From positions 4,901,501 through 4,965,500 of the forward strand of contig JAFFSR010000218.1 of assembly GCA_017163975.1 (NCBI GenBank): a stretch of DNA of 64,000 nt, in the 5' to 3' direction. Below are positions 1-64,000 of the stretch, in pieces. The notes under the pieces are model-generated. The model saw only the letters and a program-made list of their open reading frames with translations. It made no database searches and was not told the DNA's origin. Numbering within the stretch: position 1 is the first letter of the stretch; every line of letters begins with the position of its first letter. A program made the translations under genes and the position numbers. The DNA comes from Anastatus disparis (Eukaryota > Arthropoda > Insecta > Hymenoptera > Eupelmidae).

Positions 1-831
1 TTAAATTGAAATCACCAGCAAAATTGCACTTATCATACATTTTTAATAAAATATACGGATATAGAGTTCATTTGGAAATTGGATTGTTTAAATCTAGCTA
101 AAAATACCGACTGTTTAAGGAATATGTTTAAAAAATTTTTTAATTTCCCAAGATATAATTTTTCTCTAACTACATCTGAGATACCAATTTTCTTTATCTG
201 TAAATGATACATTGCCTTTTTTAGCCAAAAATAAGATATCACCATATTTATCTCAACAAACGATATTAGACATTAATAAATAGCGTAAAAAAAAGTTAAA
301 AGGTTTAGTCTGTTTTCATTGAATGAAGCATGGGACAATTGTATGAAAATGATTAAATTAAAATATTAACAAAAAATGTATATGATTGAATTAAAATTAA
401 TTAATAAAAAAATTTGTTGTTAGTTTTGTAAATGCATGAGTATAAACATTAATAATTTATTAAATAATTCTATAGCTGCCAAATTAGTTAATTGTGTATT
501 TATTAACTATTAATACGACACATTTAAATAAGTAAATGGAAATTTTCATGTCTGCTAATATTTATAATATTGTTTATTACACTACTAGTTGTGTTTGGCA
601 ATCAATCACTATTCAATAAAATTTCAGACGAAAAAAATCAATATGAAATAAAAAATTAATATTATTATAAACACTGACAATTAATTTTTCTTTATATAAA
701 TTAATATAATTTACTAGTTGTTAAAAGAAGCAAGAAAATTTAATATAAATATTCTATTAGATTATAAAATCATATACTAGACATATTTAACTCCACCTAT
801 TTTCTTAGAAACAAGAAAATTTAATACAAAT
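1..831. other. AT-rich upstream flank of unit A, no gene seen
   Basis: This is the left part of the A copy of the segmental duplication; the same sequence recurs from 44,416. It is AT-rich with short homopolymers and no convincing reading frame. The only open frame (33-245, minus, 70 codons) lies in low-complexity sequence and looks like chance. I see no hairpin motif here. Confidence 0.6.
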
Positions 832-927
832 CCCTGGTAGAAATTTAACCATCCATTAGCCAACGGTTGGTTAATCTTTAATAAATTAACCAACCGTTGG
901 TTAATGTTGATTAAATTTCTACCAGGG
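832..927. mobile_element. Small palindromic element (MITE-like), unit A upstream
   Basis: This 96 bp near-perfect palindrome has ends CCCTGGTAGAAAT and ATTTCTACCAGGG and inner arms around CCAACGGTTGGTTAAT. Copies sit at the same place upstream of units C (34,223-34,317) and D (45,247-45,342), but not upstream of B or E. A related element at 57,171-57,327 has the same end sequence and TA on both sides, so this is probably a nonautonomous DNA transposon of a TA-targeting group. Confidence 0.7.
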
Positions 928-1009
928 TATTCCATTAAATAATGAAACCATAAATATAGATATATATTACTCCACCTATTTAAATTTTAATCCTCTGATC
1001 CTTTGCGTA

Positions 1010-1250
1010 AAATGGTTCGGATTTTAATGGTATTATAGCCAACTTTTATCCCTCATGCTATCAGTTTATGAATTCGACTTATTTTAAATGAAAGTGGAGT
1101 AACTATATTTTAATAGTCAATTCATTTAATGAAGGTAGGGTACCATGGCCAATTCAATGACCATGCACTTTGTTCCTTCAAAATGGATTAGTAAAGACTC
1201 AGGTATACAAAATTTGGAGTATATAAGGCGTCGAAAATGCAAGTTGAAAT
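1010..1250 (+). promoter_or_regulatory. TATA promoter of unit A
   Basis: TATATAAG at 1220-1227 lies in a block conserved in all five units. Upstream are conserved pieces such as ATGGTTCGGATTTTAATGG, the CAACTTTTATC box and a GAATTCGACTTATTT box. A start about 30 bp downstream falls at the TCACATCC initiator-like sequence near 1252. The ATG at 1237 then lies upstream of the likely start site and would not be in the RNA. Confidence 0.75.
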
Positions 1251-1946
1251 CACATCCATTCCAACTGCTGAAGATGTAGTACTGAGTAATACTAACATCT
1301 TTAGGCAACGGAGTTTTCAGTGTAATATTCTGAAGTAAGTAAAATCAATTATTTTGTAAAAAAAATTTCATTTTTGTTTGAAACAGAAGTTCAAAGTAAT
1401 GAAAATTAAGGAAATTCTGTATTTTTGTTGATTTATTTAAGTTGCTTTTAAGCAAAGTGAATAGAGCATTTATTTTAGTGTAATTATTAAAGAAAAATAG
1501 AATGCCATTTGTAAAAGTGTATTTTGTATTTTGCAGAATTTATGAGCCAAGGATGATTCCAACAAAAACACTTCATAATTCAACGCTTCGATGTTTAAAA
1601 TTTGGAAGCTACCGCTTGAATCTACGTTGATGTGAGTTCTTTAAGTGTATCATCATGGTGATGTGGATATTTTTAATAGCGCATATTGGCAGATTACGAT
1701 TATTTCTTCAATTTGGTTTTTAGACTGCAGGTATTTTTTTTTATCTTGTACTAAAAAAAAAAGATATTCATTCGTTTTCGGTTCGAATGGTATTGAACAT
1801 GTTCAATTTGTCACATAATACTTCGACGGATTGATTTTTTAATTCATTTACTGCAAACTAATATTTCTGGAGTATGTGTTTCAACTAGAAATTTTTATAT
1901 CTAATAAACACTTGCAATTGCAGGACGTTTATGGCTCCAAAGAGAA

Positions 1947-4900
1947 TCGACTCTAAATAGTCGACTGCTTCATGATTTTATTTTAGTCAGTAATTACATA
2001 TCGAAAATTTAGTTTGTTGTCACACCAAATTTTAAAGTTTCAATATTTTTGTGACTCACTTACTATTTTTCTTGAGTAAATGAGCATCATAACATTAGTT
2101 TTTCAAAATTTAGGCAATATTTATTTCATTTGCCTTGCGAGAAACTAATAATGCTTAAAAGAAAGTCGACATTAAAAGTTGCAGTTTAAAAAAACGGTTC
2201 CATATTGTGAAATCAAATATCATATCGATAACGGGCAAAATTTTTGTACGTGTTGAGTTGGCAATGACACATTTATTATTCTCTTTTTCTTGATTTGACA
2301 TATTCAAACAAATTCTAAAATTGTTAGAAAAGTGACGATAAATACTCGTATTTTTATTTTGAATCATCAATCATTTCACATTAAAATATGATATTTTTAT
2401 CAATTCATACTAAATTTTGACTTTAAAATATTCGAATAAGTAAAGTCGACGTTAAATAGTCGCACTATCTACTTGTGGTATTTTTATCGGTAATTGATGT
2501 AAAATTTACTTTTACATTTTCAGGTAGCATATGTTTATGACTACATTTTTCAATTTCTGTAGTTTACAAATAGTAAAATCGCCTTTCCAACAACAGATAT
2601 TCATCATCACATGGTTATTCTTATCAAAATAGGCTTTGGAACTGTTGTAAAAGTATTAATACCTTTGTGTCAAAGCGAAAATCGGATTCGAGGCAAATCA
2701 TATTTGAAGTGAATTCCCTTGATTATTTCCCGACGTTAAATAGTCGTATAATTTCATCAGTTAAATATTAACTTTCATCCGTCGATAACAAATAAAATCA
2801 AATAATTAAAACTATCTTCTTATTGTTTCAGTGAATCCGTAATAAATATCGACGTTAAATAGTCGTAAACAGTATATCGAAAATAAGGCATATTCAATGT
2901 TAAATGAAGTGTATGAGAAAGTTCTTCACTTGAAAGTTAAGAGAAATGGATAAAGACGACGTTAAAGAGTCGCAACTTTAATGATTTGTGTCACCGAGCA
3001 TAATTCTGAAACATTTCATACGTTTTTTAAGTGTTAAAAATGGAATTTTAATATTATCCTTTGACATTTTCCGAAATTGTTGTTTGATAAGATATTATTA
3101 ATCAATTTATTAATGAATTTGTCAGAAAATTATTTCATCTAAAAAAGACGACGTTAAATAGTCGCAGCATCAATGATTTATGCTATTATGAATAGATGAT
3201 GAAACACTTCTTGTGTTTTTTAGATTATTTTCATTAATCGCGTCAAGAAAAAAAAGTCGCAGATTCAACTCAAAATATCGATTATTTCGCATTCAAGTAT
3301 AACATTTTATTGTCGTATCTGAATTTTGATTTCAAAACGAATAAATTTATTGTTCACGGATAAAAGACAATCCATAAGTATCGATAGACTTTTGAAATAG
3401 TTAATAATGATAAATTCTTAATGACTCTTTGTTTCATGTTTTCAAAAAACAATACTTTGTCACGTATCAAATCGGGGTCTTAATTATTTTTGAATGAAGA
3501 ATTATTTCTCATTTTGCATATGCTTTTCTTAGATAAATTTATGACTGATACTCTGAGAAGCACTGTAAAATTTTTATGTAAGTATTCATAATTAACGTAC
3601 TTAGGTAAAATCTGTCTTTACGAAAAGTCGACGTTAAATAGTCGTTGTATTAATGAAACTTGGTACTCTGCACAAATGATTTTCCTCATTCACAGCACTA
3701 AAAATTTTTTCTAACATTGTAAAGTCGCAAATTCAACTCATAATATCGAATGTTTCGCATTCAAGTATAGTTGGTTGTTGATGAGCAATCGTTCATACAA
3801 TGTTCGTTATTACTGAAATAAAAAATCAAGTCGGCGTTAAATAGTCGCATAATTCAATCAGTAATCTTCATCAGTATTGATGTAAAATTGAATTTTATAG
3901 TTTGTTGAGAATCGTTTTTAAAATATTAAGACCCAATTTTAAATATCTACTTTCTGATTGTCTATCAAAAACATTGCATTTGTAATGATTGTTTGAAAAA
4001 TCGACGTTAAATAGTCGTATTATCAACCTAATCTAATTCCATCTGAATCTAAAAGTCAAATTATGTATAAATTCAAAATATTTAGAGAGATGGTGCCATA
4101 AAAATCAAGTCTGTTAAACAGCTGCACATCTGAATCGAATTTCGACGTTAAATAGTCGAACGATCTAATCAATAATAAATTATTATTCTTATTATTGTGA
4201 AATTGATATTTGTGGCTCGGTGAAAACAGTTTAAAACTTTCTTGAACAAGATTAAAGGTAAGAAGTAACTTTATTTAGATCGATATATGAATTGGCGCAT
4301 TATTGTTACACTTTCATTTTTATTGGGCATCAAACTTTTGTTCAAGTGCATTCTCTAATTTTAAATCCATACCGTTGCTTTGATCATAAAGGTGATGAAT
4401 TTATTGAAAGATCATTTTTTAATTCAATATTTCATTGAATCATCATCTCAAGTTATTATCAAGCATATAACATTTATTAGGTTTCATGTATTTGTTTACC
4501 TTTAAATGGAAAGTCGGCGTTAAACAGTCGCAGTCTTTATTAAAATTCGCAATTATTGCAAATAAAAGTTTATGCTTTCGGTAACTCACTCGGAATAATC
4601 AAGAAACTGGTACTTTTGGAATTTACATCTAACTTTCTGTAACAACTTAGACGTAGATTTAATCAAATTATGAATCCTGCCAGAATACGATTTATTTTGG
4701 AACGAAATAATACCAAATTACTACACGCAAATTCACTTAAATATTTTAAGTAGAAATCGACGTTAAATAGTCGAGCATAATGTAATTGGAATTTAGAGAA
4801 CCTGGATACTAACGAAAAATCCTTTTAAAAATAGCAAAACATTATTAAATGCGAATCTCACGAATCTTTTACAAACATCGGAAATTAGTCAAATCGAATA

Positions 4901-7900
4901 TTCATTTGTTTCGTTTTTTGGATTTTACATATTTTTCTGATGAATTTACAGTTTCGCACGGGAAAAGTTAGGTGTCATTATCTTAATAAGACAATTTCTC
5001 CATTTGTTTTAACAAGAAACTAGCTTTTTTAGAAATACGACGCTAAATAGTCGTAACTTGAATGAGCTACTTTAATTTTTGCAGCTTTAATTAACAATAT
5101 TAATTATTAAGCATTAAGGTACTTCAATTTCACGCTTTTATACCTCGATCACGATAAAATAAATTTATAATTCTTTTTCGTGTTCCATCAATTTACTAGT
5201 AATTTAAATGTTAATGCGTCTTATTTCTCGTTAATGTTTAGTTAAATAATTACATTTTTAAGATATGAAATCAGTCAAATTTTTCAAGAAATCTGACCAT
5301 TTTGGCATAGTGTTATTATCTTTGTTAGCTTTCAATTGATACACTTTTAGAACTACAATAATACACAATTTTGCCAATGTGTTTGATTATAAGACAATAA
5401 AAAAATTTATTTTCAAAGACTTTTGAAAATGAAGGAAATCGTGAGCTTGTCAAATTATATATTCTTGGTTCTTGTTGTTGTCTCATGCTTTGACTTAAAT
5501 ATAATCAAGTTTTTAGAAACGAGTTTGTAAGAGAGTAGATTTGGCGTTAAATAGTCAAACAATTGGAGTTGCGAACTTGAGAAATATTTTTCAAAAAATC
5601 ACATCGAAAATAAGTCAAACAGATGAATAATAAGTAAATAAGTGACAAGTTGTTACAGAAGAATCGACGTTAAATAGTCGTAGCATCTAGTTTTTTAATC
5701 GGTCATCTCAGATCAAAGTCTATAAGTCCATTTCATTCTTTGATCTAAAATACATGCATTTTGTGGTTAAATTTTAAAAAATCACAATTAACATACTTTA
5801 GGATAAAATCAGGTTATCGATGACAAATGATTTTATTTATATCGGAAAACTTTAATATTTCTGTATAATTCAATGTCTTGGTTTTTGTATGATGAAAATT
5901 CGACGTTAAATAGTCGCGTTACATTTTTCATTTAAAATTTCAAAATTTCATGAAAGAGTATCTTCTTCGAAAAGGCAACTTTTATCTATATTCGGAAATA
6001 TCGGCACATTTTATTTAATATGTCTTTTTTTTATTGCTCTGGCTAATGTTTTACCGCAAATTTTATTTTATTAAATGGTCGACGTTAAATAGTCGCATTT
6101 TAATTCAATTATATAACTTATTACTTGGTTCAATATTTTTATTCGTTTTTAAGGTTTTTTGTTTTAAAATGAATACTGTTTTATTTAAAAAAAAATATTG
6201 ACGAATAAGTTCAAGTATAATAATGGGAATAATTTTTATTTACATATATTTTAAGGTATGAATTTCACAAATCCTTAGAATATACGCATGGAAAATCCAA
6301 TATTTATATTTAATTTCAGTCGTTTAATATTCTACAATAAATACATTTGTGGTTATATTTTAAAAAATGACAATGAACATATTTTAGGATAAAATCAGGT
6401 TATCGATGACAAATGATTTTATTTATATCGGAAAACTTTAATATTTCTGTATAATTCAATGTCTTGGTTTTTGTATGATGAAAATTCGACGTTAAATAGT
6501 CGCGTTACATTTTTCATTTAAAATTTCAAAATTTCATGAAAGAGTATCTTCTTCGAAAAGGCAACTTTTATCTATATACAATAAATACATTTGTGGTTAT
6601 ATTTTAAAAAATGACAATGAACATATTTTAGGATAAAATCAGGTTATCGATGACAAATGATTTTATTTATATCGGAAAACTTTAATACTTCTGTATAATT
6701 TAATGTCATAGTTTTTGTATGATGAAAATTCGACGTTAAATAGTCGCGTTACATTTTTTTTAAAATTTCAAAATTTCATGAAAGAGTATCTTCTTCGAAA
6801 AGGCAACTTTTATCTATATACAATAAATACATTTGTGGTTATATTTTAAAAAATGACAATGAACATATTTTAGGATAAAATCAGGTTATCGATGACAAAT
6901 GATTTTATTTATATCGGAAAACTTTAATATTTCTGTATAATTTAATGTCATAGTTTTTGTATGATGAAAATTCGACGTTAAATAGTCGCGTTACATTTTT
7001 CATTTAAAATTTCAAAATTTCATGAAAGAGTATCTTCTTCGAAAAGGCAACTTTTATCTATATACAATAAATACATTTGTGGTTATATTTTAAAAAATGA
7101 CAATGAACATATTTTAGGATAAAATCAGGTTATCGATGACAAATGATTTTATTTATATCGGAAAACTTTAATATTTCTGTATAATTTAATGTCATAGTTT
7201 TTGTATGATGAAAATTCGACGTTAAATAGTCGCGTTACATTTTTCATTTAAAATTTCAAAATTTCATGAAAGAGTATCTTCTTCGAAAAGGCAACTTTTA
7301 TCTATATTCGGAAATATCAGCACATTTTATTTAATATGTCTTTTTTTTATTGCTCTGGCTAATGTTTTACCGCAAATTTTATTTTATTAAATGGTCGACG
7401 TTAAATAGTCGCATTTTAATTCAATTATATAACTTATTACTTGGTTCAATATTTTTATTCGTTTTGAAGGTTTTTTGTTTTAAAATGAATACTGTTTTAT
7501 TTAAAAAAAAATATTGACGAATAAGTTCAAGTATAATAATGGGAATAATTTTTATTTACATATATTTTAAGGTATGAATTTCACAAATCCTTAGAATATA
7601 CGCATGGAAAATCCAATATTTATATTCAGTTTCTTGTCACACTAATCATTAATAGTTTATCATTTTCGAAGGAATTTTATAAGCTTAGATTTTGAAAATT
7701 CAGGCAATTTTTTTTATTTGCCTTACGTAGAAACTAATTTTCGGAAGAAGTAAGTCGACATTAAATAGTCGCATTTTCGAAAAGGGGGTCTATTATTGTG
7801 AAATAAATATTTCAATTATACATCAGCATATCGATAATAAGCAAATGTTGTATACATGTGAATGGACAATGGTAAATTTGTAATTGCTTATTGTAATTTT

Positions 7901-9680
7901 TATTCAATTTAAAAGAAAAACTTGTATTGTTAAAAATCTCATTTCTATAAACACCAAGTCGACGTTAAATAGTCGCAACTTGAATGAGCTTCTTAACTTT
8001 ATGCAGTTTCAATTAACGATGCTAGTTATTTTGCATTGAGGTACTTCAATTTCACATATATATCCTGATTATGATAAATAAATTTATCATTGTATCTTGT
8101 ATTTCATTAATTAAAACGTAATTTAAACGTAAATGCACATAGTTTCTCGTTCATGTTTAGTTAAATAATTAAATTATCCTGATTAATCTTGATGACTCTT
8201 TGAAGATACATCGACGTTAAATAGTCGAGCTTTTCAAGATATGAGTTTGGTTAACTTTTCACACAATCTAACAATTTTGGCATGATATTATTATCTTTGA
8301 TAACTTTGGATTGATGCACTTTTAGAGTTATGACGATAAAAAATTTCGCCAATGTATTTTATTATATCCACATAAAAATCGTGAATTTGTCAAATTAAAT
8401 TTTCATTGTTCTTGTTTTTTATATTTCTTCTGACTTGATAATTTTATTTTGAAGCAAAATCGACGCTAAATAGTCGAATGTTTCGAGACTTGAATATAAT
8501 AAAGTTTTGAGAAAAGATAAATAGGAAACGTTTTAATTTGAACACACGCAATTATTGAGTTGGCGTTAAATAGCCAAATATTTGGAATTGTCAATTTCAC
8601 GGGTCTTCATAAAAACGACATCGAAAATCTGTCAAACTGATAAATATCATTTGATTATCGATATTTTGCTTCAGAAAAATCGACGTTAAAAGTCGAAACT
8701 TTTAAGATTTCAATGTAATTAGATCATTGTATAAATAATTGGAAACGCGTCGATTTGCATATATGTTAATACTGATGTGAATTCGGCCGATCATTTGGAG
8801 TTGTCAAATTCATGAATCTTTCCAAAAAAAACCACATAGAAGGGAAGTCTTACTGAAATACTGAATAATATACTTGAAAAAAACGACGATAGATAGTCGA
8901 ATATTTCAAGACATGAATTTATTGTTTGGCGTTACCAAATCTTGAGTACTAAATAAATAAAACTGATTGTCTAAATTTGTACTTAAACTACATAATATGA
9001 CTTCTATGAAGATAAGACAGTATCCCTTTATTTGAATTATCAAGAAACAAGTGTTTCAATAACCATATCGACAAAGGTGTCGTCTTTTATTTATGTCCAT
9101 TGTATTTGACACACATTTTATATTTGTTTGGTAATCAGTCGAGCTAATTAAAAAAAAATCGACGTTAAATAGTCGAAGCTTCCATTTTTTAATCTGATTA
9201 TTTTATACCAAATCCTAATATTTTATTTTAATCTTAGTGTGAATTAAAATAAATTTGCTTGTAGTTGAATTTAAAAAAATTACAATCAACATATCTTAAC
9301 ATACAATCATGTCATCAATGACAAACAATTGTATTTATGTCGGAAAAATTTAATATTTCTACATAAATCAAGATCATAGTGGTTACGCCTTAACTTGAGA
9401 TTCCAGTGCAATATATTCTGACGATAAAAAATTGACGTTAAATAGTCGCAAATTTTTTCATCGCCTATGACTTATCATTCATTATTCTATTTTATAAAAA
9501 TAACACTTGTTTGATTAATTAATTTAAATAATCGAATAGTGTACTGATTTTTTATGACGAAAAAGAAGTCATTGTTAAAAATCAACGTAATCGAACTGCA
9601 GTCAATCTCAGAAATAATTAATTATTAATTTTATTTTAATGTTCATGCTTATATGAGAATCGACGTTAAATAGTCGAATC
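1947..9680 (+). repeat. Hairpin-motif array A (32 hand-counted copies)
   Basis: The core motif is TCGAC-GTTAAATA-GTCGA, a 4-6 bp stem with an 8-nt loop. Hand-read left-arm starts: 1947, 2446, 2730, 2849, 2956, 3148, 3628, 3831, 4001, 4142, 4514, 4757, 5037, 5540, 5664, 5900, 6079, 6486, 6730, 6972, 7216, 7395, 7755, 7959, 8211, 8460, 8560, 8680, 8883, 9159, 9433, 9660. All are in plus orientation and the spacers are AT-rich. Arm variants keep pairing: TTGGC/GCCAA at 8560 and TTTGGC/GTCAAA at 5540 (one G.U). A degenerate copy at about 2164 and a shortened TTTGG/CCAAA copy near 8932 were not counted. Confidence 0.93.
5860..7620 (+). repeat. Recent tandem amplification inside array A
   Basis: Two kinds of unit alternate here. 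Type a contains GAAAATTCGACG (5900, 6486, 6730, 6972, 7216). Type b contains AATGGTCGACG (6079, 7395). The order is a-b-a-a-a-a-b, with a period of about 242-245 bp in the a-a run. The repeats are almost identical, so the expansion is recent. The homologous stretch of D has the order a-b-a-b-a-b. Confidence 0.92.
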
Positions 9681-9904
9681 GTATACCGATTGTTTATGAC
9701 AAAAACGAATTAATTGTTTATAATTAATCTGATCGAACCGCACATGAAAATTGCATTCGCCGATTTGTCAGAAGAGCATTAACAAATGCTGTGAAATGAA
9801 ACTGTACGAATATTTTCAATTCAAATTTGTATTTTCATTTCGATGTGATTGATTAATGTATATGTATATTTGTGTAAATAGATTTTTGTAATACAATATA
9901 TATT

Positions 9905-9940
9905 TATAAAATAAATAAAAATTATTTAACAATAAACAAA
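9905..9940 (+). terminator. Polyadenylation signals of unit A
   Basis: Overlapping AATAAA hexamers lie at 9910-9915 and 9914-9919, with another at 9931-9936, followed by a T-rich tract after ACATGTTTCACC. The same arrangement follows the arrays of C (42,676) and D (54,114), and hairpins stop before it each time. This supports a common 3' end. Confidence 0.65.
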
Positions 9941-11385
9941 ACATGTTTCACCTTTACCCAAATATCATTTTCCTAAAAAGATAAATTGAAATTTTGATTA
10001 GGGCATCAAAAATCCTTATTTGTTTTGAAAAACCAACCATAGTTTTAAATAAACTTTTACATTAATTTTTACAATACTAAATAATGAAAAAATATCATGA
10101 GAATGTTCATATTTTGTCTTATAAAAATAAATTCATATTAATAAACTGATGAAAAAAATTCATACTGTGCTTCAATTTTTATTTTATAAAGTCAAAATGG
10201 ATTCATTTTTTTATATTTTTTATTCATGAAATAGTATTAAAACAACAAAAGAAAAGAGTTCAAAATATATTAATCAAATGAAATTTTTTTAAAAAATAAA
10301 GAAAAATTGCATTTGAACTTTTTACATATTTATTGAAAAAATTTAACATTCAAGATTTTTTTTTTATCATTCAATGATTAATATAGATTGTTACAGTAAT
10401 CGTTGACATAATATCAAGCTTTAAGAACGAGCTTCATAAAATTTTTTCATTTTATATGATAGATGAAAATCAAACTTGTAAGGATAGTGTTTCTCTTTCG
10501 GTTCACCGATTTTGCTCAGATTTTGTATTCTGGATCTAAAATTATGAAGAAATTCAAAATTTCAAGCCTTAATCCTCAATATTTCCCTAATTACAGGCAA
10601 TCACAGAAAGTTACTAAAAAGTTACTAGTTAGTATTATTTTCGAATGTTTTTGAGAAGCGTTAGCATTAATAGCTAACGCTTAAAACTTTTTTAAAATTA
10701 AAGTTGAGCTTAAATTCATTCGAAATAGTAGTTACAGCATATAAAAATATTACTTTTTTTTCTAATTACAGCATAATAAAGATTATCTTAATTCAGAGAT
10801 TTCCTTTAAATTTCATATTAACCAAGAAAGTATGTATCTAGTGGTAGAAAGACTATACCAGTTTTAATTGATATGAATCGCAGTCACGATTAAATATTCT
10901 TGAATTATATTTTGAAAGAAGTGTATAGAAATATAATTGTAATAATCTTAGCTTGATTCGGCGTAGTAGATATAGGGCGAGTACAGTCAGACGATAAAAT
11001 AAATACACTTGGTTTGATATTTTAATTAGAGAAATCTTTATTTGATACTTTGAATAATATTTTATAATAGACTGAATATGGTTATTACGTAATCTCTATA
11101 GTGAGGATAATTGCATAGCGCCAATAATTTAAAGTGCTGAGAAATTCTGTATAGTCGTATCTTTTTGAGTGATTTTTAAAGTGTGAGGATGATCCCGTTC
11201 TTCATCAGTATTTATAGTAATTATTCATATTTATTATTAAATTATTAAGATTTCTTTAAATTGACACATAAAATTTATTAGTAAGTATTTTTACAGAGTT
11301 TTATAATTTTGTTCGTATAATCGTTACTATTGACCAATACTAATTTTAAATTTCTTTTACTGTTCTATTTTTTTTGTTTAGCTTA
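9941..11385. other. AT-rich flank downstream of unit A
   Basis: No convincing gene. A 63-codon open frame at 10,463-10,654 is duplicated in the D copy only because the DNA is. A 10 bp perfect stem with a 7-nt ATTAATA loop lies at 10,656-10,682. No array hairpins occur here. The stretch ends exactly at the left end of the DNA transposon. Confidence 0.55.
10656..10682. other. Perfect 10 bp hairpin
   Basis: AAGCGTTAGC and GCTAACGCTT enclose the loop ATTAATA. An identical copy lies at 55,937-55,963 in the duplicate. It resembles the array hairpins only in being short and AT-looped; stem and loop differ. Role unknown. Confidence 0.6.
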
Positions 11386-11835
11386 GAGTCAGGCTATCTG
11401 ATACGGGCCACTAAAAACCCACCATACAAAATTAATACTGTTTTTTGCAAATTGTTAAAGTTTTATATGTTAAAAATAATGTCCTGAAGTAATTTTTGAA
11501 AATTTTCATTTTTCCAAAAGTTTTTAGCAAACTAACCTCTAAGCACTTTTTTTTTCGAAACGCGATTAATTAGAAACTATCAGATAAAAGTTAACGAAAT
11601 TTTATTTACAAATTCAAAAATAGTTAAAGAATCGAATAGAGTATAAAAAGATTGAAAAAAATATTAATTATTAATAAAAAATTAGCCATGCAATAAATAA
11701 ATGAAAATTTATGACACTTCTCGTAGGGCTAAGAAATTTTTTTTCTTTAATCATTTATTCCTTAGACTTTCTCTTATTCATAATTGCAATAAAATTTGGG
11801 GGATCTCTTTTAGGAAAAGATTTACAAATTTTTTA
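11386..11835. repeat. Left terminal inverted repeat of the DNA transposon
   Basis: It is the inverted copy of 14,421-14,865 with scattered mismatches and small indels. It contains the CCACTAAAAACCCACC block near the tip and GACACTTCTCGTAGGGCTA further in. The length is unusual for a short-ended DNA element. Confidence 0.88.
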
Positions 11836-12008
11836 AATCTGCGGTGTGAATGTTTAACGCATCAAAGATGGCGGCGCACGTTCTAGTACTTTACCGTTGT
11901 ATGGATCCTTATGCATCACGCCTTTTCTTCTTTGAAAAATAAGTTAAATAAATCGTAAGTCTGTTGTTCCTAGAATACTATACTATTTATTGTAGAATTA
12001 AAGTTCAA

Positions 12009-14275
12009 TTATTTTTTAACATTTATTACAGCAGATTTTGAATAATTTGAAAAAATTTTACATTCTAATTTTTCCATGTCATATGGCTTATAGCAGTGGA
12101 ATTTACGTGTTCCAACAATTGTTTTTGCCGAACTAAAGCGATTTTCTAATTTTTTCTGATGATTTTTATATTCATTTAGTGAACAAAATTCAAAACTAAT
12201 TTTTTTTGAAGAAATCAGATGCCCATTCAAACAGTTTTTTTGTTGTAGTTATCGTCTTATCTTGTAAACTGGCTCTGTATGCATGTCTTTTCACACATCC
12301 ACCGATACCATCACAAGCACCTTTTCCGTGTGCAGTAGCGAAAAAATGCCATTCTGCATTGATTCCAAAATCTTTTTCATGATGCAGTAAATTTGATAAA
12401 TTGAATCTATTTTTGTACTGGGAGCCAGCTCCGTCCAAAAAATAATAAATTTTTTAATTTTTTGTGCACAAAACTTTCTTTTTAAAAACTCAATCATCTT
12501 TGAATTGTACAGATGCACTCCAGTGGCGTCGTGATTTTCGTATTCAGAGAAAACAACATAATTAATGTTTTTGATAACTTTATCCTGTTTGTAATAAATC
12601 ACGTATACATGTAACGTAGCTTGGTCTTTGCACCAATGTTGCGATTGTATAGCATCTTGTACATGAAATGAATAATTTTCAGAAAAATCTAAGGTTACAA
12701 TGAATTCTTCATCTTCAAGTTTTTCTTTTAGCTGTTCTAAATACGTTGCTTGAGTCTGAGCAATGAAATCATGTTTCAAAACATCGGGTAAATCGGATGC
12801 AAGATTTTTAAGAAAAATATTAACAGTCTCAGTTTTATGAAGTAATTGACATCTAAAAAAATAATTAGGTTGTAAAAGCTAATTATCATAAAATATATAA
12901 ATATATCTGTTAATATAATTACCTATCAGTTGTAAGCCATTGATTATAAGAAATTTTTTTAATTTTTAATTTTTGTAAAGACGTTTTCAAATCTTTAAAA
13001 ATTTGACGAGTACCAGGACATTTTTCACAATTTCCCAGAAAACATTCTTCAGATGGATTTAAACAACATATATTATTTAAGAATTCTCTATAAGTTAATT
13101 TAAAATCAGATTTTTTTCCAGAAAATGCTTCTTTGATTCCTCTAAATTTAAGTCGAATGTTGCCATGGATTTTGCAAACGCAAACATTATGCGTTCCTTT
13201 AGCACCAACTGGAATGCACTGTTGAGGTCTTAGCGTTTTAAAAGATGCCAATGAAATTTTTTCATTTGGATTTTTGCTCAAAAAATCTTCATGTAAATCT
13301 TTTATATTGCTTAACAACAAACGTTTCTAAAAAGAAATATTGCTTTTACATATAAAAAATATAAAAATCGAATTACATAAATTTCTCCAGAAAAAAAATT
13401 TAATTTTAAAAAATACCATAGAAATAAATTGACAACTTTCTGATTGTTTAAAAATCACTATCATTGTTTTTTTTTATATTGCTTACCGTTTCTAGATGTC
13501 TTTTGCCATCAACAATAACTGACTTGACATCTTTCACTCCTGGCATTACTCGGCTGACTTCATCCGAAAGAAAAAAATTATTAACATTTTCAACTAGATC
13601 TACACTCATAGCTCGACCTTTTCTTACGTCTGGCAGAACATCATGACCTTTATCATTATTCAACTTCTTTGCAGTAGAAACCATGCGCCTACTAACATCA
13701 AATACTTTCGCCGCTTTTCGAATTGACCATTCATTAGGTAATGTCATTAAAAGAACAATTTTTTGATGTCGAGTAGATGCGTGAGACAATGCCTCTTTGA
13801 CTTTACTTATCCATGTACAATTTTCAGATTTATTGAAGATATTCAAATTGCTACTATTAATTGTTTTCTGCAATATCTTCTGATCATCATTCGACAAATT
13901 AAGGAGCATCTTTTTTTAGCCGGAGCTGCAATCCATTCTTCAAATGAAGATGCTAATTTCTGTCTTTTGATATTATTATCAACAAATTTGCAGACAAAAT
14001 CTTCATCATTTTCTTCTTTTTCTGACTCCTCTATTTCATTATTTACTTCTTCTACGTGCTCTTTATTTTGCTTATTTGTTGTATTATTAACCTCAAATTG
14101 AATAGAATTTTTATTTAAATACAGTTGTCGTCTACAAGAAGCACAAACGAATAAACCAAATAAAGCACTGAACTTTGTGTCACGATTTTTTGATAAAAAA
14201 GTTAAATTTTTCCGAAAACAACTATGATTTTTTTTTTGGAATGGATTACAACACTTAGGGGTGGTGTCATGATGA
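12009..14275 (-). pseudogene. Transposase-like gene with two introns, three frame breaks
   Basis: Reading the minus strand, an open frame begins near 14,275 with a Cys/His-rich N-terminus (HHDTTPKCCNPF, later LFVCASCRRQLY), then an acidic linker and SFEEWIAAPAKK. The next part (13,909-13,490) contains a helix-turn-helix-like WSIRKAAKVFDVSRRMVSTA. Intron 1 starts at GTAAGC near 13,490 and ends at CTTTTTAG near 13,328. The next exon has CKIHGNIRLKF, CLNPSEECFLGNCEKCPGT and WLTTDR, with a GTAATT donor near 12,922. The last exon starts near 12,854 and has LDFSENYSFHVQDA, DGAGSQYKNRF and ATAHGKGACDGIGG. I recognise this as a widespread uncharacterised animal family; the spaced acidic residues suggest a DDE-like transposase, which is inference. 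Single-base breaks fall in homopolymers near 13,915, 12,440 and 12,205, so it is a pseudogene or the assembly has indels. Confidence 0.75.
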
Positions 14276-14420
14276 TAGCAATAACATTAATGAATATTAA
14301 CAAATGCATGTTTGATTTTGCAAAAGAAACGATTAGCTTTTGTTTATTAAGCGATTCAAATGCGGCCGCGAGCAACAAAACCGTTTTCACTGTCGCGTCT
14401 ATCATCGCTACGTGATATTC

Positions 14421-14865
14421 AAAAATTTGTAAATCTTTTCCTAATAGAGATCCCCAAATTTTATTGCGATTATAAGTAAAGGAAGGTCTAAGGAATAAAT
14501 GATTAGAGAAAAAAAATTTCCTAGCCCTACGAGAAGTGTCATAAATTTCAATTTATTTATTGCAAAACTAATTTTTTATTAATAATTAATATTTTTTTAA
14601 TTTATTTATATTCTATTCGATTCTTTAGCTATTTTTGAATTTGTAAATAAAATTTCGTTAACTTTTATCTGATAGTCTCTGAGTAATCGTGTTTTGAAAA
14701 AAAAGTGCTTAGAGGTTAGTTTGCTAATAACTTTTAGAAGAATGAAAATTTTCAAAAATTACTTTAGGACTTTATTTTTAACATATAAACCTTTAACAAT
14801 TTGCAAAAAAAACTATTAAATTTATACGGTGGGTTTTTAGTGGCCCGTTTCAGGTAGCCTGACTC
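14421..14865. repeat. Right terminal inverted repeat of the DNA transposon
   Basis: Reverse complement of the left repeat. Its tip reads GGTGGGTTTTTAGTGGCCCG then TAGCCTGACTC. The flanking bases (ATACA) do not copy the left flank. Confidence 0.88.
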
Positions 14866-16362
14866 ATACATAAAAATTAATACATATTATTGAAATTTTA
14901 CTGTAGGATCACAGTGTAAAATGCATTAATTTTTATGCAAATTGACATTAAATTTAATAAACATTAATTTTTATGCATATATTTTAACTTCACTTTAATG
15001 GTCCGAATACATTAAATTTCATGTCAAAATTTCGTTGAAAATTGAAATAAATTCATTAAATTTTATGTCTTTTTCAACATTGTATATACGGTCGTATACA
15101 TACATGATAAAACAAAATAAATACAAATAGTTATTTAACAGAAAGACGTATGATTTTTTAATATTCAATAAACAAACGTAAAATTTTACATATGTGAAAA
15201 TCCCAATAAATTAAACATATCCGCTTTAATCCCCTTTTAGAAAAATCTAAAATACACCCATTATTAACTAAACTTTATTACCTATAGTCCCTTTTAAAAG
15301 GTAGGAGTGTAACACAATAAAGTTTTATTTGTTCAATTGACCCAGCAATTAACAGTTACTTTAGAAAATTGAAAGTCCAAAGTGAACGTTAATGCTAGTT
15401 TTCTGAGAAAGTTTAATTTGCTTTTGATAATGGCTTTATCGAACTTTTATTCTGTATCTATAGGAAGTAAATTGTTAAAATGTCGACTTGTTTGATATAA
15501 AAAGTATTACAAGCTTTTTTCAGGTTAATATGAATAGTTAATAAAGTATGTAATAAAATCATTTGATTATATCAAAATTAGTATATAATTTCCATGATTT
15601 ACAAAAAATTTCCATTAAATTAAAAAAAAAGTAGTACATAATATAATCAGAGAAACACCAAAAGTAGTAAAAAAACAATAAAAAAACTCTAAATTACTAA
15701 GTCAGCTAAAAAAGAAAAACACGCGCGTACAAGTTCACGGTCAGATGAAAATATTTCCATCACGTTTCTACGTTCATCAGTGTACCGAAATAAAAAAAAA
15801 TAATAAACAAAAGAGAAGATATGCGAGTGAATTTATCTATAATCTCAAAAGTTTTAAAGTAGGCGACGGAGATCTACATACGGTTACAAGATGCACTTTC
15901 TAGCACAGAATCATATTATACGTACAGTGCTATATATATATATATATATATTGTATACTTTCTTGCGTATGCTATCAAGGTATTTGTAAATGAACGAATT
16001 TCAAGAAATGATAAACAAATTTCTTTTTTTTGGGGGATATTTGTTGAATTGAAAATTTTAAACTTGTACTTTTATTTTAAGTGATGTGGTTCGTACATTA
16101 AAATTTGTTAAGATAAATAATGCGTTTTTAAATAAAATAATATGACTCGAAAAATGTTCAAATTATTTTTTCTACTTCCATTAACGTTCGATCAGATACT
16201 GCTGCAATGACATGAAAGATGGATTTGGAAAGTATGTTATATGACGTTATTTTTATGGTAAACACTATAAGCATTATTTAAATTTTGTTAAATGATTATT
16301 TATCGAACCCTCATTGAATATTGATGTAAGTATTTTAGCAAATAAACATATGATATGGACAA

Positions 16363-16423
<61 letters not shown>

Positions 16424-17970
16424 TTTTTTCAGTTGAGCGCAAATAAAACATAATCTATAATTGTGAAAATGAATTTTTATGATTTCTTAATAAATTAAGA
16501 CTTGTGTTTATGTAACTTATTTTTGTGAACTAGATGTCCTAATTACCTCACTTCACCTATATAAGTCGATATTCTTGCTACATAATAAGTTTATAAATAT
16601 CTTAATCAATTTTTTATTTATGAAGTCAAATTGATTTCGATACAGGATATGTTTTTATAAACATATTATCTAAAAAAAATATTGAGTAAACTAAAATTAA
16701 TTTTCTCCATCTACTTTCTTGAATTATGAGGTTATTTAAATATTATATAAAATTGTTTATCTATATCTCATATGAATAAAAATAGTGAGTTTATATAAAA
16801 ATTTTACAAAAAGGCTTATTAATAATTTTTTTGGAATACAATATAAAATATACAAACAAAATATTCTTATACTTATCTTTATTTAAAAAAAAAGTAGGGA
16901 AAACATCTATGTTCTCACATCATATGAAGATTGCCCGTGCATTTGGTTATAACATACCCATAACAAGTGCTTGCAGAAATTCGCGGTGTAAAATGTATGT
17001 CGTAACAGCCATAAAATTGCGCCAACATTAATGGACGTATACAAGTAACAACGTTGATTTCTCGCTCTTTCATATATATACTTTTAACCTCGAGTTTTCA
17101 ATACGTATAATCTGTAAAAGCAAAATATAATCGGCGCCTAAATTAGAAAGCAATTGTTCATTACTTTAAGAGAAAAAAAGAGGAAAATAAAAGAAATCGC
17201 TTTTCTGTTACATCCTCAGCCAGTACTTCCGGTCGCGATTTGTGTCTATATAATGGCTATATAACCTATTGTCTTTAGGAAAAAAGATAATATATTCATT
17301 CGATTCTTAATCGTTGGAGTTTTAAAGTGAAAGATTGATTGTTTTGTTTCGGATAATATGTTAAGAAACACAGATGCATTTAAAATAAGATGTAAGTGTG
17401 CCAGTTTCGTTTTCGTAATGAAATTTTTAGTGTAAAAGCATTTTTTTTCTTTGTTTTGTTAAAATAAATTCTTTTTTTTTTTTTTAATAAATCTAATTCA
17501 TTTTTAAAAATCAAAGATTTACATTTAAATTATGTTATATTATTCTTAATATATATTTATTTATTAAAATTTTCCATTAAATAAAATACAAAACTTCAAT
17601 TTTTTCACAAATCTAATTTTATATTCTTAAAAATAATTTAACGCAATCACTCACGAATACATTAAAACTATATATATTTTTTAGAAAAGTTTTATTTTAC
17701 TTGTTTATGTACCACATTAATATTTTACAGTAACAAATTAAACTGCAAACAAAAGCTTAATGATATTATATATATATGACAAAAACATGTCTTCGCAGAA
17801 GCATTTCGTTTTTAAACAGTATCGGTTGTGATAATACATGTATAAGAGTTACAGAGTTATAAATAGATTGTTAATAATTTTTTTACTATTATAAAATTTT
17901 GGTTACGTAGAAAAAATAAAAAAACGTACATTACATTATCTATTAAATTCTCAATTCACTGGAACTATAA
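14866..17970. other. AT-rich stretch without a recognised gene
   Basis: No long reading frame and no array hairpins. Seen here: repeated CATTAATTTTTATGCA palindromic pieces at 14,920-14,980; TA microsatellites at 15,931-15,951 and 16,364-16,420; a TATA-rich piece (GTCTATATAATGG, 17,247-17,265) not followed by a convincing exon; and a 66-codon frame at 16,831-17,031 that I judge to be chance. Confidence 0.55.
16364..16420. repeat. (TA)n microsatellite
   Basis: About 28 uninterrupted TA dinucleotides. A shorter run lies at 15,931-15,951. Confidence 0.95.
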
Positions 17971-18053
17971 ATTTTATTCGTTAGCTTCCTCCAATTCATA
18001 GTATTTCATATTACTATATATTCAATACTTTTTCATATTTCATATTACAGAAT

Positions 18054-19505
18054 TTAAGCTTGACTACTACTTTGTTCTTCCATTTCTGCGTTTTCATCAT
18101 TTTTATGAATAAATTCATGTAATAAATAGTACAAATTATTTTGTTTGGATGTATTTTCTATTGAATCAGGCTGCCCTACAATCTTACAAAAATGTTTTTT
18201 GATTATTTCAATATTATTCCCCGATAATCCAAATTGTTGAAGAAAAAATTCAAAAGAATACCAATCCTCATTTTTTATCAATGTTAAACAAATCTGAAAT
18301 CCCATATCAGAGGAGAAAAGCGTTTTCTTATATATTGAAGCTGCATCTTCCAAAATTAATTTAATATTCTGATCATCTTCAATCTCAAATAGTTCAGGCA
18401 ACAATAATCTATTACGATTAATATTATCCATGAAACATTTTTTAAATTTTTCAGGACTTTGCTTCCAAAATATTGCGAACAAATTTCGATAATCACAATA
18501 TTCAAAGCCTTTTTTTGCCCAAGCAATAATTGCATTCAATAAAAGTTCAAAATCGTATGCGCAAAGAAAAGGGATTGCATACTCTATTATCTTCATAAAA
18601 AAATTTTGCCAAGGCCAGTTTAAAAGAAAAGCTAGTACATAATAAGCATTATGTTGCAGCATTAAAATTAGTTGATATTTATTCATCTGCAAAAGTAAAA
18701 AGCAAAAAACATCAATATATTCTCTATGATTTCCACGGACTCCTAAATCATATTCAATATAATTGAAAGCTCTATAATGAATTGCGACAATTTCAGCTGA
18801 TCTTAATAAAGATTCCCTTTTTTCTTTCAGGGAGAGCTTTTGATAAAAATACTCGGTCGCCGCCATATTACCAGCAAATGTTGCATTTTGAAATGCACGT
18901 TGATAACTGGTACTGTTTGGATGACACTCACTTGATTCATAGGAATAAGGAAAACCTTTGATCCCTTTATCATTACTCCAATAAACTAATAATGGTTCGT
19001 CGCCCATTTCATCAGGATTGTCAAAATGGTTCTTAAGATTTATTGTCGACTGCATCTCGTACCACAAAATTGAGATGTTAGCTTCAAAACAGTAGATGTA
19101 TGCTAATTTATAACGTATAATGAGATCAATACTATCGTCTCGAATTAGTATTTCTGCTGTTCTTTTCCTGTCTATCTTTCCTTCGTGTGTCCAGTGAAGC
19201 TTGTTTAAATATTTTGCAATACATTGTTTAGGTATATACTCTAGGTGAAACTTTAACCATTTTATCAGTTCAAAACCTACTAACTTTATAAAAGGTATTA
19301 TTTTCTTTTTCACTTTAAGGGGCAATGGAAGCATTTCCACCTTTTTTATTACTTTTTTTTCTACATTTAGCCATAAACGATGACTTAAATAATTCTTACG
19401 ACCAGTTTTCACCACCTTTTCAATATCTTTAAATTCATACCACAAACTTGTAGCTATTTTCACAAGATTTATATGTTCAAGTGATGGCGTTAAATACAAA
19501 GGCAT
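18054..19505 (-). CDS. Uncharacterised helical-repeat protein, paralogue 1
   Basis: 483 codons from the ATG at 19,505. I do not recognise a named function. The frame stays open upstream of this ATG and encodes a hydrophobic run (residues SQILGILIILH). A possible acceptor, TTTACAG ending at 19,551, lies in phase 0, so a short upstream exon may supply the true start and complete a signal peptide or membrane anchor. Residues about 35-85 are Lys-rich (NVEKKVIKKVEMLP). Next comes a block around RTAEILIRDDSIDLIIRYKL, and then AFQNATFAGNMAATEYFYQ, which has an ankyrin-like helix-turn-helix look, followed by further leucine/tryptophan-rich helical segments. It resembles, from memory, large lineage-expanded protein families in arthropods with degenerate ankyrin-like repeats; that is a weak inference. 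The neighbouring gene is its tandem paralogue. The frame is intact. Confidence 0.75.
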   Translation of the reverse strand: MPLYLTPSLEHINLVKIATSLWYEFKDIEKVVKTGRKNYLSHRLWLNVEKKVIKKVEMLPLPLKVKKKIIPFIKLVGFELIKWLKFHLEYIPKQCIAKYLNKLHWTHEGKIDRKRTAEILIRDDSIDLIIRYKLAYIYCFEANISILWYEMQSTINLKNHFDNPDEMGDEPLLVYWSNDKGIKGFPYSYESSECHPNSTSYQRAFQNATFAGNMAATEYFYQKLSLKEKRESLLRSAEIVAIHYRAFNYIEYDLGVRGNHREYIDVFCFLLLQMNKYQLILMLQHNAYYVLAFLLNWPWQNFFMKIIEYAIPFLCAYDFELLLNAIIAWAKKGFEYCDYRNLFAIFWKQSPEKFKKCFMDNINRNRLLLPELFEIEDDQNIKLILEDAASIYKKTLFSSDMGFQICLTLIKNEDWYSFEFFLQQFGLSGNNIEIIKKHFCKIVGQPDSIENTSKQNNLYYLLHEFIHKNDENAEMEEQSSSQA

Positions 19506-19732
19506 TGTATGCAAAATTATCAGTATGCCTAATATTTGAGAAAATGAGATCTGTAAATGTTGCACAATAAAGTTGTTGATGTTAAAATAAATATTCAAAG
19601 TTTCCTTGGACCTAGTTTAATATGATTACAAAAGATTCAAATAGTATAGCTCATCATCACTATTAACTACCAGCAAGTTTGTGTATTAGCTATAGTTAGT
19701 ATATTACTAAAATTATCTAACAAACTAACACT

Positions 19733-19744
19733 GCTTTTATACTC
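19733..19744 (-). promoter_or_regulatory. TATA box of paralogue 1
   Basis: Minus-strand GAGTATAAAAGC. The paralogue has GAGTATAAAGG at the equivalent place, within upstream sequence that is still alignable, including the GTATATTAAA-type tract further upstream. Confidence 0.6.
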
Positions 19745-20233
19745 AAGTGATTTCATATTTGCGGATTAACAATCAGCTTACGTCTAATACCCTTATAATA
19801 CCCACGCAGGTGGCGCCTCTAAGCGGTAAATTAAACAAGCTTTTGTAGGAATTTTGAGGATTACATTAATTTTTCTCATTTACTTAGATTGATCATAAAA
19901 TTGAGAATAATTTAATATACTCTAATACAAATATTTATTTTTTTTACGTATTTTGTAAATTCCTAAGTAAAGTCAAAACTTGGATAATAACTAATAAACT
20001 TCACTCAGGGATTAATTACTTTCTATGAAAGATTTGTATTCACTTATGGACAATTGAAATTGTTGGTGCATTAATGTATAATTTAATTTTTTATAAAATT
20101 ATATATACAGACAATTAAATATAAAGTTCTTGTACATTACTTTTTCTTAAGTATTTGTATTCAAATTTTCAGTACAGATGCATTACGTTTCATATTGTAC
20201 ACAATCGATTTTATATCGGAGTATTTTTTTTAA

Positions 20234-20379
20234 TTGAAACTTCTTTACCGACGGTATACTACTCCCATAAACAATGTATAAAAAAAAATTATAAGGGAGT
20301 GAATTGATTTCGTGACGCTAGATGCAACGGAACTAATGAAACGGAAGTGTATGTATATAGGGGACGCGTCCGCGCCTTC
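20234..20379. repeat. Inverted repeat flanking paralogue 2, left copy
   Basis: About 145 bp reading TTGAAACTTCTTTACCGACG through AACGGAACTAATGAAACGG to GTATGTATATAG. It matches the reverse complement of 22,910-23,056 with modest divergence. The two copies enclose the whole second paralogue. Confidence 0.85.
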
Positions 20380-20811
20380 ACGGCAAAGCAAAGTATTTTT
20401 TTTTTTTTTTGTGAAAAGATACATAAATCAACTTTTCGGTAATTATTAAATTTTATTTACATGTATATTATAAGTGCATTAAATTTAATAACAATTTTAA
20501 CAATCATAACTTATGTTTACTTTGTTAATTTAACAGAAAAATCATATTTGAAAACTAAAACAGATTTATATAAAATCTTGAGAAGGGACTTCATAATAAT
20601 AAAATTTTTTGTTAATTATATTATTAATCTGTTGTTACTAAACGTCAAAATTTTTACTAATTTATGTATTATTAGTAATTTACTATATTTTATACTTATA
20701 TATTCATACAATAATTCCATTTGTAAAATAATATAGTATTAATTCACTCATAATAAAAATTTAGTTAGAACTTCACCAGTATGTGAAATATTACTTAATT
20801 CGCTTCTTAAT
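20380..20811. other. AT-rich gap between the inverted repeat and paralogue 2
   Basis: A 91-codon plus-strand frame (20,461-20,736) is made almost wholly of Ile, Leu, Asn, Tyr and Lys, as expected from chance translation of AT-rich DNA. I see no splice signals or homology to support it. Confidence 0.5.
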
Positions 20812-20915
20812 TTTTATTAATGCTTTTTGTTATTCGTTAACTTCCTCCTACTCATAGTATTTCGTATTACTTCATTACATGGAATCTTACTTTTCCATAT
20901 TTTATATTACAGAAT

Positions 20916-22379
20916 TTAAGCTGGGCTACTACCTTGTTCTTTTATTTCTTTTTTTCTATCATTTTTTTTAATAAGTTCACGTAATAATTGAATAAAATTA
21001 TTTCGTTTAAACAATAGATATTTCATAGAATCAAATGGTTCTACAGCCTCCAAAAAAAGTTTTCCAAGTTCTACTATATCATTCTCTGATGATGCACATA
21101 GCTGAATGAAAAATTCAAAAGAACACCAATCATTTTTTTTAATCAGCAATAAACAAATTTTAACTCCCACATCAGAAGAAAAAAGTTCTTTCTTGTCTGT
21201 TAAAGTTAAATCCTCCAAAATTAATTTCATGTTCTCTCCATCTTTAATCTCAAATAGCTCAAGCAACAATCCACTATATTTAATATGTTTTGTAATATGT
21301 TTCTTTAATTTTTCAGGACTTTGCTTCCAAAGTGTTGTAAAGAAATTTTGATAATCATAACATTCAAAGTCTTTCTTTACCCAAGAAATAATTGTAGACA
21401 ATAACCCTTTAAACTCGAACCCATTAAGATAAGACCATGAATACTGTACTATCTCGATAAAAACATTTTGCCAAGGCCTATTCAAAAGAAAAGTTAATAC
21501 ACAAAAAGTATAACGTTGCAGTATTAACATTCGTTGATATTCATCCATCTGCGAGAGTAAAAAATAAAAGACATCTACATATTCTCTTAAATTTGCATTG
21601 TCCAAAAAATTGTAATACATTTTACTTTCAAGATAGTAGAAATTGCCAAAATTAGTTGCGACGTAATTAGCTGAATTTAATAAAGACTCTTTTTTTTTTT
21701 CCAAAGAGAGCTTTTGATAAAAATACTGGAGTGCAGCTTTATTACCAGCTAATGCTGCATTCTCGAACGCCTGTTGATAACGAGTTCTAATTGAACAGCA
21801 AATGCTTAGATATTTAGAACAGCGAAAACCTTTAATCCTTTTATTATTACCCCAATAAACGGTTAATGGTTCATCGTCCATTTCATCGGGATTCTCGAAA
21901 CGATTAATAACATTGATATTTGACTGTATCTTATACCACAAAACTGAGATGTCAGCTTCAAAACAGTAAATGTATGCTAATTTATAACGTATACTGGCAT
22001 CAATACTATCGTCTCGAATTAGTATTTCTGCTGTTTTTCTCCTATCTATCTTTCCAAGTTGTGTCCAATGAAGCTGATTAAAATTTCTTATAATATGCCG
22101 TTTGCATACATACTTGAAGTGAAACATGAACCATTTTATCAGTTCGTAACCTACTAACTTTATAAAAGGTATTATTTTCTTTTTCACTTTAAGGGGCAAT
22201 GGAAGCATTTCCACCTTTTTTATTACTTTTTTTTCTACATTTAGCCATAAAGGATGACTTAAATAATTCTTACGACCAGTTTTCACCACCTTTTTAATAT
22301 CGTCAAATTGATCCCACAATTTAACAGCTATTTTCACAAAAATTATATGCTCAAGTGACGGTACAATATTCAAATTCAT
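20916..22379 (-). CDS. Uncharacterised helical-repeat protein, paralogue 2
   Basis: 487 codons from the ATG at 22,379; about 1.4 kb separates it from paralogue 1. The order of segments is the same: SLEHIIFVKIA, a Lys-rich block NYLSHPLWLNVEKKVIKK, RKTAEILIRDDSIDASIRYK, a DEMDDEPLTVYW strip, an ankyrin-like AFENAALAGNKAALQYFYQK, then leucine/tryptophan-rich helices and a polar C-terminus. Upstream of the ATG the frame is open to a stop and encodes LIIIILSILIILQT after a possible acceptor (ATATTAG, AG at 22,422-22,423) in phase 0, as in paralogue 1. The Lys-rich block is almost identical in DNA to paralogue 1 while the rest differs widely. Function unknown. The frame is intact, so both copies are probably functional. 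Confidence 0.75.
   Translation of the reverse strand: MNLNIVPSLEHIIFVKIAVKLWDQFDDIKKVVKTGRKNYLSHPLWLNVEKKVIKKVEMLPLPLKVKKKIIPFIKLVGYELIKWFMFHFKYVCKRHIIRNFNQLHWTQLGKIDRRKTAEILIRDDSIDASIRYKLAYIYCFEADISVLWYKIQSNINVINRFENPDEMDDEPLTVYWGNNKRIKGFRCSKYLSICCSIRTRYQQAFENAALAGNKAALQYFYQKLSLEKKKESLLNSANYVATNFGNFYYLESKMYYNFLDNANLREYVDVFYFLLSQMDEYQRMLILQRYTFCVLTFLLNRPWQNVFIEIVQYSWSYLNGFEFKGLLSTIISWVKKDFECYDYQNFFTTLWKQSPEKLKKHITKHIKYSGLLLELFEIKDGENMKLILEDLTLTDKKELFSSDVGVKICLLLIKKNDWCSFEFFIQLCASSENDIVELGKLFLEAVEPFDSMKYLLFKRNNFIQLLRELIKKNDRKKEIKEQGSSPA
22149..22293 (-). repeat. Near-identical patch shared with paralogue 1
   Basis: These 145 bp match 19,276-19,420 with about one mismatch (AAAGG versus AAACG in the reading shown), whereas the flanking coding sequence of the two genes differs much more. 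This is the pattern expected of gene conversion or very strong local constraint. Confidence 0.8.
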
Positions 22380-22680
22380 CGTCTGCAAAATTATTAGAAT
22401 ACTTAATATTATAATTATTAACTAATATAAATATTAAAGTAAAAATTGTATAATATTTGCAGTAAGAATACAGCTTTAGATATCGTGAAAACCAGATCGG
22501 CTAAATTGCACTTTAGAATTCTTTATTCGAAAATAAATATTCAAAGTTTCTTCAGTTCGAATTCAAACGGATTTCAAAAGATTTATATAGTGTGCTTTAT
22601 CACCATTAATTTAGTAACTATCAGCAAGCTTGTATACTGAGCTATAGTCAATGTACTACTGAAGTTCTCCAACAAACTGC

Positions 22681-22690
22681 CTTTATACTC
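22681..22690 (-). promoter_or_regulatory. TATA box of paralogue 2
   Basis: Minus-strand GAGTATAAAG at the position equivalent to the TATA box of paralogue 1. Flanking pieces such as TAGTGATTTCATA (plus strand) are shared. Confidence 0.6.
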
Positions 22691-22909
22691 TAGTGATTTC
22701 ATACATTTGGCTTATGTATCGGCTTAACGCTTAATGCTTTAACAGCATCCACCCAGATAGCGCCTCCCAAGTTATAAATTAAGAGAAACTTTAAGAATTA
22801 CATTAATATTTTTTATTTACTTAGATTGATCATAGATTGAGAATGGTTTAATATACTCTAATACAAAATTTATTTTTTTTTAGTATTTAGTACCTTGATT
22901 TACATATAG

Positions 22910-23056
22910 TAGGCGCAAACGCTCCTTCTATATACATACACTTCCGTTTCATTAGTTCCGTTGCATGTACCGTCATGACATCAATTCACTCCCGTATAAA
23001 TTTTTTATAACGTCTCTTATGGGAAGTGTATACCGTCGATAAAGAAGTTTCACTTA
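22910..23056. repeat. Inverted repeat flanking paralogue 2, right copy
   Basis: Reverse complement of 20,234-20,379. It ends at AAGTTTCACTTAA, whose TTAA is also the target site of the next element. Together the two copies could be terminal repeats of a 2.8 kb element or a relic of an inverted duplication. Confidence 0.85.
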
Positions 23057-23057
23057 A

Positions 23058-23343
23058 GAGTCGGCCGTATAGCTCTGCCCTCGTCTAATTTAAACTTTCG
23101 TTATAATTAATAAATTAAATATTTCTATACAAATGTAGGGGCTAAGCGCTTTAGAGCCAAAAACGAGTAAAGAATTCTATTCTATGAAAAAATAATGAAA
23201 ATTTAATATTTTTTGATAGAATAGAATTCTTTGCTCGTTTTTTGCTCTAAAGCGCTCAGCCCCTACATTTGTATAAAAATATTTAATTTATTAATTATAA
23301 CGAAAATTTAGATTAGACAATGACAAAGGTATACGGCCGACTC
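23058..23343. mobile_element. 286 bp foldback element with TTAA target duplication
   Basis: Ends GAGTCGGCCGTATA and TATACGGCCGACTC lie directly inside TTAA copies (23,054-23,057 and 23,344-23,347). Inner arms (TGTAGGGGCTAAGCGCTTTA and its reverse complement) extend the palindrome through most of the length. TTAA duplication is the signature of piggyBac-type transposases, so this is probably a piggyBac-related MITE. No coding capacity. Confidence 0.82.
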
Positions 23344-23470
23344 TTAAGGGCACTTGATATCGCATGTATATTATAATAATAAGGAAATTCAAAAATGTTA
23401 TACTGCATATTAAAATTAAATATTCGCAGAAACAATAAATTTTAAACAATATTTAGCTCCGCCCATTTTT
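23344..23470. other. Short AT-rich gap before the unit B promoter
   Basis: Nothing recognised. The palindromic element found upstream of units A, C and D is absent here. Confidence 0.5.
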
Positions 23471-23730
23471 ATAATCTTCTGATTTATTTGGGTAAGACTT
23501 TTCGGATTTTGATTGTATTATATATATATTCAGCTACTTACCGTTAAGCTAAAGTTTAAGAATTTGTTTTCTTTGAAAGGTAGGAGGGGTACATTCAGGT
23601 AGATCAATTTTACCTAATACTTTGATATTTAATTTATTGACCATGGATTCAATTTCTCCATAACGGATTAGTAAGAATCCAGGTAAATAAAATTTGGAGT
23701 ATATAAGGGCATGAAAAATGCAACTTTAGG
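23470..23730 (+). promoter_or_regulatory. TATA promoter of unit B
   Basis: TATATAAG at 23,700-23,707 follows the conserved block (TTCGGATTTTGATTGTATTA, then GGATTAGTAAGAATCCAGG, AATTTGGAG). It is more diverged from A, C and D than they are from each other. The start is expected near 23,730. Confidence 0.72.
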
Positions 23731-24039
23731 TCATATTCATTCCAACTGTTGAACGTATCATACTGAATCAGCAACGGAGTTTTCAGTGGAACATCTTGAA
23801 GTAAGTTTAACCTTAAACATTTAAAATATTTAAAATCACTTATTTTAATGAAAAAAATTTCATTAAAATAAATAGCAATTGTTGAAAGTTCAGAGACTTT
23901 TGCATTTTTGTTCACTTATTGAAGTTTCTTAAGCAAAGTGAATAAATCGGCTATATTAGTGTAATTATTTAACAAAACAAAAAATAGAATATCATTTGTA
24001 AAATTGTATTTCGCATTTTGCAGAATTTATGAATCAAAA

Positions 24040-24168
24040 ATGATTCCAACGCTGCAATATGAAAAAATCGTCATTCAGCAATTCGATGTTTCACATTTTG
24101 AAGACACTGTTGGTAAACCACGTCATCTCGATATTCATAAGCTTCTGTTCGGATCTGCGTTGAAGTGA
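24040..24168 (+). CDS. 42-codon frame in exon 2 of unit B, doubtful
   Basis: ATG at 24,040, stop TGA at 24,166-24,168 overlapping the GTGAGT donor. The peptide has ordinary composition (IQQFDVSHFEDTVGKPRHL in the middle), unlike random AT-rich translation. In E the matching stretch is frameshifted after MIPILQ, and A, C and D have lost the middle. This may be a remnant of a coding ancestor or a small peptide kept only in B. No known family recognised. Confidence 0.3.
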   Translation: MIPTLQYEKIVIQQFDVSHFEDTVGKPRHLDIHKLLFGSALK

Positions 24169-27100
24169 GTTCTTTAAGTGTATATTTATTAAGTTATAAA
24201 TATTCTTTACAGTGCATATTGGCATATTAAGATTAACTTACTCTTCCTGTTTTCTCGACAAGAATTCATTTTGTTCATTTTGTACAAAAAAAAAAACGAT
24301 TTCACTCGTTTTTTTTATATAATAAGCATTGAATATGCTCAATTTTTCAAATGATATTTCTTCGCATTGATTTTCAAATCATATAGTCAAAGTTCATATC
24401 CTCAAAGCTAATCGATGATAAATAATCGATGGTTTTAAGAATTTATTTCAATCAGTATTTGAAAAAAAAAAATCAAATCCATTTCTCGGTAGAGACTAAA
24501 TGCAAATATTTATATTTAGTTTGTGGTCATACCAATCGTTACACTTTCATTCTATTTTAGAGTATCTTTCTTGGATAAGCTTCTTGAAATGAGATTTTAC
24601 AAATTCAGGCAATATTTTTTAATTTGCCTTAGGTAGAAACTAACTTCTTGAAAAAAAGTCGACGTTAAATAGTCGAATTTAAAAGAAAAACTTTAAAAAG
24701 TTTAACATGGTGAAATCAAATATCTCAACTATATGATATCATATCGATAATGGGATGATTTCATATACATTTCTATTGGTAATGACACATTATCTACAGT
24801 TGTCATTATTTATTTTATTTGATTATCAATTAAAAAAATAATTTCTTAAATTATTAGACAATCGACGTTAAATAGTCGTACTTTATATTCAAATAATCAA
24901 TGATTTTACATGAAATCGTTATATTGTCGTTTTATATTGAAATTCATTCAAAATTGCAACGTAGAAGTTTTTTAATTTTATTAATTTATCATTTTATTTG
25001 TAATCTCATTAATTAGTGAAAAATTTCAACGTTCAAGACAGTATAGAGTCAACATTAATAATTCGCATAATGTAGCTGTATGATTTTCATCGATCAATGA
25101 TGTAAATTAACTTTTACAAACTTTTCATTGATTTTGGTCATTGACTGTAAATATTGGATTCTCAGTCCGAGACATTCATCATCAGAGGTTTATTCTTATC
25201 AAAATAACCTCGATCAAATACTCTGCTATAGAAGTATTCGTACATTTATTTTAAAGCAAAAATCGAGTTCAGAGTAAATCAAATTTTAGATAAAATTCTT
25301 CATGCAGAACTTTTGAGTATAACTTCATCAATGATAAATATTAAGTTTAAATTTTTATTATATCATAATCATAATTTCGAGAATTTTTAAAAAAATAAAA
25401 TCGAATCGAGAACATATTGAATTTAATGATAATAATATTTTATTTTTCTCATTATCGTGAATTCGTAATAAATATCGACGTTAAATAGTCGTCTCTGAAA
25501 ATTTGACTTTATGAAGCTTTTGAAAAAAAATTATATCGAAAATAAGTCACAATCATTATTAAATCGAGATTATTATCAATGAATTCATTGATTAGAAAAG
25601 TTACGTTCATCGTTTGCCTCAAGAAGCTGTTCCTCAAAAAGAAAGTCGATGTTATAAAGTCGCAGAATTCATAAACATTGATAGACTTTTGAAATAATTA
25701 TAAATTTTATTCGTTCGTTTTTAGGCTCTAATTACGTTGATATCATGAATAATTTCTCATTTTTGATACTAATGTTTTTCTCAGACAAATTTATGACTTT
25801 ATTCTAAGAAAACATTAATTCCCTTTCATTAGGGACAAAATAATTTAGAGATTTACTTTTAAAAAACAGTCTCTTAAGTATACTCGTAAATTTTGGCACA
25901 TTTCTGTATACATTTATTTTCTTTATGTCTATCTTGATATTTTTAAGTCTTCCATGGAATAAAATGTATCTTACCGAGGAGAAGTCGACGTTAAAATTAT
26001 TAAGTTTTATCGGTACTGTTGCAAAATTAAATTTAATAGGTTCTTGATATTGAATAGTTTTAAAAAATTAGGACACAATTTTAAATATTTACTATTGGAT
26101 ATAAATTTTGAGGTCCAGTTAGTTATATGGGAATATTCCATTGGCGAAGGCTGTATTAAAAGTCGACGTTAAATAGTCGCAGTTTTAATGAACAATCAGA
26201 AATATTATAGATTAAAATATACTTTGTCTTTAAAGTAATCTAACATATTACTTGGATATAAACTTTTTTCCATATCCTATTGATGAAAAACATATTCTTC
26301 TATTTTATTGAAATATCATTTGGTATTTTATGGTGTCTCTCATTTACATTCGTGCCTATAGGCAAACTTAAACATATGTTTATATGATGTGTAGCTCTGG
26401 CTTACATTATAATACTTTACAAAAAGTCGACGCTAAATAGTCGCAAAATCGTAGTCATTGAAAATCAAAATATATCTTGTCTTTTTGGTAATAAATCTTA
26501 AAACAGTACTTCAGATGTAAACAACATATTTTTGAAGAATTAGCTTAAAGTAATGATTGTTTTTAAAAATCGACGTTAAATAGTCGTCTTTTTAATCCAA
26601 CTTATTTGTATCTCTAACTGTTATTCTGGCACATTATTTTTATATTTTTAGTGCAAGATTAGAATTCTATAATTTCAAATCTCTATATTTGCTAAATTTG
26701 TATAAAGAAATTCGACGTTAAATAGTCGTAGCCTCTATTAGGTAAAAAATAACTGTATTTGTATCGATTTCAATTGGCACATTATTGTTTCACTTTTTCA
26801 GTTTAGCTACTATTACAGCTGTTATCAAAGTGAACATTTAATTTTAAAGCGTTGTTACGTTTCTATAAACGCAAAGTCGATCTTGAATAGTCGCATTATT
26901 TAATCTATCATAAATTTTCATCTATATAGTAACTCAATATTCACTTTTTGTGAATAGAATAAAAGTTCGACGATAAATAGTCGCATGATTTGATTAATAA
27001 TAAATTTTTATTTTTGTTGGAAATCGTTATTGAAAATTCAAACACAATATTAAATGTCTTCTTTTATACTGTCTTTTTGTGATATTTGATCTTCAAGGAT

Positions 27101-27295
27101 TGTTTGGAAAATCGACGTTAAATAGTCGAATCGTTAATCCAATCCAATGATATCTGAATCCTAAAGTCAAACTGCTAATAAATTTCATCATAAAAATGGT
27201 AATTTTTCTTATTAGTTTTATACGAGAATTGAATTACTGAAAAGAGCGATCACAATTTTTTAGTTTAAAATTTACCGGCAAGAATTGCTTGGATA

Positions 27296-27821
27296 CCCTG
27301 TTGAAAATAAGTACGTACTTGAAGTACGTACTTTGAGTACGTACTTCAAGTATGTACTACAAGTATATACTTTACTTAAGTACGTACTATTTTGGAACAT
27401 TTTAGTAGATACTTTTTTTGAAAAGTATATACTTTTATTGAAAGTATGTACTTTTTAAGTATATTTTGATAAATAATATTTTTTTAAATATGAACTTTAT
27501 TAAACAATACCTACTATTTTGAAAGTATGTACTTTTTTAAAAATATATACTTTTAACAAAAGTACCTACCAAAATGTTTTTAATAAGTACATACTTTAAA
27601 AAAATACGTATTTTCTAATAAAGTACGTACTTTAAGAAATATTATTTATCAAAATATACTTTAAAAGTACATATTTTCAATAAGAGTATATACTTTTCAA
27701 AACAGTACCTACTAATATGTTCCAAAATAGTACGTACTTAAGTAAAGTATATACTTGAAGTACATACTTGAAGTACATACTCAAAGTACATACTTGAAGT
27801 ACGTACTTATTTTCAACAGGG
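27296..27821. mobile_element. 526 bp foldback element full of AGTACGTACT repeats
   Basis: Ends CCCTGTTGAAAATAAG and CTTATTTTCAACAGGG are flanked by TA on both sides (27,294-27,295 and 27,822-27,823). The whole element is a near-perfect palindrome made of short repeats such as AAGTACGTACTT. It sits 3 bp before a hairpin (left arm at 27,825), and the empty-site sequence can be inferred from the related unit near 29,636. It could fold into one very long duplex if transcribed with unit B. Confidence 0.88.
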
Positions 27822-28733
27822 TAGTCGACGTTAAATAGTCGTTATTAAAAATTAAAAAATCATTTGAATGAAGAAATTTTATTATATTCACTTTTCTTTG
27901 ATTTTTTTACAAAAAAAAATTATGGTCAAGTTTGCGCAATTAAAAATTAAGCAATGGTCAATAATCTTTATTTGAAGCAATTAATTGCGAGCAATCGTTT
28001 AAGTCTTTTGAATAAATATTTAAGTTGTCAACACATGAGATGTGAGGAGTCCAAGTAAAATTAGTTAGAGAATGGACGTTAAATAGTCGAACTCATCAAA
28101 ATTAATTGTTGTAAAGAACAGTTACATAGGCCAATGCAAAACTACTTTATTCTAAAAGTAATTTTTTCGAACTTCTTCAAATTAATAACTACAAAGCTTT
28201 TTTTATAATGTATTGACTACATAATTAACCAAATGTTATCTTTACAGTTTCATTTTCATTACAAGGAAGAATTTTCTAATTTTATATTAGCGCATTCTTT
28301 CAAGTTAAAATAAATTAAACGCTTAACTTCATAGAAAATAAAGCTTGATGAAAAGTAGACGTTAAATAGTCGCATAACTTAGCCAGTGATAAATTTACAT
28401 AATCACTATTGTAAGGTTCGTTCTCACGTACGATAAAAATCAAGGCAGCGTTAAATAGATGCATGATTCGATAAATGATTAATTTTCATTAATAATAACA
28501 TACAGTTGACTTTAACATTTTTATTAAAGTTCGACGTTAAATAGTCGCATGATTCAATCAACAATAAATTTTTATTGCTATTATTGTAAAGTTGATAATC
28601 GTAATTTTATGAAAATAGTTCGTGAAATTTAAAACACTTTTTTAACTTTCAATTATTCTTAATGATCGCCTAAAAAATCGACGTTAAATAGTCGGCTTTT
28701 GGATGATTCTTTGATTTTTTAAAAAGAATCATA

Positions 28734-29042
28734 CACTGAAAAGGGGTTAGAACAGTGGTTGTACTCTATGGCGGCGAGTGGCGCTAGTATCGATAGCGAA
28801 CATTCATTGAAGTACGAGAGAGATGCTAGTGTTTTCTAGAGGATAATGAGTGCTCTCTGCGAGGTTTTGAGTGTTCTCCGCGATGTTTTTTGTTCGAAGA
28901 AATGAGCAGGTCTTCGCTCAGAGAATAATGAGTCTTCTCTAGAGACTACTGATTCGCATTTCGACGCGTAGGCTGACTGTATTCTAAAAATGACACCGAT
29001 TGTACCGTAGAGTACAGTCACAGTTCGCTTCCCTTTTCAGTG
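28734..29042. mobile_element. 309 bp MITE with TA target duplication in array B
   Basis: Ends CACTGAAAAGGGGTTAGAAC and the inverted CCCTTTTCAGTG lie between TA dinucleotides (28,732-28,733 and 29,043-29,044). The homologous sequence in unit C (ATCATAGGTAAAAAAG near 37,015) is the empty site, which confirms insertion at TA and points to a Tc1/mariner-type relative. The interior is GC-richer than the array. A 61-codon frame inside it is not a gene. Confidence 0.85.
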
Positions 29043-32000
29043 TAGGTAAAAAAAAGAAACTTTATTGACATCAATTTTAATTGGTCTCTTATAGTTCCAT
29101 TTTATTTAAGAATTAATGTTTGAGTGAATTCTCTAATATCAAAGCTTTGGTACATTTCTATAAGTGCAAAGTCGATTAAATAGTCGCATTACTTAATAAT
29201 TATTTACTTTGATCGACAGTAACTAATCAATCACTTTTAAAATAGAAATGAAATTCGACGTTAAATAGTCGCATGATTTAATTGGTAATCACTTTTCATT
29301 TCTATTGGCGTGAAATTAAATTTTGTTGTTTGTTAGAAATCGTTTTTGAAAATGCAAACACAATTTTACATATCCATTTTTAGATGGCCTTTTGGTATAT
29401 TCCATTTGCAGTGATTGCTTCAAAAATCGACGTTAAATAGTCGTATCGTTAATCTTATCCAATTATATCGGAATCCAAAAGTCAAATTACGAATAAAACT
29501 CATGTACAAAATATTCTCTGTCTTATTAGTTTTTCACAAGATTAAAATTATTGAAAAAAACGAAATCTTATTTTTAACTAATAACCGCAATTTATTGGTT
29601 TAAAATTCACATTTTGATTGTGATTACTTAAATAGCCGACGTTAAATAGTCGTTATTGTAATTCAAAAACGCATTTGTCGTTTTTTTAATTTCTGTTTCT
29701 TAGATTTTTTAAAAAGAAAATGAATGGTCAACTTTACACAGTTAAAATTTAAGATCAATTATTTATTTTGATTTGAATTATTGTTTGCTTACAATTTTTT
29801 CAAGTTTTTTAAGTAAATATTTATGTTCTTAATTCATAAATGAAAAACTCAAGCAAATTTAGTTAGAGAATCAACGTTAAATAGTTGAACTCTCCAAAAT
29901 TAATCGCTATAAAGTAGTTATCAAGGCAATTTTTAAATTAAAACATCATTATTAAGAAGATCATTTAAGAGCTTTATATAGCATTTTTTTCCTTTAAAAT
30001 TAAGTGATAAAATTTCTTTTAACGCATTTGCTTCATGATTTTTCGAATTGATTGATATATTAGTTTATTAAAAAAATTATTTTCAGATAAAAGGTCGACG
30101 TTAAATAGTCGAGCACAATAAGATTAGAATTTAGTGGACCTGGAAGAAAATGAAAATTTCTTTTCTAAACAGCTAAACATTTCTGAATGCGAATTTTACG
30201 AATCTTTTATGAATATCGAAAAATAATCAAATTAAATATTAATTTTTTTCCTCTATAAATGTACAGCATTGCACTACTACAAGTGGCTCTGTGACTTTAG
30301 TTTGATTAGACAAATTTTTCATTTGTTTTATCAAATAAGTAACTTTTTTAAGAAAGACGACGTTAAATAGTCGCGACTTGAATGAGCCATTTCAAATTTT
30401 GCAGCTTCAATTGACAACTTTTCGAGATTTGAGCTTAGTCAATCTTTCTTTCTTCAAAGAAATCTCACCACTATTTCTGAGTAATATTATCTTTGATGGT
30501 TTTGAATTGGTACGATTTTAGAGCTATGATAATGCAGAAATTTGTTATAACAACCTAAACAAAGCTATTTTTAAAGGCATCTTAAAATATGGGAAATCGT
30601 GAACTTATCAAATTTAGTATACATTATCTTCTTCGCTTGTGCTGCAATGAGATATTTGGTGGTTCACTTTTTAAACGAAATCGACGTTAAATAGTCGAAT
30701 GTCTTGGATATAATAAATTTTTTAGAAAGGGGTAAATAAAAAATGTGTAATTTGGATATATGCAGTTATTCATTAGGAAACGTATCGATTTGAACACACG
30801 TAATTATCGATTTGGTGATGAGACGTCAAACATTTCGAGTTGTCGACTTCATAAATTTTCATTAAAAATCACATCGAAAATAAGTCAAATTATTAAATAA
30901 TTATCACATATTATTGTTCGTTATAGAAGAATCGACGTTAAATAGTCGAATATTTTAAATGATCAATTTGTCGATTTGGTGTTAAATAACTAAACATTCG
31001 CAGTACAAGTATGATTTCATCTTTTTTTTCGGAATTCTTGCACATTTCTGTATAATAAACCAGTGTGCCAAGCGCTTTTTTACTTGTTTTATCAGTGAGA
31101 AGTATTTTAATGATAAAAAAATGACGTTAAATAGTCGCAATACAAATGATACTTGTTGCCTTGCATAGGTGTAATCACTTTTATTTATTGGATACACTTC
31201 ATTCGCAGGATTAGAATACTTTTTTTTAGAAACAAAGTCGACGAAGAACAGCATTGTTAAACAATCGTATAACTCAGTCATTTATAAATTTATATCACTT
31301 GTATGTTAATATTGGTTGTCACTTACGATGAGAAAAATTAAGTCGGCGTTAGATAGTCGCATAATTAAATCAATAAATTTTATCGGTATTGTTGCAAAAT
31401 TAAATTTAATAGATTATTGAACTTGAAGACAGTTTGAAAAAATGAAGACGCAATTTCAAGTGGATATATATTTTGAGTTATAATCACTTACTTTTAAATA
31501 TTCGATTTCAAAAGTGGTTTTAAAAATTGACACATAGAAGAAAATAACTTTATTTTCATCGATATTAATTGGCAAATTATTGTTTAACATTTTTAGTTTT
31601 GTTGTTAATCTATAGCTTTTTTTTTAGCATATTCTCTAATTTCAAGACATTAGTACATTACTAGAAACGCAAAAGTCGACGTTAAATAGTCGCATTAATC
31701 AATCTATCGTCGATTTTCATTGATAGTAACTAATTAATCACATTTAAAATTTAATAAAAGTTCGACGTTAAATAGTCGCATGATTTAATTGATAATAACT
31801 TTTCATTTCTATTGGTGTAAAATTAAATTTTTTTGTTTATTAGAAATCGTTTTTAAAAATGAAAACACAATTTTACCTATCCATTTTTAAATTTACTTTT
31901 GGTAAATTCCTTTCGTAGTGGTTCTTTACTGAATCGACGTTAAATAGTCGTATTATTAATTTTATTCAATCATATCGTAATCCAAAGGCAAATTACGATT

Positions 32001-34222
32001 TATTTTCATGTACAAAATGTTCTTTATCTTATTAGTTTCACACGAGATTATAATTATTGAACATAACGGAATCGTATTAAAGCAACGATTGCAATTTGTT
32101 GGTTTGAAATTTACATTCTGACTATAATTTCGTAAATACTCGTCATTATAAAACTTATTTATCGTTTTTTTTTAATTTCTGTTTTTTGATTTTTAAAAAG
32201 AAAATGAATTGTTAACTTTGCTCAGTTAAAAAATGAGAACTATCATTGATTTTTGTAAAGAAATTAATTGCTTACAATTTGTCGAGTTTTTTAAGAAATT
32301 TTTATATTTTTGATGGATAAAAAATAAAAAATTCAAGCGGATTTAGTTAGAGAATCGACGTTAAATAGTTGAACTCTTTAAAATTAATCGCGACAAAGTA
32401 GTTATGAATGCAAATTTAAAATTATTTTATTTTTTAAAAGATCATTTAGGCGCTTTATATAATGTTTTTTTCGAACGTCTTAAGATTATTTAATAAATTT
32501 TCTCTTAATGCATTCGCTTCATTACTAGTTAAATGAATCGATGTTTCAGATTAAAAGGATGACTGTGTTTCAAATGATGTTAACTGCATGATTATAACTA
32601 AAGATTTCACAAATAAATTATAATCAAAAAACATTATTAAACAGATAGCATTCCCAACGTTTCATGTATTCAATTGTTAAAGAAATTATTTTCGAATACA
32701 GAGTCGACGTTAAATAGTCGAGCACAATAAGATAAGAATTTAGTGAACTAGCGAGGGAATGAAAACTTCAATCCAAAGTAGCTAAACATTTGTAAATGTG
32801 AATTTTATGAATCTTTTACAAGTACCGAAAATTTATCGAATTAAATCTTAATTTTTACTTTATAATGCAGGCTATTACTTTTCTTGATTTTATATCTTTT
32901 CATGTGATGTGATTTCATATATTTTCAATATTGCGCTGTATTGCTGTATTTGTATTACCATGAAATTAGCTTTATTAAGAAAGATGACGTTGAATAGTCA
33001 CATCTCAAATGAGCTATTTCAAATTTTGCAATTTTAATTAAAAATATCAGTTATTTTGCATTAAAGCTCTTGAATTTCGTTCATGTTTAGTTAAATAACT
33101 AATTGTATACGATTAAACTTGATGGATCTTTGAAGATATATTAAATAGTTGAACATTTTAAGATTCGAGCTTAGTCAACCATTCAAGAAATCTAAACACT
33201 TTGGCAATCATTATCTTTAATAGCTTTGGATTGATACAGTTTTATAATATGATAATACCAAATTTTGACAATATATTTTGTTATAACAACGTAAACAAAG
33301 CTGTTTCTAAAGACTTTTAAAAATTAAGGCAATCCTGAACTTGTCAAATTGAATATTCTTTCTTCTTTTGGGAAAAAATCAACGTTAAATAGTTGGAAAT
33401 TTCAAGATTTGAGTTTAGTACTCTATTGGTACAATAATATAAAAAATCAATGAAAGATAATATTGTTTATGTCGAAATATTGGCACATTACTGTATAAGT
33501 GTAAAAGTTTTTAACATTTGTTTCTAGTGGAACATACTCTAGCGATGAATAATCGGCGTTAAATAGTCGAGATGATATATTTCATTGTTATTTATGTGCC
33601 ATAAGTTTTTCAATAAAGAAATATTTACTGGTAAACAGGTAACTCTCATCTAGATTCGTAAATATTGGCATACTTTTATTTACAAAATCATTACTATAAT
33701 ACTTGCTTGCTAACAGTGCAATTTGGTGAATTTGTCTTATTCAATAGTCGACGTTAAATAGTCGCATAAAGAAATATCTTCTGACAAAAAGACAACTCTC
33801 ATCTATACATTCGTAAATATTGGCATATTATTATTTATTGTGTAATTGTGTAAATTATTATTTTATTTTGTAATAATAATGGACTCTTGCTAAAATGGAT
33901 TTTGGTAAGTTGTATCTCATTGAATAGTCGACGTTAAATAGTCGCATTTTTATTGAATTATATTAATTGCTACTTAATTCAATATTTTTATAACTTTTCC
34001 AATAACAGTACAGATTTCAAATCTATGTATATATATATATAATATGTATATGTGTGGTATTTATATATTTTTAATTTAAAAGACTGTTTTTCAATAATAA
34101 AGCCGACATCATATAGTCGCATAATTTAAAAAAAAGCATCCAGCATTCTTCCAGCAAATCATAAACAAAGACATATTTAACTTCGCCTATTTTCTTAGAA
34201 GCTAGAAAATTTAATACAAATA

Positions 34223-34317
34223 TCCTGGTAGAATTTTGACCATCCGTTGGTCAACGGTTGATTAATCTTTAATAAATAAACCAACCGTTGGTTAATGTTA
34301 GTTAAATTTCTACCAGA
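34223..34317. mobile_element. Small palindromic element, unit C upstream
   Basis: A diverged copy of 832-927 (TCCTGGTAGAA at the left, TTCTACCAGA at the right, inner CCAACCGTTGG). It has the same position relative to the promoter, so it predates the duplication that gave A, C and D. Confidence 0.68.
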
Positions 34318-34379
34318 ATATTCTATTAAATAATGAAACCATAAATATAGATATATTTTCTCCGCCTATTCTTTTAATC

Positions 34380-34640
34380 CTACGATTCTTCAGGTAAAGC
34401 GGTTCGGATTTTTATGGTATTATATCCAACTTTTATCCCTCATGCTATCAGTTTATGAATTCGACTTATTTTAAATGAAAGTGGAGTAACTACATTTTAA
34501 TGATCAATTCATTTTATGAAGGTAGGGTACCATGGCCAATTCATTGACTATGCACTTTGTTCCTTCAAAACGGATTAGTAAAGACTCAGGTACTTAAAAT
34601 TTAGAGTATATAAGGCATCGAAAATGCAAGTTGAAATCAC
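34380..34640 (+). promoter_or_regulatory. TATA promoter of unit C
   Basis: TATATAAG at 34,607-34,614 with the same upstream blocks as unit A (GGTATTATATCCAACTTTTA, GAATTCGACTTATTTTAAAT). It lies only about 500 bp after the last hairpin of B. Confidence 0.75.
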
Positions 34641-35325
34641 ATCCATTCCAACTGCCGAAGGTGTAGTACTAAGAAATACTAACATTTCAAGGCAGCATAC
34701 AGTGTAACATTCTGAAGTAAGTAAAATCAATTATTTTGTGAAAAAAATTTTATTTTTGTTTGCAACAAAAGTTTAAAGTGATGAAAATTAAGAAAATTCT
34801 GCACTTTGTTTATTTATTTAAGCTGCTTTTAAACAAAGTGGATAGAGCATTTATTTTAGTGTCATTATTTTACAGAAATAGAATGTTATTTGTAAAAGTG
34901 TATTTCGTATTTTGCAGAGTCAAGGATGATTCCAACAAAAATACTTCATAATTCAACGCTTCGATGTTTAAAATTTGGAAGCAACTGCTTGAATCTACGT
35001 TAATGTGAGTTCTTTAAGTGTATCATAATGGTGATGTGGATATTTTTAATCGTGCATATTGTCAGATTACGATTATTTCCTCAATTTGGTTTTTAGTCTG
35101 CAGGTATTCATTTTTTTATCTTGCACTAAAAAAAAAGAAATTCATTCGTTTTCTGTTCGAATGATATTGAACATGTTCAATTGGTCACATCATACTTCTA
35201 CAAATTGATTTTTCAAATCGTTTACTGCAAAACTAATTAATATTTCTGGTGTATGTATTCCAACTGGAAATGTTTATATCTAATAAACACCTGCAATTGC
35301 AGGACGTTTATGGCTCCAAAGAGAA

Positions 35326-38300
35326 TCGACGCTAAATAGTCGACTGATTCATGATTTCATTTTAGTCAGTAATTGCGTATCGAAAATTTAATTTGTCACA
35401 CCAAATTTTATAGATTAATCTTTTTCTCATCTCACTTACTATTTTTCTTGAGTAAATGAGCATCAAAAGTTGCAGTTTAAAAAAACAGTTCCATATTGTG
35501 AAATTAAATGTTAAGTCGACGTTGAATAGTCGCACAATATACTTATTGTGGTATTTTTATCGGTAATTCATTTAAAATTTACTTTTACATTTTGCAGGTA
35601 GCATATATTTATGACTACGTTTTTCAATATCTGTAGATTACAAATAGTAAAATCGCCTTTCCACCTACAGATATTCATCATCACATGGTTATTCTTATCA
35701 AAATAGCCTTTGGAACTGTAGTAAAAGTATTAATACCTTTGTGTTAAAGCGAAAATCGGATTCGAGGCAAATCATATTTGAAGTGGATTCCCTTGATTAT
35801 TTCCCGACGTTAAATAGTCGTATAATTTCATCAGTTAAATATTAAATTTCATCAGTCGATAAAACATGAAATCAAATAGTTAAAACTATCTTCTTATTGT
35901 CTCAGTGCGAATCCGTAATAAATATCGACGTTAAATAGTCGTAAACAATATATCGAAAATAAGTCATATTCAGTGTTGAATAGAGTCTATCAGAAAATTC
36001 TTCATTTAAAAGTTAAGAGAAATGAATAAGGACGACGTTAAAAAGTCGCAACTTTAATAATTTGTGTCACCGAGCATAAATATTAAAACATTTCATACGT
36101 TTTTTAAGTGTTAAAAATGGAATTTTAATATTATCTTTTGACATTTTCCGTAATTGTTGTTTGATAAGATTTCATTAATTAATTTATTAATGAACTGGTC
36201 AAAAGATTATTTCATCTAAAAAAGACGACGTTAAATAGTCGCACAATCTACTTACTGCGTTATTTTAATCGGTAATTGATGTAAAATTTACTTTTACATT
36301 TACACGTATCATATACAATTTATTAATAGAGTCTTCAATATCTATGACTGCAAATACTCACACTGTAACTGTTATCCATAACTAAATGAATTGGCCAATT
36401 CACATTAACAAGAACATTAATTGAAGAGGTATTATGAAATTCATTTAAAAATGTTTCAATAGAAACATCATCATATCATCTGATGATTCGTTAATTTTAT
36501 AATTATTTATGAGAAAAATAAGAGCAGCATTAAGATTCATCATGGAAATTTATAAAGCTTTTATTTTTACCAAAATAACAATCATTAAATTTCTTAGAAC
36601 AAATCATAGATAAAAAGTAAATTTATTGACATCGATATAAATTGGCACATTATTTTTATATTTTCAGTGAAAGATAAGAATTCTATAATTTCAAATCTCT
36701 ATATTTTTATAAAGAAATTCGACGTTAAATAGTCGCATGATTCAATCAACAATAAATTTTTATTGCTATTATTTTAAAGTTGATAATCGTAATTTTATAA
36801 AAATAATTCGTCAAATTTAAAACACTTTTTTAACTTTCAATTATTCTTAATGATCGCCCAAAAAATCGACGTTAAATAGTCGGCTTTTGGATGATTCATT
36901 GATTTTTTAAAAAGAGAATGGATGGTCAACTTCACACAATTAAAAATTAAGCATGATATCTTGCTATTATTGTGAAATTGATATTTGCAATTCGATCAAA
37001 ATTTTTTGAGAGATCATAGGTAAAAAAGAAACTTTATTGACATCGCTTTTAAATAGTCTATTATAGTTTCGTTTTATTTAAGAATTAATGTTTCAGTGAA
37101 TTCTCTAATATGAGAGCATTGGTACATTTCTATAAATGCAAAGTCGATTAAATAGTCGCATTACTTAATAACCATTGACTTGGATCCCTAGTAACTAATC
37201 AATCACTTTTAAAATTGAAATGAAATTCGACGTTAAATAGTCGCATGATTTTATTGCTAATAACTTTTCATTTCTATTGGTGTGAAACTAAATTTTGTTG
37301 TTTGTTAGAAATCGTTTTTAAAAATGCAAACACAATTTTACATTTCCATTTTCATATGATGTTTTGGTAAATTCCATTTGCAGTAATTGTTTACAAAATC
37401 AACGTTAAATAGTTGTATCATTAATCTTATCCAATTATATCGGAATCCAAAAGTCAAATTACGAATAAAATTCACGTACAAAATGTTCTCCGTCTTATTA
37501 ATTTTAGACGAGATCACAATTATTGAAAATAAACTATTAGTTTAAAATTAACATTTTGGCTATAATTTTGATTGTGATCACTTAAACAGCCGACGTTAAA
37601 TAGTCGTTATTATAATTCAAAAACGCATTTGTCGTTTTTTTAATTTCTGTTTCTTAGATTTTTAAAAAGAAATGAATGGTCAACTTTACATAGTTAAAAT
37701 TTAAGATCAATTATTTATTTTAGTTAAAATTATTGTTTGCTTACAATTTTTTCAAGTTTTTTAAGTAAATATTTATGTTCTTAATTCGTAAATGAAAAAT
37801 TCAAGCAAATTTAGTTAGAGAATCAACGTTAAATAGTTGAACTCTCCAAATTTAATCGCTTTAAAGTAGTTATCAAGGCAAATTTAAAATTATAACATCA
37901 TTATTAAGAAGATCATTTAAGTGCTTTGTATAGAATTTTTTTACTTTAAAATTAAGTGATGAAATTTCTTTTAACGCATTTGCTTCATGATTTTTCGAAT
38001 TGATTGATATTTTAGTTTGCCAAAGAAATTATTTTCAGATAAAAGGTCGACGTTAAATAGTCGAGTACAATAAGATTAGAATTTAGTGGACCTGGAAGGA
38101 AATGAAAATTTCTTTTCTAAACAGCTAAACATTTTTAAATGCGAATTTTACGTATCTTTTATGAATATCGAAAAATAATCAAATTAAATCTTAATTTTTT
38201 TTTCTATAAATTTACAGCATTACACTACTACAAGTGGCTCTGTGACTTTAGTTTGATTAGACAAATTTTGCATTTGTTTCATTAAGAAAGTAGCTTTTTT

Positions 38301-41300
38301 AAGAAAGACGACGTTAAATAGTCGCGACTTAAATGAGCTATTTCAAATTTTGCAGCTTCAATTGGCAACTTTTCAAGATTTGAGCTTAGTCAACCTTTCT
38401 TTCTTCAAAGAAATCTTACCACTTTTTCTGAGTAATATTATCTTTGATGGTTTTGAATTGATGCGATTTTAGAGCTATGATAATACATAAATTTGTTATA
38501 AGAACCTGAGCAAAGCTATTTTTAAAGGCATCTTAAAATATGGGAAATCGTGAACTTATCAAATTTAGTATACATTATCTTCTTCGCTTGTGCTGCAATG
38601 AGATATTTGGTGGTTCACTTTTTAAACGAAATCGACGTTAAATAGTCGAATGTCTTGGATATAATAAATTTTTTAGAAAGGGGTAAATAAAAAATGTGTA
38701 ATTTGAATACATGCAGTTATTCAGAAGGGAACGTATCGATTTGAACACACGTAATTATCGATTTGGTGTTGAGACGCCAAACATTTAAAGTTGTCGACTT
38801 CATAAATTTTCATTTAAAATCACATCGAAAATAAATCAAATTTATAAATAATTATCATAAATATTTCTTGTTTGGTGATCGATTTGTTGATTTGATGTTA
38901 AATAACTAAACATTCAGTACAAGTATGATTTTATCTTTTTGCGGAGTATCGAAAAATAATCAAATTAAATCGTAATTTTTTTTTGTATTTTTTATCCATA
39001 AATTTACAGTATTGCACCGCTACAAAAGGCTCCGTGACATTAGTTTGATTAAACAATTTCTCCATTTGTTTTATCAAGGAAGTAGCTTTTTTAAGAAAGA
39101 CGACGTTAAATAGTCGTAACTTGAATGAGCTATTTCAAATTTTGCAGCTTCAATCGACAACTTTTCAAGATTTGAGCTTAGTCAACTTTTCTTTCTTCAA
39201 AGAAATCTTACCACTTTTTTGAGTAATATTATCTTTAATAGTTTTGGATTGATACGGTTTAAAAGCTATGATAATACATAAATTTGTTATAAGAACCTAA
39301 ACAAAGCTGTTTTTAAAGACATCTTAAAATATAGGAAATCGTGAACTTGTCAAATTGAGCATACATTATCTTCTTCACTTGTGTTGTAATGAAATATTTG
39401 GTGATTCACTTTTTAAACGAAATCGACGTTAAATAGTCGTATGTCTTGGATATAATCAATTTTTTGAAAAGAATAAATAAAAAATGTGTAATTTGAATAC
39501 ATGCAGTTATTCGTTAGGAAACGTATCGATTTGAACACACGTAATTATCGATTTGGTGTTGAGATGCCAAACATTTAGAGTTGTCAACTTCATAAATTTT
39601 CATTAAAAATCACATCGAAAATAAGTCAAATTGATAAATAATTTTCATATATTATTGTTCGTTATAGAAGAATCGACGTTAAATAGTCGAAAATTTTAAG
39701 TGACCAATTTGTTGATTTGGTGTTAAATAATTAAACATTCAGTACAAGTATGATTTCATCTTTTTTCGAAATGCTTGCACATTTCTGTATAATAAACCAG
39801 TGTGCCAAGCGCTTTTTTACTTGTTTTATTAGTGAGAAGTATTCTATTGATAAAATATGACGTTAAATAGTCGCAATATTAATGATATTTGTTGCCTTGC
39901 ATAGGTGTAATGACTTTTATTTATTGGATACTCTTCATTCGCAGGATTAAAAATTTTTTTTTAGAAACAAAGTGGACGAAGAAGAGCATTGTTGAACAAT
40001 CGTATAACGCAGTCATTTATAAATTTATATCACTTGTATGTTAATATTGGTTGTCACTTCACGATGAAAAATTAAGTCGGCGTTAGATAGTCGCATAATT
40101 AAATTAATAAATTTTATCGGTATTGTTGCAAAATTAAATTTAATAGATTATTGAACTTGAAGACAGTTTGAAAAAATGAAGACGCAATTTCAAGTGGATA
40201 TATATTTTGAGTTATAATCACTTACTTTTAAATATTCGATTTCAAAAGTGGTTTTAAAAATTGACACATGGAAGACAGTAACTTTACTTGCATCGATATT
40301 AATTGGCAAATTATTGTTTAACATTTTTAGTTTTATTGCTAATCTATAGCTTTTTTTTTAGCATATTCTCTAATTTCAAGGCATTAGTACATTACTAGAA
40401 AAGTAAAAGTCGACGTTAAATAGTCGCATTATTTAATCTATCGCTGATTTTCATTGATAGAGAATCGACATTAAATAGTTGAACTCTCTAAAATTAATCG
40501 CGACAAAGTAGTTATGCACGCAAATTTAAAATTACTTTATTTTTTAAAAGATCATTTAGGCGTTTTAAATAATAATTTTTTTTTCGAACGTCTTAAGATT
40601 ATTTAATAAATTTTCTCTTAATGCATTCACTTGATTACTAGTTAAATGAATCGATGTTTGAGATTAAAAGGATGACTGTGTTTTAAATAATGTCAACTAT
40701 ATAATTATAACTAAAGATTTTATAAATAAATTATTATAATTAAAAAGCATTATCAAACAGATAGCATTCACAACGTTTCATGCATTTTGTGTGTTAAAGA
40801 CATTATTTTCGAATACAGAGTCGACGTTAAATAGTCGAGCACAATAAAATAAGAATTTAGTGAACAAGGGAGGAAATGAAAATTTCTTTTCTAAACAGCT
40901 GAACATTTCTAAATGCGAATTTCACGAATCTTTTATAAATATCGAAAAATAATCAAATTAAATATTAATTTTTACTTTATAATGCAGGCTATTACTTTTG
41001 TTGATTTTATATCTTTTTCATGTGATGTGATTTCATATATTTTTAATATTGCGCTGTATTGCAGTATTTGTATTACCATGAAATTAGCTTTGTTAAGAAA
41101 GATGACGTTAAATAGTCACGACTCAAATGAGCTATTTCAAATTTTGTGGTTTCAATTAAAAATATCAGCTATTTTGCATTAAAGCTCTTGAATTTCACGC
41201 TTTTAAGCTCTGATTTCGATAAGATAAATTTTTTATTCGATTTCGCGTTTCATTAATTTACCTTATTTTGTTCATGTTTAGTTAAATAACTAAATGTATA

Positions 41301-42275
41301 CGATTAAACTTGATGGATCTTTGAAGATATGTCGACGTTAAATAGTCGAACATTTAAAGATTCGAGCTTAGTCAACCATCCGAGAAATCTAAACATTTTG
41401 GCACATAATTATCTTTAATAGCTTTGTATCGATACAGTTTTAGAATATGATAATACCAAATTGTGAAAATATATTATGCTATAACTACGTAAACAAAGCT
41501 GTTTCTAAAGACTTTTAAAAATTAAGGCAATCCTGAACTTGTCAAATTGAATTTTCTTTCTTCTTTTGGGGAAAAATCGACGTTAAATAGTTGAACATTT
41601 CAAGATTTGAGTTCAGTACTCTATTGGTACAATAATACTAAAAAATCATTGATTAATATATTTAAGTACACAATCAATGAAAGATAATATTGTTTATGTC
41701 GAAATATTGGTACATTACTGTATAAGTGTAAAAGTTTTTAACATTTGTTACTAGTGGAATATACTCTAGCGATGAATAATCGGCGTTAAATAGTCGAAAT
41801 GATTTTTTTTTGTTATTAATGTCTCTCATCTAGATTCGTAAATATTGGCATACTTTTATTTACAAAATGATTGAAATAATACTCGCTTGCTTACAGTGCA
41901 ATTTGATGAATTTGTCTTATTCAATAGTCGATGTTAAATAGTCGCATACAGAAATATCTTCTGACAAAAAGACAACTCTCATCTACATTCGTAAATATTG
42001 GCATATTATTGTTTATTGTGTAATTATGTAAATTATTCTTTTATTTTGTAATAATAATGGACTCTTGCTAACAATAGATTTTGGCAAACAACAGTATAGA
42101 TTTCAAATCTATGTATATATATAATATGTATATGTGTGATATTTATATATATTCAATCTAAGAGACTGTTTTTCAATAATAAAGCCGACATTATATAGTC
42201 GCATAATTTGCATCCAGCATTCTGATATTAGTTCTGACCATAATGTATGCTGCCAATCGACGTTAAATAGTCGCT
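35326..42275 (+). repeat. Hairpin-motif array C (31 hand-counted copies)
   Basis: Hand-read starts: 35326, 35516, 35804, 35926, 36032, 36225, 36719, 36866, 37144, 37227, 37399, 37590, 37823, 38047, 38308, 38632, 39100, 39423, 39673, 39858, 40077, 40410, 40465, 40821, 41103, 41332, 41577, 41780, 41928, 42185, 42257. Compensated stems: 37823 (TCAAC/GTTGA), 37399 (TCAAC/GTTGT) and 41103 (TGAC/GTCA). G.U forms: 41577 (TCGAC/GTTGA), 41780 (TCGGC/GTCGA) and 41928 (CGAT/GTCG). A tandem duplication with a period near 790 bp covers 38,308-39,680. Confidence 0.93.
38160..39690 (+). repeat. 790 bp tandem duplication inside array C
   Basis: The hairpins at 38308 and 39100, and at 38632 and 39423, have matching flanks (AAGAAAGACGACG; GTCTTGGATATAAT). 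B has the same segment once (30,357-30,932). It is longer than one hairpin unit, so it arose by unequal exchange spanning several units. Confidence 0.85.
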
Positions 42276-42675
42276 CATTTTTTTCATCATCGTTAATGTA
42301 TTTTATCATAATAACTATATTTTTAATAATTTATTGAAATAATCGAGTTATATATAAAGATTATTCATGATCAGAACAGATTTATTGCATTTGAATAATT
42401 CATACTCATCTGAGAATCGATTTTAAATAATTGCATTTATTAAGTCAGATTTCAAATAACCAATTGTTGCATATTATAAGTCGCTTTTCAGATTTGAGAA
42501 TATAATTATTTTCGTCAGTTGGTTAGAGTACCACTTTTAAATACTGTTAAATAATAATGTATGGATGTTTTCAATAAAAATTTGTATTTTCATTTCGATA
42601 AATATATGTAATTTATATTTAATAAATATATGTAATTTTGTATAAATATTTTTGTGATTCAATATATAATTATAA

Positions 42676-42710
42676 AATAAATAAAATGATTTAAAAATAA
42701 ACAAAATATG
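42676..42710 (+). terminator. Polyadenylation signals of unit C
   Basis: AATAAA at 42,676-42,681 and again a few bases on, in the same setting as 9,910 and 54,114 (TATAAAATAAATAAA, then ATGTTTCACCTTTA). Confidence 0.65.
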
Positions 42711-42719
42711 TTTCACCTT

Positions 42720-44415
42720 TATTCAATCATCATTTCCCTAAATAAATTAATTATATATTTGATTTTTACTTCAATAATTCTTATTAAGGAGATAGTGGAC
42801 ACTACATCCGTACTCACAAATATTAACAATCTGAATTATCTTCATGATATATACTGCTAGCTAATGCATTTCTTTTCCTGAAATTTTGAAATAGAAGTAA
42901 AAGATAGACAATGTTTGTGATTACAGGTGTACTGTCCGTTTTACATTTCCTTAACTTTGAAAAACAAATCGTAGATTTAATAAAATTATCAACTTTCATA
43001 GTACTAAATGGTGCAAAAAATCATCAGAATGTTAATTTTGCTTAACAATGTTATTGTATCATCAATAATGAAGTTATATGAAGATTTGCTGTAATTTTTA
43101 TATGTGAGATCGTGTAATATTAGGATTTACTATTATTATTTTTGTATAGTATTTTTTGTCAAAATAAATTTTCTTAATTATTTATTCAACATTTAAAAAG
43201 ACATTAAAAAGGTAGATTTTTTTAAATTGAATGTATTACATTTTCATTATGAATTTAACATTATTAAAATTAAACTCTTGTTTCTTGTGTTATACTTAAA
43301 AAGATTTACGGTTGATAAAATTTACTTCCTAACTTAAAACAAAAATTGGAAATGCATTTTTTTACAACCTAAGCAACTGATGTTGTATATTACTGTAATA
43401 TTAAGGTCTGCATATAAAATTTCTGTAAATCAAAGATACACTTTTCATTTCACTTCAATGATATAATTTTCAAGAATTTTTTTTATTTTAAAATAATAAA
43501 AATAATAGATAAAAATATGAAAAAATTAAAAAGAAATAATATAGTTTTCTTTCGATTACCATTCCATTAGAATAAAGTTTTAAATTCCATTAGAATAAGA
43601 ATTAAATTTTATTACATTTTCTGCGAAGGGTCAAATTTAAACAAATGGACCACCCTCTTTGTTGACTCTTAAACTGTAAACTTAAACTAAGGTAATTTAT
43701 AACTTTTTCCAAGTACTATACATATACTTTATGATTTTCTACAACTCTAAGTAACAAATAGAAAGAATGTACTCTGAAAATTTAAATCTTTAACTATAGG
43801 TATTATCTCTTAAATTTTAATAAATTAGTAAGGAACAATTTTCTCATTTATTCAAAAATCAAATCTTATTGAAAAATTCAGCATTTCGTTTATTAAAAAT
43901 GACTATGAACTAAAAATAGGTATTATAAAATGCTTGGAATTTAGTGCCCCATTTTTAAAATAATTTAATTTTGCTTTGATAAAAAGAAAAATTGCATAAA
44001 GATTTTAAATATTTTAGATATTTAGAAATAAATATTTTATATTAATATTCAGATAAATAAATATTTTAGTGTTAGCTAAGATAAATTTTTATTATTTTAG
44101 ACATTTTAATTTCATGAAAATTTTATTTGTTTCAACCTGGCATCTTGAATTCGAATAATAAATGAAATATAAGTATGCTTTTGCTATTTAAATATATAAT
44201 TTGATACATAAAGTATTACACTATTATTATATCACTCATATAATTAAACTCTTCAATGCAAGACATTATATCGTTTTATGAAACAAATATGGCGATATCT
44301 CGCTTATATTTGAAGAAAAGTAATATCTCGTTTTTAATTCATGAAATGTAATATGCCGTTATATTTGGTTGAAAAATAAGTTCATATCTCTAAGTATGAT
44401 TTTTTTCTGTCTATT
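42720..44415. other. AT-rich gap between unit C and the second duplication copy
   Basis: No gene, hairpin motif or element recognised. The 5' part resembles the sequence after unit A for a short distance (TTTCACCTTTA...CATTT) and then diverges. Confidence 0.5.
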
Positions 44416-45246
44416 TTAAATTGAAATCACCAGCAAAATTGCACTTATCATACATTTTTAATAAAATATACGGATATAGAGTTCATTTGGAAATTGGATT
44501 GTTTAAATCTAGCTAAAAATACCGACTGTTTAAGGAATATATTTAAAAAATTTTTTAATTTCCCAAGATATAATTTTTCTCTAACTACATCTGAGATACC
44601 AATTTTCTTTATCTGTAAATGATACATTGCCTTTTTTAGCCAAAAATAAGATATCACCATATTTATCTCAACAAACGATATTAGACATTAATAAATAGCG
44701 TAAAAAAAAGTTAAAAGGTTTAGTCTGTTTTCATTGAATGAAGCATGGGACAATTGTATGAAAATGATTAAATTAAAATATTAACAAAAAATGTATATGA
44801 TTGAATTAAAATTAATTAATAAAAAAATTTGTTGTTAGTTTTGTAAATGCATGAGTATAAACATTAATAATTTATTAAATAATTCTATAGCTGCCAAATT
44901 AGTTAATTGTGTATTTATTAACTATTAATACGACACATTTAAATAAGTAAATGGAAATTTTCATGTCTGCTAATATTTATAATATTTTTTATTACACTAC
45001 TAGTTGTGTTTGGCAATCAATCACTATTCAATAAAATTTCAGACGAAAAAAATCAATATGAAATAAAAAATTAATATTATTATAAACACTGACAATTAAT
45101 TTTTCTTTATATAAATTAATATAATTTACTAGTTGTTAAAAGAAGCAAGAAAATTTAATATAAATATTCTATTAGATTATAAAATCATAAACTAGACATA
45201 TTTAACTCCACCTATTTTCTTAGAAACAAGAAAATTTAATACAAAT

Positions 45247-45342
45247 CCCTGGTAGAAATTTAACCATCCATTAGCCAACGGTTGGTTAATCTTTAATAAA
45301 TTAACCAACCGTTGGTTAATGTTGATTAAATTTCTACCAGGG
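45247..45342. mobile_element. Small palindromic element, unit D upstream
   Basis: Copy of 832-927 carried along by the segmental duplication. Confidence 0.7.
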
Positions 45343-45424
45343 TATTCCATTAAATAATGAAACCATAAATATAGATATATATTACTCCACCTATTTAAAT
45401 TTTAATCCTCTGATCCTTTGCGTA

Positions 45425-45665
45425 AAATGGTTCGGATTTTAATGGTATTATAGCCAACTTTTATCCCTCATGCTATCAGTTTATGAATTCGACTTATTTT
45501 AAATGAAAGTGGAGTAACTATATTTTAATAGTCAATTCATTTAATGAAGGTAGGGTACCATGGCCAATTCAATGACCATGCACTTTGTTCCTTCAAAATG
45601 GATTAGTAAAGACTCAGGTATACAAAATTTGGAGTATATAAGGCGTCGAAAATGCAAGTTGAAAT
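45425..45665 (+). promoter_or_regulatory. TATA promoter of unit D
   Basis: TATATAAG at 45,635-45,642, identical in context to unit A. Confidence 0.75.
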
Positions 45666-46361
45666 CACATCCATTCCAACTGCTGAAGATGTAGTACTGA
45701 GTAATACTAACATCTTTAGGCAACGGAGTTTTCAGTGTAATATTCTGAAGTAAGTAAAATCAATTATTTTGTAAAAAAAATTTCATTTTTGTTTGAAACA
45801 GAAGTTCAAAGTAATGAAAATTAAGGAAATTCTGTATTTTTGTTGATTTATTTAAGTTGCTTTTAAGCAAAGTGAATAGAGCATTTATTTTAGTGTAATT
45901 ATTAAAGAAAAATAGAATGCCATTTGTAAAAGTGTATTTTGTATTTTGCAGAATTTATGAGCCAAGGATGATTCCAACAAAAACACTTCATAATTCAACG
46001 CTTCGATGTTTAAAATTTGGAAGCCACCGCTTGAATCTACGTTGATGTGAGTTCTTTAAGTGTATCATCACGGTGTTGTGGATATTTTTAATCGTGCATA
46101 TTGGCAGATTACGATTATTTCTTCAATTTGGTTTTTAGACTGCAGGTATTTTTTTTTTATCTTGCACTAAAAAAAAAGATATTCATTCGTTTTCTGTTCG
46201 AATCGCATTGAACATGATTAATTTGTCACATAATACTTCGACGAATTGATTTTTCAAATCATTTACTGCAAACTAATATTTCTGGTGTATGTGTTTCAAT
46301 TGGAAATTTTTATATCTAATAGACACCTGCAATTGCAGGAAGTTTATGGCTTCAAAGAGAA

Positions 46362-49300
46362 TCGACGCTAAATAGTCGACTGCTTCATGATTTTATTTTA
46401 GTCAGTAATTACATATCGAAAATATAGTTTGTTGTCACACCAAATTTTAAAGTTTCAATATTTTTGTGACTCACTTACTATTTTTCTTGAGTAATATAAT
46501 ATTTATTTCATTTGCCTTACGAGAAACTAATGCTTGAAAGAAAGTCGACATTAAAAGTTGCAGTTTAAAAAAACGGTCCCACATTGTGAAATCAAATATC
46601 ATATCGATAACGGGCAAAATTTTTATACGTGTTGAGTTGGCAATGACACATTTATTATTCTCTTTTTCTTGATTTGACATATTCAAACAAATTCTAAAAT
46701 TGTTAGAAAAGTGACGATAAATACTCGTATTTTTATTTTGAATCATCAATCATTTCACATTAAAATATGATATTTTTATCAATTCATACTAAATTTTGAC
46801 TTTAAAATATTCGAATAAGTAAAGTCGACGTTAAATAGTCGCACTATCTACTTGTGGTATTTTTATCGGTAATTGATGTAAAATTTACTTTTACATTTTC
46901 AGGTAGCATATATTTATGACTACGTTTTTCAATATCTGTAGATTACAAATAGTAAAATCGCCTTTCCACCTACAGATATTCATCATCACATGGTTATTCA
47001 AAATAGCCTTTGGAACTGTTGTAAAAGTATTAATACCTTTGTGTTAAAGCAAAAAACGGATTCGAGGCAAATCATATTTGAAGTGAATTCCCTTGATTAT
47101 TTCCCGACGTTAAATAGTCGTATAATTTCATCAGTTAAATATTAACTTTCATCCGTCGATAACAAATAAAATCAAATAATTAAAACTATCTTCTTATTGT
47201 CTCAGTGAATCCGTAATAAATATCGACGTTAAATAGTCGTAAACAGTATATCGAAAATAAGGCATATTCAATGTTAAATGAAGTGTATGAGAAATGGATA
47301 AAGACGACGTTAAAGAGTCGCAACTTTAATGATTTGTGTCACCGAGCATAATTCTGAAACATTTCATACGTTTTTTAAGTGTTAAAAATGGAATTTTAAT
47401 ATTATCCTTTGACATTTTCCGAAATTGTTGTTTGATAAGATATTATTAATCAATTTATTAATGAATTTGTCAGAAAATTATTTCATCTAAAAAAGACGAC
47501 GTTAAATAGTCGCAGCATCAATGATTTATGCTATTATGAATAGATGATGAAACACTTCTTGTGTTTTTTAGATTATTTTCATTAATCGCGTCAAGAAAAA
47601 AAAGTCGCAGATTGAACTCAAAATATCGATTATTTCGCATTCAAGTATAACATTTTATTGTCGTATCTGAATTTTGATTTCAAAACGAATAAATTTATTG
47701 TTCACTGATAAAAGACAATCCATAAGTATCGATAGACTTTTGAAATAGTTAATAATGATAAATTCTTAATGACTCTTTGTTTCATGTTTTCAAAAAACAA
47801 TACTTTGTCACGTATCAAATCGGGGTCTTAATTATTTTTGAATGAAGAATTATTTCTCATTTTGCATATGCTTTTCTTAGATAAATTTATGACTGATACT
47901 CTGAGAAGCACTGTAAAATTTTTATGTAAGTATTCATAATTAACGTACTTAGGTAAAATCTGTCTTTACGAAAAGTCGACGTTAAATAGTCGTTGTATTA
48001 ATGAAACTTGGTACTCTGCACAAATGATTTTCCTCATTCACAGCACTAAAAATTTTTTCTAACATTGTAAAGTCGCAAATTCAACTCATAATATCGAATG
48101 TTTCGCATTCAAGTATAGTTGGTTGTTGATGAGCAATCGTATATACATTGTTCATTATTACTGAAATGAAAAAGTCAAGTCGGCGTTAAATAGTCGCATA
48201 ATTCAATCAGTAATTTTTGTCCGTATTGATGTAAAATTGAATTTTATAGTTTGTTGAGAATCGTTTTTAAAATATTAAGACCCAATTTTAAATATCTACT
48301 TTCTGATTGTCTATCAAAAACATTGCATTTGTAATGATTGTTTGAAAAATCGACGTTAAATAGTCGTATTATCAATCTAATCTAATTCCATCTGAATCTA
48401 AAAGTCAAATTATGTATAAATTCAAAATATTTAGAGAGACGGTGCCATAAAAATCAAGTCTGTTAAACAGCTGCACATCTTAATCGAATTTCGACGTTAA
48501 ATAGTCGAACGATCTGATCAATAATACATTATTATTGTTATTATTGTGAAATTGATATTTGTGACTCGGTGAAAACAGTTTAAAACTTTCTTGAACAAGA
48601 TTAAAGGTAAGAAGTAACTTTATTTAGATCGATATATGAATTGGCGCATTATTGTTACACTTTCATTTTTATTGGGCATCAAACTTTTGTTCAAGTGCAT
48701 TCTCTAATTTTAAATCCATACCGTTGCTTTGATCAATAAAAGGTGATGAATTTATTGAAAGATCATTTTTTAATTCAATATTTCATTGAATCATCATCTC
48801 AAGTTATTATCAAGCATATAACATTTATTAGGTTTCATGTATTTGTTTACCTTTAAATGGAAAGTCGACGTTAAACAGTCGCAGTCTTTATTAAAATTCG
48901 CAATTATTGCAAATAAAAGTTTATGCTTTCGGTAACTCACTCGGAATAATCAAGAAACTGGTACTTTTGGAATTTACGTCTAACTTTCTGTAACAACTTA
49001 GACGTAGATTTAATCAAATTATGAATCCTGCCAGAATACGATTTATTTTGGAACGAAATAATACTAAATTACCACACGTAAATTCACTTAAATACTTTAA
49101 GTAGAAATCGACGCTAAATAGTCGAGCATAATGAGATTGGAATTTAGAGAATCTGGATACTAATGAAAAATCCTTTTAAAAATAGCAAAACATTATTAAA
49201 TGCGAATCTCACGAATCTTTTACAAACATCGAAAATTAGTCAAATCGAATATTCATTTGTTTCGTTTTTTGGATTTTACATATTTTTCTGATGAATTTAC

Positions 49301-52300
49301 AGTTTCGCACTGGAAAAGTTAGGTGTCATTATCTTAATAAGACAATTTCTCCATTTGTTTTAACAAGAAACTAGCTTTTTTAGAAATACGACGCTAAATA
49401 GTCGTAACTTGAACGAGCTACTTTAATTTTTGCAGCTTTAATTAACAATATTAATTATTGAGCATTAAGGTACTTCAATTTCACGCTTTTATACCTCGAT
49501 CACGATAAAATAAATTTATAATTCTTTTTCGTGTTCCATCAATTTACTAGTAATTTAAATGTTAATGCGTCTTATTTCTCGTTAATGTTTAGTTAAATAA
49601 TTACATTTTTAAGATATGAAATCAGTCAAGTTTTTCAAGAAATCTGACCGCTTTGGCATATTATTATCTTTGTTAGTTTTTAATTTATACACTTTTAGAG
49701 CTATGATAATACACAATTTTGCCAATGTGTTTCATAATAAGACAATAAAAAAATTTATTTTTAAAGACTTTTGAAAATGAAGGAAATCGTGAGCTTGTCA
49801 AATTATATATTCTTGGTTCTTGTTGTTGTCTCATGCTTTGACTTAAATATAATCAAGTTTTTAGAAACGAGTTTGTAAGAGAGTAGATTTGACGTTAAAT
49901 AGTCAAACAATTGGAGTTGTGAACTTGAGAAATATTATTTAAAAAATCACATAGAAAATAAGTCAAGCAGATGAATAATAAGTAAATAAGTGACAAGTTG
50001 TTACAGAAGAATCGACGTTAAATAGTCGTAGCATCTAGTTTTTAAATCGGTCATCTCAGATCAAAGTCTATAAGTCCATTTTATTCTTTGATCTAAAATA
50101 CATGCATTTTGTGGTTAAATTTTAAAAAATCACAATTAACATACTTTAGGATAAAATCAGGTTATCGATGACAAATGATTTTATTTATATCGGAAAACTT
50201 TAATATTTCTGTATAATTCAATGTCTTGGTTTTTGTATGATGAAAATTCGACGTTAAATAGTCGCGTTACATTTTTCATTTAAAATTTCAAAATTTCATG
50301 AAAGAGTATCTTCTTCGAAAAGGCAACTTTTATCTATATTCGGAAATATCGGCACATTTTATTTAATATGTCTTTTTTTTATTGCTCTGGCTAATGTTTT
50401 ACCGCAAATTTTATTTTATTAAATGGTCGACGTTAAATAGTCGCATTTTAATTCAATTATATAACTTATTACTTGGTTCAATATTTTTATTCGTTTTTAA
50501 GGTTTTTTGTTTTAAAATGAATACTGTTTTATTTAAAAAAAAATATTGACGAATAAGTTCAAGTATAATAATGGGAATAATTTTTATTTACATATATTTT
50601 AAGGTATGAATTTCACAAATCCTTAGAATATACGCATGGAAAATCCAATATTTATATTTAATTTCAGTCGTTTAATATTCTACAATAAATACATTTGTGG
50701 TTATATTTTAAAAAATGACAATGAACATATTTTAGGATAAAATCAGGTTATCGATGACAAATGATTTTATTTATATCGGAAAACTTTAATATTTCTGTAT
50801 AATTCAATGTCTTGGTTTTTGTATGATGAAAATTCGACGTTAAATAGTCGCGTTACATTTTTCATTTAAAATTTCAAAATTTCATGAAAGAGTATCTTCT
50901 TCGAAAAGGCAACTTTTATCTATATTCGGAAATATCGGCACATTTTATTTAATATGTCTTTTTTTTATTGCTCTGGCTAATGTTTTACCGCAAATTTTAT
51001 TTTATTAAATGGTCGACGTTAAATAGTCGCATTTTAATTCAATTATATAACTTATTACTTGGTTCAATATTTTTATTCGTTTTTAAGGTTTTTTGTTTTA
51101 AAATGAATACTGTTTTATTTAAAAAAAAATATTGACGAATAAGTTCAAGTATAATAATGGGAATAATTTTTATTTACATATATTTTAAGGTATGAATTTC
51201 ACAAATCCTTAGAATATACGCATGGAAAATCCAATATTTATATTTAATTTCAGTCGTTTAATATTCTACAATAAATACATTTGTGGTTATATTTTAAAAA
51301 ATGACAATGAACATATTTTAGGATAAAATCAGGTTATCGATGACAAATGATTTTATTTATATCGGAAAACTTTAATATTTCTGTATAATTTAATGTCATA
51401 GTTTTTGTATGATGAAAATTCGACGTTAAATAGTCGCGTTACATTTTTCATTTAAAATTTCAAAATTTCATGAAAGAGTATCTTCTTCGAAAAGGCAACT
51501 TTTATCTATATTCGGAAATATCAGCACATTTTATTTAATATGTCTTTTTTTTATTGCTCTGGCTAATGTTTTACCGCAAATTTTATTTTATTAAATGGTC
51601 GACGTTAAATAGTCGCATTTTAATTCAATTATATAACTTATTACTTGGTTCAATATTTTTATTCGTTTTGAAGGTTTTTTGTTTTAAAATGAATACTGTT
51701 TTATTTAAAAAAAAATATTGACGAATAAGTTCAAGTATAATAATGGGAATAATTTTTATTTACATATATTTTAAGGTATGCATTTCACAAATCCTTAGAA
51801 TATACGCATGGAAAATCCAATATTTATATTCAGTTTCTTGTCACACTAATCATTAATAGTTTATCATTTTCGAAGGAATTTTACAAGCTTAGATTTTGAA
51901 AATTCAGGCAATTTTTTTTATTTGCCTTACGTAGAAACTAATTTTCGGAAGAAGTAAGTCGACATTAAATAGTCGCATTTTCGAAAAGGGGGTCTATTAT
52001 TGTGAAATAAATATTTCAATTATACATCAGCATATCGATAATAAGCAAATGTTGTATACATGTGAATGGACAATGGTAAATTTGTAATTGCTTATTGTAA
52101 TTTTTATTCAATTTAAAAGAAAAACTTGTATTGTTAAAAATCTCATTTCTATAAACACCAAGTCGACGTTAAATAGTCGCAACTTGAATGAGCTTCTTAA
52201 CTTTATGCAGTTTCAATTAACGATGCTAATTATTTTGCATTGAGGTACTTCAATTTCACATATATATCCTGATTATGATAAATAAATTTATCATTGTATC

Positions 52301-53885
52301 TTGTATTTCATTAATTAAAACGTAATTTAAACGTAAATGCACATAGTTTCTCGTTCATGTTTAGTTAAATAATTAAATTATCCTGATTAATCTTGATGAC
52401 TCTTTGAAGATACATCGACGTTAAATAGTCGAGCTTTTCAAGATATGAGTTTGGTTAACTTTTCACACAATCTAACAATTTTGGCATGATATTATTATCT
52501 TTGATAACTTTGGATTGATGCACTTTTAGAGTTATGACGATAAAAAATTTCGCCAATGTATTTTATTATATCCGCATAAAAATCGTGAATTTGTCAAATT
52601 AAATTTTTATTGTTCTTGTTTTTTATATTTCTTCTGACTTGATAATTTTATTTTGAAGAAAAATCGACGCTAAATAGTCGAATGTTTCGAGACTTGAATA
52701 TAATAAAGTTTTGAGAAAAGATAAATAGGAAACGTTTTAATTTGAACACACGCAATTATTGAGTTGGCGTTAAATAGCCAAATATTTGGAATTGTCAATT
52801 TCACGGGTCTTCATAAAAACGACATCGAAAATCTGTCAAACTGATAAATATCATTTGATTATCGATATTTTGCTTCAGAAAAATCGACGTTAAAAGTCGA
52901 AACTTTTAAGATTTCAATGTAATTAGATCATTGTATAAATAATTGGAAACGCGTCGATTTGCATATATGTTAATACTGATGTGAATTCGGCCGATCATTT
53001 GGAGTTGTCAAATTCATGAATCTTTCCAAAAAAAACCACATAGAAGGGAAGTCTTACTGAAATACTGAATAATATACTTGAAAAAAACGACGATAGATAG
53101 TCGAATATTTCAAGACATGAATTTATTGTTTGGCGTTACCAAATCTTGAGTACTAAATAAATAAAACTGATTGTCTAAATTTGTACTTAAACTACACAAT
53201 ATGACTTCTATGAAGATAAGACAGTATCCCTTTATTTGAATTATCAAGAAACAAGTGTTTCAATAACCATATCGACAAAGGTGTCGTCTTTTATTTATGT
53301 CCATTGTATTTGACACACATTTTATATTTGTTTGGTAATCAGTCAAGCTAATTAAAAAAAAATCGACGTTAAATAGTCGAAGCTTCCATTTTTTAATCTG
53401 ATTATTTTATACCAAATCCTAATATTTTATTTTAATCTTAGTGTGAATTAAAATAAATTTGCTTGTAGTTGAATTTAAAAAAATTACAATCAACATATCT
53501 TAACATACAATCATGTCATCAATGACAAACAATTGTATTTATGTCGGAAAAATTTAATATTTCTACATAAATCAAGATCATAGTGGTTACGCCTTAACTT
53601 GAGATTCCAGTGCAATATATTCTGACGATAAAAAATTGACGTTAAATAGTCGCAAATTTTTTCATCGCCTATGACTTATCATTCATTATTCTATTTTATA
53701 AAAATAACACTTGTTTGATTAATTAATTTAAATAATCGAATAGTGTACTGATTTTTTATGACGAAAAAGAAGTCATTGTTAAAAATCAACGTAATCGAAC
53801 TGCAGTCAATCTCAGAAATAATTAATTATTAATTTTATTTTAATGTTCATGCTTATATGAGAATCGACGTTAAATAGTCGAATCG
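46362..53885 (+). repeat. Hairpin-motif array D (31 hand-counted copies)
   Basis: Hand-read starts: 46362, 46825, 47104, 47223, 47304, 47496, 47976, 48180, 48350, 48491, 48865, 49108, 49388, 49888, 50012, 50248, 50427, 50834, 51013, 51420, 51599, 51959, 52163, 52415, 52664, 52764, 52884, 53097, 53363, 53637, 53864. The fully compensated TTGGC/GCCAA stem of unit A is kept at 52764. The first hairpin here is TCGACGCTAAATAGTCGA, where A has a changed loop (TCTAAATA). Confidence 0.93.
50200..51830 (+). repeat. Three-fold 585 bp amplification inside array D
   Basis: Pairs of hairpins (50248/50427, 50834/51013, 51420/51599) repeat with a period of about 586 bp and near-identical spacers. A has the same two unit types in a different order and number. 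Confidence 0.92.
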
Positions 53886-54113
53886 TATACCGATTGTTTA
53901 TGACAAAAACGAATTAATTGTTTATAATTAATCTGATCGAACCGCACATGAAAATTGCATTCGCCGATTTGTCAGAAGAGCATTAACAAATGCTGTGAAA
54001 TGAAACTGTACGAATATTTTCAATTCAAATTTGTATTTTCATTTCGATGTGATTGATTAATGTATATGTATATTTGTGTAAATAGATTTTTGTAATACAA
54101 TATATATTTATAA

Positions 54114-54145
54114 AATAAATAAAAATTATTTAACAATAAACAAAA
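54114..54145 (+). terminator. Polyadenylation signals of unit D
   Basis: AATAAA at 54,114-54,119 and just beyond, same setting as unit A. Confidence 0.65.
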
Positions 54146-54319
54146 CATGTTTCACCTTTACCCAAATATCATTTTCCTAAAAAGATAAATTGAAATTTTG
54201 ATTAGGGCATCAAAAATCCTTATTTGTTTTGAAAAACCAACCATAGTTTTAAATAAACTTTTACATTAATTTTTACAATACTAAATAATGAAAAAATATC
54301 ATGAGAATGTTCATAATAT

Positions 54320-55389
54320 TGCGACGATTCAAAAATCGCGCTAGACTTAGTACTTGCGCTCAGCCGCTACGACGCGCTACTCCCGCAACGGGAATAGCGA
54401 GCTCCGTAGCATATATAAGCGAGCCGCCGAACCAGCAGGAGACTCTCTCCCCTTCCAGTGTGTAAGAGTGGGGTTGCTCGGCACATTGGAAGTTATCCTT
54501 ACCTATACTCCCGTCTCAAGCTATGTTAGGGTGGGATTGCCCGGCATAGTCTCCTATCTATCCGTCAGCGTAAGGGTGGGGTTGCCCGACACTGACTCCT
54601 AGTCACTACCTCCACCATCGCGGGTCGGGGTAGATTCCTCCATTGGTCTCTGACCGAAAGTCTCCCCCCTCTTCTCCACTTATGGTTTAGAGGGTTACCA
54701 TCCTAGTTTTTCCTGTACTACCTTACCTGGCTCCGTTACCGACCGCGCCGAACTCCGCCGGTAAAGTAGGTCGCGAATTTACCCGCCGAGTCTTTATTAT
54801 TATATAATTAACTTTTGTATTTCTTTTCTTTGTTTTATTTGTTACAGCCGATAAATACAAACTAGCGCCACCTAGCGGTCAAGAAGACAACTAAAAAATT
54901 TTCTTTTTCTTTTCCAACGTACGAAACGTTATTACATACAATTATAATTTTTAATTTTGTTATTCAATATTATTTAATCGGCGTTGTAATTATTTTGTTA
55001 TTCTTTTTATTTTTATTAATAAATATAAAAGAAAAAGATAGTTTAAGTCTAAACCTAAAAGTATCGTGTTTAAACTTAATCACCAGTCCGCAGTACCCAT
55101 CCTGCTTCCTCTCACATTATCACTTAGTACGTAAGGATAGGTTAGCTTTGTATCATTCATTTGATTATTCTTTTAATTAATATTATTTCTCTTTCTTTTC
55201 AAATATTTAAATGGATTTTAATTTATTTATTTCTTTCTTATTATTAATTTTATTAATTTAATAAGGTTAGGTTAGTTTAGTATGTAAGTTTGAACTTTGG
55301 CCTCCGAGAATCAACAATCTGCAGCGCCCTCTAAAGTCTGACGCCTACGATATCAAGATCTATTCGAGGCAAAAAGGCCAAACGTTACA
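54320..55389 (+). mobile_element. Solo LTR (1,070 bp), absent from the A copy
   Basis: Starts TGCGACGATTC, ends AACGTTACA (TG...CA), and is flanked by ATAT on both sides (54,316-54,319 and 55,390-55,393). The A copy is uninterrupted here (GTTCATATTTTG near 10,109), so this is a clean insertion after the duplication. It is much GC-richer than its surroundings. It has a CATATATAAGCGAG promoter-like site at about 54,409, three similar GTAAG(A/G)GTGGG(G/A)TTGC motifs between 54,463 and 54,590, and an AATAAA at about 55,018. There are no gag-pol frames, so it is a solo LTR of an unidentified, possibly Gypsy-like retrotransposon. The 82-codon frame inside it (54,354-54,602) is not a gene. Confidence 0.85.
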
Positions 55390-57168
55390 ATATTTTGTCT
55401 TATAAAAATAAATTCATATTAATAAACTGATGAAAAAAATTCATACTGTGCTTCAATTTTTATTTTATAAAGTCAAAATGGATTCATTTTTTTATATTTT
55501 TTATTCATGAAATAGTATTAAAACAACAAAAGAAAAGAGTTCAAAATATATTAATCAAATGAAATTTTTTTAAAAAATAAAGAAAAATTGCATTTGAACT
55601 TTTTACATATTTATTGAAAAAATTTAACATTCAAGATTTTTTTTTTATCATTCAATGATTAATATAGATTGTTACAGTAATCGTTGACATAATATCAAGC
55701 TTTAAGAACGAGCTTCATAAAATTTTTTCATTTTATATGATAGATGAAAATCAAACTTGTAAGGATAGTGTTTCTCTTTCGGTTCACCGATTTTGCTCAG
55801 ATTTTGTATTCTGGATCTAAAATTATGAAGAAATTCAAAATTTCAAGCCTTAATCCTCAATATTTCCCTAATTACAGGCAATCACAGAAAGTTACTAAAA
55901 AGTTACTAGTTAGTATTATTTTCGAATGTTTTTGAGAAGCGTTAGCATTAATAGCTAACGCTTAAAACTTTTTTAAAATTAAAGTTGAGCTTAAATTCAG
56001 TCGAAATAGTAGTGACAGCATATAAAAATATTACTTTTTTTCTAATTACAGCATAATAAAGATTAACTTAATTCAGAGATTTCCTTTAAATTTCATATTA
56101 ACCAAGAAAGTATGTATCTAGTGGTAGAAAGACTATACCAGTTTTAATTGATATGAATCGCAGTCACGATTAAATATTCTTGAATTATATTTTGAAAGAA
56201 GTGTATAGAAATATAATTGTAATAATCTTAGCTTGATTCGGCGTAGTAGATATAGGGCGAGTACAGTCAGACGATAAAATAAATACACTTGGTTTGATAT
56301 TTTAATTAGAGAAATCTTTATTTGATACTTTGAATAATATTTTATAATAGACTGAATATGGTTATTACGTAATCTCTATAGTGAGGATAATTGCATAGCG
56401 CCAATAATTTAAAGTGCTGAGAAATTCTGTATAGTCGTATCTTTTTGAGTGATTTTTAAAGTGTGAGGATGATCCCGTTCTTCATCAGTATTTATAGTAA
56501 TTATTCATATTTATTATTAAATTATTAAGATTTCTTTAAATTGACACATAAAATTTATTAGTAAGTATTTTTACAGAGTTTTATAATTTTGTTCGTATAA
56601 TCGTTACTATTGACCAATACTAATTTTAAATTTCTTTTACTGTTCTATTTTTTTTGTTTAGCTTAACGAATTCTTTCATGGTTCAATGACTGTTTTATTT
56701 AACGATACGTCGTGACGTAACATTAAAATATTTTCTCCTGATAAAAAAGAATTTGTAGCATTGCATTGGTAAAAAGAACAATATTTATTAATTGTAATTT
56801 ATTTATGCGAGTTAAAAAATACAATTCTGGTTAAATATAATATTTTACGTCTTGATTTTGAAGTTTTATTTGTTAACAAAAAATAATTCCAGTAAATAAT
56901 ATCGAAGCAGAGAAAAGATTAAAAATTGAATATTTCCTAGGAATACCATTCTATCATAATTTCAAAGTTGTAAACCTTGCATTAAATTTTCTTCGAAGGA
57001 TCAAATGTAAAATAATGAACAACCCTCCTTCTTTTATTTAATCTTAAATTATAAACTGGAAGCTTAAACTTATTAAAAAGATTATTTTTACCTTACCTGA
57101 GTGGCTTAAATATAATTTATGAGTTTCTGCAATTATAAGAAATAAATAGTAAGATGGTGCTTACGTAT
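55390..57168. other. Downstream flank of unit D, no gene seen
   Basis: Up to 56,665 this is the duplicate of 10,110-11,385, including the 10 bp hairpin at 55,937-55,963. From 56,666 the sequence is unique to this side of the duplication. It is AT-rich without convincing frames. Confidence 0.55.
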
Positions 57169-57170
57169 TA

Positions 57171-57327
57171 CCCTGGTAGAAATGTGAGCATTAAAAATGG
57201 TGTGTATAAAAATTTGAGGTTATTAGTTATAAAAATGCCAAATAAATGGCCAATAAATGTTAAAAAAAGCGTTTTCATTTCTACTGGCCAAAAAATGGTA
57301 AAAAAAACGTTTCAATTTCCACCAGGG
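57171..57327. mobile_element. 157 bp element with CCCTGGTAGAAAT ends and TA flanks
   Basis: CCCTGGTAGAAAT at the left and ATTTCCACCAGGG at the right, with TA outside both ends. It shares its ends with the 96 bp palindromes but not their interior, so it is another member of the same nonautonomous family. Confidence 0.72.
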
Positions 57328-58650
57328 TAGAGATTCAAATTTTAATTATAAATGTTTTTAGTCTAATATTTATGATTTGATATATTACAATTTTCTAACA
57401 TATTTTAAAATAAAATATTAAAAAATTTAAATGAATATTTAAACTTTCTTTTATATAGAAAACAATCACAAATTAAGCTTTTTATTTATTAAATTAATTA
57501 AATTATACATGAAACAAAAGTACGTTTTATAAAACATTTTTGATTAAGTGTCCCTTTTTTAAAATAGCTTAAGTTCGGATTTACAAAAAAAAAATTCCAT
57601 AATTATCTTACAATAAATAAATAACTGTCAATATAAGCACAAATAATTCGTTCGTTATTCATATTTCAACATAGAAAAGCGTATGTTTTTGTAATAACTA
57701 CAGTCCCTACTGTTTTTGACATTTTAATATGATAGGAGTTTAATTTAGCAAACTACCATTGTATGTTAAAATAATTCATAAAATGTATATGATTTTATAG
57801 GTAAAGTATTGCGCATAGTAAAATAGAAAGCTTGTAAAAGCTAGTAAACTTTTCAGCTGAATATATTCAATTGTAAATATTAATACATATTAAAATAAGA
57901 GTAAAAAGATTATATCTGTTTTCATTAAATGGAATTGGAACTATTGTAAATAAATTTTAAAATTAAAATTTTAACAAAAAAATGTATAAGGTGAAGTTGC
58001 CAATAATTAATTAATAAAGAATATATTGTTAATTTTACTCATGCATTGGAAAAATTTGTGGTGATCAATAAAACACTCTAGAGAAATTAAGTACTAGCTT
58101 AAAAGTTTTGTATCTCATGAAATAATGGTCGTACAGAATTGTACAGCAGCTCATTTTAAAGGTATTTGTAAATGTTTTTTAATGTTGTAATTAATTTAAT
58201 TTATTAATTTAATTTCAATCACTTGTTTGGGAAATAAAGCAACTTAAAAAAAAAAATTTCCGCCTCTGCTAAAATTTGAAACATTTTTTTAAAAATGCTG
58301 GTAGAATAATTTTACAAAATTAATTTTAAAGGTATTTTACTAGACTTTTTAATCAACTTTTATTTGTTCTTCTAGATTAAAAAATAGGCTTCTTTTTTAT
58401 TTTTTCGATATCTTCTTAATTACAGGAGATATAGAAAGTGCCAAATAAAAAAAGTGTATTTTTGTATGTAGAATAATTCTAAATTTTCTCAAAATTTTTT
58501 GAGTACTCTAATTTTTTTGATATTTTTGCGGTATTCGTATATAAAAGTGTACAAGAATACCATAACAATATAAAAAAAATAAAATGCTCAAGACCGTAAG
58601 TTAATTTTACATATTTTTATTTTTTTTGTATTGATGTCACTGTATTTATT
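57328..58650. other. AT-rich stretch, nothing recognised
   Basis: Low-complexity AT-rich DNA between the small element and the SINE. No reading frame, hairpin motif or splice-like structure that I can support. Confidence 0.5.
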
Positions 58651-58814
58651 ATACTGCTACTAAGTGATGGAGGTTACTTAAGTGTGTTTGTCAACAAAGT
58701 ACATGCAACGTATAAGAGTGGTGTTTGTATCAACCAGTCGCTCAGAGCGGGATTCGAACTCGAGACCTCGAGATTATGAAATGATCGCTCTATCAAGTGA
58801 GCCACTCAGACCTC
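58650..58814 (-). mobile_element. tRNA-derived SINE fragment
   Basis: On the minus strand the head (58,814 to about 58,739) has an A box TGGCTCACTTG (58,794-58,804) and a B box AGTTCGAATCC (58,750-58,760), with a CAT-like anticodon loop between. The acceptor and T stems do not pair well, so it is not a working tRNA gene. A non-tRNA body continues toward about 58,650; its left end is not defined. Confidence 0.7.
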
Positions 58815-59149
58815 AATAGTATATTTGTTAACTAATAATATTATATATTTATCTAAATAAAAGCAAACAATGACTGTTGATATTTATATTGTCGTTTATT
58901 CGTTTATCACAGCATTGAGTTGCATTTGACAATGTATAATTACTCAACAAAAATTTTAAACAAAAAAAAATTGTCAATATTATTTAAAATATTGAAAATT
59001 GAACTTTTGTGAATAATAAATTAACGTGATTTTATTTTTGTAAAAAAAGTAAGAAAATTCAATGTAAATATTCTGTTGGATAATAAAATCATGAATATAA
59101 ATTTATTTTATTCTACCTACTATTTTCCACTTACTGAAAATTTTTTTTT

Positions 59150-59380
59150 AATCCTCCGCTTCATTTGGGTAAAATGGTTCGGATTTTAACTGTATTAAAT
59201 CCAACTTTTATCTCTTATGTTATCAGTTTATAAATTCGACTTATTTGAAATAAAGGTGGGAGTGCCAATATTATAATAGCCAATTCATTAACCATGCATT
59301 TAGTTTCTTTAAAAAGAATTAGTAAGGACTAAGGTGGATTAAATTTGGAGTATATAAGGCACCGAAAATGCAAGTTGAAA
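59150..59380 (+). promoter_or_regulatory. TATA promoter of unit E
   Basis: TATATAAG at 59,351-59,358. Upstream blocks (ATGGTTCGGATTTTAACTG, CCAACTTTTATCTCTTATG, AAATTCGACTTATTT) match those of A, C and D with some divergence. Confidence 0.75.
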
Positions 59381-60037
59381 TCACATCCATTCCAACTGCT
59401 GGAGGTGTAGTACTGAGTAATACTAACATCTATAGGCAACGGAGTTTTCAGAGCAACATTTGGAAGTAAGTGTAACCTTTACATTTAAAATTACTTATTT
59501 TTAGAAAAAAAAATTCTTTCCTTTTGGATTTGAATTGTTAAAAGTAATAGTTGGAAATTCAGAGTCTTGTGTTCATTTATTTAAGTTTTTCATAAGCAAT
59601 GTGGATAGATCCTATGTTGTAGTTTAATTTTTTAACAAAGATTGAATACTATTTGTAAGAGTGTGTTTCGTATTTTGCAGAATTTATGAGTCAAGGATGA
59701 TTCCAATACTACAATCAAGAAATTTCCAACATAGAATGCAACATCATTCAACGATTCGATGTTTATCATTCGGAAGACACAGGTGGTACAGCACTTCATT
59801 TCTGGATTTATGAAATTCTGTTTAAATCTGCGTTGGAGTAAGTTTTTAAAGTGTAGATTCAACAGCTTGTGGATATTTTTAATCGTGCATATTGGCAAAT
59901 CAAGATTATTTTATCACTTTGGTTTTTGTCGTGCAAGTATTCATGTTTTTTACCTTGCACGAAGAAAAAACGAATAGTTTTGTTATTGAATACTGAAATA
60001 TTTAAACATTTCCAATCTTTAAATCTTTGAGGAGTAA

Positions 60038-63000
60038 TCGACGTTAAATAGTCGATAATTTCAAGATTTTATTTTGGTTTTGAAGACCGAAGATCTACGT
60101 AGCCAAAGAATTGTGGATAATCGAAATAATTTTCATTTCAATCGTATATATTTCAAAGTACAAAACGCACAATTCATTAGAAGTTACGTATCGAAAATTA
60201 AATATTTGCATTCAGTTCATTGTTACATCAAACGTTATAATTTCATTGTCTTTTGGTGAGTACTAAATTTGTCTTTCTACGTTCTTTGCCTAACTTTATA
60301 ACATCAGTTTGGCCAACATTCAAGCAATGCTTTTTTATTTGCCTTACGTAGGAGCTAGTGCTTGAAAGAAAGTCGACATTAAATAGTCGCATAATGTAGT
60401 TATGTTATTTTCATCGATCAACGGCGTAAAATTTACTTTTAAATGAGAATGAAAATATTTGATTGAATTGAAGTCAAAATTTTAAATGTTTGTGATGGCG
60501 AACAGTAGTATCACTTTCTCAGTAGCAGATATTCATTATCAAATGGATAATCTCATCGAAATGAAATCGAATATCAAATTTGAAAAATTCAAATTTAAAA
60601 TGTTTCGGTGAAAAATTGACGTTAAATAGTCGTTTAACTTTATAGGTGGCAAATTTTAACAAAGCAACCTATAAATAGTCTTTCGTTAGACTTTTAAATC
60701 AATTATAAATTTTGTTTGTATTTTCTTTGATTTTTTTTTAAAAGAACGATGATTCATCAAAATAATTTTAATACCAAATTACCGTTGGAAAACAGTTTTT
60801 TTTAACTATTATCGTATATGTTGGCAAACTCCTACATAAATAACCAATACGTTAGCTCCGATTGTTTTAGTTTTTCTATTACGTGCAATGTATATTCTCG
60901 ATGATAAGTCGACGATAAATAGTCGCATAATACTTTTTTATTATCTTTGATGTAAGATATATTCTTCTATTTGACCAAAATACCATTTGTTTGAATAAGT
61001 ATTATACCGACAAAGTATTTTTTCACTAAATGGTTATTCCCATTCAAATTCGTATCTATTGGCACACTAAAACATACGTTATCGTTATTATTACTATTAG
61101 CACACTAAAACATATATTATCATTACTATTTCTTATGTTTTATGTCCGTAAAGTGCGTGTTTACGAAAATTTGACGTTAAATAGTCGAACCATCGAAATT
61201 ATCATGGACCAAAATATAATGAATGATTGCAATATCAGTTCTTCAAAAATCGACGTTAAATAGTCGTATTTTCAATCTGACTTACTCATATTTACAACTG
61301 TCGCTTATGATCAAATAAGTTCATTAATTTTTATTATCAGAAGATAAATTTTTCAATTCTTTTTTATATTTTTTAATAGAAACATTGTCACTTCAAAAAT
61401 ATTCAGTTATATAGTGATGAAGTCAATAATGAGATTCATTATCATATTATAAAAAAATGTTATTTTCGCCGAAATAACATTTATTGTTATAAGCTTCTAA
61501 AGCAAAATGATAAGCGAAAAGTAATTTTGTTGACATCGGTACATAGGCACATTATTGTATATTTTCATCATGTAAAAGAGGAGTCTTTATTTTGAACTTG
61601 CTACATTTGTATGGAAAAAATTCGACGGTAAATAGTCGTAGCCTCTATTAGTAGTCTCACTTATGGCAAATAAATATTTAATATATTGACATCGATTTTA
61701 ACTGTCACATTATTGTTAGATTTTGTTCAAAATAAGATTCTTTAATTTGAAAGATTCTTTTACTTTAACGAACTGCTGGCACGTTTCTATGAAGAAGTTA
61801 TTTCTGAAAAGAAAATAGACGTTAAATAGTCGTAGCCTCTATTAGTAGTCTCACTTATGGCAAATAAATATTCAATATATTGACATCGATTTTAACTGTC
61901 ACATTATTGTTAAATTTTGTTCAAAATAAGATTCTTTAATTTGAAAGATTCTTTTACTTTAAAGAACTGCTGGCACGTTTCTATGAAGAAGTTATTTCTG
62001 AAAAGAAAATAGACGTTAAATAGTCGTAGCTTCTATCAACCGCCTCAATTATTAAAATTTTCATTTTGCACATGACTTCACTATGAGTAAAATTAAATGA
62101 TGAATTGACATATTCCTATGGATATATGGATCAAGACAATCTTTTTAAATTTATATCTGAAATTTCGGTAACAATTCAGACCCAGTTTTAATTGACAAAT
62201 ATATTTGTTGTTTATTCTAAAATGTAAACAAAATATCACATTATATAAAAACGTCATTTTTACCAAAATAACGTTTAGTTATTAAACTATTAAGAAGGAA
62301 TAGGTGAAGTAACTTTATGTACATCGATACGAATTGGCACATTATTGTTACATTTTACGGGTATTAATTGATTTTAGCAAATTCTCTAATTTGAAATCTA
62401 TTTCGTTCTTCTTTTGATTAATACAGGCAATGAAATTATTGAAAGTTTATATTTTAATTCAATATTTCATTAAAGAATATTATTAAATATTCAACAATTA
62501 TTATATTTCATGTATTCGTTTATTTTCGGATACAAAGTCGAAGTTGAATAGTCGCAATCTGATGATTCTTTTACAAATATCGAGTTTTGGTCGAACTGAA
62601 TATATGTTTGATTGTTTTATTTTTTTTTGACATCATGTTTTCTGATAGTAAATTGGTCTCATAAATTTTCAGTTTGGCACTGGAAGTAGCTTCGTGGCAT
62701 TAATAAAATAGCTTCTTTGCTTGTTTTATCAAGAAACTAGTTATTTTAAGAAAATCGACGTTAAATAGTCGAAAGTTGAATGAACTACTTGAATCTTTGG
62801 AGCTTCAATTAACAAAATTAGTCATTTTGCATTGACGTTGTTCAACTTCACGCTGATTTTGATGAATTAAATTTATCATTCTATTTTGCGCTTTACTAAT
62901 TTACGCGTCATTAAAACGCAAATATATATTATTTCTAGTTCATGTTTAGTTAAATAATTAAAAATATGAGATTAAACTTGATGGATCTTTGAAGATATAT

Positions 63001-63893
63001 CGATGTTAAATAGTCGAACATTTCAAGATTTCAGTATTATTGTCTTTGATAAAAAAAAGCTGTTTTTAAAAGCTCCCAAAGATAAAGAAAATCGTGAGCT
63101 TGTCAAATTGAATATTCTTTATTTTTTTCTAAAATATCAATACATATATTTACGATATTTGACAAAATCGACGTTAAATAGTCGAATATTTCAAAACATG
63201 AATTTTTTGGTTTGGTTTTAAATAGCCAAAAATTCAGTATTCACATAAACATTATTAAGTTTGTAAGTGAAGGCCAGTTTTCATTATTTATTTCTGAACA
63301 ACTTTATCGCATTAGTTCCTACAGAAGTAATATAAGTTAATATTTATTTTTGGATTTTATTGAGAAACTAATCCTTTTAAGAAAGACGACGTTAAATAGT
63401 CGCAGCTTTCGATTCGACCATTTCAGATCAAAGTCTAATATTTCATTTTATTCATTCAATGTACTACAATAAATGCATTTGTGGTTACATTTGAAAAAAT
63501 TAAATTTCACATATTTTAGAATAAAATCAGGTTATCCGTGACAAATGATTTTATTTATATCGAAAAACTTTAATATTTCTGTATAATTTAATACCATGGT
63601 CTTTGTGTGATGAAAATTCGACGTTAAATAGTCGAATAATATTGATATAATTTTGAAACAAAATCGACGGTAAATAGTCGAATGTTTTGAGATTTAAATA
63701 TACTCAAGTTTTTAGAAATGAGTGAGTAAAAGTATATTTAAGTAAAAGTAGATTTGGCGTTAAATAGTCAAACAATTGGAGTTGTGAATTTCAGAAATTT
63801 TCATTAAAACACCAGATCGAAAATAGGTCAAACAGATGAATAATAAGTAATGAATGATATGTTGTTACAGAAGTATCGACGTTAAATAGTCGT
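60038..63893 (+). repeat. Hairpin-motif array E (18 hand-counted copies to the edge)
   Basis: Hand-read starts: 60038, 60373, 60617, 60909, 61172, 61250, 61622, 61816, 62010, 62538, 62755, 63000, 63168, 63386, 63618, 63664, 63754, 63876. The TTTGGC/GTCAAA form (one G.U) recurs at 63,753, equivalent to A 5540. CGAT/GTCG (U.G) occurs at 63000. Loop variants include GGTAAATA (61622, 63664) and GATAAATA (60909). Confidence 0.92.
61638..62025 (+). repeat. Two 194 bp tandem copies, one hairpin each
   Basis: 61,638-61,831 and 61,832-62,025 differ at only a few bases. The period is exactly one hairpin plus its spacer, which shows directly that the array grows by duplicating hairpin-spacer units. Confidence 0.95.
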
Positions 63894-64000
63894 AGCATCT
63901 AGTTTTTGAATCGATTATCTCAGATCAAAGTCTAATAATAATTTTTAGTCTTTCAATGCTCTAATATTAATGCATTTGTGGTTAAATTTTTACAAATTAC

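What the first reader, a model, noticed from the sequence alone, without database searches (positions are those of the whole stretch)
1947..63893. About 149 copies of one small RNA hairpin in five tandem plus-strand arrays
Seen: TCGAC-GTTAAATA-GTCGA and variants, every 100-400 bp, always in the same orientation, downstream of five related promoters and absent between units. The loop is the best-conserved part and the spacers are far more variable. Inference: the units make long noncoding RNAs that present tens of copies of a protein- or RNA-binding hairpin, in the way roX or Xist repeats act as multivalent scaffolds. No known family recognised.
Basis: partly seen in the sequence, partly recalled or inferred. 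Interest (0 to 1): 0.96.

Follow-up and report, generated by a model that had tools for sequence, protein, structure and literature searches.

The report
Noncoding RNA arrays of conserved hairpins
An arthropod genome carries clusters of probable noncoding RNA genes, each repeating the same tiny RNA hairpin dozens of times, and mutations in the hairpin stem are often matched by a repairing mutation on the other side, which indicates that the folded RNA itself is what evolution keeps.

Summary
In detail: 149 copies of GACGTTAAATAGTCG (at most 3 mismatches) on the plus strand, 0 on the minus, in five arrays. A covariance model finds 157 at E<0.01, all plus. The hairpin is RNA and looks selected. 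In the window, stem cells changed to G.U number 24, to A.C 0. Genome-wide, for one stem pair, the doubly changed A-U form occurs 82 times, G.U 46, A.C 3, against reversed-pattern controls of 1, 0 and 3. Between recognised paralogous copies stems differ by 3.9%, loops 2.7%, spacers 14.3%. The exact 15-mer occurs 712 times in the 939-Mb genome (control 14). All 20 stretches fetched because they held hits carry near-consensus copies on one strand only. Three diverged leader families with TATA boxes and splice-like signals read into arrays. New detail: a closing pair, direct or behind a one-base bulge. No Rfam match, plus-strand roXbox or long ORF was found. Best reading: a dispersed family of Pol II noncoding RNAs displaying tens of copies of one protein-binding hairpin. 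Transcription, partner and function are untested; the host is an unidentified arthropod.

The parts
1217..1227 (+). Unit 1 TATA box, preceded by CAGGTA at 1200; predicted exon 1 to 1334, intron 1335-1536, exon 2 1537-1631, intron 1632-1923
   Evidence: TATA box, first 5' and 3' splice-like sites and second 5' site conserved in all five units; the last 3' site only in units 1, 3 and 4; read from sequence, not from RNA
1949..9662 (+). Array 1, 32 hairpins; contains a local 244-bp x4 expansion (6333-7307)
   Evidence: aligned parts 97-99.7% identical to unit 4
9784..10020 (+). Conserved 3' end of unit 1 with AATAAA-type signals
   Evidence: 77% identical to 42539-42785; near-identical to 53988-54224
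23697..23707 (+). Unit 2 TATA box and leader (5' splice-like site at 23801, 3' site ending 24023)
24414..34105 (+). Array 2, 38 hairpins (coordinates are the first bases of the first and last hairpin)
34604..34614 (+). Unit 3 TATA box and leader
35328..42444 (+). Array 3, 30 hairpins to 42259 plus a degraded one at 42411-42444
42539..42785 (+). Conserved 3' end of unit 3
45632..45642 (+). Unit 4 TATA box and leader
46364..53866 (+). Array 4, 31 hairpins
53988..54224 (+). Conserved 3' end of unit 4
59348..59358 (+). Unit 5 TATA box and leader
60040..64000 (+). Array 5, 18 hairpins in the window; hairpins continue on the same strand into the next stretch (L026), which also holds a further leader
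37393..37426 (+). Example of a compensated hairpin: CAAC-GTTAAATA-GTTG where the aligned copy at 29429 has CGAC-GTTAAATA-GTCG
8554..8587 (+). Example of a hairpin with changed stem pairs that still pair: TTGGC-GTTAAATA-GCCAA

Best explanation
The five arrays are members of a dispersed gene family of long noncoding RNAs made by RNA polymerase II. Each transcript starts at a TATA promoter, is spliced near its 5' end and carries about 30 copies of one small hairpin: a 4-bp stem, the loop GUUAAAUA, and below the stem a closing pair that is either direct or set off by one bulged nucleotide. Shown by computation: the pattern of changes is that of a plus-strand RNA fold kept by selection. Inferred: one sequence- and structure-specific RNA-binding protein reads the loop and stem; the loosely spaced copies (median 233 nt) act as independent docking sites that load tens of molecules on one RNA; and the spacers are linkers. 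The RNA then works as a multivalent scaffold or assembly platform, in the general manner of roX stem-loops or architectural RNAs. Transcription, the partner and the biological process are unknown.
For: (1) Strand-specific covariation. Window: of 596 stem cells 589 pair; G.U 24, A.C 0, other mismatch 7; full 4-bp stem in 142 of 149 copies. Each of the 4 pairs has changes on both sides and 0 of 500 shuffles reach any of the five measures. 20 further stretches plus the window: single-change copies G.U 88, A.C 13, transversion mismatch 22 of 123; of 109 two-change copies 80 are Watson-Crick compensated in the same pair, 15.6 expected in the same pair by placement alone (non-redundant: 48, 8, 13 of 69; 42 of 59, 8.4 expected). 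Genome-wide for one pair: A-U 82 (control 1), G.U 46 (control 0), A.C 3 (control 3); these are copies, not independent events. (2) Constraint: stems 10/256 and loops 7/256 vs spacers 948/6628 between paralogues, p 1e-7 and 1e-9 (see evidence against). (3) The same hairpin follows three diverged leader families that share a TATA core promoter and splice-like signals. (4) The stem forms in native 220-nt context with mean probability 0.81 vs 0.63 with letter-shuffled flanks, p 1.3e-4. (5) No ORF of 100 aa in arrays.
Against: No RNA data: transcription and splicing are predictions. No binding partner identified. The paralogue comparison counts only pairs in which both copies are still recognisable (at most 3 mismatches), which lowers hairpin divergence; where only one copy is recognised, one search shows more differences (for example 9 of 29 positions in one pair). 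The flanks are not significantly less diverged than spacers: A-tract 18/147, closing positions 14/125, 3' flank 34/308, so the recognised element may be no more than stem and loop. In the extended set 89 of 637 detected copies have 3-4 stem changes and only 15 of these still pair; they were left out of the one- and two-change counts. 13 single-change copies are A.C. A crude word count found no second shared motif in 50 non-redundant of 141 spacers. No leader was found in six of the 20 fetched stretches (L032, L033, L038, L039, L042, L045).
Confidence: 0.6

Rival explanations
1. Decoy: the RNAs are sponges that titrate a hairpin-binding protein (or a small RNP) away from its real targets, so only total site number matters.
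For: Very high copy number (712 exact sites); irregular spacing; no second shared motif in spacers by a crude test; precedent for multivalent RNAs recruiting many copies of one protein (PMC6224606, start of abstract seen in the listing).
Against: Nothing here separates it cleanly from a scaffold; constraint on leader and promoter architecture in three families fits both.
Confidence: 0.2
2. piRNA or other small-RNA precursor loci, with the hairpin as a processing or licensing signal along the transcript.
For: Clustered, dispersed, fast-evolving loci; a Piwi-clade gene (PAZ and Piwi domains in two adjacent ORFs) lies 3.7 kb upstream of one array promoter on the same contig.
Against: The transposon content of spacers was not tested. 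A 4-bp stem is far too short for Dicer or Drosha (recalled). One neighbouring gene may be coincidence.
Confidence: 0.1
3. RNA-RNA assembly: loops contact each other (UUAA, loop positions 2-5, is self-complementary) or a complementary RNA, and the arrays condense by loop-loop contacts rather than by a protein.
For: The loop is nearly invariant among copies detected with at most one loop mismatch and predicted open (mean unpaired probability 0.89).
Against: Loop position 2, needed for a UUAA contact, is the most variable (T in 237 of 260), while positions 6 and 8, outside such a contact, are A in 255 and 259 of 260.
Confidence: 0.04
4. A DNA element: a palindromic site for a DNA-binding protein, insulator or recombinase, with orientation inherited by tandem duplication.
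For: Dyad symmetry; arrays grew by duplication.
Against: The G.U vs A.C asymmetry (24:0, 88:13, 46:3) has no meaning for duplex DNA, and stems change letters while staying complementary.
Confidence: 0.02
5. Neutral satellite or mobile repeat whose hairpin is a by-product.
For: Segmental duplication of units (aligned parts up to 99.7% identical) and local tandem expansion (244-bp x4 in the window; copies about 161 bases apart on C193). No transposon library was available to compare with.
Against: Recognised hairpins are about four times less diverged than their spacers (17/512 vs 948/6628), spacing is irregular, and compensated double changes make up 80 of 109 two-change copies.
Confidence: 0.04

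Closest known systems
roX1/roX2 RNAs of Drosophila (roXbox stem-loops)
   Same: Noncoding RNA with repeated small stem-loops as the best recognisable feature; in roX1 the number of stem-loops correlates with X occupancy and rescue (PMC4719309, passages read)
   Different: The roXbox GUUNUACG is absent from the window's plus strand; here there are 18-38 copies per unit in the window and many units; no link to an X chromosome or to MSL/MLE could be tested
Xist A-repeat and other tandem modules of Xist
   Same: Multivalent protein docking by repeated RNA modules (PMC8786293, start of abstract seen in the listing)
   Different: No Rfam match; a single gene in mammals vs a dispersed multigene family; different motif
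Short-tandem-repeat architectural or decoy RNAs (PNCTR; hsr-omega recalled)
   Same: Long noncoding RNA with many binding sites for one protein (PMC6224606, start of abstract seen in the listing)
   Different: Sites here are structured hairpins spaced by sequence that is mostly not simple repeat
Iron-responsive element and MS2-type operator hairpins (recalled)
   Same: Short stem, specific loop, one bulged nucleotide below the upper stem
   Different: Different loop; IREs occur singly or a few per mRNA, natural MS2 sites singly (recalled)

Membership tests
roX RNA family | roXbox motif GUUNUACG in stem-loops | tested here: not met
   0 on the plus strand and 2 on the minus strand of the window
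roX RNA family | Repeated stem-loops in a noncoding transcript | tested here: inconclusive
   Repeated stem-loops met; transcript not observed
roX RNA family | X-linked origin, MLE/MSL binding, X coating | not testable with these tools
   Contigs are unnamed and no RNA or sex data are held
Any curated RNA family of Rfam 15 | Match to a covariance model | tested here: not met
   0 at gathering score in the window; 0 at E<=1 for 1200-10200
microRNA precursor | Stem of about 20 bp or more (recalled) | tested here: not met
   4-bp stem plus one closing pair
Multivalent (scaffold or architectural) lncRNA | Many copies of one conserved site on one strand, no coding | tested here: met
Multivalent (scaffold or architectural) lncRNA | Selection for the site as RNA | tested here: met
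Multivalent (scaffold or architectural) lncRNA | Transcribed, binds a defined protein, nucleates a complex | not testable with these tools
   No RNA or binding data
Classic satellite DNA | Regular head-to-tail units of uniform length | tested here: not met
   Spacing 92-500 bases (5-95%); the only long-period tandem arrays holding hairpins that Tandem Repeats Finder reports are 6333-7307 and 61624-62036. On C193, outside the window, copies do recur about every 161 bases
piRNA cluster | Transposon-fragment content and small RNAs | not tested
   Spacer content was not compared with transposons; no small-RNA data

The most novel reading that the evidence does not exclude
A lineage-specific chromosome-wide regulator: a multigene family of early-zygotic hairpin-array RNAs that loads one RNA-binding protein onto chromatin (dosage compensation, sex determination or genome defence), evolved independently of roX and Xist and dispersed over several contigs so that each locus could act as an entry site. 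The shared CAGGTA-TATA core promoter resembles the TAGteam sites of the early activator Zelda, which fits only if the host is pancrustacean.
Probability: 0.1. Interest if true: 0.95.

Novelty: new variant of a known kind. Interest (0 to 1): 0.82.

Why it matters
Repeat-scaffold RNAs are usually recognised only after transcription and function are known, and few show clean evidence that the repeated fold itself is selected (my judgement). Here several hundred copies in one genome act as a natural mutagenesis experiment: they give a recognition rule (stem pairing free in letter, loop UUAAAUA nearly fixed, bulge or direct closing pair) and a ready probe for the binding protein. If such RNAs work on chromatin or as a protein store, this would be an independent origin of a roX/Xist-like design at a scale (many loci, about 30 sites per unit) that I did not meet in the listings of my paper searches (three of these show only the top 8-15 of several hundred papers).

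Tried and rejected
Rfam at gathering score on the window and at E<=1 on unit 1: nothing. tRNA scan: none. Viral collection, exact 15-mer: 17 stretches, one match each, no arrays, taken as chance. A protein-coding reading: no ORF of 100 aa in the arrays, and longest open stretches 61-99 codons against shuffle means of 71-82 and maxima of 116-140; a short ORF in exon 2 of units 1, 3 and 4 loses frame in units 2 and 5 (read). A second motif: words of 6-8 bases in 50 non-redundant of 141 spacers (9,934 bases); the top excess over a Markov expectation is z 2.5, and larger excesses over single-base expectation come partly from local palindromes; not a motif finder, so weak motifs may be missed. Conserved A-tract as part of the site: not supported between paralogues. 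Exons more conserved than introns in the leader: only slight and not uniform.

Host as spider: suggested (4 relatives, two named: 38% to Oedothorax gibbosus, 29% to Larinioides sclopetarius), weakened (one relative, annotated to a Wolbachia of an isopod, 38%) and (Spidroin_N 0, but no control genome rang either, so this is weak). The nearby Piwi ORFs score best with Siwi among solved structures (that Siwi is from silkworm is recalled), which leans to insects but decides nothing. An insect odorant-receptor family search did not complete. A scan of bacterial and archaeal genomes for the 500-aa protein confirmed no relative among 8 pattern matches. The transposon piece gave 35 relatives, none with a name.

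Not obtained: genome-wide promoter count, X-linkage test, full map of the cluster on contig C216. For the exact 15-mer only 100 of 712 places were listed, so contigs that sort after C216 are known only from the rarer stem variants.

Full report
OBSERVATION. The 15-mer GACGTTAAATAGTCG is present 95 times exactly and 149 times with at most three mismatches on the plus strand; both counts are 0 on the minus strand, and with four mismatches they are 166 and 11. The copies form five arrays with 32, 38, 30, 31 and 18 members, the last running off the window. Spacing is irregular (median 233 bases; 5-95% range 92-500; 145 intervals under 1500 bases). Of 127 plus-strand GTTAAATA octamers inside arrays, 115 are flanked by a complementary stem of at least 3 bp; of 4 outside arrays on plus and 8 on minus, none is. 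A covariance model built from 68 non-redundant copies returns 157 hits at E<0.01, all plus; the best three minus-strand hits (E 0.034-0.035) overlay plus-strand hairpins.

IT IS AN RNA STRUCTURE. In the window the 4-bp stem forms in 142 of 149 copies. Of 596 stem cells 589 pair; G.U cells number 24, A.C cells 0 and other mismatches 7 when read on the plus strand (68 non-redundant copies: G.U 12, A.C 0). All four pairs have changes on both sides, and no shuffle of 500 reached the observed values. I fetched 20 more stretches of the same genome from six contigs, chosen because pattern searches had shown hits there, and detected copies in these and the window, allowing one loop mismatch and four stem changes: 637 copies, of which 89 with 3-4 stem changes are mostly unpaired (15 of 89 pair) and were left out of what follows. 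Single-change copies: 88 G.U, 13 A.C, 22 transversion mismatches, of 123. Two-change copies: 80 of 109 are Watson-Crick compensated within the same pair, where random placement would put 15.6 in the same pair. Non-redundant: 48, 8, 13 of 69, and 42 of 59 (8.4 expected). For one pair (G-C) the whole 939-Mb genome was counted: the doubly changed A-U form 82 times (reversed-pattern control 1), the G.U form 46 times (control 0), the A.C form 3 times (control 3, so background). These are copies, many related by duplication (22 of the 82 lie on the 40-kb contig C193), not independent events. Duplex DNA cannot tell G.U from A.C in this way.

SELECTION. In 11 aligned pairs of paralogous stretches, stems differ at 10 of 256 positions, loops at 7 of 256 and spacers at 948 of 6628 (Fisher p 1e-7 and 1e-9). 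Limits: the pairs share some stretches, and only positions where both copies are still recognisable were counted, which lowers the hairpin figure. Flanks are not significantly less diverged than spacers: A-rich 5' flank 18 of 147, closing positions 14 of 125, 3' flank 34 of 308. Direct compensatory events between aligned copies are seen: 29429 vs 37401 (G-C to A-T) and 30359 vs 41104 (C-G to T-A). In 220-nt native context the stem has mean probability 0.81, against 0.63 when the flanks are shuffled by single letters.

Below the four pairs there is often a fifth. Either the base at -2, mostly U, pairs with the base after the stem (24 of 68), or the base at -3 does, leaving one bulged nucleotide, mostly U (34 of 68); 10 have neither. 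The sum, 58 of 68, exceeds a permutation mean of 46.4, and 0 of 10,000 shuffles were as high; over all stretches 203 of 260 against 168, 0 of 5,000. Among 260 non-redundant copies with at most two stem changes, loop positions 3, 5, 6 and 8 keep the consensus in 256, 259, 255 and 259; detection allowed one loop mismatch only, so loop conservation is partly by construction. The best consensus is a short stem with an optional bulge and a UUAAAUA loop, the size of a protein-recognition hairpin.

GENE ANATOMY. All five units share a promoter and leader: TATA box GAGTATATAAG, a first exon, a 5' splice-like site (GAAGTAAGT), a 3' site (TTTTGCAG), a second exon with a further 5' site, and the array starting 692-732 bases from the TATA box. 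Units 1, 3 and 4 share a 3' end with AATAAA-type signals. Leaders were found upstream of arrays and in the same direction in 19 cases in all: family A, the five in the window plus L026, L027, L028, L030, L031 and L034; family B, L029, L040, L041 and L044; family C, L035, L036, L037 and L043. No leader was found in the fetched part of L032, L033, L038, L039, L042 and L045. In 16 of the 19 a shared core, AGGT(A/G) followed by a TATA box about 26 bases on, could be found by pattern, 12 of them with CAGGTA exactly next to the TATA box by my reading of the rows; two further matches of the pattern lie outside leaders. L036 was cut before its promoter; L026 and L030 did not match. The leaders are related, so these are not independent. 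Zelda binds CAGGTAG and variants, and no Zelda was found in chelicerates (PMC5515446, passages read); I treat the resemblance as a lead only. Transcription and splicing are inferred, not observed.

GENOMIC SETTING. The window is contig C216:4901501-4965500 of a 939,413,245-base assembly of 399 contigs. The exact 15-mer occurs 470 times forward and 242 reverse, against 8 and 6 for the reversed pattern; only 100 of these places were listed. With the fully listed rarer variants the hairpins seen lie on C11, C135, C193, C216, C225 and C263, with single places on C275 and C323. On C216 the compensated variant runs from about 4.89 to 5.59 Mb, and a further array lies near 2.00 Mb. In all 20 fetched stretches (L045 has a single copy) and the window, copies with at most two stem changes lie on one strand only; matches with 3-4 stem changes on the other strand number 17 in 10 of the stretches and 2 in the window. 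Arrays spread by duplication: C135 holds two inverted copies aligned at 92-94%, and C193 resembles a C263 array at up to 97%.

HOST. Unknown arthropod. The uninterrupted ORFs at 18054-19616 and 20916-22421 have five relatives at 29-38%, two of them in spiders, one annotated to a Wolbachia of an isopod and two unnamed. Spidroin_N gave 0 in the genome, with no positive control. Piwi ORFs near one array are closest to Siwi among solved structures.

MECHANISM. Shown: many copies of an RNA fold, kept by selection, in promoter-sense orientation. Inferred: Pol II transcripts that load tens of copies of one hairpin-binding protein. Scaffold and decoy cannot be separated here; the lack of a second motif in spacers (a crude test) is a mild point for decoy or homotypic assembly. 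A small-RNA precursor role is possible and was not tested. A DNA-site role and a neutral satellite are contradicted by the asymmetry and the constraint.

COMPARISON. It works like roX or other multivalent RNAs in design, but I do not file it as roX: the roXbox is missing from the window's plus strand and other defining features could not be tested. No curated RNA family matches. Passages of PMC9912274 state that the basis of dosage compensation in spiders is unknown; this matters only if the host is a spider, which my evidence does not support well. Passages of PMC7127994 and PMC4719309 were also read. Paper searches for a described system of this kind showed none in their listings (one search lists 15 of 868, 10 of 385, 8 of 753); apart from the passages named I saw only titles and abstract starts, and most subscription-journal papers are not held.

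Noticed in passing
L044:954-1964 and 1984-3111 (C216:5440001-5450000): Adjacent ORFs with PAZ (8.8e-36) and Piwi (2.4e-86) domains, closest to Siwi among solved structures, 3.7 kb upstream of a hairpin-array promoter.
   Followed up: partly
window 18054-19616 and 20916-22421, minus strand: Two paralogous uninterrupted ORFs of about 500 aa with no Pfam match; relatives at 29-38% in two spiders and in a protein annotated to a Wolbachia of the isopod Cylisticus convexus, plus two unnamed. Possible lateral transfer or host contamination of that assembly; the bacterial and archaeal genome scan confirmed no relative.
   Followed up: partly
window 11386-14865: Likely DNA transposon with terminal inverted repeats of about 450 bp at 91% identity and broken ORFs; the duplication shared with the unit 4 region ends at its border.
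   Followed up: no
window 54316-55389: About 1.07 kb present in the unit 4 copy and absent from the 99.7% identical unit 1 copy, with a 3-bp overlap at the junction, as left by a recent insertion.
   Followed up: no
window 1200-1227 and leaders of families A, B, C: CAGGTA-like site at nearly fixed distance from the TATA box in 16 of 19 leaders; CAGGTA is commoner on the array strand (35) than its complement (17) in the 240,500 bases examined.
   Followed up: partly
L035, L037, L043 and L029, L040, L041, L044, exon 1: First exons of leader families B and C hold palindromic stretches of the type (GAG)AAC...GTT(CTC), clearest in L035 and partly lost in others; a possible second hairpin.
   Followed up: no
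window 855-917 and 45270-45332: Inverted motif around CCAACCGTTGG upstream of units 1, 3 and 4, not seen in units 2 and 5; resembles paired Myb sites (recalled).
   Followed up: no
window 27294-27823: A near-palindromic repeat with many AAGTACGTACTT-like units between hairpins of array 2.
   Followed up: no
L042:2-733, minus strand: Piece of a type-B DNA polymerase (PF03175, 1.1e-8), probably of a large mobile element, beside an array.
   Followed up: no
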